From positions 1 through 51,096 of IMG/VR virus record IMGVR_UViG_3300025120_000083: a stretch of 51,096 nucleotides of DNA. One strand, 5' to 3'. Position 1 is the first letter of the stretch; the number at the start of each line of letters is the position of its first letter. Below the pieces are notes generated by a model. The model did not search any database. It saw only the letters and a list, made by a program, of their open reading frames with translations, and had not been told where the DNA came from. Source of the stretch: a virus. Positions 1-51,096 of the stretch are shown here, piece by piece. The position numbers were made by a program, and so were the translations under genes.

Positions 1-127
1 TTAAACCTCTGTAGTTAAACCATGAGTTACACTCTTCAGGTATGCTGTCTATAGTGTAACCTTTGTATATCTTGCCGTCAATCTTTATCTTAGATCTATC
101 GCTTGGGTAAAATTTTATTTGTTTCAT
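1..127 (-). CDS. Small unknown protein, 3' end outside window
   Basis: The reading frame starts at ATG 127-125 and is open through base 2, so the gene runs off the left edge and at least 42 codons are visible. The N-terminus reads MKQIKFYPSDRSK, followed by KIDGKIYKGYTIDSI. It is hydrophilic, with no membrane segment and no recognisable domain. It begins only 6 nt after the start-like GATAATA of a T7-like promoter element (133-163), so it should be the first gene of its transcript. Function unknown. Confidence 0.65.
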   Translation of the reverse strand, partial: MKQIKFYPSDRSKIKIDGKIYKGYTIDSIPEECNSWFNYRGL

Positions 128-132
128 GTATT

Positions 133-163
133 TATTATCTTTTAGTAATCGTATTTAGTTTGT
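133..163 (-). promoter_or_regulatory. T7-like phage promoter, copy 1
   Basis: Read on the minus strand, the element has ACAAACTAAA, then TACGA, nine bases, then GATAATA. Four other elements (1541-1571, 2505-2535, 3053-3083, 3134-3164) align with it over 31 positions without gaps. The G of GATAATA sits where T7 promoters have their +1 G relative to TACGA. It lies directly upstream of the minus-strand gene starting at 127. Promoter function is inferred from position and similarity. Confidence 0.65.
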
Positions 164-165
164 AA

Positions 166-297
166 TTATTTTTTAATTAGTTTTCTTACTTCTGCACCAA
201 GTTCTTGGTCATTAGTGTATTTTATTGCTAATTCATTCAGCTGTAACCATCTTAACTTAGTAAGAGTGTCATAATCTTGGTCGGTTAAATCAAACAT
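166..297 (-). CDS. Unknown 43-residue protein
   Basis: A complete 43-codon frame from ATG 297-295 to TAA 168-166, beginning MFDLTDQDYDTLTKLRWLQL. It is acidic, probably all helical, and has no membrane segment. Its start overlaps the end of the upstream gene (stop at 292-290) by 8 nt, as expected for translationally coupled phage genes. No family recognised. The coding call rests on packing, strand and an end placed just before promoter copy 1. Confidence 0.6.
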   Translation of the reverse strand: MFDLTDQDYDTLTKLRWLQLNELAIKYTNDQELGAEVRKLIKK

Positions 298-463
298 GTG
301 GAGTATGTAAAGGATCTATTATTAATTCACCTTCAAAGATTTTCCTTGCTTGGTTGTGAGCGTATTGCCACTTTTGAGTTTCTGTACCACATTTCTGTGT
401 AGTACCGTAGAATCCGGCTAAGATATCTTTTGTTATCGCCTCTATTGCTTGTATTTCGTTCAT
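290..463 (-). CDS. Unknown 57-residue protein
   Basis: A 57-codon frame from ATG 463-461 to TGA 292-290. It starts MNEIQAIEAITKDILAGFYG and ends PLHTPHV; the middle contains QKWQYAHNQARKIFEGEL. Soluble, without a signal peptide. The ATG shares base 463 with the TAA of the upstream gene (TAATG junction), and the 3' end overlaps the next gene by 8 nt. No function assigned. Confidence 0.65.
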   Translation of the reverse strand: MNEIQAIEAITKDILAGFYGTTQKCGTETQKWQYAHNQARKIFEGELIIDPLHTPHV

Positions 464-660
464 TATTTATCTTGTTCGTCTATTATTTCATCTAATTTCC
501 ATTGTAAGTCTATAAATTCTTGGCAAGCTTCTAACATGCTCATTGCTGAGTTTAGCTCTATTCCACTGATGTCATCAGCTTCGCCATCTTCTAGTGACCA
601 TATACAGTCTTGTAAATCTCGAAGAGTATTTTCAAATCTGCAGTAACTCATATTACTCAT
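463..660 (-). CDS. Unknown acidic 65-residue protein
   Basis: A 65-codon frame starting MSNMSYCRFENTLRDLQDC and ending DEIIDEQDK. It is strongly acidic with helical character (SAMSMLEACQEFIDLQWKLDEI) and has no membrane segment. It overlaps the upstream gene by 8 nt and the downstream start by 1 nt (TAATG). A complementary frame of similar length exists on the plus strand but runs against the whole cluster, so I treat that one as a shadow. Function unknown. Confidence 0.7.
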   Translation of the reverse strand: MSNMSYCRFENTLRDLQDCIWSLEDGEADDISGIELNSAMSMLEACQEFIDLQWKLDEIIDEQDK

Positions 661-850
661 ATCTTCTTTCGTATATTTTATTCATTAAATCTTTTACTAA
701 GTCTTTCTCAGTATCATCGCCTTGTAGTTCGCAGTCAATGCTAACGAAGTTTTCTACTTGAGTCAACACTTGATCAACATCAGCATAATTACTTATAAAT
801 ATGAAGTGATCGATAGTGTCAGGATTCCAATGTATTTGTTTACTACTCAT
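653..850 (-). CDS. Unknown acidic 65-residue protein
   Basis: A 65-codon frame starting MSSKQIHWNPDTIDHFIFIS, with a C-terminal helix KDLVKDLMNKIYERRYE. Acidic and soluble. It is coupled on both sides: its ATG overlaps the upstream stop (847-850) and its end overlaps the next gene's start by 8 nt. The size, charge and packing resemble small early-arm phage proteins, which often act on host functions, but nothing identifies this one. Confidence 0.7.
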   Translation of the reverse strand: MSSKQIHWNPDTIDHFIFISNYADVDQVLTQVENFVSIDCELQGDDTEKDLVKDLMNKIYERRYE

Positions 851-1131
851 ATTAACTCTAGTTTGTTTAATAATTCTTGTGACTTTTTCTTCAACATAGC
901 ATCTTCATGACCTGAATGTAGCATTCTACATAGTAGATTTTCCATCTCGTGAGATTGTATGTGAAATGCTCTGTCATCACTATTTGTTTTAGAAATATCG
1001 TAGAAACTACATTCATTATACGGTGTTCTAAACTTTTCTTGTATAGTTTTTATAAATACTTTTACTTCTGTTCTTATTTCTTCAGCTATTTTTTGCTGTA
1101 AAGCTTTTTCTATTGCATTAGTACTAGTCAT
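847..1131 (-). CDS. Unknown 94-residue helical protein
   Basis: A 94-codon frame beginning MTSTNAIEKALQQKIAEEIR and ending KKKSQELLNKLELI. Both ends are predicted amphipathic helices flanking a more polar middle (PYNECSFYDISKTNSDD) with His-rich stretches (FHIQSHEMENLLCRMLHSGHE). No membrane segment. The ATG at 1131-1129 shares bases with the TGA of the upstream gene (1130-1128). No family recognised. Confidence 0.7.
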   Translation of the reverse strand: MTSTNAIEKALQQKIAEEIRTEVKVFIKTIQEKFRTPYNECSFYDISKTNSDDRAFHIQSHEMENLLCRMLHSGHEDAMLKKKSQELLNKLELI

Positions 1132-1280
1132 TTCTTTTTACTCTTTAGTTCGTTGATCACAAGTTTAAGCGTGTGAATATCACTTTGACACTTCTTCATC
1201 GCTACTTTATCACCTGTGCCTTGGTAAAACTCATTCCATGAGTATAAGTTTTGTAACTGTTTAATTTTATTTGCTATCAT
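1128..1280 (-). CDS. Unknown 50-residue basic protein
   Basis: A 50-codon frame from ATG 1280-1278 to TGA 1130-1128, reading MIANKIKQLQNLYSWNEFYQ at the N-terminus and ending VINELKSKKK. Basic, probably a helical hairpin or short coiled coil. It overlaps the C-terminal codons of the upstream 88-residue gene by 14 nt and is coupled to the downstream gene by an ATGA junction. Function unknown. Confidence 0.6.
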   Translation of the reverse strand: MIANKIKQLQNLYSWNEFYQGTGDKVAMKKCQSDIHTLKLVINELKSKKK

Positions 1281-1533
1281 TATATTGTTTTAGTTTAGTT
1301 AGCAACTCGTCTATTTCTTCGTTTGGAAAGGTAGAATAGACCTCGTCTACCTTATTACTTACAAAATCGTAAGTGAATGCTTTTGTTTTTACACCGAATG
1401 GTGAGGATAATAGATCTCGTTTAGTCCAACCGTACGGAGATTTTTGTACTTTGTTAATTACTAGTTTGATATAGTCGTCATCGAGAATGATAGCGTCGAG
1501 ATATTTAGTTGATATGTACTTGTTGTTATTCAT
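1267..1533 (-). CDS. Unknown 88-residue protein with FTYD / DEVYSTF motif
   Basis: An 88-codon frame starting MNNNKYISTKYLDAIILDDD. Residues near the middle read AFTYDFVSNKVDEVYSTF. The 76-residue gene at 2796-3026 contains FTYDHDEVYSTF at a similar place and also starts MNN, so the two are probably distant paralogues. Each is the first gene after a T7-like promoter element (1541-1571 here). Soluble, no recognised fold. As leader gene of its unit it should be transcribed early and strongly. Function unknown. Confidence 0.75.
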   Translation of the reverse strand: MNNNKYISTKYLDAIILDDDYIKLVINKVQKSPYGWTKRDLLSSPFGVKTKAFTYDFVSNKVDEVYSTFPNEEIDELLTKLKQYNDSK

Positions 1534-1540
1534 ATATTAT

Positions 1541-1571
1541 TATTATCCATTAGTGATCGTATTTATTTTGT
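1541..1571 (-). promoter_or_regulatory. T7-like phage promoter, copy 2
   Basis: On the minus strand: ACAAAATAAA, TACGA, nine bases, GATAATA. It aligns without gaps to the other four copies. It ends 7 nt before the ATG of the gene at 1267-1533 and fills the space between that gene and the stop of the upstream gene at 1573, which fits a promoter for the 1533-to-166 gene run. Confidence 0.7.
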
Positions 1572-1572
1572 A

Positions 1573-1809
1573 TTATTTACACTGCTTGTTATAGAAGTCT
1601 CTTACAAATGAGTGAGTTTCGTCAAGAGTTTCAAAGTAACCTTCTGCTATTTCTTCTGACATTCTACCGTTATTAACGTCTTCAGCTATCCACTCTTTCA
1701 TGTCTTCTATATTGTCCATTGCCCAAATTAGTTGAGTTGAATAGTATAGTTGATTAGTCGTAAAAGACATTACTCCCAATGCTCCAACAGTTATTATTAG
1801 TTTCTTCAT
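1573..1809 (-). CDS. Unknown 78-residue protein with N-terminal hydrophobic segment
   Basis: A 78-codon frame beginning MKKLIITVGALGVMSFTTNQ, a basic-then-hydrophobic start that looks like a signal peptide or membrane anchor at residues 3-17. The rest is acidic (MDNIEDMKEWIAEDVNNG, MSEEIAEGYFETLDETH) and ends in a lone Cys (NKQCK). It is probably exported or inner-membrane anchored with an outside acidic domain; superinfection exclusion would be one possible role, but that is speculation. Its ATG overlaps the upstream TGA (1808-1806). Confidence 0.7.
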   Translation of the reverse strand: MKKLIITVGALGVMSFTTNQLYYSTQLIWAMDNIEDMKEWIAEDVNNGRMSEEIAEGYFETLDETHSFVRDFYNKQCK

Positions 1810-1961
1810 ATTGCTTCTACTTTATATATTACTTCATTCATTACTATTCCTAGTTCATCTTGCATGAAGTCATACATTTCTTCACAGATATAGTTTTTGT
1901 CATTAGTTAAATATAATGGTTCTTCTATCTCACCATAGTATATTTCGAATTCATAGTTCAT
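1806..1961 (-). CDS. Unknown 51-residue acidic protein
   Basis: A 51-codon frame from ATG 1961-1959 to TGA 1808-1806, beginning MNYEFEIYYGEIEEPLYLTN and ending IVMNEVIYKVEAI. Acidic, rich in Tyr and Glu, no membrane segment. It is coupled to the following signal-peptide gene by an ATGA junction. Upstream lies about 100 nt without a clear gene. No function recognised. Confidence 0.6.
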   Translation of the reverse strand: MNYEFEIYYGEIEEPLYLTNDKNYICEEMYDFMQDELGIVMNEVIYKVEAI

Positions 1962-2062
1962 ATTATTAGTTTTATTGTTTAATAGTTGCGCTCTCGTATC
2001 ACTACTTTAATAAGTGGAGTTCGACTTACACTTTCATCTATTGAAGAATCATCAGTTAAACT

Positions 2063-2260
2063 TTATAGTATTTGACTTAGTATTTCATAGTGATTATTTT
2101 GTTTATTTTTACTTAGTTCAGTAAATTTCTTGACACCACCATCATAGTTATGTTGATGATTTACTATTTGCTGTTCGAGTTCAGCTTTGTTTATAGTCTT
2201 TTCCATTTCTTTGAATGCTTTAGACCATGACCAATTACTTGGTGAGTTAGGATTATACAT
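2063..2260 (-). CDS. Unknown 65-residue protein
   Basis: A 65-codon frame starting MYNPNSPSNWSWSKAFKEME and ending NNHYEILSQIL. A helical, charged middle (EKTINKAELEQQIVNHQHNY) suggests a small soluble protein. After its TAA the same frame stays open for 27 more codons (to a TAA at 1979-1981), ending LIKVVIRERNY. That could be a chance extension, a readthrough product or a recently broken C-terminus. Function unknown. Confidence 0.6.
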   Translation of the reverse strand: MYNPNSPSNWSWSKAFKEMEKTINKAELEQQIVNHQHNYDGGVKKFTELSKNKQNNHYEILSQIL

Positions 2261-2285
2261 AGTTATTTATTTTTATTAGTTAATA

Positions 2286-2402
2286 TTAGTTTACATAGCC
2301 ATTACCGCTTAACCACTTTAATATATAGTCAAGTTGAAATTCTGTTAATTCATTATTTTCTATCAACTCTACAAGAGTTTCTTCCATTTCTTCTTTATTC
2401 AT
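2286..2402 (-). CDS. Unknown 38-residue acidic protein
   Basis: A 38-codon frame from ATG 2402-2400 to TAA 2288-2286. It starts MNKEEMEETLVELIENNELT and continues EFQLDYILKWLSGNGYVN. It looks like two or three short helices, very acidic at the N-terminus. It lies about 100 nt downstream of promoter copy 3 (2505-2535) and is the first gene after it. Function unknown; the small size limits confidence. Confidence 0.5.
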   Translation of the reverse strand: MNKEEMEETLVELIENNELTEFQLDYILKWLSGNGYVN

Positions 2403-2504
2403 AATAGTTATTCATTTTTATTAGTTTGTGCTGAGTAATATATTCGTTATATTTATAGTCTCTAAAGTATTACCATCAACTAAGACTTTTGTTATTGTTT
2501 ATTA

Positions 2505-2535
2505 TATTATCGATAAGTTATCGTAATTAGTTTGT
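2505..2535 (-). promoter_or_regulatory. T7-like phage promoter, copy 3
   Basis: Minus-strand reading: ACAAACTAAT, TACGA, nine bases, GATAATA, differing from copy 4 only in the nine-base spacer. It is positioned to drive the genes from 2402 down to 1573. The element ends 2 nt from the stop of the small membrane-peptide gene at 2537, so the space is used with no waste. Confidence 0.7.
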
Positions 2536-2536
2536 A

Positions 2537-2638
2537 TTATAATGCTAATGTTAGTAGCCATATTAAGTAAGAAACTAATACTACTTGTGTAGCGATTGAT
2601 ATTGAATTAGTTTTTATATTTTGAATTAAAGTTTTCAT
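2537..2638 (-). CDS. 33-residue single-span membrane peptide
   Basis: A 33-codon frame from ATG 2638-2636 to TAA 2539-2537. The first 12 residues (MKTLIQNIKTNS) are polar and basic; residues 13-33 (SIATQVVLVSYLIWLLTLAL) form one hydrophobic helix reaching the C-terminus. Such tiny one-span peptides in early phage regions often modify host membranes, but no family is recognised. It lies on the same strand as the cluster between promoter copies 3 and 4. Confidence 0.5.
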   Translation of the reverse strand: MKTLIQNIKTNSISIATQVVLVSYLIWLLTLAL

Positions 2639-2743
2639 ATTATTATATTTAGTAAAGGTGATTATTTATTTAGTTATTATTTTAGTTAGTAAAGTCTAAC
2701 ACTTGTTATCTCAACAACTTACATTAGTAAGTATTAGTATAGT

Positions 2744-2788
2744 GTGACAATAGTATGTTAATATATAAGAGTAACTGGCTACTGTCAC
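2744..2788. repeat. 45-bp paired element A, GTGACA...TGTCAC
   Basis: This 45-bp stretch starts GTGACA and ends TGTCAC, a perfect 6-bp inverted end. A second 45-bp element with the same ends is at 3364-3408. Aligned without gaps they agree at about 30 of 45 positions, including an internal TAA, AGA, TAAC and GGCT at matching places. Element A lies in a gene-free stretch of about 157 nt. It may be an operator, a replication-related site or a structured leader. Confidence 0.55.
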
Positions 2789-2795
2789 ATGTTAC

Positions 2796-3026
2796 TTATG
2801 CTATTTCTGCTAAGTTACGAGCGAATGCTGGCACAGTATTAGAATTAGTATAAGATTTATACTCTTGAAAACACTTCATTGATTCAAACTTTTCTTGAAA
2901 AGTAGAGTATACTTCGTCATGATCATAAGTGAAAGTGATATCTTTATTATTAGTGAAAGTTATTATTGCGTTTTCGCCGATTAGTGACTTTCTTATTACA
3001 AATCTTTTTGTTGTTATATTATTCAT
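2796..3026 (-). CDS. Unknown 76-residue protein with FTYD / DEVYSTF motif
   Basis: A 76-codon frame starting MNNITTKRFVIRKSLIGENA. Residues about 32-43 read FTYDHDEVYSTF, matching the motif in the 88-residue gene at 1267-1533. The C-terminal half differs (KCFQEYKSYTNSNTVPAF). Beta-strand-like, basic at the start, soluble. It is the first gene after promoter copies 4 and 5, as its paralogue is after copy 2, which suggests a duplicated promoter-plus-gene cassette. Function unknown. Confidence 0.75.
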   Translation of the reverse strand: MNNITTKRFVIRKSLIGENAIITFTNNKDITFTYDHDEVYSTFQEKFESMKCFQEYKSYTNSNTVPAFARNLAEIA

Positions 3027-3052
3027 AGTTATTATATTTATTTAGTTATATT

Positions 3053-3083
3053 TATTATCGATACTTTATCGTAATTAGTTTGT
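3053..3083 (-). promoter_or_regulatory. T7-like phage promoter, copy 4
   Basis: Minus-strand reading: ACAAACTAAT, TACGA, nine bases, GATAATA. It is 26 nt upstream of the ATG of the gene at 2796-3026 and 50 nt downstream of copy 5, so the leftward cluster has a tandem promoter at its head. The ungapped alignment with copies 1-3 and 5 is the main support. Confidence 0.7.
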
Positions 3084-3133
3084 ATTTGTTTTAGTTATTT
3101 AATTTATTAATCTTTGTTTGTTTGTTATATATA

Positions 3134-3164
3134 TATTATCTGCAATGAGTCGTATATAGTCTGT
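3134..3164 (-). promoter_or_regulatory. T7-like phage promoter, copy 5, closest to T7
   Basis: Minus-strand reading: ACAGACTATA, TACGACTCATTGCA, GATAATA. TACGACTCA is identical to the same nine bases in the T7 consensus (TAATACGACTCACTATAG), and the distance from TACGA to the G of GATAATA equals the T7 distance to +1. It is the most upstream copy and would head the leftward transcription unit. Confidence 0.7.
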
Positions 3165-3238
3165 AATATAGTTTAGTTGTTGTATGTAATTATAAAATCG
3201 TAAAAAATCGATGCAAAATATTGAAAATTCGTATATAT

Positions 3239-3269
3239 ACAAAATAAATCGTATGAAAATTGGGGAACC
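3239..3269 (+). promoter_or_regulatory. Possible rightward variant of the T7-like promoter
   Basis: On the plus strand this starts ACAAAATAAAT, identical over 11 bases to promoter copy 2, then CGTATGAAAATTG followed by GGGAAC at the position of the +1 G. The TACGA core is not kept, so the match is partial (about 18 of the first 25 bases against copy 2). A GGG start would fit a strong late promoter. It faces the 46-kb late block. Only a candidate. Confidence 0.3.
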
Positions 3270-3363
3270 CCGAAATTTAAAAATGGGTTTCGTTTAAAAA
3301 ACAAAATAAAATTGCATAGGGGCAGCACAAAATCCCTAAAAATCTAATAATTTTTTAAATATA

Positions 3364-3408
3364 GTGACACTAGGCTCCTAAATATACAGAATAACAGGCT
3401 TATGTCAC
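3364..3408. repeat. 45-bp paired element B, GTGACA...TGTCAC
   Basis: The second copy of the 45-bp element, with perfect GTGACA and TGTCAC ends and about 30 of 45 positions shared with element A at 2744-2788, in the same orientation. It lies about 100 nt before the first late gene. The two copies bracket the leftward promoters 4 and 5 and the gene at 2796-3026, which suggests sites bound by one regulator or a looping pair. Confidence 0.55.
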
Positions 3409-3437
3409 ACTTTATCACAATGTACCGGCATGTAAAT

Positions 3438-3465
3438 TTGCTTCTTTACCTGTGAATACTATAAT
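3438..3465 (+). promoter_or_regulatory. Possible sigma70-like promoter of the late block
   Basis: TTGCTT at 3438-3443 and TATAAT at 3460-3465 are separated by 16 nt, 41 nt before the ATG at 3507. Bacteroidetes housekeeping promoters normally use a different -7 box (TAnnTTTG), so a match to the general bacterial consensus in very AT-rich DNA may be chance. Confidence 0.3.
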
Positions 3466-3506
3466 ATGTACATAAAACTAAGTTTATAAACAATAAAGAT
3501 ATTATC

Positions 3507-4115
3507 ATGGATAAAAATTATGGCGCAAGCAAGTCCGATACAGACAGAAAAAATGAAATGGATCCAGATCACGCGGATTTCAAACCTAATAAAGCTAGAA
3601 GAGTAGCCAATAGAAAAAGAAGATCAAAATATGGTCACGGTAAAAAAGGTAAAGCTAGAATGGCTGCTGATATAGCTAGAAAAGCTGCAACAGAAAAATT
3701 ACAAAGTATTGCAGATGGAGCTTCTATGTTTGGAGGCAAGAAAAGAAAAGAAAAACACGCGGCAAAAATCGCAGCTTTAAAAGTAGGTAAGAAAAATACA
3801 GAAGGAGCTTCTATGAATAAGCCTGATATGTCTGTACCAGCTAAAAAACTAAAGTATATAGAAAAAAGTTCAGGACCTTCTATGTATGGTAAAAAACACG
3901 GGTCTTCTATGAACGCTAGCCAAGATAAATCAGCATCGATGGATGATTATTCTCACGAAAAGAAATTAAAAGCCGATGGTAGGTATGAAGCTGCTCATGG
4001 TAAAATGGCGAATGCTAAGAATGATTTCGATCATGCACATGCTTTAAAGAAAGATGCACACTACGACGCAAAAGGTAGACACGCTATAATGAAACATATG
4101 AAAGGTTTTAAATAA
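3507..4115 (+). CDS. Lys-rich protein with five GASM-type motifs
   Basis: A 202-residue, highly basic protein (Lys, Arg, Ala, His rich; KARRVANRKRRSKYGHGKKG near residues 29-48) without membrane segments or a recognised fold. It carries the motif G-[A/S/P]-S-M at residues 71-74, 100-103, 123-126 and 132-135, with SASM at 142-145 and an early GASK at 6-9. The same motif recurs in at least seven other proteins of this late block. It looks like a DNA-binding packaged protein, possibly processed into small basic peptides at the motifs; that is inference. First gene of the late block; its TAA shares a base with the next ATG (TAATG). Confidence 0.8.
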   Translation: MDKNYGASKSDTDRKNEMDPDHADFKPNKARRVANRKRRSKYGHGKKGKARMAADIARKAATEKLQSIADGASMFGGKKRKEKHAAKIAALKVGKKNTEGASMNKPDMSVPAKKLKYIEKSSGPSMYGKKHGSSMNASQDKSASMDDYSHEKKLKADGRYEAAHGKMANAKNDFDHAHALKKDAHYDAKGRHAIMKHMKGFK

Positions 4116-4432
4116 TGGCTAAGAAATGTTATAATAGGAAAGGTGGTGCCAGTATGAATGGCATCACACCTGGTGGAAAAAAAGATAGAAACAAAAAACC
4201 TGTAAAAAAACTATCTGGAGAAAATACAGGTCCTATAAAGCAGGATAATAAAGGTAGAGATTATTCTTTAATAATGGAAACTAATAATAACTTTTTTAAA
4301 GGAGATACTATTAGACCTGCTAACGCACCTAGAGTTGATAACTTTATAATGGGTGGTGATTACAAGGCTGTAGAAAATAAAGACAGTAAAAAAAGAGCAA
4401 CAGACGAACCTAGATCTTTTACTATTAAATAA
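4115..4432 (+). CDS. Small basic protein with GASM motif
   Basis: A 105-residue basic protein beginning MAKKCYNRKGGASMNGITPG, with the GASM motif at residues 11-14, then a lysine-rich stretch (GGKKDRNKKPVKKLSGENTG) and a more acidic C-terminal half. No fold recognised. It is coupled to the previous basic protein through a TAATG junction and followed 6 nt later by the first tail fibre gene. I infer another packaged or virion-associated protein in which the motif marks the N-terminal region. Confidence 0.75.
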   Translation: MAKKCYNRKGGASMNGITPGGKKDRNKKPVKKLSGENTGPIKQDNKGRDYSLIMETNNNFFKGDTIRPANAPRVDNFIMGGDYKAVENKDSKKRATDEPRSFTIK

Positions 4433-4438
4433 TAAGAA

Positions 4439-5770
4439 ATGGCTATAATATATACTTATCCAGTAAAGAGTGTTCCATCAGACCAAGATTTAATATTAAT
4501 ATCTGATAGCACTAGTACTAACCCTAAGAAAAAAACAAAACAAATAACTGTTGCATCTATAAAGGGTTTAACAGCTGGTGTTTCTAGTATAATAGCAGGT
4601 AACAACATTACTATCAGTTCAACTGGTCAAAATGGTACAGGTGATGTAACTATAGATTCGAGTGCTGTTGTTCAACCAGGTGGAGCTGCTGAGGATGTAC
4701 AATTTAAAAATTCTTTAGGTAATTTTGATGGTAATGGTTATTTTACACTAAGTAGTATTCTTGTTCAAAATGGTGTTCCTACTCGTTATAGAAGGTTAAG
4801 ATTAGGTCAAACAGACTCTGACGGCGTTTTTACAGGGTTAAACCAAGCTGGTAGATTAGAATTGAGAGGTAGTAGATCTGGAACTGGTGGTTACGAAGGT
4901 GGTTCTATAGTGTTTTATAACGAAGATGATGAAAAGCGTATTATAATAAAAGGAAGTAGAGAGGATAGTACTGTAGCTGAAAATTACCAATTAACACTTC
5001 CAGCTGCAGCTCCAACTTCCGCTAATAAAATACTAGAGTCAAATGCTAGTGGTTTATTATCTTGGATAAATACACCTACCGGTGGTGGTACTGTAACTTC
5101 AGTGACAGCTTCTAGCCCTATAGGTTCTACTGGTGGCACTGCACCTGTTATATCACTAGCAGCTTCAGGAGTAGTTGCAGGAAGTTATACACATAGTAAT
5201 ATAACAGTAAGTGATAAAGGTTTAGTAACAGCTGCAAGTAATGGAGTTTTAGGTTATACACCTATAGACTATGCAGCGGCAGATACAACAGTGACTGGGA
5301 GCAATGCAAATAAAGCTCATGCTTACCAAGCCACTCCTGATTCAACCTTCACGTGCTCAAGAGCTAAAATAATGCTAAACCGAATCCCATCATTTTCAAC
5401 AGCGATTGGGAGCGGTATTACCGTAGGTATATATACTCGTGTTTCTACAGGTATAGGTACAGGTGCAGGTAATATATTATTGGGTCAAGGCTCTAAATCA
5501 GTATGGGCTAGTGATCCATATGGTTCTATTACTCTAGCTCCTGTAAATCCTGGAGACTTAGACTTAGTAGGAGGAGTTGCTTATGTTATTGTCGTAAGAT
5601 GTATAGGAGCTAATGCAGCAACTGGCTTGCTAGGTGTTTCCGGCATAACTGATGTACTTCTTGGAGCTGACTTTGCTAGTGCTACAGCTAGTCTACCTGC
5701 AACAATTAACAGTGAATTAGCCATTGGAACTACAACTTTCAGACCTGCAATAACACTTCACAGTGCGTAA
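4439..5770 (+). CDS. Tail fibre protein 1
   Basis: A 443-residue Ser/Thr/Gly-rich protein. Residues 1-8 (MAIIYTYP) and the following Asp-rich stretch are shared with the tail protein at 5837, so this end is probably the virion-attachment adaptor. The centre has the collagen-free fibre pattern GGTVTSVTASSPI ... GGTAPVISLAASG ... ITVSDKGLVTAASNG common in phage side fibres. The C-terminal half (about 290-443) is beta-rich and unrelated to the 5837 protein, consistent with a variable receptor-binding end. It probably forms trimers and binds a host surface glycan or protein. Confidence 0.8.
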   Translation: MAIIYTYPVKSVPSDQDLILISDSTSTNPKKKTKQITVASIKGLTAGVSSIIAGNNITISSTGQNGTGDVTIDSSAVVQPGGAAEDVQFKNSLGNFDGNGYFTLSSILVQNGVPTRYRRLRLGQTDSDGVFTGLNQAGRLELRGSRSGTGGYEGGSIVFYNEDDEKRIIIKGSREDSTVAENYQLTLPAAAPTSANKILESNASGLLSWINTPTGGGTVTSVTASSPIGSTGGTAPVISLAASGVVAGSYTHSNITVSDKGLVTAASNGVLGYTPIDYAAADTTVTGSNANKAHAYQATPDSTFTCSRAKIMLNRIPSFSTAIGSGITVGIYTRVSTGIGTGAGNILLGQGSKSVWASDPYGSITLAPVNPGDLDLVGGVAYVIVVRCIGANAATGLLGVSGITDVLLGADFASATASLPATINSELAIGTTTFRPAITLHSA

Positions 5771-5776
5771 ATACTA

Positions 5777-5821
5777 AATAACAGAACTATCAAGTATTGG
5801 GATATATAATCAACGTTAAAC
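5777..5821 (+). repeat. 45-nt intergenic element, copy 1
   Basis: Between the two tail fibre genes lies a 45-nt element starting AATAACAGAACTATCA and ending CAACGTTAAAC. A copy of identical length is at 6499-6543 after the second fibre gene, sharing both ends and differing mainly in the centre. A weaker relative (TGTGAT ... TTAACC ... TTAAAC) precedes the gene at 14343. Position before isolated late genes suggests an internal promoter or leader. Confidence 0.55.
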
Positions 5822-5836
5822 TAAAACCAAAAAATA

Positions 5837-6499
5837 ATGGCTATAATATACACTTACCCAAATGTAAATGATTTAGCTGATCATGACTCTTTTTTAGTCA
5901 CAGATTCAAGCGATGAAAACAACACTAGAAATTATTCTTATGGATCACTGTATCAACAACTCCAAAAAGGATGGACAGATGACTTTTCAAAAACTCTAAC
6001 AAAGTTTAGACAACAATCTGACTTACTTTATCAACCAATTGGTAGTAGCAGTGGAGCTTCTTTATTTCAATACAACGCATCTAGTTTTGCACCTTCTGTA
6101 GACTCAGGTACTACACCCAGTGTAGGAGCCGGTGGTTTTACTTACGCTTTAAGTGTTAGAGAAGGTAGTACAGATATAATAACTTTTAATTTTAGAATCA
6201 ACATAGTATCGCTAAGTGATACTAGCAATGTCATGAGATTTAAAAATATACCAGGAACTCCTGAAAATTTTTCAAACAGTGCTAAATGGTATGGCCAAGT
6301 TAAGGTAGTTGGTGCACCTAACATACATCAAAAAGCAACTATATGTGAAGTAACAGGATCAAATCCAGAAAGAATGAACTTTTATAGGATAGATTCTATT
6401 GGAGATATTGTTGAGTGCAACTGGACAGGAAACAGTCCAATAACTGAATCTATGTATATACAAGGATCTATAACATATGTCTCTATTACAGGATCATAA
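5837..6499 (+). CDS. Tail fibre protein 2
   Basis: A 220-residue protein starting MAIIYTYPNVNDLADHDSFL, so its adaptor end matches the fibre at 4439 (identical first eight residues, then the same spacing to a D-S-x-L-x-T-D-S pattern). The rest is beta-rich and polar, with no catalytic motif seen, ending ITYVSITGS. It is probably a second, shorter fibre or a cap attached to the same virion site. The gene is bracketed by the two 45-nt intergenic elements, so the fibre pair may be expressed separately from neighbours. Confidence 0.75.
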   Translation: MAIIYTYPNVNDLADHDSFLVTDSSDENNTRNYSYGSLYQQLQKGWTDDFSKTLTKFRQQSDLLYQPIGSSSGASLFQYNASSFAPSVDSGTTPSVGAGGFTYALSVREGSTDIITFNFRINIVSLSDTSNVMRFKNIPGTPENFSNSAKWYGQVKVVGAPNIHQKATICEVTGSNPERMNFYRIDSIGDIVECNWTGNSPITESMYIQGSITYVSITGS

Positions 6500-6543
6500 A
6501 TAACCGAACTATCATGTGATAGTATAAATAACCAACGTTAAAC
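6499..6543 (+). repeat. 45-nt intergenic element, copy 2, with 7-bp inverted repeat
   Basis: It starts AATAACCGAACTATCA and ends CAACGTTAAAC, matching the element at 5777-5821 without gaps. Inside it, ACTATCA-TG-TGATAGT at 6508-6523 is a perfect 7-bp inverted repeat, which copy 1 has lost on one side. It begins at the final base of the tail fibre 2 stop codon and precedes the gene at 6559 by 15 nt. It may be a promoter with an operator, or an mRNA processing site. Confidence 0.55.
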
Positions 6544-6558
6544 ATAAAACCAAACAAC

Positions 6559-6843
6559 ATGACGTTTTTATACACCAGTAGCTTTAAAGCTGCTACACAA
6601 CCTGATCAAAGAATGATCAACCATTGGAAACATATAACCGAAAAGAAAAACTGGAGGATTGTACAATTACCAAATGGATTTTTTCAAACCGAATACAAAC
6701 ACCCAGAAGATGGTGACTGGATTGATGTAACTAGAAGAGAAACAATGGATGGCGCTGAAGCCGCTATTGATGGATCTATAGAACATTACTCTAAAAAGTT
6801 AGAGTTTCTTCAAGGACCGAAAGTGGTTAAAACCTTCGAGTAA
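6559..6843 (+). CDS. Conserved-looking 94-residue phage protein, unknown function
   Basis: A 94-residue soluble protein. The C-terminal part (ETMDGAEAAIDGSIEHYSKK, then LEFLQGPKVVKTFE) has the regular helix then strand look of a compact alpha/beta domain; I recall similar short proteins in marine phages but cannot name a family. It has its own leader containing the 45-nt element at 6499-6543 and lies 32 nt before groEL. Function unknown. Confidence 0.7.
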   Translation: MTFLYTSSFKAATQPDQRMINHWKHITEKKNWRIVQLPNGFFQTEYKHPEDGDWIDVTRRETMDGAEAAIDGSIEHYSKKLEFLQGPKVVKTFE

Positions 6844-6875
6844 GTATTCAAACAAATCATATTAAATTAAATTAA

Positions 6876-8423
6876 ATGCAAGAATTAAAGTTAGTGAAAG
6901 AACTGGCTTTTGGCGAAACAGCCAGAGGCCAGATCTTAGCTGGCGTTGAAAAACTTACCAATGCTGTAGGTTCAACGTTAGGAGCAAGTGGTAAATGTGT
7001 AATACTAGAAGATGGCAATGGTTCACCTATAATAACGAAAGATGGTGTAACAGTAGCTAATTCAGTAACATTACAAAGACCATTAGAAAATATTGGAGCA
7101 ACACTTATTAAACAAGCTGCTCAAAGAACTGTATCAGATGCAGGAGATGGAACTACAACAGCAACAGTATTAGCAAAAGCTATATTAGATGAAGCTAATA
7201 AACACGACCTGTTAACTGACACTAGAACTATGAAAGAAGGTATTAACTTAGCTGTAGACAACGTAGTTAAATATCTTAACAAGAAAAGAAAAAAGATTAA
7301 AGGTAATAAAATAGATCAAGTAGCATCGATATCAGCTAATAACGATAAGCATTTAGGAAAGATAATAGGTGAAGCATTTAGAATGGTAGATGAAACCGGT
7401 ATAGTAATGATGGAGACAAATGAGGATCCAGAAACTGTAGTAGAACTAGTTGAAGGAGTACAATATAATCAACCATTAAAAAATCATCATTTTATTACAA
7501 ACAAAGAAAAAGGTATTTCTGAATTAGAAAATCCACTAGTTTTGATAGTAGAATCTAAAATAGAAAACATTAGAAAAATACAAGGTGTTTTAGAGCATGT
7601 TATAAAAAAAGGATTAAGCTTATTAATTATAGCAGATGTAGATACTCAAGTGTCATCAGCTCTAGCGATGAACAAAATGAAAGGTAACATCAAGGTTAAC
7701 ATTGTAGATGCACCTGTATATGGTATCAGTAAAAAAGAAACATTAAATGATCTATGTGCTGTTACTGGAGCTACTTTAATAAATGAAGACTTAGGAGATG
7801 ATATGGATCTTATAAGTGTAGAACATTTAGGTACATGTATTAAAGCAGTGTCAAACAATGAAGACACTATACTTCAAGTTGATTTAACTAATAACGAAGA
7901 TGTTAATCAGACTATAAACAGTCTTGATAAACTAATTAAAGAAACTACTAATCCTAATTTAATAGTTAGATATGAAAAAAGATTAGCAAAACTTAAAGCT
8001 AAAGTAGCTATTGTAAAAGTTGGTGCTAATTCTGAAGTAGAACTAAAAGAAAAAAGAGATAGAGTAGAAGATGCTATTTGTGCTACAAAAGCTGCTATTA
8101 AAGATGGTATAGTACCAGGAGGTGGTATAGCGTTGCTTAATGCTTCACAACAATTTACACCTAAATCTATTGGTGAAGAAGTTTTATACAAAGCTATTAA
8201 AAAACCTTTTGAAGTTATATTACAAAATGCTGGAGTAGAAGACTATAAAGAACCTACTCAAACGGGACAAGGACTAGACGTGGTTACAGGAAAAACGGTG
8301 GATATGGTAAAAGCCGGAATTATAGATCCTTTGTTAGTTACTAAAAGCGCATTACTTAACGCAGCTTCAGTAGCCACTACTATATTATCAACTGATTGTG
8401 TAATTAATAATATAAGAGCATGA
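6876..8423 (+). CDS. groEL: Phage chaperonin GroEL
   Basis: A 515-residue group I chaperonin subunit; E. coli GroEL has 548. The ATP site is kept: TLGASGK at 34-40, ITKDGVTVA at 53-61, GDGTTTATVLAK from residue 90 with D91 equal to GroEL D87, VEDAICATKAAIKDG with D399 equal to D398, and VPGGGIALL near 413. The apical domain is divergent and the Gly-Gly-Met tail is absent. It should form a ring folding phage proteins, most likely the capsid or large tail proteins encoded downstream. GroES overlaps its stop by an ATGA junction, and the order EL-ES is the reverse of the usual bacterial operon. Confidence 0.95.
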   Translation: MQELKLVKELAFGETARGQILAGVEKLTNAVGSTLGASGKCVILEDGNGSPIITKDGVTVANSVTLQRPLENIGATLIKQAAQRTVSDAGDGTTTATVLAKAILDEANKHDLLTDTRTMKEGINLAVDNVVKYLNKKRKKIKGNKIDQVASISANNDKHLGKIIGEAFRMVDETGIVMMETNEDPETVVELVEGVQYNQPLKNHHFITNKEKGISELENPLVLIVESKIENIRKIQGVLEHVIKKGLSLLIIADVDTQVSSALAMNKMKGNIKVNIVDAPVYGISKKETLNDLCAVTGATLINEDLGDDMDLISVEHLGTCIKAVSNNEDTILQVDLTNNEDVNQTINSLDKLIKETTNPNLIVRYEKRLAKLKAKVAIVKVGANSEVELKEKRDRVEDAICATKAAIKDGIVPGGGIALLNASQQFTPKSIGEEVLYKAIKKPFEVILQNAGVEDYKEPTQTGQGLDVVTGKTVDMVKAGIIDPLLVTKSALLNAASVATTILSTDCVINNIRA

Positions 8424-8680
8424 AAGCAGTAGGTAAGTATATAGTTATTAATCCTATAAAAGAAGTGGACTCTACCACTAAAGGAGGTTTAATACTAGCA
8501 GAATCACAAAGAGAAGATATAAGATACAGAAGAGCTAAGGTTGTAGAACCTGGCTCCGACGTAAAGGTTTTAAAAACTGGCGATGAGATATATTATGACA
8601 AAGCAGCTGGGTTTAAAATTGAAATTAATAAAGAGCAATATAAGGTTATAAAAGAGTTTGATGTAGTTATTATACTATGA
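8420..8680 (+). CDS. groES: Phage co-chaperonin GroES
   Basis: An 86-residue GroES-like protein; bacterial GroES is about 97. Residues 7-14 (YIVINPIK) form the first strand, and KEVDSTTKGGLILAESQ at 14-30 is the mobile loop with the conserved hydrophobic tip GGLIL that docks on GroEL. KTGDEIYYDKAAG near residues 52-65 matches the KVGDIVIF region. Coupled on both sides: its ATG overlaps the groEL stop and its TGA overlaps the next ATG. Paired with the phage GroEL it should close the folding chamber. Confidence 0.9.
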   Translation: MKAVGKYIVINPIKEVDSTTKGGLILAESQREDIRYRRAKVVEPGSDVKVLKTGDEIYYDKAAGFKIEINKEQYKVIKEFDVVIIL

Positions 8681-9111
8681 GAAAACTAACCTCATCTGAT
8701 TTAAGAGAACTTAAAATTTTAAAACATTATAGGATTATACGTAAATGGGCATGCAAAACAAGTGATCTTAATGATGCAGACCTTGAATTACTAATATACC
8801 TTGAATCTATTGACTTATTTAATAAAGATGACTTTAAGAAAGGTACATACTCATATAGCTGGGATAACAGGCGCTGGAACAGATTATTGAAACAAGGGTG
8901 GATTACAGTGTGGAGAAAAAGAAACCGCACAACCCAAAAATATCACATATATAAAGTATCCACAAAGTGCAAACAGCTAATAAGTAGAATGTATCGTATT
9001 ATGCTAGGTGAAGAAGATATGCCTACTAAAATATTTGATAAAAATAGTAGGTATAGCTTTACCGTCATGAGAACAGCTATACGTAACGTAAACAAAGACA
9101 AAAAAAGATAA
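8677..9111 (+). CDS. Winged-helix-like DNA-binding protein
   Basis: A 144-residue basic protein. Residues about 28-85 (SDLNDADLELLIYLESIDLF ... WDNRRWNRLLKQGWITVWRK) have a helix-helix-recognition helix-wing pattern as in MarR-type winged helices, followed by a basic wing (RKRNRTTQKYHIYKVSTKCK). A longer basic C-terminus follows (SRYSFTVMRTAIRNVNKDKK). It is coupled to groES by an ATGA overlap. I infer a late regulator or a DNA-binding virion protein; the fold is assigned by eye. Confidence 0.65.
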   Translation: MRKLTSSDLRELKILKHYRIIRKWACKTSDLNDADLELLIYLESIDLFNKDDFKKGTYSYSWDNRRWNRLLKQGWITVWRKRNRTTQKYHIYKVSTKCKQLISRMYRIMLGEEDMPTKIFDKNSRYSFTVMRTAIRNVNKDKKR

Positions 9112-9112
9112 A

Positions 9113-10111
9113 ATGGCATATAAACAAAACAATAACCCATTAAAAGGAGCTTCTATGCATGGGTCTCATAATAAAAACAACGATGGGGCATCAATCGCTT
9201 TTCTAGCAGCATTAGGTCCATTAGTAGCTAAAATAGGTGGAGCAATAGCTGGTATAGGCAAAGGTGCTTTAGTTAAAGGAGGTTCTGCAGCTGTGCAAGC
9301 AGGTGTAAAAGGAGGTACTAAACTAGCGGCAAAAGGTATTGCAAAAGGTAGTGCTAAAGGTATTACTAAAAAAATGGGTAAAGAAGGTATAAAAAGCATT
9401 GGTAAGAAAGTTCAACAAAGTGTCATTAAAGAAGGGGGAACTAAAGCAGCTGGTAGAGTAGCTAAAAAATCTGCTAAGAAAACTGCTAAAACAATGCTTA
9501 AAGAAAGTGGAAATGTAACTAAACAAACATTAAAAGAAACTTTAAGTAACACTAAAAATCAAGTAAAAAACAAAGTTTCACAAAGTATTGATAAAGTAGC
9601 CGATGCAACTGGCAAAGGTAGAGATGAAATTATAGACATGGGCAAATCTAAGGCTTTAACAGCTGCAGTAGGTTTAGGCTCAAAAGGCGTTGCAAAAGTA
9701 TCTGAAGGTCAAAGCGCTGACGTACAGGGTTTAAAACAAGAAACTAGTAAAGATGAAAATCAATCTTCTAGTTATTCTAACCCAATAGGACCATCTATGG
9801 CTCAAACACTTAAAGAACCAAGTGATGCGCTTCATCCTTCTAATATTAAAAAGTCAAGCGGATTGAAGTATGCTGTAGATAATTTTTCAGCACCAGTTAA
9901 TATAAAAGGAATAGACGTAGATGCTGGTAATGTACTTAGAGGAGCATTAGCTTTAGGTAAACACGCAAAAGGAAAAGTCACTAGGAGCAAGAGAATAAAA
10001 GAAATAAAAAGTAATAGAGAAAACCTTAAGCAATCTGCTAAAAAAGCTGCTAACGCAAGTTTTATGAAAAAGATGGCTCAAGATATGAAAATTGAAAATT
10101 TAAAAGGATAA
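9113..10111 (+). CDS. Histone H1-like Lys/Ala/Gly-rich protein with GASM motifs
   Basis: A 332-residue, very basic low-complexity protein. Motifs: GASM at 12-15, GASI at 25-28, GPSM at 226-229, plus ASFM near 315. Residues 29-60 are hydrophobic and glycine-rich (FLAALGPLVAKIGGAIAGIG), which could insert in a membrane. Residues 65-155 are Lys/Ala/Gly repeats resembling histone H1 tails. I infer a packaged DNA-binding or ejected protein whose N-terminal parts are separable at the motifs. It starts one base after the previous stop and runs to 5 bases before the next start. Confidence 0.75.
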   Translation: MAYKQNNNPLKGASMHGSHNKNNDGASIAFLAALGPLVAKIGGAIAGIGKGALVKGGSAAVQAGVKGGTKLAAKGIAKGSAKGITKKMGKEGIKSIGKKVQQSVIKEGGTKAAGRVAKKSAKKTAKTMLKESGNVTKQTLKETLSNTKNQVKNKVSQSIDKVADATGKGRDEIIDMGKSKALTAAVGLGSKGVAKVSEGQSADVQGLKQETSKDENQSSSYSNPIGPSMAQTLKEPSDALHPSNIKKSSGLKYAVDNFSAPVNIKGIDVDAGNVLRGALALGKHAKGKVTRSKRIKEIKSNRENLKQSAKKAANASFMKKMAQDMKIENLKG

Positions 10112-10115
10112 TATT

Positions 10116-10289
10116 ATGCCAAGTTACGGAGAAAAACAACAACCAGCAGGAAAAGTATTACATGGAAAATGTAAACCAGTTGTAGGTACAAGAACAATGA
10201 AGTCAAACAATTCAACTATAACACCTAACTTGAAGAGTATTGACAACATACCCTATAAGGGAAACGCTGTACTTAACGCTCAAAAGTAA
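10116..10289 (+). CDS. Unknown basic 57-residue protein
   Basis: A 57-codon frame from ATG 10116 to TAA 10287-10289, beginning MPSYGEKQQPAGKVLHGKCK and ending YKGNAVLNAQK. Basic, no membrane segment, likely extended. The last TAA shares a base with the next ATG (TAATG). It follows the Lys-rich 9113 protein with a typical ATATT leader. Probably another small virion-associated basic protein; function unknown. Confidence 0.65.
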   Translation: MPSYGEKQQPAGKVLHGKCKPVVGTRTMKSNNSTITPNLKSIDNIPYKGNAVLNAQK

Positions 10290-10441
10290 TGTTAGGCGAT
10301 GTTAAATTGTATATACTAAATGCTTTGTCATTTGGTATAACTATGATGGACTGGTTAGAACCTGTTTTGAAAATATTGTTATTGATAGTTACAATAGGTT
10401 ACACTGTTCACAGGTGGATGATACTAAAAAATAAAAAGTAA
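10289..10441 (+). CDS. Candidate holin, 50 residues, one membrane span
   Basis: A 50-residue protein from ATG 10289. Residues 1-24 (MLGDVKLYILNALSFGITMM, DWLE) form an amphipathic start, and residues 26-43 (PVLKILLLIVTIGYTVHR) a membrane helix, followed by a basic tail (WMILKNKK). Size, topology and position one gene upstream of the amidase suggest a small holin that permeabilises the inner membrane, but a second holin-like gene exists at 14791 and which one triggers lysis cannot be told here. Coupled to the previous gene by TAATG. Confidence 0.6.
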   Translation: MLGDVKLYILNALSFGITMMDWLEPVLKILLLIVTIGYTVHRWMILKNKK

Positions 10442-10445
10442 AGAC

Positions 10446-10706
10446 ATGATAGATAAAAATCAAATGGAAAAGCGTGAAGCAGAACAAGACGATATGCCTC
10501 AACAAGTTAATCCACCTATTCAAAATAATCCATTTTCTAATGGTACAGGATCTGCTAGACCAGTATTTAATGATGCTTCACAAAACGTTTTAGGTCAAGT
10601 TCAGCAAGGACAAAATTTAGGAAATTTAATGTTTAATCAGAAAAATCCATTAATTCCTCAAACACCTGGAAGTCCATTACCTCAAGATCCAAACTTACTT
10701 CAGTGA
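10446..10706 (+). CDS. Pro/Gln/Asn-rich protein, unknown
   Basis: An 86-residue protein of low complexity (MPQQVNPPIQNNPFSNGTGS; QVQQGQNLGNLMFNQKNPLI; PQTPGSPLPQDPNLLQ). It is probably unstructured. It starts 4 nt after the candidate holin stop and ends in TGA overlapping the GTG start of the amidase gene. Composition fits a virion linker or small ejected protein. No function recognised. Confidence 0.7.
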   Translation: MIDKNQMEKREAEQDDMPQQVNPPIQNNPFSNGTGSARPVFNDASQNVLGQVQQGQNLGNLMFNQKNPLIPQTPGSPLPQDPNLLQ

Positions 10707-11116
10707 GACAAATAAATAAAATAATAATACATTGTTCTGCCACTCGTGAAGGGCAAGACATTTCTATTGACACAATAAGAAAGTGGCACGTTGAAGGTAG
10801 AGGTTGGTCTGATATAGGATATCATTTTTATATAGACATTCATGGCGATATACATAAAGGTAGAGACATCGCTAAAATTGGAGCTCACTGCAAAGGGCAG
10901 AATAGAAATTCAATAGGAATATGCTATGCTGGAGGCGTTGAGGCAGATGGTAAGACTCCAAAGGATACTAGATATGATTGTCAAAAAGAAAGTCTCTTAG
11001 CGGTGCTAAGAACATTAAAAGCAATGTACCCTGAGTCTCAGATACATTCACATAATGATTATGCTAATAAAGCATGCCCAAGTTTTAACGCGACTGAGGA
11101 ATATAAGCACTTATGA
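10703..11116 (+). CDS. Endolysin: N-acetylmuramoyl-L-alanine amidase, T7-lysozyme type
   Basis: A 137-residue amidase of the Amidase_2 fold. It cleaves the amide bond between muramic acid and L-Ala in peptidoglycan. Zinc ligands by comparison with T7 lysozyme: H10 in IIIHCSAT, H117 in HSHNDY and C125 in NKACPSF; the H-to-C spacing of 8 and the Lys two before Cys (K123) match T7 H122, K128 and C130, and Y40 in GYHF matches T7 Y46. No signal peptide, so it needs a holin. The start is GTG inside the previous TGA (GTGA), and the stop overlaps the next ATG. T7 lysozyme also inhibits its RNA polymerase, notable given the T7-like promoters here. Confidence 0.92.
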   Translation: MRQINKIIIHCSATREGQDISIDTIRKWHVEGRGWSDIGYHFYIDIHGDIHKGRDIAKIGAHCKGQNRNSIGICYAGGVEADGKTPKDTRYDCQKESLLAVLRTLKAMYPESQIHSHNDYANKACPSFNATEEYKHL

Positions 11117-11391
11117 AAATAGGCGAAAGCACGGAATTTAAGATAGATCTTAAAACCATTATAAGTTTAATAATTGTAACAGCATCTTTTGTAGGTATGT
11201 ATTATACATTGCAAGACGATATAGCGGATGCTAAAAAAATGCCTAAAGCTGTAATAGATCGTATTGAATATGATTTAAAACAAGATTGGCATACTGATCA
11301 TATAAATAGACTAGAAGACGAGGTTAAAGAACTTCGTGACTGGTGTAGACAAATAGATAAAGAATTAACAGATGGCAACAAAAAGAGGTAA
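11113..11391 (+). CDS. Membrane-anchored coiled-coil protein, possible inner-membrane spanin
   Basis: A 92-residue protein. Residues 13-32 (LKTIISLIIVTASFVGMYYT) form one membrane span; residues 55-92 (IEYDLKQDWHTDHINRLEDE, then VKELRDWCRQIDKELT) are a charged coiled coil that would lie in the periplasm. This topology fits an i-spanin, which joins inner and outer membranes in Gram-negative lysis, and its ATG overlaps the amidase stop. No separate o-spanin lipoprotein was seen, so another membrane role remains possible. Confidence 0.6.
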   Translation: MKIGESTEFKIDLKTIISLIIVTASFVGMYYTLQDDIADAKKMPKAVIDRIEYDLKQDWHTDHINRLEDEVKELRDWCRQIDKELTDGNKKR

Positions 11392-11695
11392 AGCTAAAAA
11401 GAAAAACCCTTGCTGGAAAGGTTATACAGCAATGGGAGATGATGGGCAAATAGTCATGAAGAAAAAAGGTGATAAAATGGTTCCTGCATGTAGGCCTATA
11501 AAAGACGGTGCTTCAATTAAAAAACCAAAAGGAACTAAAAATGAAAAAGTGTTGTTTGTAAAGACAAAAGCAGATGAGTCAAAAGAAAATGGTAGAAGTG
11601 TTACAAAAGCTAAAGTGATGAGTGATAAAAAAGCTATTAGAAAAGAGAAAAAAGGAAAAGGCTCTAGGGTTAAAAAAATCACACTTGGCTCATGA
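11372..11695 (+). CDS. Small Lys-rich protein with NPCWKGY domain and GASI motif
   Basis: A 107-residue highly basic protein. Residues 12-41 (NPCWKGYTAMG ... KMVPACRP) form a short conserved-looking unit with two Cys, which I recall from small phage and large-DNA-virus proteins of unknown function. GASI at 46-49 directly follows that unit and precedes a Lys-rich tail. The start overlaps the previous gene by 20 nt, and TGA overlaps the next ATG. I infer a packaged DNA-binding protein with the motif as domain boundary. Confidence 0.7.
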   Translation: MATKRGKAKKKNPCWKGYTAMGDDGQIVMKKKGDKMVPACRPIKDGASIKKPKGTKNEKVLFVKTKADESKENGRSVTKAKVMSDKKAIRKEKKGKGSRVKKITLGS

Positions 11696-12165
11696 GACCA
11701 AGAGGCAAAAATAATAAATGTGCTATTGCTTGGAAAAAGTGGGAGGCTGGCTATGCCAAAAAAGAAGGTGGCAAAGAAGAAGCTGCTAGAGAAAGAAGAG
11801 AGTTTTATTGTGATAAAGGTAAAATAAAATTACGTCCTTCAAGTGATGCTGATGTACCTTTAACTGATAAGGAAATGGGTGCGAGTGCTGCTGAGCCGAG
11901 AAAAACAATAGGTAAAGGTAAAAACTTTAATAAAGCTAATCCTACAGGTACAGGTGCTGAAGCCGGTGGTGGTATGACACAGAAAGGTGTTAATGAATAT
12001 AAAAGTAAAAACCCTGGAAGTAAGTTAAAAACAGCTGTTACTAAAGATCCATCTAAACTAAAACCAGGAAGCAAAGATGCTAATCGTAGAAAATCTTTTT
12101 GTGCTAGATCAAAAAGTTGGGACGGTGAAAGAGGTAGAGCAGCAAGACGTAGGTGGAACTGTTAA
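11692..12165 (+). CDS. Basic protein with conserved Arg/Cys-rich C-terminal domain
   Basis: A 157-residue basic protein. GASA at 63-66 is a degenerate copy of the GASM motif. From residue 92 the sequence GGGMTQKGVNEYKSKNPGSK, then LKTAVTKDPSKLKPGSK and RRKSFCARSKSWDGERGRAA, then RRRWNC forms a domain I recall as DUF6321-like, present in marine phages and also in large algal viruses; this is from memory and unverified. N-terminal part KCAIAWKKWEAGYAKKEGG is a second possible small unit. Probably nucleic-acid binding and packaged. Coupled upstream by ATGA. Confidence 0.75.
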   Translation: MRPRGKNNKCAIAWKKWEAGYAKKEGGKEEAARERREFYCDKGKIKLRPSSDADVPLTDKEMGASAAEPRKTIGKGKNFNKANPTGTGAEAGGGMTQKGVNEYKSKNPGSKLKTAVTKDPSKLKPGSKDANRRKSFCARSKSWDGERGRAARRRWNC

Positions 12166-12175
12166 TACAAATATT

Positions 12176-12325
12176 ATGAAATCAAGAGGCTTAGGCGATA
12201 GTATAGAAAAGTTTACAAAAGCAACAGGTATAAAAAGAGTTGCAGATTTAATACCAGGTGGATGCAATTGTGATGAACGCAAACAATGGTTCAATAAGAA
12301 TTTTCCATATAACATGAATAAATAA
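12176..12325 (+). CDS. Small protein SRGLGDSIEKFTKATGIK type, unknown
   Basis: A 49-residue protein from ATG 12176. A longer frame upstream overlaps the previous gene, but this ATG has the normal A/T leader (AATATT) and begins the conserved-looking part: KSRGLGDSIEKFTKATGIK, then GGCNCDERKQWFNKNFPY. The CNC pair with DERK may be a minimal metal site or simple hinge. I recall similar tiny proteins in Bacteroidetes and marine phages, without function. Confidence 0.65.
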   Translation: MKSRGLGDSIEKFTKATGIKRVADLIPGGCNCDERKQWFNKNFPYNMNK

Positions 12326-12331
12326 AACAAA

Positions 12332-12883
12332 ATGGCTAAGAAATTTCCAGAAATAAAAGAAAAGAACGAAGGTAAATTTACTGCTTGGGTAGAAAAGAAC
12401 ATGGGTGGCATGGATACTTGTAAAGCTGCTAGCAAAGTAATGAGATCTCGTACTAAAAAGTATTCTCCAGCTGTAGTTAAAATGGCTAACTATGCTAATA
12501 ACTTTGGTTGCAAGAATAAAAAAGATGATGGTGCTTCAGTTCCGTTAAAAGGTAAACAAAAGAATTTACCAGACGCTTTAAAATCTAAAATACTAGCTTC
12601 TGACGGTTCGTCAATGAAAAACGGTAAGGTTAAAGATATTAAATCTAAAAAGTATGATAGAAAAATGAAAAAAGCCGACTCTGGTAGTGTAAAAGAGGAT
12701 GTTTATTTTCCTCTAACAGGAAAGCATGGAGAAGAAAATAGACCAAGAATAGCTATGGGTGATCCAGGTAGCATTACAGAAAAAAGATCAACAACTTTTA
12801 CTAAAGGTAATAAAAAATATACAAAAACACATAATTCTGGTAGTGGTGTTACATCTTATTCAAAAAAGAAAATTAAAAAATAA
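12332..12883 (+). CDS. Basic protein with N-terminal helical domain and four GxS motifs
   Basis: A 183-residue lysine-rich protein. Residues 13-60 (EGKFTAWVEKNMGGMDTCKA, then SKVMRSRTKKYSPAVVKMAN) make a helical unit with two Cys. Then come motif copies GASV 67-70, GSSM 92-95, SGSV 117-120 and PGSI 145-148, spaced about 25-28 residues apart, cutting the basic tail into near-equal segments. The spacing resembles the 202-residue protein at 3507. I infer a packaged protein processed or bound at these sites. Confidence 0.75.
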   Translation: MAKKFPEIKEKNEGKFTAWVEKNMGGMDTCKAASKVMRSRTKKYSPAVVKMANYANNFGCKNKKDDGASVPLKGKQKNLPDALKSKILASDGSSMKNGKVKDIKSKKYDRKMKKADSGSVKEDVYFPLTGKHGEENRPRIAMGDPGSITEKRSTTFTKGNKKYTKTHNSGSGVTSYSKKKIKK

Positions 12884-12886
12884 ACC

Positions 12887-13045
12887 ATGGAAAAAATAAA
12901 AGAATATATAAATCACCCATTATCTAAATGTATAGTTGCAGCTATTATTGGTGCAGGTTTATTATTAGAGAAACATCCAATGTATGCAGGTATCGCTTTT
13001 GGGTATGGACTAAGAGAATTATTTTTAGCTTTTAAATCAGAGTAA
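12887..13045 (+). CDS. Small membrane protein, 52 residues
   Basis: A 52-codon frame from ATG 12887 to TAA 13043-13045, beginning MEKIKEYINHPLSKCIVAAI. Residues 13-27 (KCIVAAIIGAGLLLE) and 32-49 (MYAGIAFGYGLRELFLAF) are hydrophobic, suggesting a two-helix membrane hairpin. It directly abuts the next gene's ATG. It could contribute to lysis or ejection, or stay in the host membrane. Function unknown. Confidence 0.65.
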   Translation: MEKIKEYINHPLSKCIVAAIIGAGLLLEKHPMYAGIAFGYGLRELFLAFKSE

Positions 13046-14290
13046 ATGAGTTTTAAACTTAACGGAGCACCTTACAATAAAGACAATATGAATATTGCAG
13101 TTTATCGTAAAGATCTTAAAGATGGTTCTGCCGGTAAGTCTAATCATACTGGTATTATAGTAGATACTAACGTAGATAAAAAAACAGAAGAAGCTGTAAT
13201 AGCTCATGAAACAGTTCACCAACATCAACAACGTAATGGTGAACTAGACTATGATAAAGAAAATTTCTATTGGAAAGGCAAAACTTATCCTAGGGAAAAC
13301 TTAAACGAACACAATGAGAATTTACCATGGGAAAAAGAAGCCTATGCTAAAAGCAATGGTATACTAAATGGAAAACAAGAAGATATGAAAGAAAGATTTC
13401 AACTCAAGGGTTATAGAGGTAATAACAAACCTTTTAAAACAATGTCCGATAGAGGATTAATAGGTGCTCAAGATGATGGTGCTTCTATAAAAAGAAAAGG
13501 TAAATACATAAGTACTCAGTACACAGAATCTCAAGAAGGTCAAAAAGTAGAGCCTAGTAAAGAAGAAGTTAGCAAGGTAACTACTGTAGCCCCTAAACCA
13601 GCCTCTACACATACTATGACCACTACTTTTCCTGGAGGTAATAAAAATGTTAAAACAACTATAATAGACCCAGCTAATCCAGGATCTACAACTGATCATG
13701 GTGTTATATCAGAAGGAAAAACTGGTGGAGTAACTAAAGGAGCTTATAAGAAAAAGGGAGCTACTAGAGTTCATGAAGTAGGTAAAATAAAGAAAAACAA
13801 AGGGTTGTCTAAACTAACTAGAGCTGAAGGCAAAGGAGACGCTTACTTAATAGAGAGAAAAAGAAAAGTAGAGGTTTCTAGCCCGACTAGAACTGACACT
13901 CCTGTTTATGACGATAATAATCAGATTGTAGGAAAGAAAAGAATAAATCAACCTTCAACTTACACTTTTACTAAATATGGCAAAGGAGAAAAAGAAAAAA
14001 TTAAACAATTTGTAGCTAAAGAAGATCAAGGTAAGGATGGTTACAAAGCTGAAAAAGGTACTAAGGTAAGATCTAGAAAAGCATTAGAAAAAAAGACTAA
14101 AAGATTTGCTAACTATAAATCTAATAAGATAGGTCAAGGTGACAAAAAACTAGCTAGAGGAAGCAATAAAGGATCTTATGAAACTAACAAAAGAGATAAT
14201 AAACTAACTTACGAGAAAAGAGAAAAAGCTCTAGCTTCTGGAGAGGAAGGTAAAAAGTTTATCCAAAAGAAAAGAAAAAAAGTTAAATAA
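13046..14290 (+). CDS. Metalloprotease-like domain fused to basic tail via GASI
   Basis: A 414-residue protein in two parts. Residues 1-140 hold AVIAHETVHQHQQ with HExxH at H54-E55-H58, followed by FYWKGKTY at 74-81 and PWEKEAY at 94-100, where E98 could be the third zinc ligand, the usual layout of small gluzincin-type zinc proteases. GASI at 145-148 follows directly. Residues 150-414 are lysine-rich and low-complexity (EKREKALASGEEGKKFIQKK at the end). I infer a virion protease that can be separated from its basic tail at the motif; a scavenged inactive fold is the alternative. No other capsid-maturation protease is evident near the capsid gene. Confidence 0.75.
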   Translation: MSFKLNGAPYNKDNMNIAVYRKDLKDGSAGKSNHTGIIVDTNVDKKTEEAVIAHETVHQHQQRNGELDYDKENFYWKGKTYPRENLNEHNENLPWEKEAYAKSNGILNGKQEDMKERFQLKGYRGNNKPFKTMSDRGLIGAQDDGASIKRKGKYISTQYTESQEGQKVEPSKEEVSKVTTVAPKPASTHTMTTTFPGGNKNVKTTIIDPANPGSTTDHGVISEGKTGGVTKGAYKKKGATRVHEVGKIKKNKGLSKLTRAEGKGDAYLIERKRKVEVSSPTRTDTPVYDDNNQIVGKKRINQPSTYTFTKYGKGEKEKIKQFVAKEDQGKDGYKAEKGTKVRSRKALEKKTKRFANYKSNKIGQGDKKLARGSNKGSYETNKRDNKLTYEKREKALASGEEGKKFIQKKRKKVK

Positions 14291-14342
14291 ACATTATTTG
14301 TGTGATTATATATATAGATATTAACCATTAAACCACATAAAT

Positions 14343-14804
14343 ATGAAAAACTTAATTTTAACAATAATAACAATATTATCAATTTCCGCTTATGGGCAAA
14401 AAGCCATGTATCACGCTGATGTCTCTGAAGTAAATAGTTTTAAATTTCTTAAACAAATAACTAAAAAAAATATAGATTTAAACAAATATTTAATTAGTCG
14501 TAACTTTAATAAAATAAATAATATCATAGATACTGTCGGAACATGTATTGACTCAACAAACATATACCAATTAAATAGAAATGTATTGGTTGTACACTTT
14601 GTGGACTGTTCTGATTCCGTTTCTAGAATATGGGATTACTACGATTTTTGTTACTGGGAAAATATTCATGAAAATTCAGTTAACCCTTCGCAAGAGCATA
14701 TGGATATTAATTATAGGAAATATAGAATAACTAAGGAAAATCAATTTGATATAGCATACTTATTTGTTCCGCAAGGACAAAAAATATACGATGGCCAAAG
14801 ATAA
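14343..14804 (+). CDS. Secreted protein, unknown
   Basis: A 153-residue protein with a clear signal peptide, MKNLILTIITILSISAYGQ, the AYGQ end being typical of Bacteroidetes exported proteins. The mature part is mixed alpha/beta with three Cys (TVGTC, FVDCSD, YDFCYW) and an aromatic segment RIWDYYDFCYWENIHEN. It has its own leader of about 50 nt resembling the 45-nt elements at 5777 and 6499. It ends inside the start of the next gene. It could protect the infected cell surface from other phages or be a host gene recruited by the phage; no family recognised. Confidence 0.75.
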   Translation: MKNLILTIITILSISAYGQKAMYHADVSEVNSFKFLKQITKKNIDLNKYLISRNFNKINNIIDTVGTCIDSTNIYQLNRNVLVVHFVDCSDSVSRIWDYYDFCYWENIHENSVNPSQEHMDINYRKYRITKENQFDIAYLFVPQGQKIYDGQR

Positions 14805-15243
14805 GAAAAGATTTAAAGAAACAAAAATAGGGGCTTTTTTAACAAAGAAAGCTCCTAAAATTCTTGATACTATAGGAGATGTACTTCCTGACAATGGTGC
14901 TTTTGGTATAGTAAAAAACTTGATATCAAGTGATAGTAGTTTAGGACCAGAAGATAAAGAAATGGCTTTAAAGTTACTAGAACAAGATATAGCAGAGATG
15001 AACAACATCTCTAGCAGATGGGCTAGTGATATGAAAAGTGATTCATGGTTAAGTAAAAACACAAGACCTATGACACTTATATTTTTAACGTTAGCAATGA
15101 CAATATTTATAATACTAGATTCAACTGTATTATTAGAAATAAAAACAGGTTGGGTTTCATTATTAGAAGCTTTACTTATAACAGTATATGTAGCGTACTT
15201 TGGATCTAGAGGCGCTGAGAAAATCACAAAAATAAAAAAATAA
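14791..15243 (+). CDS. Holin, GTA 3TM-type
   Basis: A 150-residue protein, start taken at ATG 14791 (MAKDKKRFKETK); an in-frame TTG at 14764 is less likely. Residues 72-93 (NISSRWASDMKSDSWLSKNT) followed by RP and membrane helices at 94-110 and 121-138 match the pattern of the GTA_holin_3TM family: amphipathic N-terminal part, conserved W-SD--SDSWLS-N-RP, two C-terminal spans. It would open the inner membrane for the amidase encoded at 10703. It overlaps the upstream gene by 14 nt and precedes a tail gene by 3 nt. Confidence 0.75.
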   Translation: MAKDKKRFKETKIGAFLTKKAPKILDTIGDVLPDNGAFGIVKNLISSDSSLGPEDKEMALKLLEQDIAEMNNISSRWASDMKSDSWLSKNTRPMTLIFLTLAMTIFIILDSTVLLEIKTGWVSLLEALLITVYVAYFGSRGAEKITKIKK

Positions 15244-15246
15244 AAA

Positions 15247-15816
15247 ATGGCAAAAAATCAATATAATTCTTGGGAGCCAGTACTTGACGGAGTAGTAGGT
15301 AATATGCAAGCTCAGCCTAGAGTTTTTGCTCATGATGCTAAACTAATAGTTATAGGCGCTATAAACAACACTGCTGGAGATGGTGGTTTTATAATATCTA
15401 ATGGTGGAACAGGTTTTGTAGCTGGAGATGTTGGTAGTACAATGACAGCTGCTACAGGGGCTGCGACTTTCACTATAACTTCAGTATCTAGTGGAGCTAT
15501 AACAGGATTAGACGTAGTAAACTTAGGTTCTGGATATGCAAAGAGTGGAAGTCCTTTAGCTTTCCAACCAGTAGCGTTAACTGGTGGTACTGGAAGTTCA
15601 GCGACTTTTACAGTGACTAATATAAATATACCTAATACTCAAAAAAGAGGATGTTGTTTATACGTTGGCTCAAGCGGATCTTGTGAGGTTGAAATGGAGT
15701 CAGGTAGCATAGCCACATTTGCGGCTATAAATGCAGGTTCATTTTTACCTATATTAGTAGTGAGAGTTGTAGCAGGTTCTAATACAGATGTTACAAACGT
15801 TTTAGCAATATATTAA
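15247..15816 (+). CDS. Beta-rich virion structural protein
   Basis: A 189-residue Gly/Ser/Thr-rich protein starting MAKNQYNSWEPVLDGVVGNM. Its middle repeats the pattern GGTGFVAGDVGSTMTAATGA ... LGSGYAKSG ... GGTGSSATFTVT, found in many marine phage appendage proteins and also in the 1195-residue tail protein here. The C-terminal third (GCCLYVGSSGSCEVEMESGS) is a compact beta domain. Probably a head fibre or tail appendage. Its TAA shares the A with the following micro-ORF start. Confidence 0.75.
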   Translation: MAKNQYNSWEPVLDGVVGNMQAQPRVFAHDAKLIVIGAINNTAGDGGFIISNGGTGFVAGDVGSTMTAATGAATFTITSVSSGAITGLDVVNLGSGYAKSGSPLAFQPVALTGGTGSSATFTVTNINIPNTQKRGCCLYVGSSGSCEVEMESGSIATFAAINAGSFLPILVVRVVAGSNTDVTNVLAIY

Positions 15817-15854
15817 TGTCTTGGATAGGTATTGGTAATAAAATTCCACAATAA
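15816..15854 (+). CDS. 12-codon micro-ORF MSWIGIGNKIPQ
   Basis: ATG at 15816 overlaps the upstream TAA (TAATG), and the TAA at 15852-15854 overlaps the next ATG in the same manner. The peptide MSWIGIGNKIPQ resembles the start of the next protein, MSWLSLLNTIPR: MSW, N and IP fall in the same positions. It may be a translated leader that couples the two genes or the remnant of a duplicated small gene. Confidence 0.4.
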   Translation: MSWIGIGNKIPQ

Positions 15855-16009
15855 TGAGTTGGTTAAGTCTATTAAATACAATACCTAGGATAGCGAACCT
15901 ACCTGGGCAACCTGGGCCTACGCCTGGAGCAAACGAAATAATAACAGAAATTGGTGACAATATAATTACCGAAGTTGGTGGTTTAGAAATGGTCACAGAA
16001 AACGCATAA
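15854..16009 (+). CDS. Small Gly/Pro-containing protein, unknown
   Basis: A 51-codon frame from ATG 15854 to TAA 16007-16009. It begins MSWLSLLNTIPRIANLPGQP; LPGQPGPTPG is a short collagen-like stretch, and the end (ITEIGDNIITEVGGLEMVTE) is a regular beta or helical repeat. It lies between tail appendage genes, so a small virion or trimerisation-associated protein is plausible. Confidence 0.6.
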   Translation: MSWLSLLNTIPRIANLPGQPGPTPGANEIITEIGDNIITEVGGLEMVTENA

Positions 16010-16011
16010 TA

Positions 16012-18348
16012 ATGGCAAAAAAATTCTCAGGGTTTAGCACTAGTATAGTACCCGATAAAACATCAACATCACAGTTCATAGTAGGTTACTCAGGACAGGA
16101 TAACGCGCAGTGGACAATGAAAGCATTGGCCGATGAAATAGGAGGTGGCGGCGATAATATATATACTGTTGACGGCGTAATAGCTAGTACAACTAGAACT
16201 ATAACAACTACAGGTACTAGTACTATTCAATTTACTTTAAGTAATAATTCAAGATTTTATATAAATAGTTTATATATATTACCAACTGGTAGAATCACAA
16301 CACCTTCAGCTGGTGGACTTTCAATAACTAGTTTTGGTACTAGTTTAATAGGTGGTAATTTAACTTTATATAGTGGAACACATTTAACAGGTAGCAACAG
16401 TTCAGGTTATCTAACTGTAAGTGGAACTGCTAATACCGCTGACATAAGCGCTAGAGTAGGTATTATAGGTAAAGGCAATACAAACGCCACATATGGTTTA
16501 AGAGTTCAGAACGTTGATGGAATAGATACATTTAGTGTAGATGATACTGGTTTAGTTTCGGTAACTGGAGATACAGCAAATAATAGATTAGGTTTAAGAT
16601 TTATTCCTTCTAAAAGCGCAGGTGGAAGTGGTCAATTCTGTAAAATACAGGATACTAATGGAAACGATTGGATCCAAAAATACCAAGGCGCTGTAAGTAG
16701 TAATAGATCAAATATACTGTTTGTAGGTAAAGCAAACGGTTATGCAAGTGGAAATAATATAGTTATTAATGGACCAGGTAATGTTGGCGCGCCAAGTGAC
16801 AACCAAACAAATATTGGAGACTCTTCACTTTGGGTTTGGCAAGGAGGCAATATTTATGGACAATATATAACTGGAAAAACACAAGATTCTACATCAACTG
16901 CTCTATTAGTTAGAAACTGGAATGGAAGCTCTGGTGTGCCTAGTTTTGATACTTACTTTCAACTTAGAAATGATAAGAGATTAATATACAACGATGGCAA
17001 TGAAGCTGCAGGTAAAGTGCTAACCTGTGATGCTAATGGTGTTGCTACTTGGGAAACTGCTAGTAGTGGTGGTGATAGTATTTATACAGCTAGTAGTAAT
17101 ATTCCAACAGCAACCAACAGAACAGTAACTCTAACTGGAACAGCAACTTTAGCGTTTTACGGAGCACAAAACCAAGGAGATTTTAGAATTGGATATAATC
17201 AAGGCGGTACTAGTAGGGGGAGATCAAACTACTCGATACAACAAGCTGGAGATGTAATAAACACATATTGTTATCAATCTAATCATCATGTAGCTTCTAA
17301 TAGTGACCCACTTAACTCGGGATATGGTGCAGGTATAAACTATTTATCAGTAAGCGCACAAGGTTTAGAACATCATAAAGTATCTGTTGGTATTGGTATT
17401 AATGGAACTATGAATGATAGATTAGTAGTTAAAGGTGAAAGTATAGCTAGTGCAGAACACAGTGTTAGAGTTTTAGATAACAATGACGCTTCTATGTTTA
17501 GCATAAGAAACGACGGTGCTATTACAATGGGTAAAGGAGCTGTTATACAATCTACTTCTAACCCGCAATACAGCGTTGTCATAGGTTATGGAGCAAAAGA
17601 TAAAGCTTCGGCTGGTAGCGCGCCTGAAAGTGTTGCCATAGGTAGATTAGCTACTGGTAATAGTGGATCTGTAGCTATAGGCGGAATAGCCAAAGCTTTA
17701 GGGGCTTCGTCAGTTGCTATTGGTGCAGCAGCAGAAGCTGCAGCAACTGGAACAAGTGTAGGTTATCAAGCAGGTGGTCCTAATGCTGGTAGTAGTGCGG
17801 TTAGTATAGGTAAATTTGCTCAAGCTAAAGCTAATGGATCTATAGCAATAGGTACTAATACAGGTTTAACAGGTGATAACTCTATAGTTCTTAACGCAAC
17901 AACAGGTGTTACAGCTTCAACAGCTGATGACACTTTTGAAATATTTATGACCTCAGCTTCTACTCCTGATTTTACAATTAAAGGAACTAGTGGTGGTAAT
18001 CAAGCTAAATTTGTTGGTCAAGTAAGTGTAGGTGTTGGAAGTGGTAGTAACGCTACTATAGACTTTGATACTGGTAACATGCAAGAAATAACTATACCTA
18101 CAGAGACAGCAACTAGCTTTACACCAACTAACGCGGTCGCAGGTTCTACATATATAATAAAAATAACTCAAGCAGGTACATCTGGAACTATGAACTGGGA
18201 AAGTTCAGCTACAGTAAATTGGCCTGGTGGAACAGCTCCAACGCTAACAGCTACAAGTGGTGGTGTGGATATAATAACTTTAGTCTGTACAACAGGTGGA
18301 TTAACTGGTGGAACATTTTATGGAACGTCTGCTTTAAACTTCTCATAA
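16012..18348 (+). CDS. Large tail fibre/adhesin with YadA-head-like repeats
   Basis: A 778-residue fibre. Residues 1-50 (MAKKFSGFSTSIVPDKTSTS; WTMKALADEIGGGGDN) are the likely virion-attachment end. The middle is a long beta-rich shaft with a YTA/YTVDG pattern near residues 49 and 355. Residues about 520-625 contain repeated S-x-A-I-G units (ESVAIGRLATG, GSVAIGGIAKALG, SSVAIGAAAEA, GSIAIGTNTG) as in the heads of trimeric autotransporter adhesins. The C-terminal 80 residues are a TATSFTPTNAVAGSTYIIKI type beta domain. It should be a trimeric receptor-binding fibre. Its stop overlaps the next start (TAATG). Confidence 0.8.
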   Translation: MAKKFSGFSTSIVPDKTSTSQFIVGYSGQDNAQWTMKALADEIGGGGDNIYTVDGVIASTTRTITTTGTSTIQFTLSNNSRFYINSLYILPTGRITTPSAGGLSITSFGTSLIGGNLTLYSGTHLTGSNSSGYLTVSGTANTADISARVGIIGKGNTNATYGLRVQNVDGIDTFSVDDTGLVSVTGDTANNRLGLRFIPSKSAGGSGQFCKIQDTNGNDWIQKYQGAVSSNRSNILFVGKANGYASGNNIVINGPGNVGAPSDNQTNIGDSSLWVWQGGNIYGQYITGKTQDSTSTALLVRNWNGSSGVPSFDTYFQLRNDKRLIYNDGNEAAGKVLTCDANGVATWETASSGGDSIYTASSNIPTATNRTVTLTGTATLAFYGAQNQGDFRIGYNQGGTSRGRSNYSIQQAGDVINTYCYQSNHHVASNSDPLNSGYGAGINYLSVSAQGLEHHKVSVGIGINGTMNDRLVVKGESIASAEHSVRVLDNNDASMFSIRNDGAITMGKGAVIQSTSNPQYSVVIGYGAKDKASAGSAPESVAIGRLATGNSGSVAIGGIAKALGASSVAIGAAAEAAATGTSVGYQAGGPNAGSSAVSIGKFAQAKANGSIAIGTNTGLTGDNSIVLNATTGVTASTADDTFEIFMTSASTPDFTIKGTSGGNQAKFVGQVSVGVGSGSNATIDFDTGNMQEITIPTETATSFTPTNAVAGSTYIIKITQAGTSGTMNWESSATVNWPGGTAPTLTATSGGVDIITLVCTTGGLTGGTFYGTSALNFS

Positions 18349-19190
18349 TGATAGTACAACCTTTTAGTTTTTTATCAGGATCAGCAGGTGGTGGAGGTGG
18401 TGGATACACTCCTCCTCAAGCTAATCTAACTGGAGATTGGAATCCAATATCTTCTAAGTTATTAAACTCAAGTGGATCATCTATAAGCAATGGTGATTTA
18501 GCAAGCCGTTTTGATGACACTAGCTCTAGTCTATATATGGATCAATCGAGTAATGCAGCGATGCCTGAATGGTTTGAATCAGATACTAATAGAAATAATA
18601 AACCATATTTAAGATTTAATAGAAATGCTAGTGGTGCAAGTAGTGGAGTAACATGGCTACAAGTCAATAGTCAATTTGCTTATGATGATTCAAGAATGAC
18701 TTTCTATTTAGTAGTTGATTATGATTCTAATACAGATTCTTACACTGATTTATTTACTAACTCTCCTGACGATGATTGGGATGAAGGTTTTAGTATTCAT
18801 TCTGAAAACGTTGGAAGTATTCATGGATCTATTGCTAATTGGCCAGGTAATGATGTAGAGATAAAAGATCCTTTTTCAAGCCCTAGAGTTGTTGTTTATA
18901 AATTTAGAACAGTAACAACTCCTTACTCTAATAGGGGAGGCTATACATCTGGTGGTAGTGTAATTTGGAATAGTGATACAAGCACTACTAATATGAATCA
19001 AGCTAGACAAAATTTAGGAACAATTTATTCTAAAGCACTTTTAGGAACTGGTAGAAATGGAAGCGGTGTTTTACCTTATTATGGTATGGGGTTTAACTTG
19101 TATAGAATGTTGATATATGATGAGACTCATACAGATGCAGAATCTGAAGCAATCATGGCTGATTTAAAAACAGAATATAATACTTTATAA
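18348..19190 (+). CDS. Lectin-like tail protein (concanavalin/LamG type)
   Basis: A 280-residue protein, start at ATG 18348 (MIVQPFSFLSGSAGGGGGGY); a longer frame upstream lies inside the fibre gene and is not used. After the glycine linker comes a jelly-roll type domain: MTFYLVVDYDSNTDSYTDLF, a central WNSDTSTTNMNQARQNLG and the closing strand-helix FNLYRMLIYDETHTDAESEA. That closing pattern is typical of LamG/concanavalin-like modules in phage tails. Likely role: binding host surface polysaccharide. Confidence 0.7.
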   Translation: MIVQPFSFLSGSAGGGGGGYTPPQANLTGDWNPISSKLLNSSGSSISNGDLASRFDDTSSSLYMDQSSNAAMPEWFESDTNRNNKPYLRFNRNASGASSGVTWLQVNSQFAYDDSRMTFYLVVDYDSNTDSYTDLFTNSPDDDWDEGFSIHSENVGSIHGSIANWPGNDVEIKDPFSSPRVVVYKFRTVTTPYSNRGGYTSGGSVIWNSDTSTTNMNQARQNLGTIYSKALLGTGRNGSGVLPYYGMGFNLYRMLIYDETHTDAESEAIMADLKTEYNTL

Positions 19191-19191
19191 T

Positions 19192-19467
19192 ATGATTAAA
19201 TTAATAGTTAAAGATAGTAAAGAAGAGCTAAGGATTATTGAGCAAAGTATAACAAGTACTATAAACAACGGAAAATCTTATTTACTGGAAGAAAACTGGC
19301 TGCAAAACATTCCTAATCCTAATAAATGGGCTATATGGGTAAATATACACTGGGAAAACGAGATAAAATTAGCAATAGGTCAAGATGCTTGGGACGAATG
19401 TATAGAAATAGAAAATCAAGATCCAAACTGGTTTAAGCCAAGATCTCTTGTAAAAAAAGATAATTAA
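19192..19467 (+). CDS. Unknown 91-residue protein, possible fibre accessory
   Basis: A 91-residue soluble acidic protein, rich in Trp (NWLQNIPNPNKWAIWVNIHW, then ENEIKLAIGQDAWDECIEIE). It begins one base after the stop of the lectin-like tail protein, so it may be a fibre assembly chaperone, but no family is recognised. The next gene has its own A-rich leader, so this gene ends the appendage set. Confidence 0.65.
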   Translation: MIKLIVKDSKEELRIIEQSITSTINNGKSYLLEENWLQNIPNPNKWAIWVNIHWENEIKLAIGQDAWDECIEIENQDPNWFKPRSLVKKDN

Positions 19468-19481
19468 TCTCAGTTTGTCAC

Positions 19482-19524
19482 AAAACAAAAACAAAACATA
19501 AACAAAACATAAACAAAACAAAAA
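19482..19524 (+). repeat. A-rich tandem repeat leader
   Basis: The leader before the gene at 19525 is nearly all A and C with two perfect copies of AAAACATAAAC (19493-19503 and 19504-19514) and a partial third. No Shine-Dalgarno sequence is present. Such unstructured A-rich leaders favour initiation in Bacteroidetes. It separates the appendage genes from the terminase set. Confidence 0.5.
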
Positions 19525-19845
19525 ATGGCTTTAAAAATAACAGCAAGCGGAGACGCTAAATTAGTAGTAAGTGGAACTGCTACTGAACTATCTGAAATCT
19601 ACTCTAGATTAGAGTTTGGATTACCGAAGAACGGAGCGTCTATGAACGCTGGGTTATACAATTATGCTTCACAAGCTTTATACGAAGCTGAATCAGGATC
19701 AACACTAAGATTAGATAATTTTGGAACTAACTACAATGTAGAAATAGTAGCTCCAGCTGAACAATCGTTAATGACTGGTCATGAAGGAGTTAAATCTCAA
19801 CTAGAAGCTTTAGGTTATACAGTAGAAATAGTAGATTTAGTTTAA
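19525..19845 (+). CDS. 106-residue virion-associated protein with GASM motif
   Basis: A 106-residue protein unlike the other motif carriers: not lysine-rich but a compact alpha/beta sequence. Residues 1-36 (MALKITASGDAKLVVSGTAT; ELSEIYSRLEFGLPKN) precede GASM at 37-40, then NAGLYNYASQALYEAESGST and a C-terminal GVKSQLEALGYTVEIVDLV. If the motif is a cut site, a 38-residue leader would be removed. Its strong leader suggests high expression. It could be a head decoration or packaged protein. Confidence 0.7.
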   Translation: MALKITASGDAKLVVSGTATELSEIYSRLEFGLPKNGASMNAGLYNYASQALYEAESGSTLRLDNFGTNYNVEIVAPAEQSLMTGHEGVKSQLEALGYTVEIVDLV

Positions 19846-19893
19846 TGTAGGTGATATTACTATTAACAATAAGTACAAATTAAATTTAATAAA

Positions 19894-20142
19894 ATGAAAA
19901 TCAAAGAAGAACAATTAGACGCTATAAAAAAGCAACAAGAAGAATTATCAAAAGTATTACATGATATAGGTGTTATTGAAGCTACTAAACACAGCTATCT
20001 ACATCAAGTAGCTGAAATAAATAAAGAAGTAGAAAATCTAAAAGAACAGCTTGAGAAAGAGTATGGACAAGTTAACATAAATCTTGAAGATGGTTCTTAC
20101 ACTGTTATTGAGAAAGAAGAACTCCAAAAAGCTGATGTCTAG
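19894..20142 (+). CDS. Coiled-coil protein, unknown
   Basis: An 82-residue protein that is a helical hairpin or coiled coil for most of its length (EEQLDAIKKQQEELSKVLHD; EINKEVENLKEQLEKEYGQV), with a short beta C-terminus (NINLEDGSYTVIEKEELQ). The architecture resembles prefoldin-like subunits. It is the first gene of the run leading to the terminase and overlaps the next start by 8 nt. No function assigned. Confidence 0.7.
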   Translation: MKIKEEQLDAIKKQQEELSKVLHDIGVIEATKHSYLHQVAEINKEVENLKEQLEKEYGQVNINLEDGSYTVIEKEELQKADV

Positions 20143-20362
20143 TATAATTAGAAAAATTAGTATAGGTTCTGATTATAAAAATGATGCTATGCATTATTCA
20201 ATAGGTCAAGAAGTTTATGGTGGTCATACTATATGTGATATATTAAACAATGAATCAAGTGGAGAATATTCTATTTATATTAAAAAAAATAATGAAGTAT
20301 TACCTTGGAAAAGATTCAATAGTAATATGGCTATAGCGGTTGAATTTGATTTAAAGTATTAG
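20135..20362 (+). CDS. Unknown 75-residue protein
   Basis: A 75-residue protein from ATG 20135 (MSSIIRKISIGSDYKNDAMH); an upstream in-frame ATG at 20084 would overlap the coiled-coil gene by 59 nt and is less likely. Beta-rich (SIGQEVYGGHTICDILNNES; GEYSIYIKKNNEVLPW), like a small barrel. Its TAG (20360-20362) shares the G with the GTG start of the next gene. Function unknown. Confidence 0.65.
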   Translation: MSSIIRKISIGSDYKNDAMHYSIGQEVYGGHTICDILNNESSGEYSIYIKKNNEVLPWKRFNSNMAIAVEFDLKY

Positions 20363-20919
20363 TGAATAGTTTGTATCAATTCATTGTTAAACCTTATGAA
20401 GAAAGGTATGACAATGTTACTAGCTTTGATAACAAGGAACTTATAGTCAACACTAGTATTGAAAACCATAAGTTTGTAAGTAAAAAAGCTGTAGTAGTAT
20501 CTACTCCTGCGGCTTTTGATACAGACGTCAAGAAAGATGATATTGTATATGTGCATCATAATATTTTTAGAAGATACTATGATATTAAGGGAAAAGAAAA
20601 AAATTCATCAACTTTTTTTAAAGATGAATTATATTTCTGTGGAATAGATCAAATATATATGTATAATCTTAAACCACATTTAAATTATTGTTTTGTAAAG
20701 CCAATTAAAGAACAATCTCATTTGTCAGTTAGTAATGAAAAAGAATACTTTGGTATATTAAAATATTCTAATAACTCCTTAGAAAGCATAGGATTGACAC
20801 CTGGAGCATTGGTCATATTTACTCCTAACTCAGAGTTTGAGTTTATTATAGAAGGCGAACTTCTTTATTGTATGAAATCTAATGATATAGCCGTAACTTA
20901 TGGATACGAAGAAAACTAA
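20362..20919 (+). CDS. Double GroES-fold-like protein
   Basis: A 185-residue protein, GTG start at 20362. The first half reads YQFIVKPYEERY ... KKAVVVSTPAAFDTDVKKDD, IVYVHHNIFRRYYDIKGKE, with the strand order and GD/VHH step of the chaperonin-10 fold. The second half begins again with YCFVKPIKEQ and continues GLTPGALVIFTPNSEFEFII, EGELLYCMKSNDIAVTYG, resembling the C-terminal part of the phage GroES at 8420 (EINKEQYKVIKEFDVVII). I infer two Cpn10-like modules in one chain; I recall relatives in marine phages. It may cap the phage GroEL or have been reused structurally. Placed two genes before terL. Confidence 0.65.
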   Translation: MNSLYQFIVKPYEERYDNVTSFDNKELIVNTSIENHKFVSKKAVVVSTPAAFDTDVKKDDIVYVHHNIFRRYYDIKGKEKNSSTFFKDELYFCGIDQIYMYNLKPHLNYCFVKPIKEQSHLSVSNEKEYFGILKYSNNSLESIGLTPGALVIFTPNSEFEFIIEGELLYCMKSNDIAVTYGYEEN

Positions 20920-21175
20920 GAAGAAAATTATAGAAGCAGGTCAAAGAGCTATTGATGAACTAATTAAAGTTGCTAAGGAAAAAATCGTAGACTCAGATGA
21001 TGACGTATCAGCTGATAGACTTAAGAACGCAGCGGCTACTAAAAAACTAGCTATAATGGATGCTTTTGAGATTTTAACAAAAATCAACGAAGAAGAAGAA
21101 ATGTTAAGTGAAAAGCCTAAGGAAAAGAAAGAAGAAAGAGCTTTTAGAGGTTTTGCAGAAGGGCGTAGTAAATGA
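20900..21175 (+). CDS. Putative small terminase subunit
   Basis: A 91-residue, charged, mostly helical protein (KKKIIEAGQRAIDELIKVAK; VSADRLKNAAATKKLAIMDA; EILTKINEEEEMLSEKP). It overlaps the preceding gene by 20 nt and its TGA overlaps the terL ATG. Position immediately before terL and the DNA-binding-then-helical-oligomer look fit a small terminase, which recognises phage DNA for packaging. The sequence alone is too divergent to prove it. Confidence 0.6.
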   Translation: MDTKKTKKKIIEAGQRAIDELIKVAKEKIVDSDDDVSADRLKNAAATKKLAIMDAFEILTKINEEEEMLSEKPKEKKEERAFRGFAEGRSK

Positions 21176-23397
21176 GTTACAACCAAACGCTTTGGCATGA
21201 ATTAAAAGACTATGTAAACCCTAAGATATTATCTAAAAATAATAGATATAAAAAATGGGAATATGGCTACAACGCAGATTATGATTTTATAGTAATTAGT
21301 AAAACTGGACGAATTGGACAGATCATTGAAATTCAAAATCTCAGGATTGCTTTACCAGCAATCGATAAACCGTTTAAACGAAGCGAAAGCAAAGCGGAAC
21401 AATACTGGGAACAGTACGAGTACCCAAAAGAATTAAAAAGAATTAAAAGTAGATTTGACTGGGATGAATATCCTTCAGATTTTAAAGAAAAATGGTTTGA
21501 TTATATAGATGAAGAATTTCAACGTAGATCAGATGGCTACTGGTTTTATAATAACGGTATGCCTACTTACATCACTGGTACTCATTACATGTATTTGCAA
21601 TGGTCAAAAATCGATATCGGAGCGCCTGATTATAGAGAAGCGAATAGACTCTTCTTCATATTTTGGGAAGCGTGTAAAGCCGATAGCAGATGTTATGGAA
21701 TGTGTTATCTTAAAAACAGACGGTCTGGTTTCTCCTTTATGTCATCAGCAGAGCTTGTTAACCAGGCAACTATATCTTCAGATGCGAGATTCGGTATCCT
21801 TTCAAAATCTGGAGCAGATGCTAAAAAAATGTTCACAGACAAAGTTGTACCAATATCCGTTAACTATCCGTTTTTTTTCAAACCAATCCAAGATGGTATG
21901 GATCGTCCAAAAACCGAACTGGCGTATAGGGTTCCAGCTTCGAAGCTTACTAGACGTAAACTAGACGACAACGTTAAACTAGCTGAACTAGAAGGATTAG
22001 ATACAACTATAGACTGGAAAAACACGGGTGATAACTCTTATGATGGTGAAAAGCTAAAGATATTAGCTCATGATGAAAGTGGTAAATGGGAAAGACCTGA
22101 TAATATATTAAACAACTGGAGAGTTACAAAAACTACATTAAGACTAGGGCGTAGGATCGTGGGTAAATGTATGATGGGCTCAACTTCAAACGCATTAGAC
22201 AAAGGTGGAAACAATTTCAAAAAACTCTATACAAATTCAGACGTTAGAAAAAGAAATAGAAACGGACAAACATCTTCTGGCTTGTACTCTCTTTTCATCC
22301 CTATGGAATGGAACTACGAAGGATTCATGGATACTTTTGGACTACCTGTATTCACTACGCCAGAAAATAAAACAATCGGAAGAGACGGTGTTGAAATTAC
22401 AATCGGAGTAATTGAGCACTGGGATAACGAAGTAGACGGTCTTAAATCTGATCAAGACAGTTTAAATGAATACTACAGGCAGTTTCCTAGAACAGAAGCC
22501 CATGCTTTTAGAGATGAAACCAAAAACAGTTTATTTAATCTAACTAGAATATATCAACAGATAGATTACAACGAGGAAGTAAACAATTTATCAGCAACAA
22601 CAAAAGGTAGCTTCATGTGGAAAAATGGTGTTAAAGATACATCAGTTACTTTTGTACCTAATAAGGATGGTAGATTTTTAATCTCATGGGTTCCACCTAA
22701 AAATCTACAAAATAGAGTGATTATAAAAAATGGTATTAAATATCCTGGAAATGAACACGTTGGAGCATTTGGTTGCGATTCTTACGATATTAGTGGTACT
22801 GTTGATGGTAAAGGATCTAATGGATCTCTTCATGGATTAACTAAGTTCTCCATGGAAGATGCACCACCAAACCACTTTTTTTTAGAATACATAGCTAGAC
22901 CTCAAACAGCGGAAATATTCTTTGAAGAAATACTCATGGCACTACATTTTTATGGTATGCCTATACTATGTGAAAATAACAAGCCTAGATTTTTATACTA
23001 TTTAAAAAGAAGAGGCTATAGAGGTTTTAGCATGAACAGACCTGATAAAATTTGGAACAAATTATCCACCACTGAAAAGGAAATTGGTGGTATACCTAAC
23101 TCAAGTGAAGATATAAAACAAGCGCATGCTGCAGCTATAGAAAGTTATATAGAAACATATGTAGGTGAAAAACAAGATGGATATGGTGATATGTATTTGC
23201 AAAATACATTAGAAGATTGGGCTCAGTTCGACATAAATAATAGAACTAAACATGATGCATCTATAAGTTCCGGTTTGGCAATAATGGCTTGCAATAAAAA
23301 CAAGTATAAACCTGTTGCAGAAAGAATTAAAAAAAATGTCAATTTTGGAATTAAAAGATACAATAATGACGGAAGTTTATCTCAAATAATAAAATAA
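21172..23397 (+). CDS. terL: Terminase large subunit
   Basis: A 741-residue packaging motor: ATPase plus nuclease. The Walker B pair is D301-E302 in LKILAHDESGKW. The Walker A place holds KNRRSGFSF at 181-189, where the usual GK[S/T] is replaced by G-F-S, so the loop is atypical. The RNase H-like nuclease shows D536 in GAFGCDSYD, E601 in ILCENNKPRF and D695 in KHDASIS. It converts ATP hydrolysis into DNA translocation and cuts the concatemer. Codon use in about 21290-22470 is richer in G/C than in neighbours, and a second frame stays open for 151 codons there. It ends next to the portal gene. Confidence 0.9.
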   Translation: MSYNQTLWHELKDYVNPKILSKNNRYKKWEYGYNADYDFIVISKTGRIGQIIEIQNLRIALPAIDKPFKRSESKAEQYWEQYEYPKELKRIKSRFDWDEYPSDFKEKWFDYIDEEFQRRSDGYWFYNNGMPTYITGTHYMYLQWSKIDIGAPDYREANRLFFIFWEACKADSRCYGMCYLKNRRSGFSFMSSAELVNQATISSDARFGILSKSGADAKKMFTDKVVPISVNYPFFFKPIQDGMDRPKTELAYRVPASKLTRRKLDDNVKLAELEGLDTTIDWKNTGDNSYDGEKLKILAHDESGKWERPDNILNNWRVTKTTLRLGRRIVGKCMMGSTSNALDKGGNNFKKLYTNSDVRKRNRNGQTSSGLYSLFIPMEWNYEGFMDTFGLPVFTTPENKTIGRDGVEITIGVIEHWDNEVDGLKSDQDSLNEYYRQFPRTEAHAFRDETKNSLFNLTRIYQQIDYNEEVNNLSATTKGSFMWKNGVKDTSVTFVPNKDGRFLISWVPPKNLQNRVIIKNGIKYPGNEHVGAFGCDSYDISGTVDGKGSNGSLHGLTKFSMEDAPPNHFFLEYIARPQTAEIFFEEILMALHFYGMPILCENNKPRFLYYLKRRGYRGFSMNRPDKIWNKLSTTEKEIGGIPNSSEDIKQAHAAAIESYIETYVGEKQDGYGDMYLQNTLEDWAQFDINNRTKHDASISSGLAIMACNKNKYKPVAERIKKNVNFGIKRYNNDGSLSQIIK

Positions 23398-25800
23398 ATG
23401 CAAATACAAACTTACAATGGTAGTTCGTTTCCAGATCAGGTTGTACCTGAAGAGGTTAAGAAAAGTATAGATTATGGTAGACAGGTTGGAAGAGCTATAG
23501 AAGGTGATTGGTTTAGCGGAACTAGAACTGGAGTTTCAGGAAGATTTAACACTAACTACAATAATTTTAGAAATTTAAGATTGTATGCAAGAGGTGAGCA
23601 GTCAGTTCAAAAATATAAAGATGAATTAGCAATTAATGGTGATTTGTCGTATTTGAATTTAGACTGGAAACCAGTTCCTATTATACCTAAATTTGTAGAT
23701 ATAGTGGTTAACGGTATGGATAGTAAGGTATTTGAAGTAAAAGCCTACGCTCAAGATCCAGAATCGTTAAAGAAGAGAACTACGTATGCTGAGGCTATAA
23801 TGAGAGACATGCAAGGTAAGGAATTAATAGACCAGATACAAAATGTTCTAGGAACTGACATGTATTCTACATCTAATCCCGAAGATTTACCACAAAATAA
23901 AGAAGAATTAAGTGTACATATGCAGTTATCCTATAAGCAGTCTATAGAGATAGCGGAAGAAGAAGCTATAAATAATACGCTTGACTTTAATAAATACGAT
24001 CTAACCAGACGTAGAGTAGCGCAAGATTTAGTAGTATTAGGCATAGGAGCTATTAAAACTAATTTTAATTTATCTGAAGGTGTAACTGTTGACTATGTAG
24101 ATCCTGCTAATTTAGTTTATTCATATACCGAAGATCCAAACTTTCAAGACATATGGTATGTTGGTGAGGTTAAGTATATTAGTTTAAGTGAAATTAAAAA
24201 AGAGTTTCCTAACTTAACCGAGTCCGAGTTAGAGACTATACAACAATACCCTGGTAGCAAAAGTTATAATTACCAATTTAACGGTAGAAATGATGGTAAT
24301 AGTATAGCAGTTCTTTATTTTGAATATAAAACATATCAAGATCAAGTATTTAAAATAAAAGAAACACCAACAGGATTAGAAAAAACATTAGAAAAACCAG
24401 ATACTTTTAATCCTCCAAAAAATGATAACTTTGATAGAGTATCCAGGTCTATAGAGGTATTATACCAAGGAGCTAAAATATTAGGTCATGAAATGATGTT
24501 GAAATGGGAGCTGGCTAAAAATATGGTTAGACCAGATTCTAATTTAGTTAAAGTAAACATGAACTATAATATATGTGCTCCTAAAATGTATAAGGGACGT
24601 ATAGAATCTTTAGTTGGTAGAATGACTGGTTTTGCTGATATGATACAGCTAACTCATTTAAAATTACAACAAGTACTAGCTAGAATAGTTCCGGATGGAG
24701 TTTTCTTAGACGTTGATGGTTTAGCAGAAGTTGATTTAGGTAATGGTACTAATTACAATCCCGCTGAAGCTTTAAATATGTATTTCCAAACTGGTAGTAT
24801 ATTAGGTAGATCTATGACACAAGATGGTGGAGCGAATCCTGGTAAAGTACCTATACAAGAACTTCAAACATCTTCAGGTGGTCAAAAAATGCAATCGTTA
24901 ATACAAACTTATCAGTATTACCTGCAGATGATAAGAGATGTTACCGGTTTAAATGAAGCTAGAGATGGTAGTTCTCCTGATCCTAATTCTCTTGTTGGCT
25001 TGCAAAAATTAGCAGCAGCTAATTCAAATACAGCAACTAAACACATCGTTCAAGCTAGTTTATATTTATCAGCTAGAACGTGTGAGAATATATGTTTAAG
25101 AGTTTCTGATGCTTTAGAAAATCCATTAACTAGAGAAGCTTTAAAATCTAGTATAAGTTCTTATAATGTAGGAACACTGGAAGACATGTATGCTTTAAAT
25201 ATGTTTGATTTTGGTATATATCTAGAATTAGTTCCTGACGAAGAAGAAAAAGCTCAATTAGAACAAAATATTCAAGTTGCTTTACAAACTCAATCTATAA
25301 ACTTAGAAGATGCTATAGAAATAAGACAAGTAAATAATTTAAAATTAGCTAATCAAGTTCTAAAAATAAAAAGAAAACAAAAACAAGCACAAGATCAAGC
25401 GGCTCAACAAGCAAATATACAAGCACAAGCACAGGCAAATGCTGAGTCAGCTGAAAGAGCTGCTGCTGCTGAAATGCAAAAACAACAAGCTTTAGCTCAA
25501 ACAGAACTTCAAATAGAGCAAGGTAAATCTCAGTTCGCTATTCAAAAAGTTCAACAAGAAGCGCAGATAAAAAGACAGCTCATGGAACTACAACATCAAT
25601 TTGATTTAGAGTTAAAGCAAATGGAAGTTGATAGAATGGCTCAAAAAGAAAAGTTAATTGAAGACAGAAAAGATACAAGAACTAGATTAGAAGGTACTCA
25701 ACAAAGTGAAATGATAAGCCAAAGAAAAATGAATTTACCTTCAATAAATTTCAACCAACAAGACGATGATACTGATGCTATGCCTCAGGAGATCATGTAA
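23398..25800 (+). CDS. Portal protein
   Basis: An 800-residue portal, starting on the base after the terL stop. The N-terminus (MQIQTYNGSSFPDQVVPEEV) shares S-F-P-x-x-[V/I]-V-P with the capsid N-terminus. The central part (EEEAINNTLDFNKYDLTRRR; VDPANLVYSYTEDPNF; LGIGAIKTNF) is the portal core, and the GLNEARDGSSPDPNSLVGLQ region fits the helix and crown. The last 160 residues form a Gln/Ala-rich coiled coil (QQANIQAQAQANAESAERAA) ending in an extended basic/acidic tail. It forms the dodecameric DNA entry ring. Confidence 0.9.
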   Translation: MQIQTYNGSSFPDQVVPEEVKKSIDYGRQVGRAIEGDWFSGTRTGVSGRFNTNYNNFRNLRLYARGEQSVQKYKDELAINGDLSYLNLDWKPVPIIPKFVDIVVNGMDSKVFEVKAYAQDPESLKKRTTYAEAIMRDMQGKELIDQIQNVLGTDMYSTSNPEDLPQNKEELSVHMQLSYKQSIEIAEEEAINNTLDFNKYDLTRRRVAQDLVVLGIGAIKTNFNLSEGVTVDYVDPANLVYSYTEDPNFQDIWYVGEVKYISLSEIKKEFPNLTESELETIQQYPGSKSYNYQFNGRNDGNSIAVLYFEYKTYQDQVFKIKETPTGLEKTLEKPDTFNPPKNDNFDRVSRSIEVLYQGAKILGHEMMLKWELAKNMVRPDSNLVKVNMNYNICAPKMYKGRIESLVGRMTGFADMIQLTHLKLQQVLARIVPDGVFLDVDGLAEVDLGNGTNYNPAEALNMYFQTGSILGRSMTQDGGANPGKVPIQELQTSSGGQKMQSLIQTYQYYLQMIRDVTGLNEARDGSSPDPNSLVGLQKLAAANSNTATKHIVQASLYLSARTCENICLRVSDALENPLTREALKSSISSYNVGTLEDMYALNMFDFGIYLELVPDEEEKAQLEQNIQVALQTQSINLEDAIEIRQVNNLKLANQVLKIKRKQKQAQDQAAQQANIQAQAQANAESAERAAAAEMQKQQALAQTELQIEQGKSQFAIQKVQQEAQIKRQLMELQHQFDLELKQMEVDRMAQKEKLIEDRKDTRTRLEGTQQSEMISQRKMNLPSINFNQQDDDTDAMPQEIM

Positions 25801-25824
25801 AACAAACAATTATTATATTATATT

Positions 25825-26904
25825 ATGTCAGAAGAAATAAAAGAAACAGCTGGAGGTGAGTTAACTCAAGGCGATTTTAAAATTAAAAAAAAACCAAGGA
25901 AACTTATTAGCAAAGATATAGATGCTAAGGTTGACTTTAGTAAAAAACCAGTTGAAGAAACCGTAACAAAATTAGAAATAAAAAACGAAGAAGAAAAAGA
26001 AGAAGTTTCTAATCCTATAGAAGAAGTTGTTAAATCTGAAACTGTTAAACAAGAAGAAGTTATAGAGAAACCAAAACGTAGAATAGTAGAATTACCAGAA
26101 GATTTAGAAAAAGTAGTACACTTCATGAACGACACTGGTGGAAGCTTACAAGACTACGTAAGATTAAATAGGGATTATTCTAATATTGATGAAAAGACAT
26201 TATTAAAAGAATATTATAAAAATACTAAACCACATCTAGATTCAGAGGAAGTTGAGTTCATTATGGAAGACAACTTTTCTTATGACGAAGATATGGATGA
26301 AGAGCGAGATATTAAAAAGAAAAAACTCGCTATGAAAGAAGAAGTTGCAAAAGCCAAAAGCTTTTTAGAGGAAACAAAGAGTAAATATTACGAGGAAATC
26401 AAGTTGAAACCTAACGTAACTCAAGACCAACAAAAAGCAATGGACTTTTTCAATAGATACAATGACGAACAAAAACAGCAAGGCGAACAGCAAGCAAAAT
26501 TTATTAACACTACTAATGAATATTTTTCTGAGAATTTCAAAGGTTTTGAGTTTAACTTAGGAGATAAAACTTTTAATTATGGTATTAATAATAAAGAAGA
26601 GATAGCTAAAGATCAAGCAGAGTTAACAGGTTTCACTAAGAAGTTCTTAAATGAAGATGGCTCAGTAAAAGATCCTAAAGAATATCATAAAGCTTTATAT
26701 GCTGCTAAAAACGTTGATACTATTGCTCAACATTTTTATGAACAAGGTAAAACTGATGGGATTAAAAACATAGTCAACAAATCAAAGAATATAGATACCG
26801 CTTCTCGTCCACAGGATAATAGCGATATATTTATTAATGGTTTCAAGGTTAAAGCAATATCTGGTGTAGACAGTTCTAAATTGAAAATAAAATCAAAAAA
26901 ATAA
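25825..26904 (+). CDS. Scaffold-like protein
   Basis: A 359-residue, charged protein between portal and capsid genes. Residues 1-90 are Lys/Glu-rich and disordered (KLEIKNEEEKEEVSNPIEEV), 120-230 are helical and coiled-coil-like (DEERDIKKKKLAMKEEVAKA), and the C-terminal part ends with a basic segment (SGVDSSKLKIKSKK), a common capsid-binding end of scaffolds. Position and composition fit the head assembly scaffold. The leader has the repeated TATTA unit before ATG also seen at 28800. Confidence 0.75.
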   Translation: MSEEIKETAGGELTQGDFKIKKKPRKLISKDIDAKVDFSKKPVEETVTKLEIKNEEEKEEVSNPIEEVVKSETVKQEEVIEKPKRRIVELPEDLEKVVHFMNDTGGSLQDYVRLNRDYSNIDEKTLLKEYYKNTKPHLDSEEVEFIMEDNFSYDEDMDEERDIKKKKLAMKEEVAKAKSFLEETKSKYYEEIKLKPNVTQDQQKAMDFFNRYNDEQKQQGEQQAKFINTTNEYFSENFKGFEFNLGDKTFNYGINNKEEIAKDQAELTGFTKKFLNEDGSVKDPKEYHKALYAAKNVDTIAQHFYEQGKTDGIKNIVNKSKNIDTASRPQDNSDIFINGFKVKAISGVDSSKLKIKSKK

Positions 26905-26921
26905 ACTAAAAACTATAAAAA

Positions 26922-28394
26922 ATGAGTTTATCTGGAGGGAGTTTCCCAGCGTCAATAGTGCCAGCGCAAAAGAAAATGGCATTAGAAACAAACTTTCTAG
27001 ACTTCAATAACGGAGCTAATGATTTTGCACAGCAATATCTACCTGAGCTTTATGAAGCAGAAGTAGAAAGATACGGAAACAGGACTTTGTCTGGTTTCTT
27101 GAGAATGGTAGGAGCTGAAATGCCAATGACATCGGATCAAGTTATCTGGTCAGAGCAAAACAGACTTCATGTTGCTTATAAAGGTTTATCAGCTAATATT
27201 AGTGCAGCTGTTGCTCCAAATACTGGACAATTTGTTATTTCACCTTCATTGGTAGGAACAGGTTCTGGTGACACAAACCAAACTAAGCACGCTATTAGAG
27301 CTAATCAAACAGTGTTGATCTCTGATCAAGCTACTGGTTTAGTTACTGCTAAATTATTAGTAACTTCTGTAACTGATACTACTTGTATATGTGCTTTATA
27401 TGGTGGTGATGCTTTAAATGCTGGCTTACTAAACACTAACAACGTAAACATATTCGTTTATGGTGCTGAGTTTAAAAAAGGAACAAATGGTATGGAAGGT
27501 TCTATTGAGCCATCTTTCACTCAGTTTTCTAACAGACCAGTTATCATTAAAGATAAATACGAAATCAATGGTTCTGATACTGCTCAAATTGGGTGGGTAG
27601 AAGTAGCTACTGAAGATGGAACATCTGGATACTTATGGTATTTAAAGGCTGAATCAGAAACTAGATTACGTTTTGAAGATTATCTTGAAATGCAAATGGT
27701 TGAAGGTGAAGATGCTAAAACTGTTGCAGGTGCTGCTACTGTTTTAAGTGCTGCTGGATATGAAGGATCTCAAGGTCTATTTGCTGCTATTGAAGATAGA
27801 GGTAATATTTACTCTGGATTTTCTGGTGCTGCTGCTCCTGGAGCTGGTGCATTAGGAGATTTTGATGAAATCCTTAAAAACCTAGACAAGCAAGGTGCTA
27901 TTGAAGAAAACATGTTATTCTTATCTAGAGCCACTGCTCTTGATTTTGACGATATGATCGCTGCTATGGCGGGTGGAGGTTATGCTTCTACTGCTTCTGC
28001 TTCTTATGGTCTTTTTGACAATGAATCTGAAATGGCATTGAACTTTGGTTTTTCTGGTTTCAGAAGAGGTTCTTATGACTTCTACAAGACTGACTGGAAA
28101 TATCTAAATGATGCTTCTACAAGGGGTATGGATAAAGCTATTGATGGTGTTTTAGTTCCTGCTGGAACTTCAACAGTATACGATCAAATGCTAGGTTCAA
28201 ATATTAGACGTCCTTTCTTACACGTAAGATATAGAGCTTCTGAAACTGAAGATAGAAGATTTAAAAACTGGATCACTGGTTCAGTTGGAGGAGCTTATAC
28301 TTCTGATTTAGATGCAATGTCTGTACACTTCTTATCTGAAAGATGTTTAGTAACTCAAGCTGCAAATAACTTCGTGTTATTTAAAGGAGCTTAA
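26922..28394 (+). CDS. Major capsid protein
   Basis: A 490-residue protein following the scaffold gene. The N-terminus MSLSGGSFPASIVPAQKKMA precedes a helical N-arm-like segment (YLPELYEAEVERYGNRTLSG). Spine and P-domain-like parts follow (GFSGFRRGSYDFYKTDWKYL; VHFLSERCLVTQAANNFVLF). HK97 fold is assumed from position and size. Codon choice here is enriched in GCT, GGT and TTC, as expected of the most highly expressed gene. It is followed by a small structural gene and a strong terminator. Confidence 0.88.
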   Translation: MSLSGGSFPASIVPAQKKMALETNFLDFNNGANDFAQQYLPELYEAEVERYGNRTLSGFLRMVGAEMPMTSDQVIWSEQNRLHVAYKGLSANISAAVAPNTGQFVISPSLVGTGSGDTNQTKHAIRANQTVLISDQATGLVTAKLLVTSVTDTTCICALYGGDALNAGLLNTNNVNIFVYGAEFKKGTNGMEGSIEPSFTQFSNRPVIIKDKYEINGSDTAQIGWVEVATEDGTSGYLWYLKAESETRLRFEDYLEMQMVEGEDAKTVAGAATVLSAAGYEGSQGLFAAIEDRGNIYSGFSGAAAPGAGALGDFDEILKNLDKQGAIEENMLFLSRATALDFDDMIAAMAGGGYASTASASYGLFDNESEMALNFGFSGFRRGSYDFYKTDWKYLNDASTRGMDKAIDGVLVPAGTSTVYDQMLGSNIRRPFLHVRYRASETEDRRFKNWITGSVGGAYTSDLDAMSVHFLSERCLVTQAANNFVLFKGA

Positions 28395-28424
28395 TTAATT
28401 ATAAACATTTAAAAAAATAAGAAA

Positions 28425-28736
28425 ATGGGATTAATAGAAATAAAAATTGCTGCTGGTTCAACACCAGAAGTAGAAAATTCATCTCCACATATTTATGGTG
28501 GGGACGTAACATTTGTAGAAATGAGTGCTGCTGGTGTTATAAAAATAACTTTTGGTTCAACAGTCAAAACTATTACTTATACAGCTACTAGCCCTGCTAC
28601 ATTACCAACAGAGTTGGAAATATATAATGCTTGGAAACCAGTTGTTGGCGCTGCTAACGGCGCTGCTGGTCCAGCAATTTCAGCTCCACAATTTCAAAAT
28701 AGTGCAGGTGTAAATATTTACCCAACTATTTCGTAG
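28425..28736 (+). CDS. Small head-associated protein, beta-rich
   Basis: A 103-residue Ala/Thr/Ser-rich protein (FGSTVKTITYTATSPATLPT; ANGAAGPAISAPQFQNSAGV) without charge clusters. It lies 30 nt after the capsid gene and just before a terminator, so it is co-expressed at high level with the capsid. It would fit a decoration or cement protein. No family recognised. Confidence 0.7.
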   Translation: MGLIEIKIAAGSTPEVENSSPHIYGGDVTFVEMSAAGVIKITFGSTVKTITYTATSPATLPTELEIYNAWKPVVGAANGAAGPAISAPQFQNSAGVNIYPTIS

Positions 28737-28750
28737 GTTATAAAATAACA

Positions 28751-28777
28751 AGATCCCGCTTCGGCGGGGTCTTTTTT
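28751..28777 (+). terminator. Strong intrinsic terminator after capsid genes
   Basis: The stem AGATCCCGC / GCGGGGTCT (9 bp with one G-U) closes a TTCG tetraloop and is followed directly by a run of six T (28772-28777). It lies 14 nt after the gene at 28425-28736. It should end or attenuate transcripts of portal, scaffold and capsid. Confidence 0.9.
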
Positions 28778-28799
28778 AATTATTATATTATATTATATT

Positions 28800-29579
28800 A
28801 TGGAAAAAACAAAAAAAGCTCCAGCTCAGGCTGAAGTTAAAAAAGAAACTTGGGAATATAAAGATAGAAATTATTATCTATTAAACAACAAAAACCCATT
28901 AACTTATACTCTACCTAGTAGACATACTAGAAAGTATCCATTAGTTTGGTTCGATAAAGAGTATGGTTATGAAAGAGAATTAAGATATGCTACTAATCAA
29001 GAAAGTGTTTTTGTTGATGAACAAAAAGGTCAAGTAACATTAAGTCACATTGTTTTTAGCAATGGGCACCTAATGGTTCCTAAAGAAAAAAGAAATTTAC
29101 AAGAATTTTTAAATAAACATCCACATTCAAGTATTATTTTTGGAGAATATGATGCTGTTTTAGAAGCTGAAGATGATGTAGAAATTTTAGAAATGGAAGT
29201 TTTAGCAATGAATGCTGCTTTACAAATGGACGTAGACTTTATGGAAGCTATAATGAGAGTTGAAGTTGGATCTTCAGTGAGTAATATGAGTACTAAAGAG
29301 CTAAAAAGAGATACTTTATTATTTGCAAAGAGAAATCCACAGCTTTTCATAGAATTAGCTAATGACGAAAATGTACAATTAAGAAATTTTGCTATAATTG
29401 CAACAGAAAATAATATTGTAAAGCTATCAAGTGATAATAGATCATTTACTTGGGCTAGTAATGGACGCAAATTAATGAACGTACCATTTGACGAAAACCC
29501 ATATTCAGCTATGGCTGCTTGGTTCCAAACCGACGAAGGTTTAGAAGTTTACAAGTCTATAGAGAAAAAGTTAAAATAA
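28800..29579 (+). CDS. Head-tail module protein, unknown function
   Basis: A 259-residue protein with N-terminal Lys/Ala region, a beta-rich middle (YYLLNNKNPLTYTLPSRHTR; EQKGQVTLSHIVFSNGHLMV) and a helical C-terminal half (LEMEVLAMNAALQMDVDFME). It is flanked by terminators at both ends (28751-28777 and 29595-29620), so it may be transcribed separately. By place between capsid and connector genes it is probably a virion or head-completion protein. No family recognised. Confidence 0.75.
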   Translation: MEKTKKAPAQAEVKKETWEYKDRNYYLLNNKNPLTYTLPSRHTRKYPLVWFDKEYGYERELRYATNQESVFVDEQKGQVTLSHIVFSNGHLMVPKEKRNLQEFLNKHPHSSIIFGEYDAVLEAEDDVEILEMEVLAMNAALQMDVDFMEAIMRVEVGSSVSNMSTKELKRDTLLFAKRNPQLFIELANDENVQLRNFAIIATENNIVKLSSDNRSFTWASNGRKLMNVPFDENPYSAMAAWFQTDEGLEVYKSIEKKLK

Positions 29580-29594
29580 CAAGTGATTATAATT

Positions 29595-29620
29595 AAGGCG
29601 GCTATGCGGCCGCCTTTTTT
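29595..29620 (+). terminator. Intrinsic terminator
   Basis: Stem AAGGCGGC / GCCGCCTT (8 bp) around a 6-nt loop, followed by T to 29620. It lies 15 nt after the 28800-29579 gene. GC-rich arms in AT-rich DNA make it unambiguous. It divides head and connector/tail genes. Confidence 0.9.
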
Positions 29621-29638
29621 ATTTATAAAAATATTAAA

Positions 29639-30388
29639 ATGGCAATAAACGTAAACACGGTATATACAACAGTACTTAGTATCCTAAACAAAGAACAACG
29701 TGGCTACTTAACTCCTTATGAGTTTAATCAATTAGCTACTCAAGTTCAGTTAGAGATATTTGAAAAGTTCTTCGAGGACTATAACCAATATATACGTATG
29801 CCTAAAACAGATGTAGAGTTTGCATCGCGCATGGATCATATACATGAGGAGTTTCAAGTTTTTGAGAAAAATGCTCCAGCATCAGCAGTATCTGTAAATG
29901 TATATAGACAGCCAACTGATCTACATAGATTCGGTTCAGCTTTTTACGAAATAGGCAAAAACAATCCTGAAATAGAAATAGTAAGTAAAAGAAATTATCA
30001 CCAACAGAAGCTATCACCGCTTACTCAACCTAGTTCTAATTTTCCAATAGCTATATATCAAGAAGATAAATTAACAGTGTATCCCGCATCTAGCAATACT
30101 CCTTTAGTAAGTGACATAGGTTTTAATTACATTAGAAAACCTGCTGATGTAGTTTGGGCTTATGGAGTTGATACAACTACAGGTGCTTTTATATGGGATG
30201 GTACTCCTGGTTTTTCACTAACACCTATCATAGGTGGAGCTTCTGTAAATTTTGAAATAAGTGAAAGTCAACAGACGGAAGTAATAATAGACATATTAAA
30301 ATATGCAGGAGTTGTAATAAGAGACCCTCAGATAGTACAATCAGCTTCACAACTATCTGCTGAAAATGAAGCTAATACTAAAAGATAA
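29639..30388 (+). CDS. Head-tail connector (adaptor) protein
   Basis: A 249-residue protein: an N-terminal helical part (VNTVYTTVLSILNKEQRGYL; FNQLATQVQLEIFEKFFEDY) followed by beta-rich LHRFGSAFYEIGKNNPEIEI and LTVYPASSNT. This layout and the position directly before the tube protein fit the adaptor that docks on the portal. An N-terminal helical bundle with a beta insert is common in such connectors. Start at ATG 29639, 19 nt after the terminator. Confidence 0.75.
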   Translation: MAINVNTVYTTVLSILNKEQRGYLTPYEFNQLATQVQLEIFEKFFEDYNQYIRMPKTDVEFASRMDHIHEEFQVFEKNAPASAVSVNVYRQPTDLHRFGSAFYEIGKNNPEIEIVSKRNYHQQKLSPLTQPSSNFPIAIYQEDKLTVYPASSNTPLVSDIGFNYIRKPADVVWAYGVDTTTGAFIWDGTPGFSLTPIIGGASVNFEISESQQTEVIIDILKYAGVVIRDPQIVQSASQLSAENEANTKR

Positions 30389-30394
30389 CACAAT

Positions 30395-31567
30395 ATGGGA
30401 CTGATTAATGAAACAAATGCACAATATTATTCTGGACAGCAAGTATTTTCCACATTAACAGCTGCTGTTAACCCTACGTTTACATGCACGTTTAATACTA
30501 GTTTAATAAGCGCTTTTGACAGTAGCGGTGTTCAAGTTGCTCCTGCTTCTAACTATACTATATATGTAAATAATATTGCTCAAGATGAGGATTGGTCTTA
30601 TGTTTCTGACTTTGTTAACAATATTGTTACGTTAAGATCTGGAACCGGTTCACCTCCAGCCAGTTATACAGGTAGTGTTTATATACAGCTAAAGCAATCC
30701 GCTGTGGATGAAAATTTAGGTAGTTATGAATACATTAGCTTAACTGATGTAGTTAATAATTTCATGGTAGCGTATGTAGGTATGGATAAGTTAATAACTA
30801 GAGTAAAAAGATCAGACGTTATATTTCATGCTAAAAGGGGTTTACAAGAATTTTCTTATGATACTCTTAAGTCTATTAGATCTCAAGAACTTACTATACC
30901 ACCAGGTTTATCTGTACCCATACCACAAGATTATGTTAACTATGTTAGAGTTTCAAGAATAGATGAAGGTGGTGTTCAAAGAATAATATATCCGGTAAAT
31001 AATCTAACAACTTCCCCTAATAGTTTACCTATACAAGATTCTGCTGGTATTCCCACTCAAAATAATTTTGGTGAAAATAATGAGGCTAATCAATCTCTAA
31101 CTGAAGAAAGATGGAAAAAAGAAAATCAAAATAATATAACAGGGGAAATAGACGATAACAATACAAATGTATATGATTGGGCTTGGTGGAAGTTAAACTT
31201 TGGTCAAAGATATGGTATGGATCCTCAATACTCTCAGGACAATGGTTGGTTTCAAATTAATGAAAGACTAGGAGTATTTAGTTTTTCAAGTGACTTAGCT
31301 GGTAATTTAATTGTTTTAGAATATATATCAGATGGATTAGCTTACGATATGGATTCTAAGGTGCCTAAGATGGCCGAGGATGCACTATATGCTCATATAA
31401 ACCATTCTATACTATCAACTAGGTCTAACGTACAAGAATACATAGTTCAAAGATACAAAAGAGATAGATCAGCTAAGCTTAGAAATGCTAAAATAAGATT
31501 GTCTAATTTAAAACTAGATGAAATAGTTCAAGTTTTTAGGGGTAAATCTAAATGGATTAAAAGTTAA
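30395..31567 (+). CDS. Tail tubular protein, T7 gp11 / P22 gp4-like
   Basis: A 390-residue protein. Residues 120-170 (LTDVVNNFMVAYVGMDKLIT; RVKRSDVIFHAKRGLQEFSY; DTLKSIRSQELTIPPGLS) form the helical domain typical of the short-tail adaptor family, followed by PQDYVNYVRVSRIDEGGV. The C-terminal helix bundle (KMAEDALYAHINHSILSTRS; YKRDRSAKLRNAKIRLSN) also matches that type. It forms the first ring below the connector in podovirus tails. The next gene follows after 2 nt. Confidence 0.85.
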   Translation: MGLINETNAQYYSGQQVFSTLTAAVNPTFTCTFNTSLISAFDSSGVQVAPASNYTIYVNNIAQDEDWSYVSDFVNNIVTLRSGTGSPPASYTGSVYIQLKQSAVDENLGSYEYISLTDVVNNFMVAYVGMDKLITRVKRSDVIFHAKRGLQEFSYDTLKSIRSQELTIPPGLSVPIPQDYVNYVRVSRIDEGGVQRIIYPVNNLTTSPNSLPIQDSAGIPTQNNFGENNEANQSLTEERWKKENQNNITGEIDDNNTNVYDWAWWKLNFGQRYGMDPQYSQDNGWFQINERLGVFSFSSDLAGNLIVLEYISDGLAYDMDSKVPKMAEDALYAHINHSILSTRSNVQEYIVQRYKRDRSAKLRNAKIRLSNLKLDEIVQVFRGKSKWIKS

Positions 31568-31569
31568 AT

Positions 31570-34500
31570 ATGGCAGAGACTAGAAATACTTTCGTAAAAT
31601 CTAAAATGAATAAAGACCTAGACGATAGGTTATTATCAAATGGAGAATATAGAGAGGCTCAAAACGTAAATATAAGTAGATCAGAAGGTGAAGACGTAGG
31701 CGCTTTAGAAAATGTTTTAGGTAATAAACTAAAACATCAATTCTCTTCAGACGCAACTGAAACCATAGGGTATTATTCTGACGAAACAAATAATAGACTA
31801 TTTATATTTAATACTGACCACACTGATTCTTCAGATAGTCAGTTAGATGGTATATCTGCGTATGGCTCTAGTAACAGAATATTCATGGTTGATCTTAAGA
31901 ACAACTCTTCAAGCTTGCTAGTTTATGGTGAATTTTTAAATTTCTCTAAAACACATCCAATATACGGCGTGAATATTATAGAAGATCTTCTTTTTTGGAC
32001 AGACAACCGTAATCAACCTAGGAAAATAAACATTAACAAAGCTTTAGCTAATTCATCTTACTATAACAAAGAGCAAACTATATCTGTTGCTAAGTACTAC
32101 CCATATAATGCTCCATTAGTATACGAGACTTTAACTATGTCTTATACTAGTTCTGCCAATTACACTTTTCCTTCTCCTAGAACTGACACTGTTACAGAGT
32201 TAACACTTACGCAGGCTCAGTATAATAAAGTGAAAGTCGGTATGATATTTAAAAGAGGCAAGGAAGTTACTGGAAATTTATCTATTCCTCCAGGTACTTC
32301 AGTAGGTGGTGGTGGGTTAAACACGGAGAATTTTCCAGGAGTTTTTTATGTTAGATCTAAAGTTATAGACACTAGTACCAACCCTGATTCATATAAGCTA
32401 AGACTAAATGGTGTGTTAGAAAACGAAATTGAAAGTACTGGTGGCTCTTTTCAATTGATATACGCTAGTGGTCAAGATAAATCAAGTAAGTACTTAAAAC
32501 CTTCATGTAGTGGAATAGTTTCACAAATTAATAAAAGCGTTCCACCGGATGGTATAGAACCTGGATCAACATTTACTCTCAATGCTATAAATGGAGTTTT
32601 TCCAGAAGTTGGTATGAAGCTTTCCTGTCCAGGTAAAGACAATATTTGGGATTCCAGTGGTGGAGTTACAAATTCAGAATATCTAATCACTGCAGTGGCT
32701 AGATTATCATTGACAACTTACGCAGATATTGCAAACCAAACAGGAACAAAAGTATATCCTCCTAACGATACTCCTTCTCAAGACAAGGCTAATTCAGCTG
32801 GAGAATGGAATGAAGGTACGTTAGCTGGACAAGCGCTTATTACAGTAAGTCCAGCACCTATGAACAGTTCTAATCCCATTATATTAAATGGTGATATAGT
32901 AGCATTTTCATCTCCAAATCCTAACTATGATATTAATTGGCCCGGTGACAAAGCTTATTTAGAAGACAAATTCGTTAGGTTTGCATATAGGTTTAAATTT
33001 GATGATGGAGAATACTCCTTAATATCACCTTTTACTCAACCTGTTTTCATACCGAAACAAAATGGGTATTTTTTAGATCATCCTACTAGAGAGAATAATA
33101 AAGTTTACATAAGACAAGAGGATACTGTTGGGAATAGTACAATAGTATCATTTATGGAAAACAAAATAAATAATGTTTCTATAAACATAGAAACACCTTA
33201 CAGAGTTGATCAATTAGAAAACGAACTTAAAGTAGAAGAAATAGACATATTATATAAAGAGTCTGATGGATTAGCAATACAACTTGTAGAATCAATACCT
33301 GTCACTGACTCTTTAGTAACTGGAAATTCTTCATTCTCTCTCACATATGACTATCAATCAAAGAAACCTTTTAGAGTATTACCCGAAAAAGAAGTTTCTA
33401 GAGTAAGCGACAAGGTTCCTATTAGGGCTTTGTCACAATCAGTTGTTGGAAACAGAGTTGTTTATGGTAACTTCATAGACAAACATTCACCACCTAATGG
33501 ATTAGATTACAATGTTGATATTAGTGCTAAATATACAATGGATCAAAACATAGGCTGGGAACAAGGAGGTCAAGTATATAGTGCTACTCCTGTAAATCCT
33601 AAATACTCTATAGTTTCATATCCAAATCACTCACTTAAACAAAACAGAACTTATCAAGTAGGTATAGTATTATCTGACATATACGGTAGGCAATCTGATG
33701 TTATATTAGCCACTGACGAAGACTCTAGCTACAGTTGGAATGGCGGTGGAATCGTAGATCTATATGCAAATACAGCTTCATCTAATTTTGGGGGTTCAAC
33801 AATATATAGTAAGTACAATGACTTTTTTCCATCAGGTGATTATAATTATAAATTTGGACCTAATGGTGGATCAGTATACAGAGACGGTCTTTGGTATGGT
33901 GATAGTTTAAAAGTTTTATTTAGAAATAAAATACCTTCTACTCAAACAGGTGAATATGCTGAAGGTTATCCAGGTTTATATAAGAGTGGTTTATACTATG
34001 CTTATGTACCAAATCCTGTTTCCAACAATAGTCAAATAATTGTCTCATATCTTGATCCAAATATATCCGTAGGAGATATAATGTTTATAGACAGTAATTT
34101 TGTAAGTATCCTAGGTGTAAACGCATCTACTAAAGCAATTTCTATTTCTCAAGCTATAACTACTTCTAGCGCTACTACAGTCACAATATTTGGACCTGAG
34201 AATAAGCTAGGTTGGTATAGTTATAAAGTTGTTGTAAAACAAACTGAACAAGAATATTATAATATATACTTACCTAATATTAGTTTACCTTCAGATGTTT
34301 CATCTTTAGAAAACTCTTTTGCTAGTCAAAACTTATCATTAACAGGTTTAAATTTTTATACTTCTCTAATATCAGACAATATAAATAAAATAGGTTCTGA
34401 TTTACAAGAAGTACAACCTGAGCAAACTCAATTTAGAACTAGTAATGATATACTATATCCAAGAATTGGTTTTAATTCTTCTTTACCTGACGCAGCTGGC

Positions 34501-35157
34501 GCTTACTATCCTTTTAGTTCTGGATTTTTTGAAGGACAAAGTTTTATAACTGTAAATGGTATTGGAAAAGTAACAGACCTAGGTTTACAGCAAGTAAATC
34601 TAGATGGTGTATCATTAGGTAGAATTCTAACTTTTACTGGTGGTACAGGCGCTACTGTTGGAAACGTTGTTTATAATTTACCTCTTATAGGTGGAAGTGG
34701 AACAGGAGCACAAGTAAAAGTTGGTGTTACTACTGGTACTACTGTTAATTATTTAGTTGTAACTAATACTGGTAAGGATTATAAACCTGACGACACCTTT
34801 ACTATTGCAGCTAGGTCAACTTCTACTCAAGGTTATGTTACTGGCCAAGCAACTTGGGCCGCAATAACATTAGCTGCTAGTGATTGGAATATAACGCCTG
34901 AAAAAGGAACTGATACTGAACCTAGAACTGCAGCTGGAATATACAATGCTGCTTCTAACCCTACCACGATGGCTATATCTTCTGAAAATGAATATGTAAT
35001 AGGTCAAGCTGCTGATAGTAGAAACATGGTTTTTAGTGCTCTTGAAATAAAACCTTTAAATTCTAGATTAGAGATATTTTGGGAAACATCTACAGGTGGT
35101 TTGATATCAGATCTAAACAAAGCCATAGAAGATGGGTCAGACGCAACAAAAAATTAA
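31570..35157 (+). CDS. Large tail protein (nozzle type), N-part
   Basis: A 1195-residue beta-rich protein starting MAETRNTFVKSKMNKDLDDR, LLSNGEYREAQNVNISRSEG. This start is shared by large tail proteins of many marine podovirus-like phages (memory). The body has repeated beta domains and a low-complexity module GGTGATVGNVVYNLPLIGGS, also present in shorter form in the 15247 protein. I infer it forms the tail nozzle or hub together with the 585-residue protein following it, like T7 gp12. No catalytic motif seen. Confidence 0.78.
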   Translation: MAETRNTFVKSKMNKDLDDRLLSNGEYREAQNVNISRSEGEDVGALENVLGNKLKHQFSSDATETIGYYSDETNNRLFIFNTDHTDSSDSQLDGISAYGSSNRIFMVDLKNNSSSLLVYGEFLNFSKTHPIYGVNIIEDLLFWTDNRNQPRKININKALANSSYYNKEQTISVAKYYPYNAPLVYETLTMSYTSSANYTFPSPRTDTVTELTLTQAQYNKVKVGMIFKRGKEVTGNLSIPPGTSVGGGGLNTENFPGVFYVRSKVIDTSTNPDSYKLRLNGVLENEIESTGGSFQLIYASGQDKSSKYLKPSCSGIVSQINKSVPPDGIEPGSTFTLNAINGVFPEVGMKLSCPGKDNIWDSSGGVTNSEYLITAVARLSLTTYADIANQTGTKVYPPNDTPSQDKANSAGEWNEGTLAGQALITVSPAPMNSSNPIILNGDIVAFSSPNPNYDINWPGDKAYLEDKFVRFAYRFKFDDGEYSLISPFTQPVFIPKQNGYFLDHPTRENNKVYIRQEDTVGNSTIVSFMENKINNVSINIETPYRVDQLENELKVEEIDILYKESDGLAIQLVESIPVTDSLVTGNSSFSLTYDYQSKKPFRVLPEKEVSRVSDKVPIRALSQSVVGNRVVYGNFIDKHSPPNGLDYNVDISAKYTMDQNIGWEQGGQVYSATPVNPKYSIVSYPNHSLKQNRTYQVGIVLSDIYGRQSDVILATDEDSSYSWNGGGIVDLYANTASSNFGGSTIYSKYNDFFPSGDYNYKFGPNGGSVYRDGLWYGDSLKVLFRNKIPSTQTGEYAEGYPGLYKSGLYYAYVPNPVSNNSQIIVSYLDPNISVGDIMFIDSNFVSILGVNASTKAISISQAITTSSATTVTIFGPENKLGWYSYKVVVKQTEQEYYNIYLPNISLPSDVSSLENSFASQNLSLTGLNFYTSLISDNINKIGSDLQEVQPEQTQFRTSNDILYPRIGFNSSLPDAAGAYYPFSSGFFEGQSFITVNGIGKVTDLGLQQVNLDGVSLGRILTFTGGTGATVGNVVYNLPLIGGSGTGAQVKVGVTTGTTVNYLVVTNTGKDYKPDDTFTIAARSTSTQGYVTGQATWAAITLAASDWNITPEKGTDTEPRTAAGIYNAASNPTTMAISSENEYVIGQAADSRNMVFSALEIKPLNSRLEIFWETSTGGLISDLNKAIEDGSDATKN

Positions 35158-35172
35158 AATAAAACAATAAAC

Positions 35173-36930
35173 ATGGCAGCTGTATTAGAAGTAGATTTTT
35201 TTAACACTTACTTATTAAAAAAAAGAAATTCTCATTTAAGACAATATAACACAACGATAGGTGTAGGTGGTGACCCTGTACAAGCTCCTGGTAACGCAAC
35301 ATTTTTTCCAAGAGTTGCTATGGGATCTTCTTTAGGTGATCCTATAAATATAGGTGGTACTGACATAGCCGTGTTTCCTAATCGAATGGTTAAAAGGTGG
35401 TATATAGAAGAGTCTAGGATCAGAGGTGGATACAACAATGTTTCTACCGATCAAGGTGTTAGAGCTTATTTAGATGACGAAAATCCATTGCAGCAAAGGA
35501 GAATAAACACATTAATATACTCAGGTATTTATAACTCTAGAACCGGCATAAATCAAACAAACGTCTTTAGCATAGGAGAAAGTATAACTAAATCTTTAGA
35601 TATATCATATGGTAGTATACAAAAAACATACGCTGAAGATACCAACTTAATAGTTTTTCAAGAAAATAAAATACATAGAGCTTTAATAGATAAAGATACT
35701 ATATATACAACTGAGAGTGGTACACAAACTCAAGCAGCTGCGGCTGTGATAGGTCAATTTGTTTCTTATAAAGGAGATTATGGAATAAGTAAAAACCCAG
35801 AATCTTTTGCAATATATAATTATAGGAAATATTTTTCTGACAAAAACCGTAATGCTATAATGAGATTATCTAACGACGGTTTAACGGAGATAAGTAGATA
35901 TGGTATGTTAGATTATTTTAGAGACAATTTAGCGGAAGTGTCAGATATTGATACTTTACAGTCAATATCTACAACAAAAGTTAGTGGTGGTGAATTCCCT
36001 AATTCAATAGTGGTTGTAGCGTCTAATCAAGCAATAACTAGTGGCATGTCAATAAGCGGTCAAGCTGGATATGTTACATGTGTGTTTAAGCAAGTTCCTA
36101 GTGGTGATTATCAAATTTATTATTCTGCACCGTTTAGTTCTGCACTACCATCAACTATAGTTTTTAACTATAAAACTAAAGGAAAAGTAATAGGTGGTTG
36201 GGATATACATAATAAAAATTATGTTGTATCGATGCAAAAAAATTCAAATCAAGTTTCAACAGATTTAGATGGTGTTAATGATCTCACTGATCCAAACAAT
36301 AGTTATTCTACTTTAGTATTTGATGAAGATATAAATGGATGGGTAAGTTTTTTCACTTATAAACCAAACTTTATGTTTAGTAATTTAAATAGGTTTTATA
36401 GCATTAAAAATGCTGGTCTATATGAGCATTATGACGTAAACGCAAGTAATAATACTAGAGGCGATTTTTATAGCGTTAGAAACCCGTCTAATATAACTTT
36501 TGTGTTTAATCCACAACCAGATGTTGTGAAAAACTTTAACACAATATCTTACGAAGGTAGTAATGGTTGGGAAGTGGTTTCTTATGTTTCAGGCTTTACT
36601 GGACAAGATTTGAATCCTAACGGCACTTCTACTTATGTTCAAAATAACGATAACACATTGTTTATAAAAAGCTATAGTGAAGGTTCTTATGTAGACGCTA
36701 ACACAGGTTATACTCTAAGATCTGGTTTTGATAGAAAAGAAAATAGATATGTAGCTAACTTGCGTAATAACTCAACACCTTCCACCGGTGAGATAATATT
36801 TGGAGCACAAATGAGCGGTATAAAAGGTTATTTTGCTACGGTTAAAATAGAAACAGATGAAACTACACAATTAGGTGGACCAAAAGAATTATGGGCTGCA
36901 GCTACTAACTTTGTAACATCGTCATATTAA
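35173..36930 (+). CDS. Large tail protein, second nozzle component
   Basis: A 585-residue beta-rich protein, 15 nt after the 1195-residue gene. Segments DISYGSIQKTYAEDTNLIVF, QENKIHRALIDKDTIYTTES and YGISKNPESFAIYNYRKYFS are repeated blade-like units suggestive of a beta propeller, as in tail nozzle proteins. In some phages these two proteins may form one chain; here a clear stop and a new ATG with leader separate them. Virion structural role inferred. Confidence 0.75.
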   Translation: MAAVLEVDFFNTYLLKKRNSHLRQYNTTIGVGGDPVQAPGNATFFPRVAMGSSLGDPINIGGTDIAVFPNRMVKRWYIEESRIRGGYNNVSTDQGVRAYLDDENPLQQRRINTLIYSGIYNSRTGINQTNVFSIGESITKSLDISYGSIQKTYAEDTNLIVFQENKIHRALIDKDTIYTTESGTQTQAAAAVIGQFVSYKGDYGISKNPESFAIYNYRKYFSDKNRNAIMRLSNDGLTEISRYGMLDYFRDNLAEVSDIDTLQSISTTKVSGGEFPNSIVVVASNQAITSGMSISGQAGYVTCVFKQVPSGDYQIYYSAPFSSALPSTIVFNYKTKGKVIGGWDIHNKNYVVSMQKNSNQVSTDLDGVNDLTDPNNSYSTLVFDEDINGWVSFFTYKPNFMFSNLNRFYSIKNAGLYEHYDVNASNNTRGDFYSVRNPSNITFVFNPQPDVVKNFNTISYEGSNGWEVVSYVSGFTGQDLNPNGTSTYVQNNDNTLFIKSYSEGSYVDANTGYTLRSGFDRKENRYVANLRNNSTPSTGEIIFGAQMSGIKGYFATVKIETDETTQLGGPKELWAAATNFVTSSY

Positions 36931-36940
36931 ATAAAATTAA

Positions 36941-37339
36941 ATGAAATTAAAAACAAGAGAATTAAATCCAAGTGATAGACCATTGTTAGAAAAATGGTGG
37001 AAAGATTGGGGATGGGGTGGTCCTATAAGTGAAGACTTTTTACCTAAAACAGGTTATATAGTGGAAAAAAACAAAGAACCTATAGCTTCTATATTTATAT
37101 ATGAAACAAACTCAGGGGTTGGAGCATTGGGCTGGCCATTGTCAAATAAAGATTACAGAGAAAATGATAGAAAACTAGCCATAGACATGTTAATAGAAGC
37201 AGCAGAAGAAGGTTGGAGAAACAAAGGTGGTAAGTTTTTGTTTTTTTGGGGCAACAATACCGGGTTAAATAGCAATCTTATGGAAAACGGATTTATTGAA
37301 GGTGATACTAATTATAGTCATTTAATAAAAAAAATATAA
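36941..37339 (+). CDS. GNAT-like acetyltransferase
   Basis: A 132-residue protein with a GNAT-like order: KTRELNPSDRPLLEKWWKDW at the start, GYIVEKNKEPIASIFIYETN as the central beta strands, then RKLAIDMLIEAAEEGWRNKG in the place of the acetyl-CoA helix and LNSNLMENGFIEGDTNYSHL as the closing strand. The usual Q/R-x-x-G-x-G/A loop is not clearly kept, so acyl transfer is uncertain. It lies between tail and ejection genes, where such phage proteins may modify virion proteins. Confidence 0.65.
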   Translation: MKLKTRELNPSDRPLLEKWWKDWGWGGPISEDFLPKTGYIVEKNKEPIASIFIYETNSGVGALGWPLSNKDYRENDRKLAIDMLIEAAEEGWRNKGGKFLFFWGNNTGLNSNLMENGFIEGDTNYSHLIKKI

Positions 37340-37340
37340 A

Positions 37341-37904
37341 ATGGGGAAGAAAAATCAAGATGCATTAGATGTTATAGAAAAAGCACAAAAAGATAAGCTA
37401 AAATTGATAGAGAAAGCAGCTCAAGATAAAATAAATGATAGAAGTGATGCATTAAAAAGTTTAGTAGCTAATAGGCAAGCTGTAACAAACCCATATGCTA
37501 ATATGACTAATGAAATGGCTAATTTAGGTGTTGCTACTCAAGCCTCTGAATTTCAAGCTGAAGAATCTGATATAGCTTTAGCAAATACTTTAGACGCTAT
37601 GGTTGCTAGTGGAGCTGGTGCTGGTGGAGCTACAGCATTGGCACAAGCGGCTTTAAAAAGTAAAAGAGGTATATCAGCTAATATACAACAACAAGAAGCT
37701 GCTAATCAAAAAGCTGCCGCACAAGGTGCTCAAGATGTTGCAAGAATGAAAGCTGAAGGCGAAAAATTTGCATTTAGCATTACTGAAAACAGAGAACAAC
37801 AAGAAATCGATAGACAAGCTAAAGAACTTGATAACCAGAAACAAGCGCTCGCAGATGCTAAAGCTCAACAAACTAACGCTGCAATTGAAGAAGCCGGAAC
37901 TTAA
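37341..37904 (+). CDS. Internal virion (ejection) protein, small
   Basis: A 187-residue helical, Ala/Gln/Lys-rich protein. Residues 45-100 (AVTNPYANMTNEMANLGVAT; EFQAEESDIALANTLDAMVA; GAGAGGATALAQAALKSKRG) contain a glycine-rich segment that may insert into membranes, flanked by coiled coils. Size, composition and place before two large virion genes fit a T7 gp14-like ejection protein forming part of the DNA channel through the cell envelope. Confidence 0.78.
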   Translation: MGKKNQDALDVIEKAQKDKLKLIEKAAQDKINDRSDALKSLVANRQAVTNPYANMTNEMANLGVATQASEFQAEESDIALANTLDAMVASGAGAGGATALAQAALKSKRGISANIQQQEAANQKAAAQGAQDVARMKAEGEKFAFSITENREQQEIDRQAKELDNQKQALADAKAQQTNAAIEEAGT

Positions 37905-37915
37905 TATATACAATC

Positions 37916-39736
37916 ATGAGTTATAGTAATCCAAAAGAAATAAAAGACGGTGTATTAGAAAGATCTGAAAAATCTCTAGCTCGTCAACAAGAACAGCAAG
38001 CTAAAAGACAGGCTTTAAAAGAAAGTACGATAGCTTCTAATATAACATCATTGATTAAAGGTGGTATAGATGTTGTTACTAATAAAAACAAAGCCTTAAA
38101 CAAGCTAAATAAATCTATTGTTAAAGGTGAGCAAGAAATGTATGACAAGGTTGGCTCAGACGGTTATGACACTGGGTTTAATAAATACGATGAGAATTCT
38201 GAGGCTTTTCTACATGGGTTAATCTCTAAGTTCAATGAGACTTCAAACGCTTTAAATAATGGTACTTTAATAGATAATGAATTAGGAAAAAGACAGTTAG
38301 CACAGATTAAAAACATGGTTGATATATATGGTGATGCAGTTCCTAACATACAGTCAGTTGCTAAATTACTTAAACAACAAGCTAACACTGATGAAAAAAG
38401 CGCACAGTTTAGTGTTACAGGAGCTCCTGCTCATCAATTAGATATAATAAGGAAAATATCTGCAGGAGGAGATGTTCAAATCTTAAACGAAGATAATTCT
38501 TTAGTACTATATGATCCAGAAGCAGTTTGGAAAGATGAAGAAGGAAAAGAACATAAAGGCGCTAGGTTGAATATAAGTGAGTTTAATAAAGCTTTATTAG
38601 ATAAGGATAATCCGTATTTAAAATACAAAGTAGATTCTTCAGAAACAGAGTTAGCAGCTTACAACGAATTGGTTAAGCAGGAAGAAGGTTTTAATGATAA
38701 TTACGTTACTATAGAAAAAAGTACGAATAATAATGGAGATGAAGTGTCTAAACAAATTATGACTCCAGATCAGCAAACTACTTACATAAACAATGTGACA
38801 GCTGGAAACGTTACGATACCAACAAATGATGAAGGTTATTACACACAATTACCAGGTGGTGCTGGTGGTCATAATGCTTTTAAAACTATATTATTAAAAG
38901 GAGGAGAAAGTATATGGGAAGATGAAGGCAATATGGGTGAAAAAACACAATGGCCTAAGTCTTTTCCAACGCCTGGAACTAAAGATTTTAATGATTTTGT
39001 TGATAATCAATACAAGCCAGCTTTAAACCACTTAGCTAAAGAAAGTTTAAAAAATGGAGCTATTGAAAATGGTATAGAATTACAAGTTGAAGAAGTTGCT
39101 GAAACTGAAGAAGTATCTAAAACTGAAGAAGTATCTGAAACTGAAGAAGTTGCTAAAGCTGAAACTCCAAAAGAAGAGAAAGAAGATTTTGTTTCTAACA
39201 CAGCTTCTACTATATTTGACTACGAAAGTGAATCTGGTTCAGGTTCTGGAACAGGTTTGAAAGATTTTGGTTTTACTGATTCTAAATATCAAAATAAAAA
39301 ATACGACAAATATAGAGATGAAAATGGGTATTTAACAAAAGAAGGTGCTGTAGAAATATTTGAAGAAGAATACATGAGTCAAGTTCCTAATCAATACCCT
39401 GAAAATGTAAAACAACAATTAGCTGATTGGAAATTTAATAGCGGTAGAAGTATTTTAGACTTACTGCTAGTTGCTGATGGAAAACTTAGTGTTGATAAAG
39501 CAAGAAAAGAAGCTGAACACAAAGACATGTGGGCTGGAAATAAATCTAGAATAGAAAAAGAAATTGAAGAAGATCCTAGCGCTTGGAATGAAAAAATTAA
39601 AGAAGCTAAAAGAGTTATGTATAAAGATTTAGATCCAGAAAAGTATGAAAATACTTGGAAGAATAGAATAAATATGTTTGACACTAAAGATCAAACAGCA
39701 GATAACGAGAAACTAGTGGCTGATTTCGAAGATTAA
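37916..39736 (+). CDS. Internal virion protein with lysozyme-like C-terminal domain
   Basis: A 606-residue protein. Residues 1-380 are helical and polar. Residues 392-415 consist of Glu-rich tandem repeats (EEVAET, EEVSKT, EEVSET, EEVAKA). From about residue 440 a domain reads GFTDSKYQNKKYDKYRDENG, LTKEGAVEIFEEEYMSQVPN, VKQQLADWKFNSGRSILDLL, similar in layout to GH108-type muramidases (a glutamate-bearing helix, then a D-x-x-F/W-N-x-G segment). It may locally open peptidoglycan during DNA ejection. Located between the other ejection proteins. Confidence 0.7.
   Translation: MSYSNPKEIKDGVLERSEKSLARQQEQQAKRQALKESTIASNITSLIKGGIDVVTNKNKALNKLNKSIVKGEQEMYDKVGSDGYDTGFNKYDENSEAFLHGLISKFNETSNALNNGTLIDNELGKRQLAQIKNMVDIYGDAVPNIQSVAKLLKQQANTDEKSAQFSVTGAPAHQLDIIRKISAGGDVQILNEDNSLVLYDPEAVWKDEEGKEHKGARLNISEFNKALLDKDNPYLKYKVDSSETELAAYNELVKQEEGFNDNYVTIEKSTNNNGDEVSKQIMTPDQQTTYINNVTAGNVTIPTNDEGYYTQLPGGAGGHNAFKTILLKGGESIWEDEGNMGEKTQWPKSFPTPGTKDFNDFVDNQYKPALNHLAKESLKNGAIENGIELQVEEVAETEEVSKTEEVSETEEVAKAETPKEEKEDFVSNTASTIFDYESESGSGSGTGLKDFGFTDSKYQNKKYDKYRDENGYLTKEGAVEIFEEEYMSQVPNQYPENVKQQLADWKFNSGRSILDLLLVADGKLSVDKARKEAEHKDMWAGNKSRIEKEIEEDPSAWNEKIKEAKRVMYKDLDPEKYENTWKNRINMFDTKDQTADNEKLVADFED
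39089..39160 (+). repeat. Four 18-bp tandem repeats in the ejection protein gene
   Basis: Four in-frame units of 18 bp beginning GAAGAAGT(A/T) follow one another at 39089, 39107, 39125 and 39143, encoding EEVAET, EEVSKT, EEVSET and EEVAKA. They form an acidic linker before the lysozyme-like domain. Such repeats can change copy number by slippage without breaking the frame. Confidence 0.85.
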
Positions 39737-39748
39737 TAAAATATTATT

Positions 39749-42700
39749 ATGACAAAAGAGGAATATGTACAATCCCTAAAAGATAAAGGGGTAAAAAAAG
39801 CAGAAGCTTTAGAATTGCTTAACCAATGGGATATTGAAAACAAACCTAAAGAAGTAGAGGTGGAAAAGACAGAAGTCGTTGCGGAGGATGCTGCACCTGT
39901 AACGGCGGCGAGCGAAAGCAGTACGGATTCCAGTTCGGAAAATATTTTATCGGAATTCTCTGTTGATAATCTAGAAGCAGCAGCTGCAGAAAAAGAACCT
40001 AAAAAGAAAAAGCCTAAAGACACATACAAGGTTGTAAATGTAAATGGTGAATTAATAATAGCTGACAATTTAGTAAAAATAAATAAAGATGAGCAGTTCT
40101 CAAAAGGTAAAGTAAAAGTAACTGGATCTATAAATGTAGATGATTCTCTACAAGATCTTAACATTAATTTTGGAGATAATGATGAAGGAGTTGTTAGATA
40201 TGACAAAATACAATTACCTAAAAATTTCGATGAATTAGATAATAAGAGATATGATATTGAAGATAGAGTAACTATAGACATACCAGGAGAAGACCCTTTA
40301 TCGCAAATTGTTAGTGAAAGTAGAGATTATTATATACCTATTTCTTTAGATTCTCAAGGCAATGAAGTTACTGGAAAACCTATAATGATCAGTAGAGATA
40401 GAAAAGAAGAGATGGCTACAGAGTTGATAATCGCTCATAATAGCTTAGATCCTAATGATCCTAAAAGAGAAGTTTTATACGAAAAAATAGAACAATTAAA
40501 TCCTGAATCTTTTAAAAGTATTACTGAAACAAAAGAATTAATTAATAAAAAAAATATAGAATTAAACGAAGCATCGTCACCAGAGGAAAAAGTTAAAATT
40601 CAAGATGAATTAAAAAAATTAGAAGAAAAAGTTAAAGAAGAAGAAAAAAATATAAGAGTCGATCCTTCTCTTGGTGGTAATGAAGGAGATATTATAAGAA
40701 CTTTTACAGGTGTAGGTTACAAGGTTGAACGAGCTGATGTTGGTTATTATACTGATAATATTAATGAAACGGAAAATTCTATTAAACAAAAGAATATAGA
40801 ACTAGAAGATCCAAACCTACCTGAAGAAGAAAGAACTAAAATACAAGAAGAATTAGAAGAATTAGAATCTAAAGCCAATAATCTATATGACTTACAAAGA
40901 AACGCTGCGCGTAATTATCAAACCTATTTAGATAACAATCCAAATACAGCAACTGGTGTTAATAAAATGGGGCCTAATGCCAATGTCGCTGTAAAAGGTT
41001 TAAATACTAAATTTAAGTTAGATGATAATAATGAAAAAATTCCTATATTAGATGAAGAAGGTGATCCTACTGGAGATTTTGAGATAGAAAGCTTTAATGT
41101 AAAAGACGATCAAGCCGTAGAAAACATTTCAAAACAGGACGCAAGAGAAGTAGCTACTAATATAAACAATAATTTTTTAAATTACAATATAGGAGCTGAC
41201 AAAGACGGTGATATGGTTTTTGTATATAAAAACCCTGTAATGGATAATAGTGGATCTGTAGACATTGTAGCAACCGCCTTAGCTAATGGCATGCCTGAGT
41301 CTGTTTTAGATGATGCTAAAAACATGTATAAGACTAGAAATTTGTTTTTTGATACACAGTCAGAAGCAGCTGGTAAATGGATGAAAGACAATGGATTTTC
41401 AAAGTCAGCAGAATTTAACTTAAGTACTTTCAATAGGTTAAAATCAGGTACTAAAGATCAATCGAGAAAAATAGAAGAGTTTGTTAATTTTATACAAAAT
41501 GAAAAATCAGAGTATAATACTACTGAAAATGTTTCGGAGTATCAGGATAAATTTGTAAATCCTATACTAATAAATAAACAAAAGAAACTTATTAAAAAAC
41601 AAGAAAAACTAGCCAATACAATAACTAGTGATATTGATAAGAACTTAAATAGAGTAGAGGAATCTAGGATACAAGCTCAAGTAGTCGCTGATAGAGTAGA
41701 CTCGATGAAGTTAAACTTTGACGCAACAACAGAAGATATAGTTAGATTAAACAAAGAGCAAGAAGGTTTAAATAAAGAAGCTCAAGATCTAGTAGATAAT
41801 CTTAAATTAGATATAGCAAAATTTCCTAGTGCCAAAAAAACACTTATAAAAAGATACGAAAAAGAAAGAAAAGATCTAGACAGATATTTTAATGAAGCTA
41901 AAAAAGAAAAGCAAGAAATTATAAAGAATTATGAAAAAGATTCTAATCAATTATTTAAAGAATACAACACTGAGTATGCTAAATTAAATGAAATTGACGT
42001 TGCATCTAATAGCGCTACATTAGCTATACAAACTAATTTAATGGACCTTAATATATTAGGTGGAATAAACCAACAAATAGGATATATTAATGCTCGTAAA
42101 TTAAAAATGAATCAACTAGTTTATGATAACGCTCAGGGTGAAGGAACGTATCTACATGCTATATCAAGAACATTTACTGATATGTTTGCCGAAATACAAG
42201 GTGGTAAAGCTCAGGCTTTTGCTGATTTAGCAGAAAAAATAAATTATTTAGAATATGGCGTTAACTACGCTTTAAAAGGAGAAAAGTTTGCTACAACTAA
42301 GTTTGATTGGTATCAAAACAAAATTAATCAAGATAGAATATCATTTGAACAAGATGTTAAAAGTGTACAAGAAGTTTTTAGACCAAAAGGAATGGACGAA
42401 GCTTTTTATAGACAATTTTCTCAGTCAACTATAGGTGGAACAATACAATCTCTTACTCAAATGGCTGCAGCAACAATGTCATCACCTGTAACTGGTTTGT
42501 TTGGAGGTTTTTTCTTTTCTGCTTTAGGAGAGAATAAAGCTAAAATAAGACAAATGGAGAAAGATTATATAAGTGATCTTAGAAAAAATAATCCTGATAT
42601 GTCTAGATCAGCTGCAAAAGCTAAGTTTGAAGAGAACTTTTCTCCTGCAAAGCAGCAAATGTATTCTTATGCACAAGCATCGGTAACAGGAGCTCTAAAC

Positions 42701-45700
42701 TACGTTAGTGGAAAAATATTAAAAGGTGGAGGTAAGTATAGTCAATCTGTAATAAACAAAATAACAAATAGTGTTTTAGGCAAAATGAATGGTAACGTAA
42801 CGGCTAGACAAATCCAAGTTGAAGTATATAAATTTATTGGTAAAAGAACTTCTAAGATTATTACTAAAGTAGGTAGGATGGGATTAGTTGGTAGTGAAGA
42901 ATTAGCTGAAGAAATAGCAGAAGGGCTAATTGGTGCAGGTATTGACAAGGGGTTCGAAGCAATGACAGATTTAAATTTTGAAAACTTTCTAGATATGGAC
43001 AGTGATACGTTCAAAAAAGAATTTACTCACATGGCTAAAGTATCTTTTCTATCAGGCGCTTTAGGTGGTTCTATAAATGTTGTGATGGATAAAAAAGATT
43101 TACTTACGCAACCAGAAGAAGAATTAAGTAGAGCGGAACTAAAAAGATTAGATAAGTTTTATGAGACTATAGCTGATAATGCTGCAAGTGTAGAAGGAAT
43201 GCAGCAAGAAATAGCCAAAAAGAAAGAAGAGTTTAACTTAGGATATATAACTGAAGAAGAATTTAAAAAGTATGAATTAGAAGTACAACAAAACTATAAT
43301 ATATATAGCAACATTGATAATGGTTTAAATGGTAGAACTATAATAAATATAGCTACACTTACAAAACGTAAAAACGCTTTAGAAGCAAAACTAGAAGGTA
43401 AAGATAAAAAAGCTAATGGAAGAATAGTAGAAGAAATAGATAGCATAGATAAACAAATAAAAGCTTTGTCAAGTGACTCTAATAACTTTAGACAAAAAGG
43501 AGCAGAAGATGTTATTGAAGAGCAACTACAAAAAGTAATAGATATTAAGAAAGAAAGAGGAGAAGTAGAAGAAGATTTTAAAGGAGAGATAATTACTTTT
43601 AATACGGACAACGTACAAGAAATAGCTGAAAAATATAATGTTCCTGTAGAGAGTTTAATAGATCCTGATACTGGGGATTTCAGTGCTGAAGGTTCTTATT
43701 TATCAGATCAAGGTGTTATATTAATGTCTGAACAAGCTGCAGAAGGTGTTTTGGAGCATGAAGGATTACATAACTACTTAAACATAGCTCTTAATAAAGA
43801 AGAGAATAAAAATGTAGTGTTTTCATTAGCTAATAGCTTGATGAAAAAGATGGAAAAAATAAATCCTGAAGCTGCTGAAGAAATTAAAAATCAATTAAAA
43901 AAATATGAAGATGATCCTAACTACACAGCTCAACAAGTAGCAGAGGAAACTTTAACATATTATGCTCAACTTAAAAAAGCTGGCGTATTTGATCAAGATA
44001 AGTCTTACGCAAGGAAATTTATGGATTATATTCAAAAGCTTCTTAGAAGTGCAGGTTTTGGCGCTGTGGAGGTTAACGAAGGTAATATAGATAAAATTAT
44101 AGATGATTATGTTAGTAATGTTTCAAGAGGTAAAACTAGTAAGGCTCAAGACAAGGTATTAAAAGGAGATGTAAAGATTGACGATAAAACTAAAATTAAA
44201 GGTAAAGAAATTGCTGAAGTTAAAGTAAATCCTAAAAATACTAAAGTTATAGATATCAACGAAAACGTTAATAAAAATAATCAAACAAAGCAAGCTGCTT
44301 CTAAAGTTGTTCAAGCAAAACCTTTAAGTACAAAAGTTGATGTTAATTCAATGTCTAATTCTTTTGATCAAAATCTTGATGAAAATTTAAAAACTAATGA
44401 TGACTTTAAAAATAGTGAAGCAGCTATAGATGCTTTTTATACTATAGATTCTGATAGTAATTTTGAAAGTTATTTAAAACAAGTTATAAATAGAGATAAT
44501 AACTTACAAGGTTTAGATCAAGATATAAAACAAGATATACTAAGAGATTTAAAAGAAGATTTGAATCTTAGAGTTTTGAAAAATTTTAAACCAGAGCTTG
44601 ATGGTAATAAAAGAAGTTTATTTAGTTATATATATGGTAAAAAAGAAAGCAATGGATTAGGGGGTATTGCTCAAAAAGCTTTATTAGATATAAAAAAGAA
44701 ATATGCTACTAGACCAGACTCAAATGCTTCTAGTACTGATGCTGTAGACAGTGAAGGTAGAACTAGAGACTATGCTGACACTAGTGCTGATAAGGATATA
44801 ATAAGTAGAATAGACGAAGGAGAAGCTGCTGAAGCTCCAAGATCTACTTTTAGAAGAAACATAGTTAGAGGAAAAGAAAAGGGATTAACACCAAAAGAAG
44901 TTAAAGAGTTTAAAAAAATAGCTGAACCTTTGCTAAGTAAACTGCCTGATGTTAACGCTAAAAACTATAGAACTAAAGTAAATCAAATAGCTGGTCCTGC
45001 TCTTAAAAAATGGGTTAAAGAAAATATAATAAAGGGTCAAGATTATAAAACTTTTCTAAACGATAATTATAATAATATAAGAGATTTAGGTGTTGATTAT
45101 TTAATAGATCTAGACAAAGGTTTACAGAAACAAGGTAAACCTAGAATGTTTACTGAATTTAATAAAAAATTAACTACACAAGCTGAAATAAGAAAATATA
45201 GAGATTCTGGTAGAGCTTTTGTGGAAAATGAAGCACAAGGTGTTTCACTTTTTGATATTAAAAACCCAGGGCCAGAAGCTCTTGTGGAATTTTTCACTAA
45301 CGATACTGCTTCAAATAACTCTAATAGAAAAGGAAAGCTAATGGAAGCTTTTGGCAAGAAGATGTTTAAAGACTTTATGCCAGAGAGTAGAGCTAATAAA
45401 GGAGATACTGACCAAACAAAAGCTACTTCTGCTAGAAAGACAAGTGTTGATCCAACTGTTCTTTTTTCTAAAACATTTGACGCTAAGGCTATATCTAAAT
45501 TAAAAAATATAGCAGGATTAAGAAGTAAAAATCAAGTAGCTAAAGAATTAGGCTTTGATGGTAGTGCAATAAATGAAAAAGGTAGACCAAAATTCTTAAA
45601 ACAAATGCAAGATGCAGCGGTAAATGGTCAAATTGATTTAGCTACTATAGAATCTGCACTAATGATGAGTGGTGGTAAAGAAACTTTTTATGGTACTGTA

Positions 45701-48700
45701 GATGGTAAGAAATATAAAAGTTATGGTAACGCATTAAAAAATGGTATTGAAATGCCTTTAAAATTTGCTAAAAGAGATAATGGTGATTACATTGTTATAG
45801 CAAAACCAAAAAAGGTTAAAAATAAAGAAATACCAGTGTATTATTCTGATAAGTCTATAGATAGAGAAGTTGCTAAACATAGTGATTATGTACCTAAAAC
45901 AGGAAGACTATATTGGGGAGCTAAAGATCCTAAGTATAAAGAGCTTGTTGAAGCTGCTGATAAATCTCCATTTAATTCTAAATATAAAAAAATAGATCCT
46001 ATGAGAAAAGGTAGGGGATCTGTTAAGTCTATATTGAATTCAGAAAAAGAACAACAAAAGTTAAACATGGAAATGCTAGATCATGTTGTTAATCAATTAA
46101 GTAATTCTGTTAACAATGAAAAGAATCCTTTATCTATGGATGTTGCTGGTTTGATTATAATACAAAGTTATCAAGCAACTTCTGGTTTAATAAAATCAGC
46201 TGCTCCATTTAAGTATATATCTGATGTATTTGAATCTGGTAGTAAAAAAGAAACAAGATCTAAAAAAGATTACAGAGAAGAACATAATCCTCCAGCGTCT
46301 GTTGTAGGAGCTAGTATTCTTTATGCTATTAAAAACAATCAGCCAAAAGCTGTGATGAAAGATATTAAAGAAAACTTTTATCAAACTATACTTTCTAAAA
46401 AAGATGACAGCTTGCTTGATGTTGATTATGCCGCAACACTTCCTGAAGGAACTTATATAGGTGACAATCCTATTATACGTATGGCTATGTCAGGTATAAA
46501 TTTAAATACCATTAAGAATATTGAAACAAATCAAAGTATAGCAGATGAGTTTGGTTTAGGTGTAGCAGAAACGGTTCAAAATTTTCCAAATGTATTTAAT
46601 TTTCAAAACAAACTTATAGAAGAAGTAGTTAAAGGTAAAACAAAATTGTCTGATGCTAAGAAAAGACTTGCAGTTTATACTGAATTTCCTAGCAATGGAG
46701 AACCTAGTTTAGCTAAAACTCAAAATGACGCAACAAAAGATACTGAAAACACACTACAACAATCTAAAGTTTTAGATACTAATAAAAACATGGACGTAGA
46801 AACATTGTTAAGTAAAGCTGCTAGTATAGATGCGGCTTTGGCTAATGCTAATAAACTAAATGCTCCTGTTAAAAAAATAAGAGTATTTGACTTTGATGAT
46901 ACATTGGCTACTAGCAATAATTTAGTATTTTATACATCTCCTGACGGTAAGACAGGTCAATTAAATGCTGAACAATTTGCTACTGATGGTAAAAGACTAA
47001 TGGACGAAGGTTATGTTATGGACTTTAGCGATTTTAATAAAGTAACCGACGGTGGTAAAGGACCTTTATTTGATATAGCTAAAAAAATAGATGAAGCAAG
47101 AGGTAACGAAGACTTATATGTTTTAACAGCTAGAGCACCTGAAGCGAGAGATGCTATTTATGAGTTTTTAAAAGCTGAAGGTTTAGAATTTAAAAGAGAA
47201 AATATAGTTGGACTTGGAAACTCGACTGGTGAAGCTAAAGCTAACTGGATAATAGACAAAGCAGCTGATGGATATAATGATTTTTATTTTGCAGATGATG
47301 CTTATCAAAATGTTAAATCAGTTAGAGATGCTTTAAGCGTTATAGATGTTAAATCAAAAGTTCAACAAGCAAAAATTCAACAAAGTAAAAATTTAAGTAA
47401 TCAGTTTAATAAATTAATAGAGCAAACAACGGGAGTTGATTTTTATAAAGAATATTCTCCAGCTAAAGCAAGAACTAAAGGAGCTAACAAAGGTAAGTTT
47501 AAATTTTTTATACCTCACTCTGCTGAAGATTTTATGGGATTAATATATCCTACTTTAGGAAAAGGTAGTGTAGGTGATAAGCAAATGGCTTGGTATAAAA
47601 AACATTTATTAAACCCTTATACTAAAGCACAAGAGAATTTATCTGCTGCTAGATTAAACTTAATGAGTGATTTTAAACAACTTAAAAAATCATTAAACGT
47701 TCCTAAAGATCTTAGAAAAAAGAACTCTACAGGAATGACAAATGAACAAGCTGTTAGAGTTTATTTATTTAAAGGTATGGATTATGATGTTCCTGGTTTA
47801 TCTAAAACAGATTTAAAAGAATTACAATCTGTAGTAGAAAACGATCCTAAACTAAAAGAATTTGCAGAGCAAATATTAACTATAACTAAAGGTGATGGGT
47901 ATTCTAAACCAAGAGATGCTTGGTTGACTGGTACTATAACTACAGATTTAATAGATTTAATTAATACAGAGAAAAGAGCTAAATATTTAACTGAGTGGCA
48001 AGAAAATGTAGATGTAATATATTCTAAAGAGAACTTAAATAAATTAGAAGCTTTATATGGTACTAAATATAGAGAAGCTTTAGAAGGTATATTAAGTAGA
48101 ATGAAGTCTGGTAGAAACAGATTAGATACTGGTAATAGGTTAAGCAATAAAATACTTGACTATATAAACGGTTCTGTTGGTACAATAATGTTCTTTAATA
48201 CTAGATCAGCAGTGCTACAGACTATATCTGCAATAAACTTTTTAAATTGGAATTTTAATAATCCATTAATGGCTGGTAAAGCTTTTGCAAATCAAAAACA
48301 ATATTGGTCTGACTTTGCTATGCTTATGAATTCTGATTATTTAATGGATAGACGTAACGGTTTAAAACTTAATATATCAGAAAGTGAAATAGCAGATGCT
48401 GCAGCAACAAGTAAGAATAAAGCTAAAGCAGCTTTAAATTATATACTTCAAAAAGGTTATCTACCTACTCAATACGCTGATAGTTTTGCTATAGCTTCTG
48501 GAGGTGCTACATTTTATAGAAATAGAGTTAATGATTTAATAAAAAATGAAGGTAAAACTAAGGCAGAAGCTGAGACTCAAGCTTTAATAGAGTGGAGACA
48601 AGTTGCTGAAACATCTCAACAGTCTTCAGATCCTAGTAAAATATCTGCTCAACAATCTAGTGACTTAGGTAGGATTATACTAGCGTTTGCTAACACACCT

Positions 48701-49744
48701 ATGCAATACGCTCGTATACAGAAAAGAGCTATACAAGATTTAGTTAACGGTAGAGGCGATGCTAAAACTCATGTTAGCAAGATCATATATTACGGGGTGT
48801 TACAAAATGTTATATTCAACGCTTTACAACAAGCTGTATTTGCTATAGGATTTGGAGATGATGATGATGAAGATCCTAAAACTGAAGCAGCTAAACAAAA
48901 GAAATATTTAAATACAGCAAATGGAATGCTTGACTCAATGTTAAGAGGTTTAGGTATAGGTGGAGCAGCTGTTTCTGTAGGTAAAAACTTTTTATTAGAT
49001 ATATACGAAAGATCAGGCAGAGATAGACCTGAATATGTAGACGCTGTTTGGAAACTAATGCAATTTTCTCCTCCTATAAGTTCTAAAATATCTAAAATGA
49101 AACAAGCTGCTTGGCATTTTGATAGCAAAAAAAGAAGAGAAGTTATATTTGATAAAGGATTTGCTTTAGATAATCCAGCTTATGAAGCTTTTGCAAAGGT
49201 TGTTTCTGCTACAGCGAACGTTCCTATAGATAGGTTGTTTTATAAAATGAAAAATATAGAAGGAGCTTTAAACGAAGAGAACGACTTATGGCAAAGAATA
49301 GCAATGCTAGCTGGTTGGCCTAAGTGGCAGCTAGAATCTAAAAAAGAAAGTGAAAACATAGAAGTAACACCTGAACAAAAAGAAAAAGCTAAAGCAGCTA
49401 AAGCTATTCAAGCTTATAAAGCAGCTAAAGGTTCTACTGATTATGATACTATTAAAAAGCTAACTTCAGCTCAGCAAATAAAAATGCTTAAAGGCTTAGG
49501 TTATGGTGACTATACTATTAAAAATGCAAAGTCTGAGAAGGCTAAGATAGATTTAATAATACACAAAAATAAAGGTGGGAAAATAAAGATAGATAAAAAA
49601 GCTGTTGATACAGCTAAGTATAAAGCCTTGAGTAAGGCAGATCAAGTAAGAAAGCTTGATAGCTTAGGATTAAGTAAAGCTGATATTGCAGCTTTGAAAT
49701 ATGAAAAAGATAGAGTTGCTAAGTTATTAGAGCTCATGAAATAA
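39749..49744 (+). CDS. Giant ejection-type virion protein with protease and HAD domains
   Basis: A 3331-residue multidomain protein. Residues 1-90 are acidic and disordered; long coiled coils follow to about 860. Residues 890-930 (TIQSLTQMAAATMSSPVTGL, FGGFFFSALGE) form a hydrophobic segment. H1337-E1338-G-L-H1341 in GVLEHEGLHNYLN, with a later AEETL, is a zinc metallopeptidase signature. D2381-F-D2383-D in RVFDFDDTLATSN, LTARAPEARDAIYEFL and DFYFADDAYQNVKSV are HAD-family motifs I, II and IV. The C-terminal 850 residues (NGSVGTIMFFNTRSAVLQTI; QSSDLGRIILAFANTPMQYA) resemble large virion proteins of marine phages. It may act like T7 gp16 in genome delivery. The gene ends before a terminator. 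Confidence 0.85.
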   Translation: MTKEEYVQSLKDKGVKKAEALELLNQWDIENKPKEVEVEKTEVVAEDAAPVTAASESSTDSSSENILSEFSVDNLEAAAAEKEPKKKKPKDTYKVVNVNGELIIADNLVKINKDEQFSKGKVKVTGSINVDDSLQDLNINFGDNDEGVVRYDKIQLPKNFDELDNKRYDIEDRVTIDIPGEDPLSQIVSESRDYYIPISLDSQGNEVTGKPIMISRDRKEEMATELIIAHNSLDPNDPKREVLYEKIEQLNPESFKSITETKELINKKNIELNEASSPEEKVKIQDELKKLEEKVKEEEKNIRVDPSLGGNEGDIIRTFTGVGYKVERADVGYYTDNINETENSIKQKNIELEDPNLPEEERTKIQEELEELESKANNLYDLQRNAARNYQTYLDNNPNTATGVNKMGPNANVAVKGLNTKFKLDDNNEKIPILDEEGDPTGDFEIESFNVKDDQAVENISKQDAREVATNINNNFLNYNIGADKDGDMVFVYKNPVMDNSGSVDIVATALANGMPESVLDDAKNMYKTRNLFFDTQSEAAGKWMKDNGFSKSAEFNLSTFNRLKSGTKDQSRKIEEFVNFIQNEKSEYNTTENVSEYQDKFVNPILINKQKKLIKKQEKLANTITSDIDKNLNRVEESRIQAQVVADRVDSMKLNFDATTEDIVRLNKEQEGLNKEAQDLVDNLKLDIAKFPSAKKTLIKRYEKERKDLDRYFNEAKKEKQEIIKNYEKDSNQLFKEYNTEYAKLNEIDVASNSATLAIQTNLMDLNILGGINQQIGYINARKLKMNQLVYDNAQGEGTYLHAISRTFTDMFAEIQGGKAQAFADLAEKINYLEYGVNYALKGEKFATTKFDWYQNKINQDRISFEQDVKSVQEVFRPKGMDEAFYRQFSQSTIGGTIQSLTQMAAATMSSPVTGLFGGFFFSALGENKAKIRQMEKDYISDLRKNNPDMSRSAAKAKFEENFSPAKQQMYSYAQASVTGALNYVSGKILKGGGKYSQSVINKITNSVLGKMNGNVTARQIQVEVYKFIGKRTSKIITKVGRMGLVGSEELAEEIAEGLIGAGIDKGFEAMTDLNFENFLDMDSDTFKKEFTHMAKVSFLSGALGGSINVVMDKKDLLTQPEEELSRAELKRLDKFYETIADNAASVEGMQQEIAKKKEEFNLGYITEEEFKKYELEVQQNYNIYSNIDNGLNGRTIINIATLTKRKNALEAKLEGKDKKANGRIVEEIDSIDKQIKALSSDSNNFRQKGAEDVIEEQLQKVIDIKKERGEVEEDFKGEIITFNTDNVQEIAEKYNVPVESLIDPDTGDFSAEGSYLSDQGVILMSEQAAEGVLEHEGLHNYLNIALNKEENKNVVFSLANSLMKKMEKINPEAAEEIKNQLKKYEDDPNYTAQQVAEETLTYYAQLKKAGVFDQDKSYARKFMDYIQKLLRSAGFGAVEVNEGNIDKIIDDYVSNVSRGKTSKAQDKVLKGDVKIDDKTKIKGKEIAEVKVNPKNTKVIDINENVNKNNQTKQAASKVVQAKPLSTKVDVNSMSNSFDQNLDENLKTNDDFKNSEAAIDAFYTIDSDSNFESYLKQVINRDNNLQGLDQDIKQDILRDLKEDLNLRVLKNFKPELDGNKRSLFSYIYGKKESNGLGGIAQKALLDIKKKYATRPDSNASSTDAVDSEGRTRDYADTSADKDIISRIDEGEAAEAPRSTFRRNIVRGKEKGLTPKEVKEFKKIAEPLLSKLPDVNAKNYRTKVNQIAGPALKKWVKENIIKGQDYKTFLNDNYNNIRDLGVDYLIDLDKGLQKQGKPRMFTEFNKKLTTQAEIRKYRDSGRAFVENEAQGVSLFDIKNPGPEALVEFFTNDTASNNSNRKGKLMEAFGKKMFKDFMPESRANKGDTDQTKATSARKTSVDPTVLFSKTFDAKAISKLKNIAGLRSKNQVAKELGFDGSAINEKGRPKFLKQMQDAAVNGQIDLATIESALMMSGGKETFYGTVDGKKYKSYGNALKNGIEMPLKFAKRDNGDYIVIAKPKKVKNKEIPVYYSDKSIDREVAKHSDYVPKTGRLYWGAKDPKYKELVEAADKSPFNSKYKKIDPMRKGRGSVKSILNSEKEQQKLNMEMLDHVVNQLSNSVNNEKNPLSMDVAGLIIIQSYQATSGLIKSAAPFKYISDVFESGSKKETRSKKDYREEHNPPASVVGASILYAIKNNQPKAVMKDIKENFYQTILSKKDDSLLDVDYAATLPEGTYIGDNPIIRMAMSGINLNTIKNIETNQSIADEFGLGVAETVQNFPNVFNFQNKLIEEVVKGKTKLSDAKKRLAVYTEFPSNGEPSLAKTQNDATKDTENTLQQSKVLDTNKNMDVETLLSKAASIDAALANANKLNAPVKKIRVFDFDDTLATSNNLVFYTSPDGKTGQLNAEQFATDGKRLMDEGYVMDFSDFNKVTDGGKGPLFDIAKKIDEARGNEDLYVLTARAPEARDAIYEFLKAEGLEFKRENIVGLGNSTGEAKANWIIDKAADGYNDFYFADDAYQNVKSVRDALSVIDVKSKVQQAKIQQSKNLSNQFNKLIEQTTGVDFYKEYSPAKARTKGANKGKFKFFIPHSAEDFMGLIYPTLGKGSVGDKQMAWYKKHLLNPYTKAQENLSAARLNLMSDFKQLKKSLNVPKDLRKKNSTGMTNEQAVRVYLFKGMDYDVPGLSKTDLKELQSVVENDPKLKEFAEQILTITKGDGYSKPRDAWLTGTITTDLIDLINTEKRAKYLTEWQENVDVIYSKENLNKLEALYGTKYREALEGILSRMKSGRNRLDTGNRLSNKILDYINGSVGTIMFFNTRSAVLQTISAINFLNWNFNNPLMAGKAFANQKQYWSDFAMLMNSDYLMDRRNGLKLNISESEIADAAATSKNKAKAALNYILQKGYLPTQYADSFAIASGGATFYRNRVNDLIKNEGKTKAEAETQALIEWRQVAETSQQSSDPSKISAQQSSDLGRIILAFANTPMQYARIQKRAIQDLVNGRGDAKTHVSKIIYYGVLQNVIFNALQQAVFAIGFGDDDDEDPKTEAAKQKKYLNTANGMLDSMLRGLGIGGAAVSVGKNFLLDIYERSGRDRPEYVDAVWKLMQFSPPISSKISKMKQAAWHFDSKKRREVIFDKGFALDNPAYEAFAKVVSATANVPIDRLFYKMKNIEGALNEENDLWQRIAMLAGWPKWQLESKKESENIEVTPEQKEKAKAAKAIQAYKAAKGSTDYDTIKKLTSAQQIKMLKGLGYGDYTIKNAKSEKAKIDLIIHKNKGGKIKIDKKAVDTAKYKALSKADQVRKLDSLGLSKADIAALKYEKDRVAKLLELMK

Positions 49745-49779
49745 GGAACAAAAAAACTGGGCACCATACCCAAAGTTCC
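49745..49779. other. Hairpin with GGAAC/GTTCC ends
   Basis: GGAAC at 49745-49749 pairs with GTTCC at 49775-49779, and inside TGGG at 49758-49761 can pair with CCCA at 49769-49772. It begins on the base after the giant gene's stop. There is no T run after it, so it is not a standard terminator; it may protect the 3' end of the late mRNA. Confidence 0.4.
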
Positions 49780-49787
49780 TGTAACCA

Positions 49788-49818
49788 AAAAGGGGAAGTC
49801 GTAATGACCTCCCCTTTT
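49788..49818. terminator. Bidirectional terminator between convergent genes
   Basis: A 13-bp stem, AAAAGGGGAAGTC / GACCTCCCCTTTT with one G-U pair and a 5-nt loop. The T run at its right end serves plus-strand transcripts, and the A run at its left end becomes a U run for minus-strand ones. It separates the late block from the leftward reductase unit. Confidence 0.9.
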
Positions 49819-49823
49819 ATTAT

Positions 49824-49862
49824 TTAGCAGCTACCACAGTAGCTATCGCAATATGGACACAT
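49824..49862 (-). CDS. 12-residue Cys-rich micro-ORF with CPYC
   Basis: From ATG 49862-49860 to TAA 49826-49824 the frame reads MCPYCDSYCGSC: four Cys in 12 residues, including CPYC, the classical glutaredoxin active site. It begins 17 nt after the reductase stop with an A/T leader (CAAATATT before ATG) and ends 5 nt before the terminator, so it lies on the same transcript. It may be a minimal thiol or metal-binding peptide serving the reductase. Translation is unproven and a chance frame of this size is possible, but the composition is unusual. Confidence 0.45.
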   Translation of the reverse strand: MCPYCDSYCGSC

Positions 49863-49879
49863 AATATTTGTTTTAAAAA

Positions 49880-51096
49880 TTAAGTAATTTCACAAGCACC
49901 ACCGGCACAGGCTAGTTCGCCTGATAAATCCGTGTTGTCTTCAGTTTCAATAACGTTTTCTAAATTTATATCTTTTAAATGTTGCAACTTATTTATATAA
50001 GTTCCTTCGTCAATATCCTCGAAAGGAGCTTGTATATAAGTTCCACCGTCATAAGGTAATACAGATAAGCCGTTGTAATGTTCTCTGTTTGTCCACATCC
50101 ACTCTCCTGCATCTTCCCACTCTTCAGCTTTTAAACTAACGGTAGCAGAAACATTGTGAGTGTTAGATCCTTTTCTATGACCAGGTGTAACCCATTCTGT
50201 AGCAACCTTTTTTATACGTTCAAGTAATTGAAAAGGTGATTCAGTTCTAAGTATAGAACCTTCAGGCGCTTTCTGTGGTATACTAATTACAGCAGTGTCA
50301 TGAGGTCTAAAATATTCATCTTCTACTAACAGTGGGTGGTTTTCAACTAGGTATTTATATATACTTTCGTTTTTACCAACTCTGATTCTACGGACATAGT
50401 AATCGTTATGCCATGCATGAATACCAGATGATGTTCCTAACGCCAGAGATGTTGTCCCTGCAGGCTTCACAGTCGTACATCTAGCTGATTGATTAATTCC
50501 AATCACTTTCGCGACTCTTGCGTTTTCTCTTTTTACTATTTGAGCGGCCTTCTTCATGTCGTATCCTAACACTGTGCCAGAACCTATTCCCGTCATCGAT
50601 ACTCCGATCAACGCGTCTTTTTCTGTTGTTTCTTTCCATACATCTCTTAAGTAGTGAAAGTCTGTATATCCAGCTTGTAACGTTCCTATGAACGCAGCTG
50701 CTTTCACTCTGTTATTAAAATCATCTTGTGACTCTATGTCACTAGCATTTACTTCACATAAGTTACAAAACTGATTAGGTCGTAAAGCTATTTCACAACA
50801 AGGGTTTGTGCCCCAGTCTTTATCATTGTTAAAGTATATTCCAGGTTCGCCTGCGCCTGATAGTTCTACACGTTTCCATAAACCCATAAAAAACTCTTTA
50901 GTTATTTTATGTCTCATAAGAACAGCAGAGTTATTAGCTCTACCTCTTTGTGGATTTGTTTCCCACCAGTTTCCAGACTTGCAAGAGATCATCTCCTCGT
51001 CGTCCGCTGAGAACAGACTTATCAAAGCTGCTCGACGTATCCCACCAGCTAAGACGGCGTCTGCAATATGGCAGACTATATCGTGTACTTCTATAG
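49880..51096 (-). CDS. nrdJ: Adenosylcobalamin-dependent ribonucleoside-triphosphate reductase, 5' part outside window
   Basis: The C-terminal 405 residues or so of a class II monomeric reductase; the frame is open to the right edge (VHDIVCHIADAVLAGGIRRA, then ALISLFSADDEEM). NPCCEIALRPNQFC has the active-site Cys (C408 in the Lactobacillus leichmannii enzyme), Glu two residues on (E410) and Cys eleven residues on (C419). The C-terminus ACAGGACEIT carries the C-x-G-G-A-C pair that re-reduces the active site. It makes dNTPs from NTPs for phage DNA synthesis using B12 and an external thiol reductant. Orientation fits the early/metabolic arm. Confidence 0.92.
   Translation of the reverse strand, partial: IEVHDIVCHIADAVLAGGIRRAALISLFSADDEEMISCKSGNWWETNPQRGRANNSAVLMRHKITKEFFMGLWKRVELSGAGEPGIYFNNDKDWGTNPCCEIALRPNQFCNLCEVNASDIESQDDFNNRVKAAAFIGTLQAGYTDFHYLRDVWKETTEKDALIGVSMTGIGSGTVLGYDMKKAAQIVKRENARVAKVIGINQSARCTTVKPAGTTSLALGTSSGIHAWHNDYYVRRIRVGKNESIYKYLVENHPLLVEDEYFRPHDTAVISIPQKAPEGSILRTESPFQLLERIKKVATEWVTPGHRKGSNTHNVSATVSLKAEEWEDAGEWMWTNREHYNGLSVLPYDGGTYIQAPFEDIDEGTYINKLQHLKDINLENVIETEDNTDLSGELACAGGACEIT

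Follow-up and report, generated by a model that had tools for sequence, protein, structure and literature searches.

Seven lysine-rich late proteins encoded between positions 3507 and 14290 of the window, the whole 51,096-nucleotide stretch of viral DNA analyzed here, have in common a short tag with the core (D)GAS, which lies at the joints of their modules, where related phages carry other tags. We read the tags, giving this about even credence, as lineage-specific sites for a phage factor, most likely a protease, at which the modules would be separated, with the zincin-like domain of the protein starting at 13046 as the candidate enzyme. The window belongs to an uncultured marine phage whose host is likely a member of the Flavobacteriia. 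Its tagged genes, modules and tags are as follows.

3507..4115, + strand, lysine-rich late protein, 202 aa, five tag copies
3522..3530, + strand, tag YGAS (GAS core), aa 6 of the 3507 protein, from the family alignment
3717..3728, + strand, tag DGASM (coordinates of the G-A-S-M codons), aa 71 of the 3507 protein
3804..3815, + strand, tag EGASM, aa 100 of the 3507 protein
3873..3884, + strand, tag GPSM, aa 123 of the 3507 protein
3900..3911, + strand, tag HGSSM, aa 132 of the 3507 protein, start of the C-terminal module, boundary offset -1
4115..4432, + strand, lysine-rich late protein, 105 aa, tag at the N-terminus
4145..4156, + strand, tag GGASM, aa 11 of the 4115 protein, N-terminal
9113..10111, + strand, Lys/Ala-rich late protein, 332 aa, three tags
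9146..9157, + strand, tag KGASM, aa 12 of the 9113 protein
9185..9196, + strand, tag DGASI, aa 25 of the 9113 protein
9788..9799, + strand, tag GPSM, aa 226 of the 9113 protein (SNPIGPSM; SNPTGASM in L124)
11372..11695, + strand, lysine-rich late protein, 107 aa, CW module N-terminal
11507..11518, + strand, tag DGASI, aa 46 of the 11372 protein, C-end of the CW module, boundary offset -1
11692..12165, + strand, lysine-rich late protein, 157 aa: AWKKWEAGYA module, tag, DUF6321 module
11878..11889, + strand, tag MGASA, aa 63 of the 11692 protein, module joint, boundary offset -1
11890..12162, + strand, DUF6321 module (Pfam PF19846), best stretch aa 90-146, E=2.9e-11
12332..12883, + strand, lysine-rich late protein, 183 aa: FPEIK module, tag, short helix, tag, tail
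12344..12520, + strand, FPEIK module, aa 5-63, helical in the model, block pLDDT 83-89
12530..12541, + strand, tag DGASV, aa 67 of the 12332 protein, within a stretch of pLDDT < 50 (aa 66-76)
12605..12616, + strand, tag DGSSM, aa 92 of the 12332 protein, following the KQKNLPDALKSKILAS helix
13046..14290, + strand, HExxH metallopeptidase-like N-domain and lysine-rich tagged tail, 414 aa
13046..13360, + strand, putative zincin-like domain of the 13046 protein, invariant H54, E55, H58, E96
13478..13489, + strand, tag DGASI, aa 145 of the 13046 protein, after RGLIGAQD

The first-pass annotation had described the motif as G[ASP]S[MIV] in eight proteins and had proposed a comparison with shuffled sequences. 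Within the seven proteins this pattern is found 12 times, where shuffling predicts 0.27 and never gave more than 4 in 2000 rounds. All seven contain GAS, and DGAS emerges without prior choice as the top 4-mer, in five of the seven proteins, a spread reached by the best 4-mer in 2 of 500 shuffles. The motif is indeed present in the proteins starting at 3507, 4115, 9113, 11372, 11692 (as GASA), 12332 and 13046, but the eighth protein, at 19525, was rejected as a tagged one: it is of folded type with 4% lysine, GASM is expected 0.09 times in the non-cluster proteome, and the copy looks most simply like chance, which brings the tagged proteins to seven. The remaining window proteome holds four matches of the pattern against 2.0 expected, near chance, and these are single matches (19525, 28800, 29639 and 39749). 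Asp is enriched 9.3-fold before the core and Met 10.6-fold after it; of the residues earlier noted before the motif, Asp alone is given as an enriched flank. Met after GAS is favored, not required, and Met, Ile or Val are not a fixed part of the motif as first described, since relatives carry DGASK, DGASA, DGASQ, DGASF and DGASE. Codons were said to differ among copies, and in related genomes 89 GAS copies are indeed encoded by 27 distinct 9-mers, and their codon entropy is near that of the background; together with the enrichment over shuffles, this bears out the proposals of protein-level selection and of a common signal. Some of the tandem GKKHGSSMY copies in the related genome L124 are local duplications.

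The tags mark module joints. Taking as a boundary the start or end of a stand-alone homologue backed by at least five ORFs, 50 of 83 boundaries have a tag no more than 5 aa away, against 9.5 expected and a maximum of 20 in 5000 draws, in a count that includes orthologues repeatedly and corresponds by eye to about ten distinct joint types. For class A alone, the class with DGAS flanks, the figures are 32 of 49 against 5.7. A conserved membrane-protein string, VGMYY, that fits the class D pattern was left out of these counts and of the class predictions below. The joints can be followed at residue level: stand-alone M-AKKFPEIK compares with fused EQ-GAS-KKFPEIK, KNDGAS-KKFPEIK and KRMGAS-AKFPEIK, and the stand-alone end GC..KKK with fused GCKTKK-DGAS (class A) and GCSVKGKGKGPTA (class C). 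In the 3507 protein, it is the C-terminal module, beginning at a tag (GSSMNASQDKSASMDDYSHEKK...GFK), that is conserved across the family. The FPEIK module is a separate gene in many relatives, and in L100 the CW (42 aa), DUF6321, FPEIK and zincin units are all separate genes; relatives without fusions carry the same modules as separate untagged genes, as seen in L100 versus L124, which encodes a CW-DGAS-DUF6321 protein. Per 1000 residues, basic proteins 40-99 aa long carry 1.0 tags and those of at least 150 aa carry 8.1 (p=5e-5); in the same genomes 2 of 28 short basic one-module proteins have a tag, while nearly all the long ones do. A structure model of the 12332 protein, consulted for order and disorder only and not for function, places its tags in stretches of pLDDT < 50 adjoining ordered helices.

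The search in related phages that had also been suggested found tags there too, at the same joints, with a version of its own for each lineage (KSPA/SPL, KGP[MT]A, GPS/GMYG). DUF6321 is preceded by DGAS in L124, MGAS in the window, KKSPAK in L087 and KSSGPS in L021; the KQKNLP helix is flanked by DGAS/DGAS in class A, KSPA/SPA in class B and DGPS/PGMFG in class D. The tag of the 13046 protein has the counterparts RGLIGASM in L124 and RGLISDSPV in L087, that of the 4115 protein appears as YGASQ at a like place in L124 and L125, and at the position of 9113 these two genomes also encode tagged Lys/Ala-rich proteins. Strongly tagged genomes mostly have one tag type each, by class thresholds and patterns that were defined after examples had been seen and with a class B that pools KSPA with SPL/SPF. 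If unrelated proteins of one lineage have a tag in common and exchange it for another at unchanged joints in the next lineage, something should recognize it, and the different tags at these joints suggest that a phage enzyme cuts the chains.

Among the trees of seven genes, that of the zincin-like N-domain of 13046 requires two changes of tag class, the minimum, and those of GroEL, 8677, amidase, holin, MCP (4) and TerL (5) require four to six. Class A (support 100/99.9) and class D (100/99.5) each form a clade in the zincin tree, while class B forms no supported clade, although one is not rejected (AU 0.17). A single class A clade is rejected for GroEL (p-AU 0.016), amidase (2.8e-4) and the holin gene 14764 (8e-84), the last being an adjacent gene. 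Plain linkage is insufficient to account for this agreement, because GroEL, 8677 and amidase sit between tagged genes. L166 and L100 have nearly identical 8677 genes and different tag states. The nearest neighbor predicts the class in 42 of 46 cases for the zincin and 33 of 46 for gene 8677; the lead of the zincin over GroEL and amidase is not significant here (p=0.11 and 0.25), and the FPEIK module and a short GLGDS gene predict the class equally well. The zincin also occurs in genomes without a called tag and, its ORF being tagged and beside tagged genes, it may be a further exchanged cargo that follows the class.

The candidate domain has HExxH and a downstream Glu, with H54, E55, H58 and E96 invariant in 48 sequences. 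It has no match in Pfam; its model is of moderate confidence (pLDDT 77) and Foldseek returns weak matches (E 0.18-0.5, probability 0.96-0.98) to PprI and proabylysin. These small zincins (proabylysin, 4jiu, 105 aa; PprI/IrrE) resemble it in the length of about 105 aa, the HExxH helix and the downstream Glu, but the coverage of the matches is partial. A 63.4-kb relative has another HExxH protein, a giant late protein, and a protease of unrecognized fold is another possible cutter.

In the mechanism that we propose, small basic modules would be made as longer chains and separated where the tag is recognized by a phage factor acting in trans, most probably a protease, each lineage using its own version in all of its tagged proteins. 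The zincin-like domain at the N-terminus of 13046 is the best candidate and could cut its own tagged tail, which is present in the window lineage. Once released, the basic modules would either remain beside the DNA inside the head or leave it by ejection. Tags may mark N-terminal leaders too; separation alone does not account for single-module proteins tagged near the N-terminus in some genomes, such as MYTSPFLQK-FPEIK.

The first-pass annotation had left the choice between cleavage and capsid loading open. As a docking or loading motif, the tag would bind scaffold, portal, shell or DNA as its phage partner, and the basic proteins would enter the head uncut, their tags lying between modules because linkers are accessible. 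We consider this rather unlikely, though the N-terminal copies in 4115, 9113 and L124 (MKNNDGAS), SPF/SPL close to the N-terminus of stand-alone FPEIK modules and the multiple copies in one protein all suit it and keep room for a loading or leader role, and a co-evolving binder would equally give lineage-specific matching. Cleavage is favored by the joint position, the mostly untagged short basic proteins and the separate untagged genes of relatives; in the set of seven trees, those of MCP and TerL also agree less well with the classes than that of the zincin.

Passive joints, either flexible linkers or recombination scars of module shuffling with no recognizer, are unlikely. The exchange of modules at tagged joints, the small residues typical of linkers and the low-confidence model stretches are what they would produce, but a free linker needs no different tag per lineage at the same joint, nor mostly one type per strongly tagged genome. 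The background-like codon use of the copies indicates no shared DNA scar, and an origin from a DNA repeat or recombination scar is unsupported given this diversity. A search of the record itself for an exact DNA match of DGASM, with a single guessed coding, found none and is uninformative. Processing by a host protease, with classes mirroring host lineages, is more doubtful still. It would need no phage gene, and the tags do differ among phage lineages with possibly different hosts; against it, L166 and L100 combine nearly identical 8677 genes with different tag states, and the class follows the zincin gene, not GroEL, MCP or TerL, with hosts placed to Bacteroidota-type bins. Chance GAS strings in disordered Gly/Ala/Ser/Lys-rich proteins can practically be dismissed, since the shuffle test and the joint position contradict composition, for all the low complexity of these proteins and the near-expected number of matches elsewhere.

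Cleavage at the tags would bear some likeness to the prohead systems of giant phages and T4 (SPN3US gp245, T4 head), where a short motif common to several internal head proteins is recognized by a phage enzyme that cuts these as the head matures; the common ground is a short motif shared by several proteins and a proposed phage enzyme. SPN3US gp245 removes its own C-terminal propeptide (PMC10052503) and its substrates lose N-terminal propeptides, whereas the tags here separate modules within chains and differ among close lineages, and the candidate is a zincin-like domain rather than a recognized prohead protease. No recognized prohead protease was found among the scanned window proteins (part of the ORFs; Pfam, PHROGs) or in ten L249/L252 proteins of the 63.4-kb relative (Pfam), and G[ASP]S[MIV] is absent from the portal (23398), scaffold-position (25825) and MCP (26922) proteins. 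The adenovirus protease (AVP) processes the precursors of core proteins found alongside the packaged DNA (PMC4246237); it and other eukaryotic viral polyproteins offer a likeness of principle only, being of another enzyme class and another virus. Crassviruses share muzzle domains with the window (PF25731, E=4e-11 in 31570; PF25729, E=9e-11 in 35173, the two scoring above cut-off; the crassvirus MCP PF23898 stays below cut-off at 12.2 of 27 bits, next to a PHROG virion protein match with E=3e-92). They keep cargo proteins in capsid and tail (PMC10172136, with 0 occurrences of cleavage or protease), but these are large.

In the cultured Cellulophaga phage phi40:1, MS/MS identifies the basic proteins gp069 and gp080 as structural. 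The homologue of 8677 in this phage is gp078, which lies two genes ahead of gp080. No tag was seen in basic proteins of the cultured relatives phi38:1, phi13:2, elemoC, MW202828, Gundel_1 and Panino, and a search for cultured homologues of 12332, 3507, the L124 fusion and the L087 poly-tag protein found none. By itself, DUF6321 is frequent among cyanophages and pelagiphages. The papers searched contain no such tag or described equivalent, in agreement with the earlier remark that no described phage signal of this form was known.

More tentatively, the sequences hint at a polyprotein strategy in which basic virion modules would be cut at the tag by a minimal zincin, tag and enzyme co-evolving into a cleavage code private to each lineage. 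If true, tailed phages would have a counterpart to the viral polyprotein strategy, along with a natural series of matched tag/enzyme pairs, and the specificity of these pairs would be readable from metagenomes. A class of short low-complexity late proteins, which family searches fail to place, would then be accounted for, and a set of orthogonal small proteases with their sites would become available. Even without the enzyme, a lineage-specific, swapping tag needs a recognizer, and none is named in the literature searched.

The first-pass annotation had described a short G[ASP]S[MIV] tag shared by late proteins of the window, and a regular expression recovered it at the places named. In the seven Lys-rich late proteins (genes starting at 3507, 4115, 9113, 11372, 11692, 12332, and 13046) the pattern occurs 12 times; shuffled versions of them give 0.27, and none of 2000 exceeds 4. 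In window proteins beyond this set the counts are close to expectation. GAS is found in 7/7 of the set, and when 4-mers are ranked by protein count without a preselected motif, DGAS comes first. Over 63.4 kb of a related contig the motif is also clustered in the basic late genes, with isolated matches elsewhere. The search in related phages found the same tag in relatives of class A (L091, L111, L122, L124, L125, L166, L171, L174, and others; L-numbers denote loci or genomes of related phages), with a variable residue after GAS (M, A, F, V, E, K, Q, or L, with M 10.6-fold enriched) and D 9.3-fold enriched before it. The 89 GAS copies in related genomes comprise 27 different 9-mers with codon entropy near background, and the earlier proposal of protein-level selection, made from differing codons, is thus upheld. 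Tandem GKKHGSSMY repeats at L124:1847-2416 suggest that local duplication can also multiply tag copies.

The tagged genes are interspersed with those for GroEL (6876), 8677, an amidase (10703), and a holin-like protein (14764). Other features of the window are as follows:
6876-8680, GroEL-like protein
8677, gene with homologues in related phages
10703, amidase gene
14764, holin-like gene, assigned by a PHROG match
20362-20919, GroES-like protein, with a match to a second PHROG family of GroES type
39749-49744, giant late protein (3331 aa) that contains a HEGLHN (HExxH) element, a putative second metallopeptidase, and a HAD-like stretch by eye, with no Pfam match

The giant protein of the 63.4-kb relative has HESLHN. 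The window is a virus contig of 51,096 bases. Its TerL is 65% identical to that of podovirus MW202828, 44% to those of Flavobacterium elemo phages, and ~37% to those of Cellulophaga phages; related TerL genes in bacterial genome bins come mostly from Bacteroidota bins, and two late proteins of the window contain crassvirus muzzle domains. Searches for cultured homologues of the tagged proteins found none. In Cellulophaga phage phi40:1, MS/MS identifies the basic proteins gp069 and gp080 as structural, and gp078, two genes ahead of gp080, is the 8677 homologue; the basic proteins of this neighbourhood are therefore virion proteins in one cultured relative, and those of the window are probably virion proteins likewise.

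Many tagged proteins are chains of small modules that other genomes encode as separate genes. Most relatives encode the FPEIK module of 12332 by itself, starting M-AKK-FPEIK and ending GC..KKK, and its fused form has GAS upstream (EQ-GAS-KKFPEIK) and DGAS downstream (GCKTKK-DGAS). In window protein 11692, MGAS joins an AWKKWEAGYA module, a separate gene in L125, to a DUF6321 module (11890-12162); the latter is common to cyanophages and pelagiphages, an instance of one small module recurring in phages whose hosts are unrelated. L124 encodes one chain of three modules with DGAS at both joints, and in L100 the CW unit, DUF6321, FPEIK, and zincin are each a separate gene. When the tagged basic proteins are taken together, a tag stands no more than 5 residues from 50 of 83 module boundaries (each supported by at least 5 ORFs); random positions would give 9.5 (maximum 20, 5000 draws). 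Orthologues recur in this count, which by eye represents about ten distinct joint types. The chief exception is the C-terminal end of the zincin domain, ~40 residues ahead of the next tag.

Scoring of related genomes gave class A (GAS), B (KSPA and SPL/SPF), C (GP[MT]A), and D (GPS/GMYG/MYDGP). Patterns were drawn from examples and class calls were thresholded; the strict call leaves 132 of the 161 groups scored, many of which are fragments, with no class. Judged from sequence, the tag is swapped between lineages at shared joints: before DUF6321 stands DGAS (L124), MGAS (window), KKSPAK (L087), or KSSGPS (L021); after FPEIK, DGAS in class A and GPTA in class C; on the two flanks of the KQKNLP helix, DGAS/DGAS, KSPA/SPA, or DGPS/PGMFG; and following the RGLI element, GASM in L124 and SDSPV in L087. 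L166 and L100 have nearly identical 8677 genes and different tag states, a sequence contrast suggesting that close relatives have exchanged the tagged block.

Most economically, the tag is read as a lineage-specific cleavage site: basic modules would be made joined and then cut apart at the tag, with the zincin domain of 13046 as candidate enzyme. The sequences themselves show the enrichment, the placement at joints, the tag swap, the codon diversity, and the phylogenetic agreement; cleavage, its timing, its enzyme, and the virion location of the products are inferences. HExxH and PWExxAY both occur in the N-terminal ~105 residues of 13046, and only M1, G30, H54, E55, H58, and E96 are invariant across 48 relatives. 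The model of this domain is of moderate confidence (pLDDT 77), and its Foldseek matches are small zincins (PprI, proabylysin), with E-values of 0.18 or worse and probabilities that reach 0.98. On the zincin tree the tagged classes take two changes, the minimum, with support of 100/99.9 for class A and 100/99.5 for class D. The trees of GroEL (4 changes; class A as a clade, AU p=0.016), the amidase (5; p=2.8e-4), and the adjacent holin gene (6; p=8e-84) disagree; the 8677 tree takes 5 changes, with a class A clade not rejected, and those of MCP and TerL take 4 and 5. By nearest neighbour, the zincin predicts tag class in 42/46 cases vs 33/46 for 8677; its advantage over GroEL and the amidase is not significant, and equally good predictions come from a short GLGDS gene and from the FPEIK module. 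Five additional loci from genome bins all combine class B zincins with SP-type tags, a weak replication with a single class present.

The main rival is that the tag is a docking motif, a reading favoured by the N-terminal position of some tags and by the chance that the zincin ORF is simply one more tagged cargo. Short proteins, if packaged, would be expected to bear a general loading tag as well. Among the basic proteins of class A, those 40-99 residues long have 2 tags in 1959 residues (2/28 proteins), compared with 81 in 10,030 residues (38/39 proteins) for those of at least 150 residues (p=5e-5). Stand-alone FPEIK proteins of L214, L219, L220, L224, and L240 carry an N-terminal SPF/SPL element resembling a tagged leader, for which module separation alone is no explanation.

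Cleavage has precedents in known systems: several head proteins of T4 and SPN3US are cut at a shared motif, SPN3US gp245 also cuts itself (PMC10052503), and in adenovirus the core precursors are cut (PMC4246237). No description of a tag such as this one turned up in the literature searched. Unlike the prohead-protease systems of T4 and SPN3US, which are defined by a recognised protease and by the motif in shell or scaffold proteins, the window has no such protease among the proteins scanned and no motif in proteins of that kind; the tag system is therefore not classed with them. The tag system may still work as they do.

Follow-up and report, generated by a model that had tools for sequence, protein, structure and literature searches.

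The window analysed here, a stretch of 51,096 nt that makes up a 51-kb virus record, raises the question of whether a frame of only twelve codons located behind a ribonucleotide reductase gene encodes a peptide and, if so, of what kind. Among deposited phages, the terminase and a virion structural protein of this virus match only those of Flavobacteriia phages and of the environmental podovirus MW202828. The frame, MCPYCDSYCGSC*, consists of 12 codons and a TAA stop and is read on the minus strand from 49862 to 49824 (49824..49862; the plus strand reads LAATTVAIAIWTH). Four of its 12 residues are cysteines, arranged in two C(P)xC(G) knuckles, CPYC and CGSC. Its ATG lies 17 nt past the TAA of the reductase gene, in the same direction and in another frame, and it is therefore a separate ORF. 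The reductase gene is cut by the window end, so that only its 404 C-terminal codons are present (49880..51094, minus strand). The encoded protein is of class II type, ends in LACAGGACEIT, carries a tail with two cysteines without any C-terminal zinc finger, and has as best NCBIfam match TIGR02505 (adenosylcobalamin-dependent RTPR, E=1.8e-43), under the curated cut-off. Downstream from the tiny ORF, folding of the minus strand predicts T1, a terminator-like hairpin of 13 bp followed by a T-run (49788..49818), then T2, a nested hairpin element (49745..49786). The stop of a giant convergent ORF of 3331 aa (39749..49744, plus strand), which closes the late operon, abuts T2. An earlier note on this DNA had described a twelve-residue CPYC peptide encoded between the reductase stop and the terminator, in the same direction. 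The ORF is indeed found there, 17 nt past the TAA and ahead of the hairpin at 49818-49788, and, as the note also remarked, it is too short for standard annotation, peptides of 12 codons being below the reach of protein libraries.

Among the three tiny ORFs (8–24 codons) of the window that encode four cysteines, two lie within long ORFs and MCPYCDSYCGSC is the sole one outside. As a chance control, first-order Markov sequence was generated from the window's composition to a length of 2 Mb; it contained four ORFs of 8–20 codons with at least four cysteines. The leader between the reductase stop and the ATG (49863..49879, minus strand; TAATTTTTAAAACAAATATT) is A-rich. The note's mention of a proper leader does not hold as regards a Shine-Dalgarno sequence, which is absent, but does hold as regards the start type of the phage itself: the 33 gene starts listed for the window are A-rich and mostly devoid of a Shine-Dalgarno sequence. 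On a matrix derived from these 33 starts, TAATTTTTAAAACAAATATT scores 7.5 (leave-one-out median of the starts, 3.8), a value reached by 0.2% of the 1558 other ATGs of the window.

The recurrence of the frame was examined in three sets of loci. The first includes 69 viral contigs chosen solely by an exact 30-mer of T2, GGTTACAGGAACTTTGGGTATGGTGCCCAG (49757-49786). The tiny ORF is present in 48 of them within the DNA examined; 11 of the 21 contigs without it cover less than 300 nt upstream from the 30-mer, and in one of these 11 (G013) the peptide was found farther up the same contig. The second set was obtained by alignment of a thioredoxin-like protein alone (231 relatives, 80 kept, 62 distinct loci). 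A same-strand tiny ORF with at least four cysteines occurs in 48 of the 62 loci, searched up to about 2.5 kb on each side, and is located at most 60 nt past the stop of the thioredoxin-like gene in 33 of the 62; the opposite strand of the same 62 loci contains none. At least two of the 21 frames found elsewhere in these loci are probably due to chance (L335, and L355 with MGRYRCFWCCITCGRF). The third set consists of the 80 reductase loci (76 distinct) among the viral-contig matches listed. A tiny ORF of 8–20 codons with at least four cysteines lies within 1 kb behind the reductase in 6 of the 76 distinct loci among the matches listed, and other positions of the same 76 loci hold one such frame on the same strand and three on the opposite strand.

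Pattern searches enlarged the family. The general pattern MCxxCxxxCxxC* retrieved 102 stretches, including chance frames within longer genes, e.g. MCLLCFSWCVVC. The 118 members classed by pattern were reduced to 101 by dropping those with identical 120-nt surroundings. The strict pattern is found once in each of the 38 records with a match (12 of 32 and 26 of 26), plus one chance match in G001, the 32 records being a mixed set of which about 20 had been picked since the peptide had not been seen there. The reversed pattern gave no match in 58 records. Eight contigs (G002, G003, G004, G021, G008, G017, G010 and G020) contain no tiny four-cysteine ORF outside long ORFs, and since these contigs do without it, the tiny ORF is dispensable. 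A hidden peptide of another cysteine architecture was considered for these eight relatives and discarded, their five tiny four-cysteine frames all lying within long ORFs.

The coding sequence itself was examined by counting changes on the single-step edges of minimum spanning trees, after removal of the frames outside the MC[PE]xC or MCxxCxGGxC classes, including MCEYCGGGCRGC and chance frames. For the 13-codon class, 14 of 17 changes are synonymous (0.24 expected), and 11 of 13 (p=8e-6) in its element-selected set; for the 12-codon class, the counts are 7 of 11 and, in its element-selected set, 1 of 1. Because the search patterns demand Cys and Gly codons, which partly biases these first counts, changes were recounted on the codons that the patterns leave free; there, 6 of 6 and 7 of 10 are synonymous, or 13 of 16 when pooled (0.30 expected, p=3e-5). 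The same trend is found in a subgroup without the RNA hairpin described below (11 of 14, p=2e-5) and in the thioredoxin-linked set (8 of 12, p=0.002). From one test, 12 members that overlap out of frame the signal peptide of the next gene were excluded; the L219-type members among them are N-extended. These counts indicate that the tiny ORF is under purifying selection at the amino-acid level. It could be objected that tiny ORFs are common and that the general pattern also caught MCLLCFSWCVVC-like frames in longer genes, as would be expected from a frame that is open by chance. The unbiased recurrence, the strand, the leader and the selection leave next to no credence for this explanation, which is regarded as already refuted. 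Judging from these comparisons, the frame is a real, conserved coding ORF and not a chance frame, and it is conserved next to reductases, the point on which the earlier note had staked its proposal.

Members of the family are peptides of 11–19 residues in which a segment of about 11 residues contains four or more cysteines, cysteine accounting for up to one-third of the residues. In the lineage that carries the 30-mer and the reductase, the types MCPYC[DN][SG]YC[GC][SG]C, MCELC[EGQ]GLC[QG]GC and MCEYCNGYCG[SG]C are found, together with MC[GP]LCLGG[IT]CEYC.. and MC[DE][GN]C[PT]GG[FI]CPWC. Lineage B encodes MCELCGGHCGLC or MCPICNGYCGLC, mostly 3–4 nt behind an exported thioredoxin-like protein. 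A third lineage has AGGAGG leaders (L203, L221, L253 and L267). In the four contigs of the latter, a Shine-Dalgarno core precedes 25 of 38 long ORFs; in three lineage-B loci, it precedes 2 of 40. The leaders of the tiny ORFs thus fit the start type of each genome. Thioredoxin-linked loci display further spacings (MCPFC[PE]ICICK, MCGIPNCPFC[CI]GC, MCDFNCPFC[TN][GA]C and MENICPICI[GS]CGFC). N-extended members also exist, such as MTNETTNPCPLCGGYCGIC and MKNEKNTICAICGGYCGIC, the MTNETTNPCPLCGGYCGIC-like ones showing the knuckle consensus CPxCGGYCGxC. In L204, L219, L303 and L357, the start and the signal peptide of the next gene share nucleotides with the tiny ORF but are read in another frame. 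Taken as a whole, the cysteine spacings are x2-x3-x2, x2-x4-x2, x2-x2-x1, x3/4-x2-x2 and x2-x2-x2 depending on the group, the CxxC pairs of the forms seen being 1–4 residues apart. This variation makes a single fixed fold unlikely. Residues other than cysteine (GG, PW, EY, LGG) are conserved too.

The earlier note had read CPYC as the active site of glutaredoxin. In relatives, the slot occupied by CPYC in the window reads CELC, CEYC, CGLC, CDGC, CENC, CPLC or CPIC, only the four cysteines and usually a glycine remaining constant, and a mimic of glutaredoxin was therefore rejected. Glutaredoxin and NrdH share with the family only the letters CPYC, in one subgroup; glutaredoxin has a thioredoxin-like fold of about 80 residues and two cysteines, whereas MCPYCDSYCGSC has 12 codons, four cysteines and no such fold. 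Reductases 95–97% identical to that of the window accompany differing peptide types (L002 and L233). As the reductase of L233, 96% identical to that of the window, is paired with the peptide MCELCEGLCQGC, the peptide appears to change or to be swapped while its cysteines stay.

The vicinity of the reductase nevertheless calls for an explanation. A class II reductase is found upstream, on the same strand and at a distance of 14–890 nt, in 62 of the 101 deduplicated family loci, which is not an unbiased share since the set was partly fetched by the peptide pattern. The peptide might reduce the reductase as a minimal, glutaredoxin-like CPYC dithiol or relay electrons to it, much as a detached Cys-rich C-terminal domain of class II enzymes would. 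The tail of the window's reductase, with its two cysteines and no zinc finger, would be in keeping with such a role, as would the available text of PMC5704485, where a Cys-rich zinc domain is described as the mediator of turnover and no native reductant was found. This domain, as described in the accessible parts of PMC5704485 and PMC9669993, has four cysteines for zinc and a class II context in common with the window's peptide, but it is fused and has six cysteines, whereas the phage 12-mer is free and is also found beside a class I reductase or where no reductase was found. Glutaredoxin (PF00462) is absent from the 15 peptide-bearing records searched, window included, which could favour a substitute; however, it is also absent from the four peptide-less relatives that carry the same reductase. 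Anticorrelation with a phage glutaredoxin was accordingly dropped as a sign of redox function, the counts (0 of 15 peptide-bearing records, 0 of 4 peptide-less ones and 7 of 16 other reductase records, the seven comprising 5 above cut-off and being mostly much larger contigs) giving it no support.

Other lineages argue against this role. The reductase type of the window was not found in any of 26 records of other lineages, and a different reductase was detected in 5 of the 9 such records searched with PF02867. The reductase of G041 is of class I according to NCBIfam (NF006577 above cut-off; it was the only one tested), and the lineage-B reductases are of class I character (565–573 aa, ending in CVACDG or similar). 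In lineage A, the early operon ends with the peptide ORF, ahead of the terminators. In lineage B, it lies near the end of the late operon and faces the reductase of class I character; in G049, where they are on opposite strands, about 185 nt separate the two. Its other neighbours in these lineages are the thioredoxin-like gene, a peptidase and a giant virion gene; where no copy lies behind the thioredoxin-like gene, it is often found before a 392-aa outer-membrane-like gene or behind a peptidase that, from its sequence, we take to be of M15 type. The exported thioredoxin-like protein of lineage B matches PF00085 above cut-off, and the CGPC site reads NEVN(C) in it (a motif compared by eye, in a region spanned by a gap in the alignment). 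This protein is conserved without its CxxC site in L208, L228, L231, L236 and others, C60 being nearly invariant. Because the neighbours vary and some genomes have a class I reductase, a dedicated dithiol donor or partner of the B12 enzyme is unlikely. As an exclusive role, partnership with the B12 enzyme was rejected, other lineages having a different reductase or none found. The low frequency of the tiny ORF in reductase loci chosen without reference to the peptide (the 6 of 76 mentioned above, among the matches listed) points the same way. Furthermore, as no other ORF separates the peptide from the terminators in the reductase lineage, its closeness to the reductase may only reflect position. 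Overall, the reductant or relay hypothesis is held to be improbable. What stands of the earlier proposal is that a conserved, coding frame for a Cys-rich peptide is frequently found behind class II reductases; a dedication to the B12 enzyme is contradicted by the other lineages. The reductase link is partly positional, and a loose link cannot be fully told apart from position.

A second small Cys-rich family behind the same reductase could be taken as an additional argument for the reductant hypothesis. The DUF5522-like motif RGxCCxxxxCxHC follows the class II reductase at up to 1.2 kb, mostly within 400 nt, in 50 of the 80 loci among the matches listed (L002–L081); none of these 80 has it together with the tiny ORF. 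DUF5522 (PF17653) thus resembles the tiny ORF in being small, Cys-rich and located behind this reductase, though in other phages; its CCxxxCxHC architecture is unlike that of the tiny peptides, from which this motif is absent. Frames matching PF17653 are 61–75 aa long in the four records matched, and no match was found in 28 records of lineages A–C. No paper naming DUF5522 was found in the literature searched. The DUF5522-like ORF is a possible reductase partner.

Selection also appears to act on RNA. In the reductase-linked 12-codon group, codons 7–8 pair with codons 10–12 around the third Cys codon to form a hairpin, H0 (AGCTAC TGTG GTAGCT, codons 7–12; 49829..49844, minus strand, in the window). 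All 22 distinct sequences of this group have a perfect 6-bp stem, a result equalled neither by synonymous-codon recoding (at most 6 of 22 in 2000 draws) nor by half-shuffles (0 of 2000). In 17 of the 22 sequences, hand-picked against near-duplicates, 100% of the cells are paired (23–67% in slid controls), with 16 two-sided changes and a covariation of 0.61 vs. 0.37 in shuffles (0 of 500). The stem is also present in 14 of 15 sequences of the LEU-GLY-GLY group (13–15 codons). These data could suggest that what is conserved at the operon end is a structured RNA made up of H0, T1 and T2, the ORF being incidental. However, in that register, H0 is found in none of 14 sequences of the PGG group and is missing from 11 of the 12 lineage-B or thioredoxin-linked sequences, the four cysteines being kept in both cases; the one that pairs is probably MCELCGGLCGGC, a reductase-lineage sequence held in the lineage-B list. 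T2 is missing downstream of 16 of 16 thioredoxin-linked loci. Lastly, in the hairpin half of the ORF of the window's subgroup, 9 of 14 changes are non-synonymous while the pairs persist, whereas changes outside the hairpin are synonymous (5 of 6 in codons 2–6; 8 of 8 in codons 2–7 of the other group). H0 is real where present, and the four cysteines are the sole feature common to all groups, so that an RNA with an incidental ORF is given a low probability, similar to that of a reductant.

A short ORF rich in one codon family and directly ahead of a terminator hairpin is also reminiscent of the leader peptide of an attenuator, which would sense cysteine or stall the ribosome on Cys codons. Such a regulator would be misplaced at the end of an operon: in the reductase lineage, no same-strand gene follows, and in the window a convergent gene is found there. 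Besides, a tRNA gene separates the tiny ORF from T1 in some loci, lineage B has neither T1 nor T2 behind the tiny ORF, and the residues conserved include the non-Cys ones listed above. An attenuator is therefore very improbable. The tRNA gene, identified by eye, was seen in L023, L085, L095, L097, L100, L122, L145, L234, L245 and L268. The 30-mer GGTTACAGGAACTTTGGGTATGGTGCCCAG of T2 (minus strand) is near-invariant at the early/late junction; in L261, T2 lies behind the late operon in the other orientation. Some phages have T1 in the form GGGGAGGTCATTACGACTTCCCC and others in that of its exact reverse complement, as if the hairpin had been flipped. A search of Rfam with 49600-50100 gave three hits, all far under gathering scores, and T2 is not in Rfam.

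The reading held likeliest, and rated somewhat better than an even chance, is that the ORFs constitute a genuine family of phage microproteins in which the thiolates of two knuckle-like motifs would hold one metal ion, the peptide acting as a stand-alone factor. It is favoured because the four thiolates are shared, because CPxCGGYCGxC recalls zinc knuckles, and because MW202828, the nearest deposited relative, has a ribbon-like ORF at the junction. The following model can be drawn. The tiny ORF would be translated into a free peptide, whose four thiolates (CPxC..CGxC, in its best form CPxCGGYCGxC) would bind one metal ion, most likely Zn2+. The product would fold as a zinc knuckle pair in miniature, lacking the ribbon between the knuckles. 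More tentatively, it could serve as a cytosolic metal-thiolate factor, either a metal buffer or a knuckle docking on a host or phage protein; it would not be a subunit of a neighbour, since the cysteines are retained even though the genomic location varies. In the subgroup that includes the window, selection also acts on the ORF's 3' half as an RNA hairpin, beside the operon-end terminators. The idea put forward in the earlier note of a Cys-rich metal-binding peptide for the B12 enzyme is thus retained for its metal-binding part, as a conjecture, and abandoned for the B12-dedicated part. The ORF of MW202828 (L293:416-517) encodes 33 aa with CxxC and CxxxC and lies at the same early/late convergent junction; it is annotated 'A2l zinc ribbon domain', and its best Pfam match, Zn_ribbon_TiaS, is below cut-off. 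The gene table of MW202828 includes no reductase. This ribbon and the tiny peptide may be unrelated.

Zinc ribbons have about 10 or more residues between their knuckles, and the 1–4 residues found between the CxxC pairs of the phage peptides fall outside this spacing. With metallothioneins and phytochelatins, the family has in common a very high cysteine content, shortness and tolerance in spacing; metallothioneins are longer than the phage peptides and phytochelatins are not ribosomal. Closer in organization are the zinc-finger micro-proteins HVO_0758 and HVO_2753 of Haloferax, which, in the available portion of PMC10716476, are likewise very small and stand-alone, with four cysteines in two C(P)XCG motifs. 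Their CPxCG is also found in the N-extended phage members (CPxCG and CGxC). However, these proteins have 56 and 59 aa (PMC10716476, same portion), whereas the phage peptides of 11–19 aa leave no room for a ribbon, and no homology is shown. In addition, C(P)XCG is no guarantee of zinc, as 4 of the 10 haloarchaeal cases tested in that portion of PMC10716476 bound none.

If metal binding is confirmed, the family would set a low size limit for a genetically encoded, selected metalloprotein, with a 12-mer that can readily be synthesised. A broader proposal, that a large phage group has as standard accessory a gene for a free-standing ribosomal metal-thiolate peptide of 11–13 residues, perhaps the smallest natural metalloprotein gene, and that the same nucleotides encode a selected RNA hairpin at the early-operon end in one subgroup, is put forward tentatively, its chances being judged somewhat below even. 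The case also shows that one stretch of 16 nucleotides can carry both a peptide-coding signal and an RNA hairpin, and that the reductase context, conspicuous as it is, comes down mostly to position. ORFs this short are ignored by gene finders and family libraries; this family stands out by its conservation, strand, leader and selection in dozens of contigs, from environmental phages whose closest cultured relatives infect Flavobacteria. No paper on it was found in the literature searched on tiny four-cysteine phage peptides. The smORF catalogue of PMC11364881 used, according to its available text, a 30-nt minimum, so that members may lie unnoticed in it. Among deposited phage records, the strict pattern gave 0 of 9, and the window region yielded only short chance matches against 50,697 phage records. 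In the prokaryote genomes of 84,980 species, the strict pattern had one hit, MCKQCFGDCGIC, which is intergenic in a Roseburia MAG, has a poorly spaced Shine-Dalgarno sequence and was set aside as probably due to chance. Elsewhere in the window, the phage encodes a GroEL-like chaperonin (6876-8423, phrog_5725).
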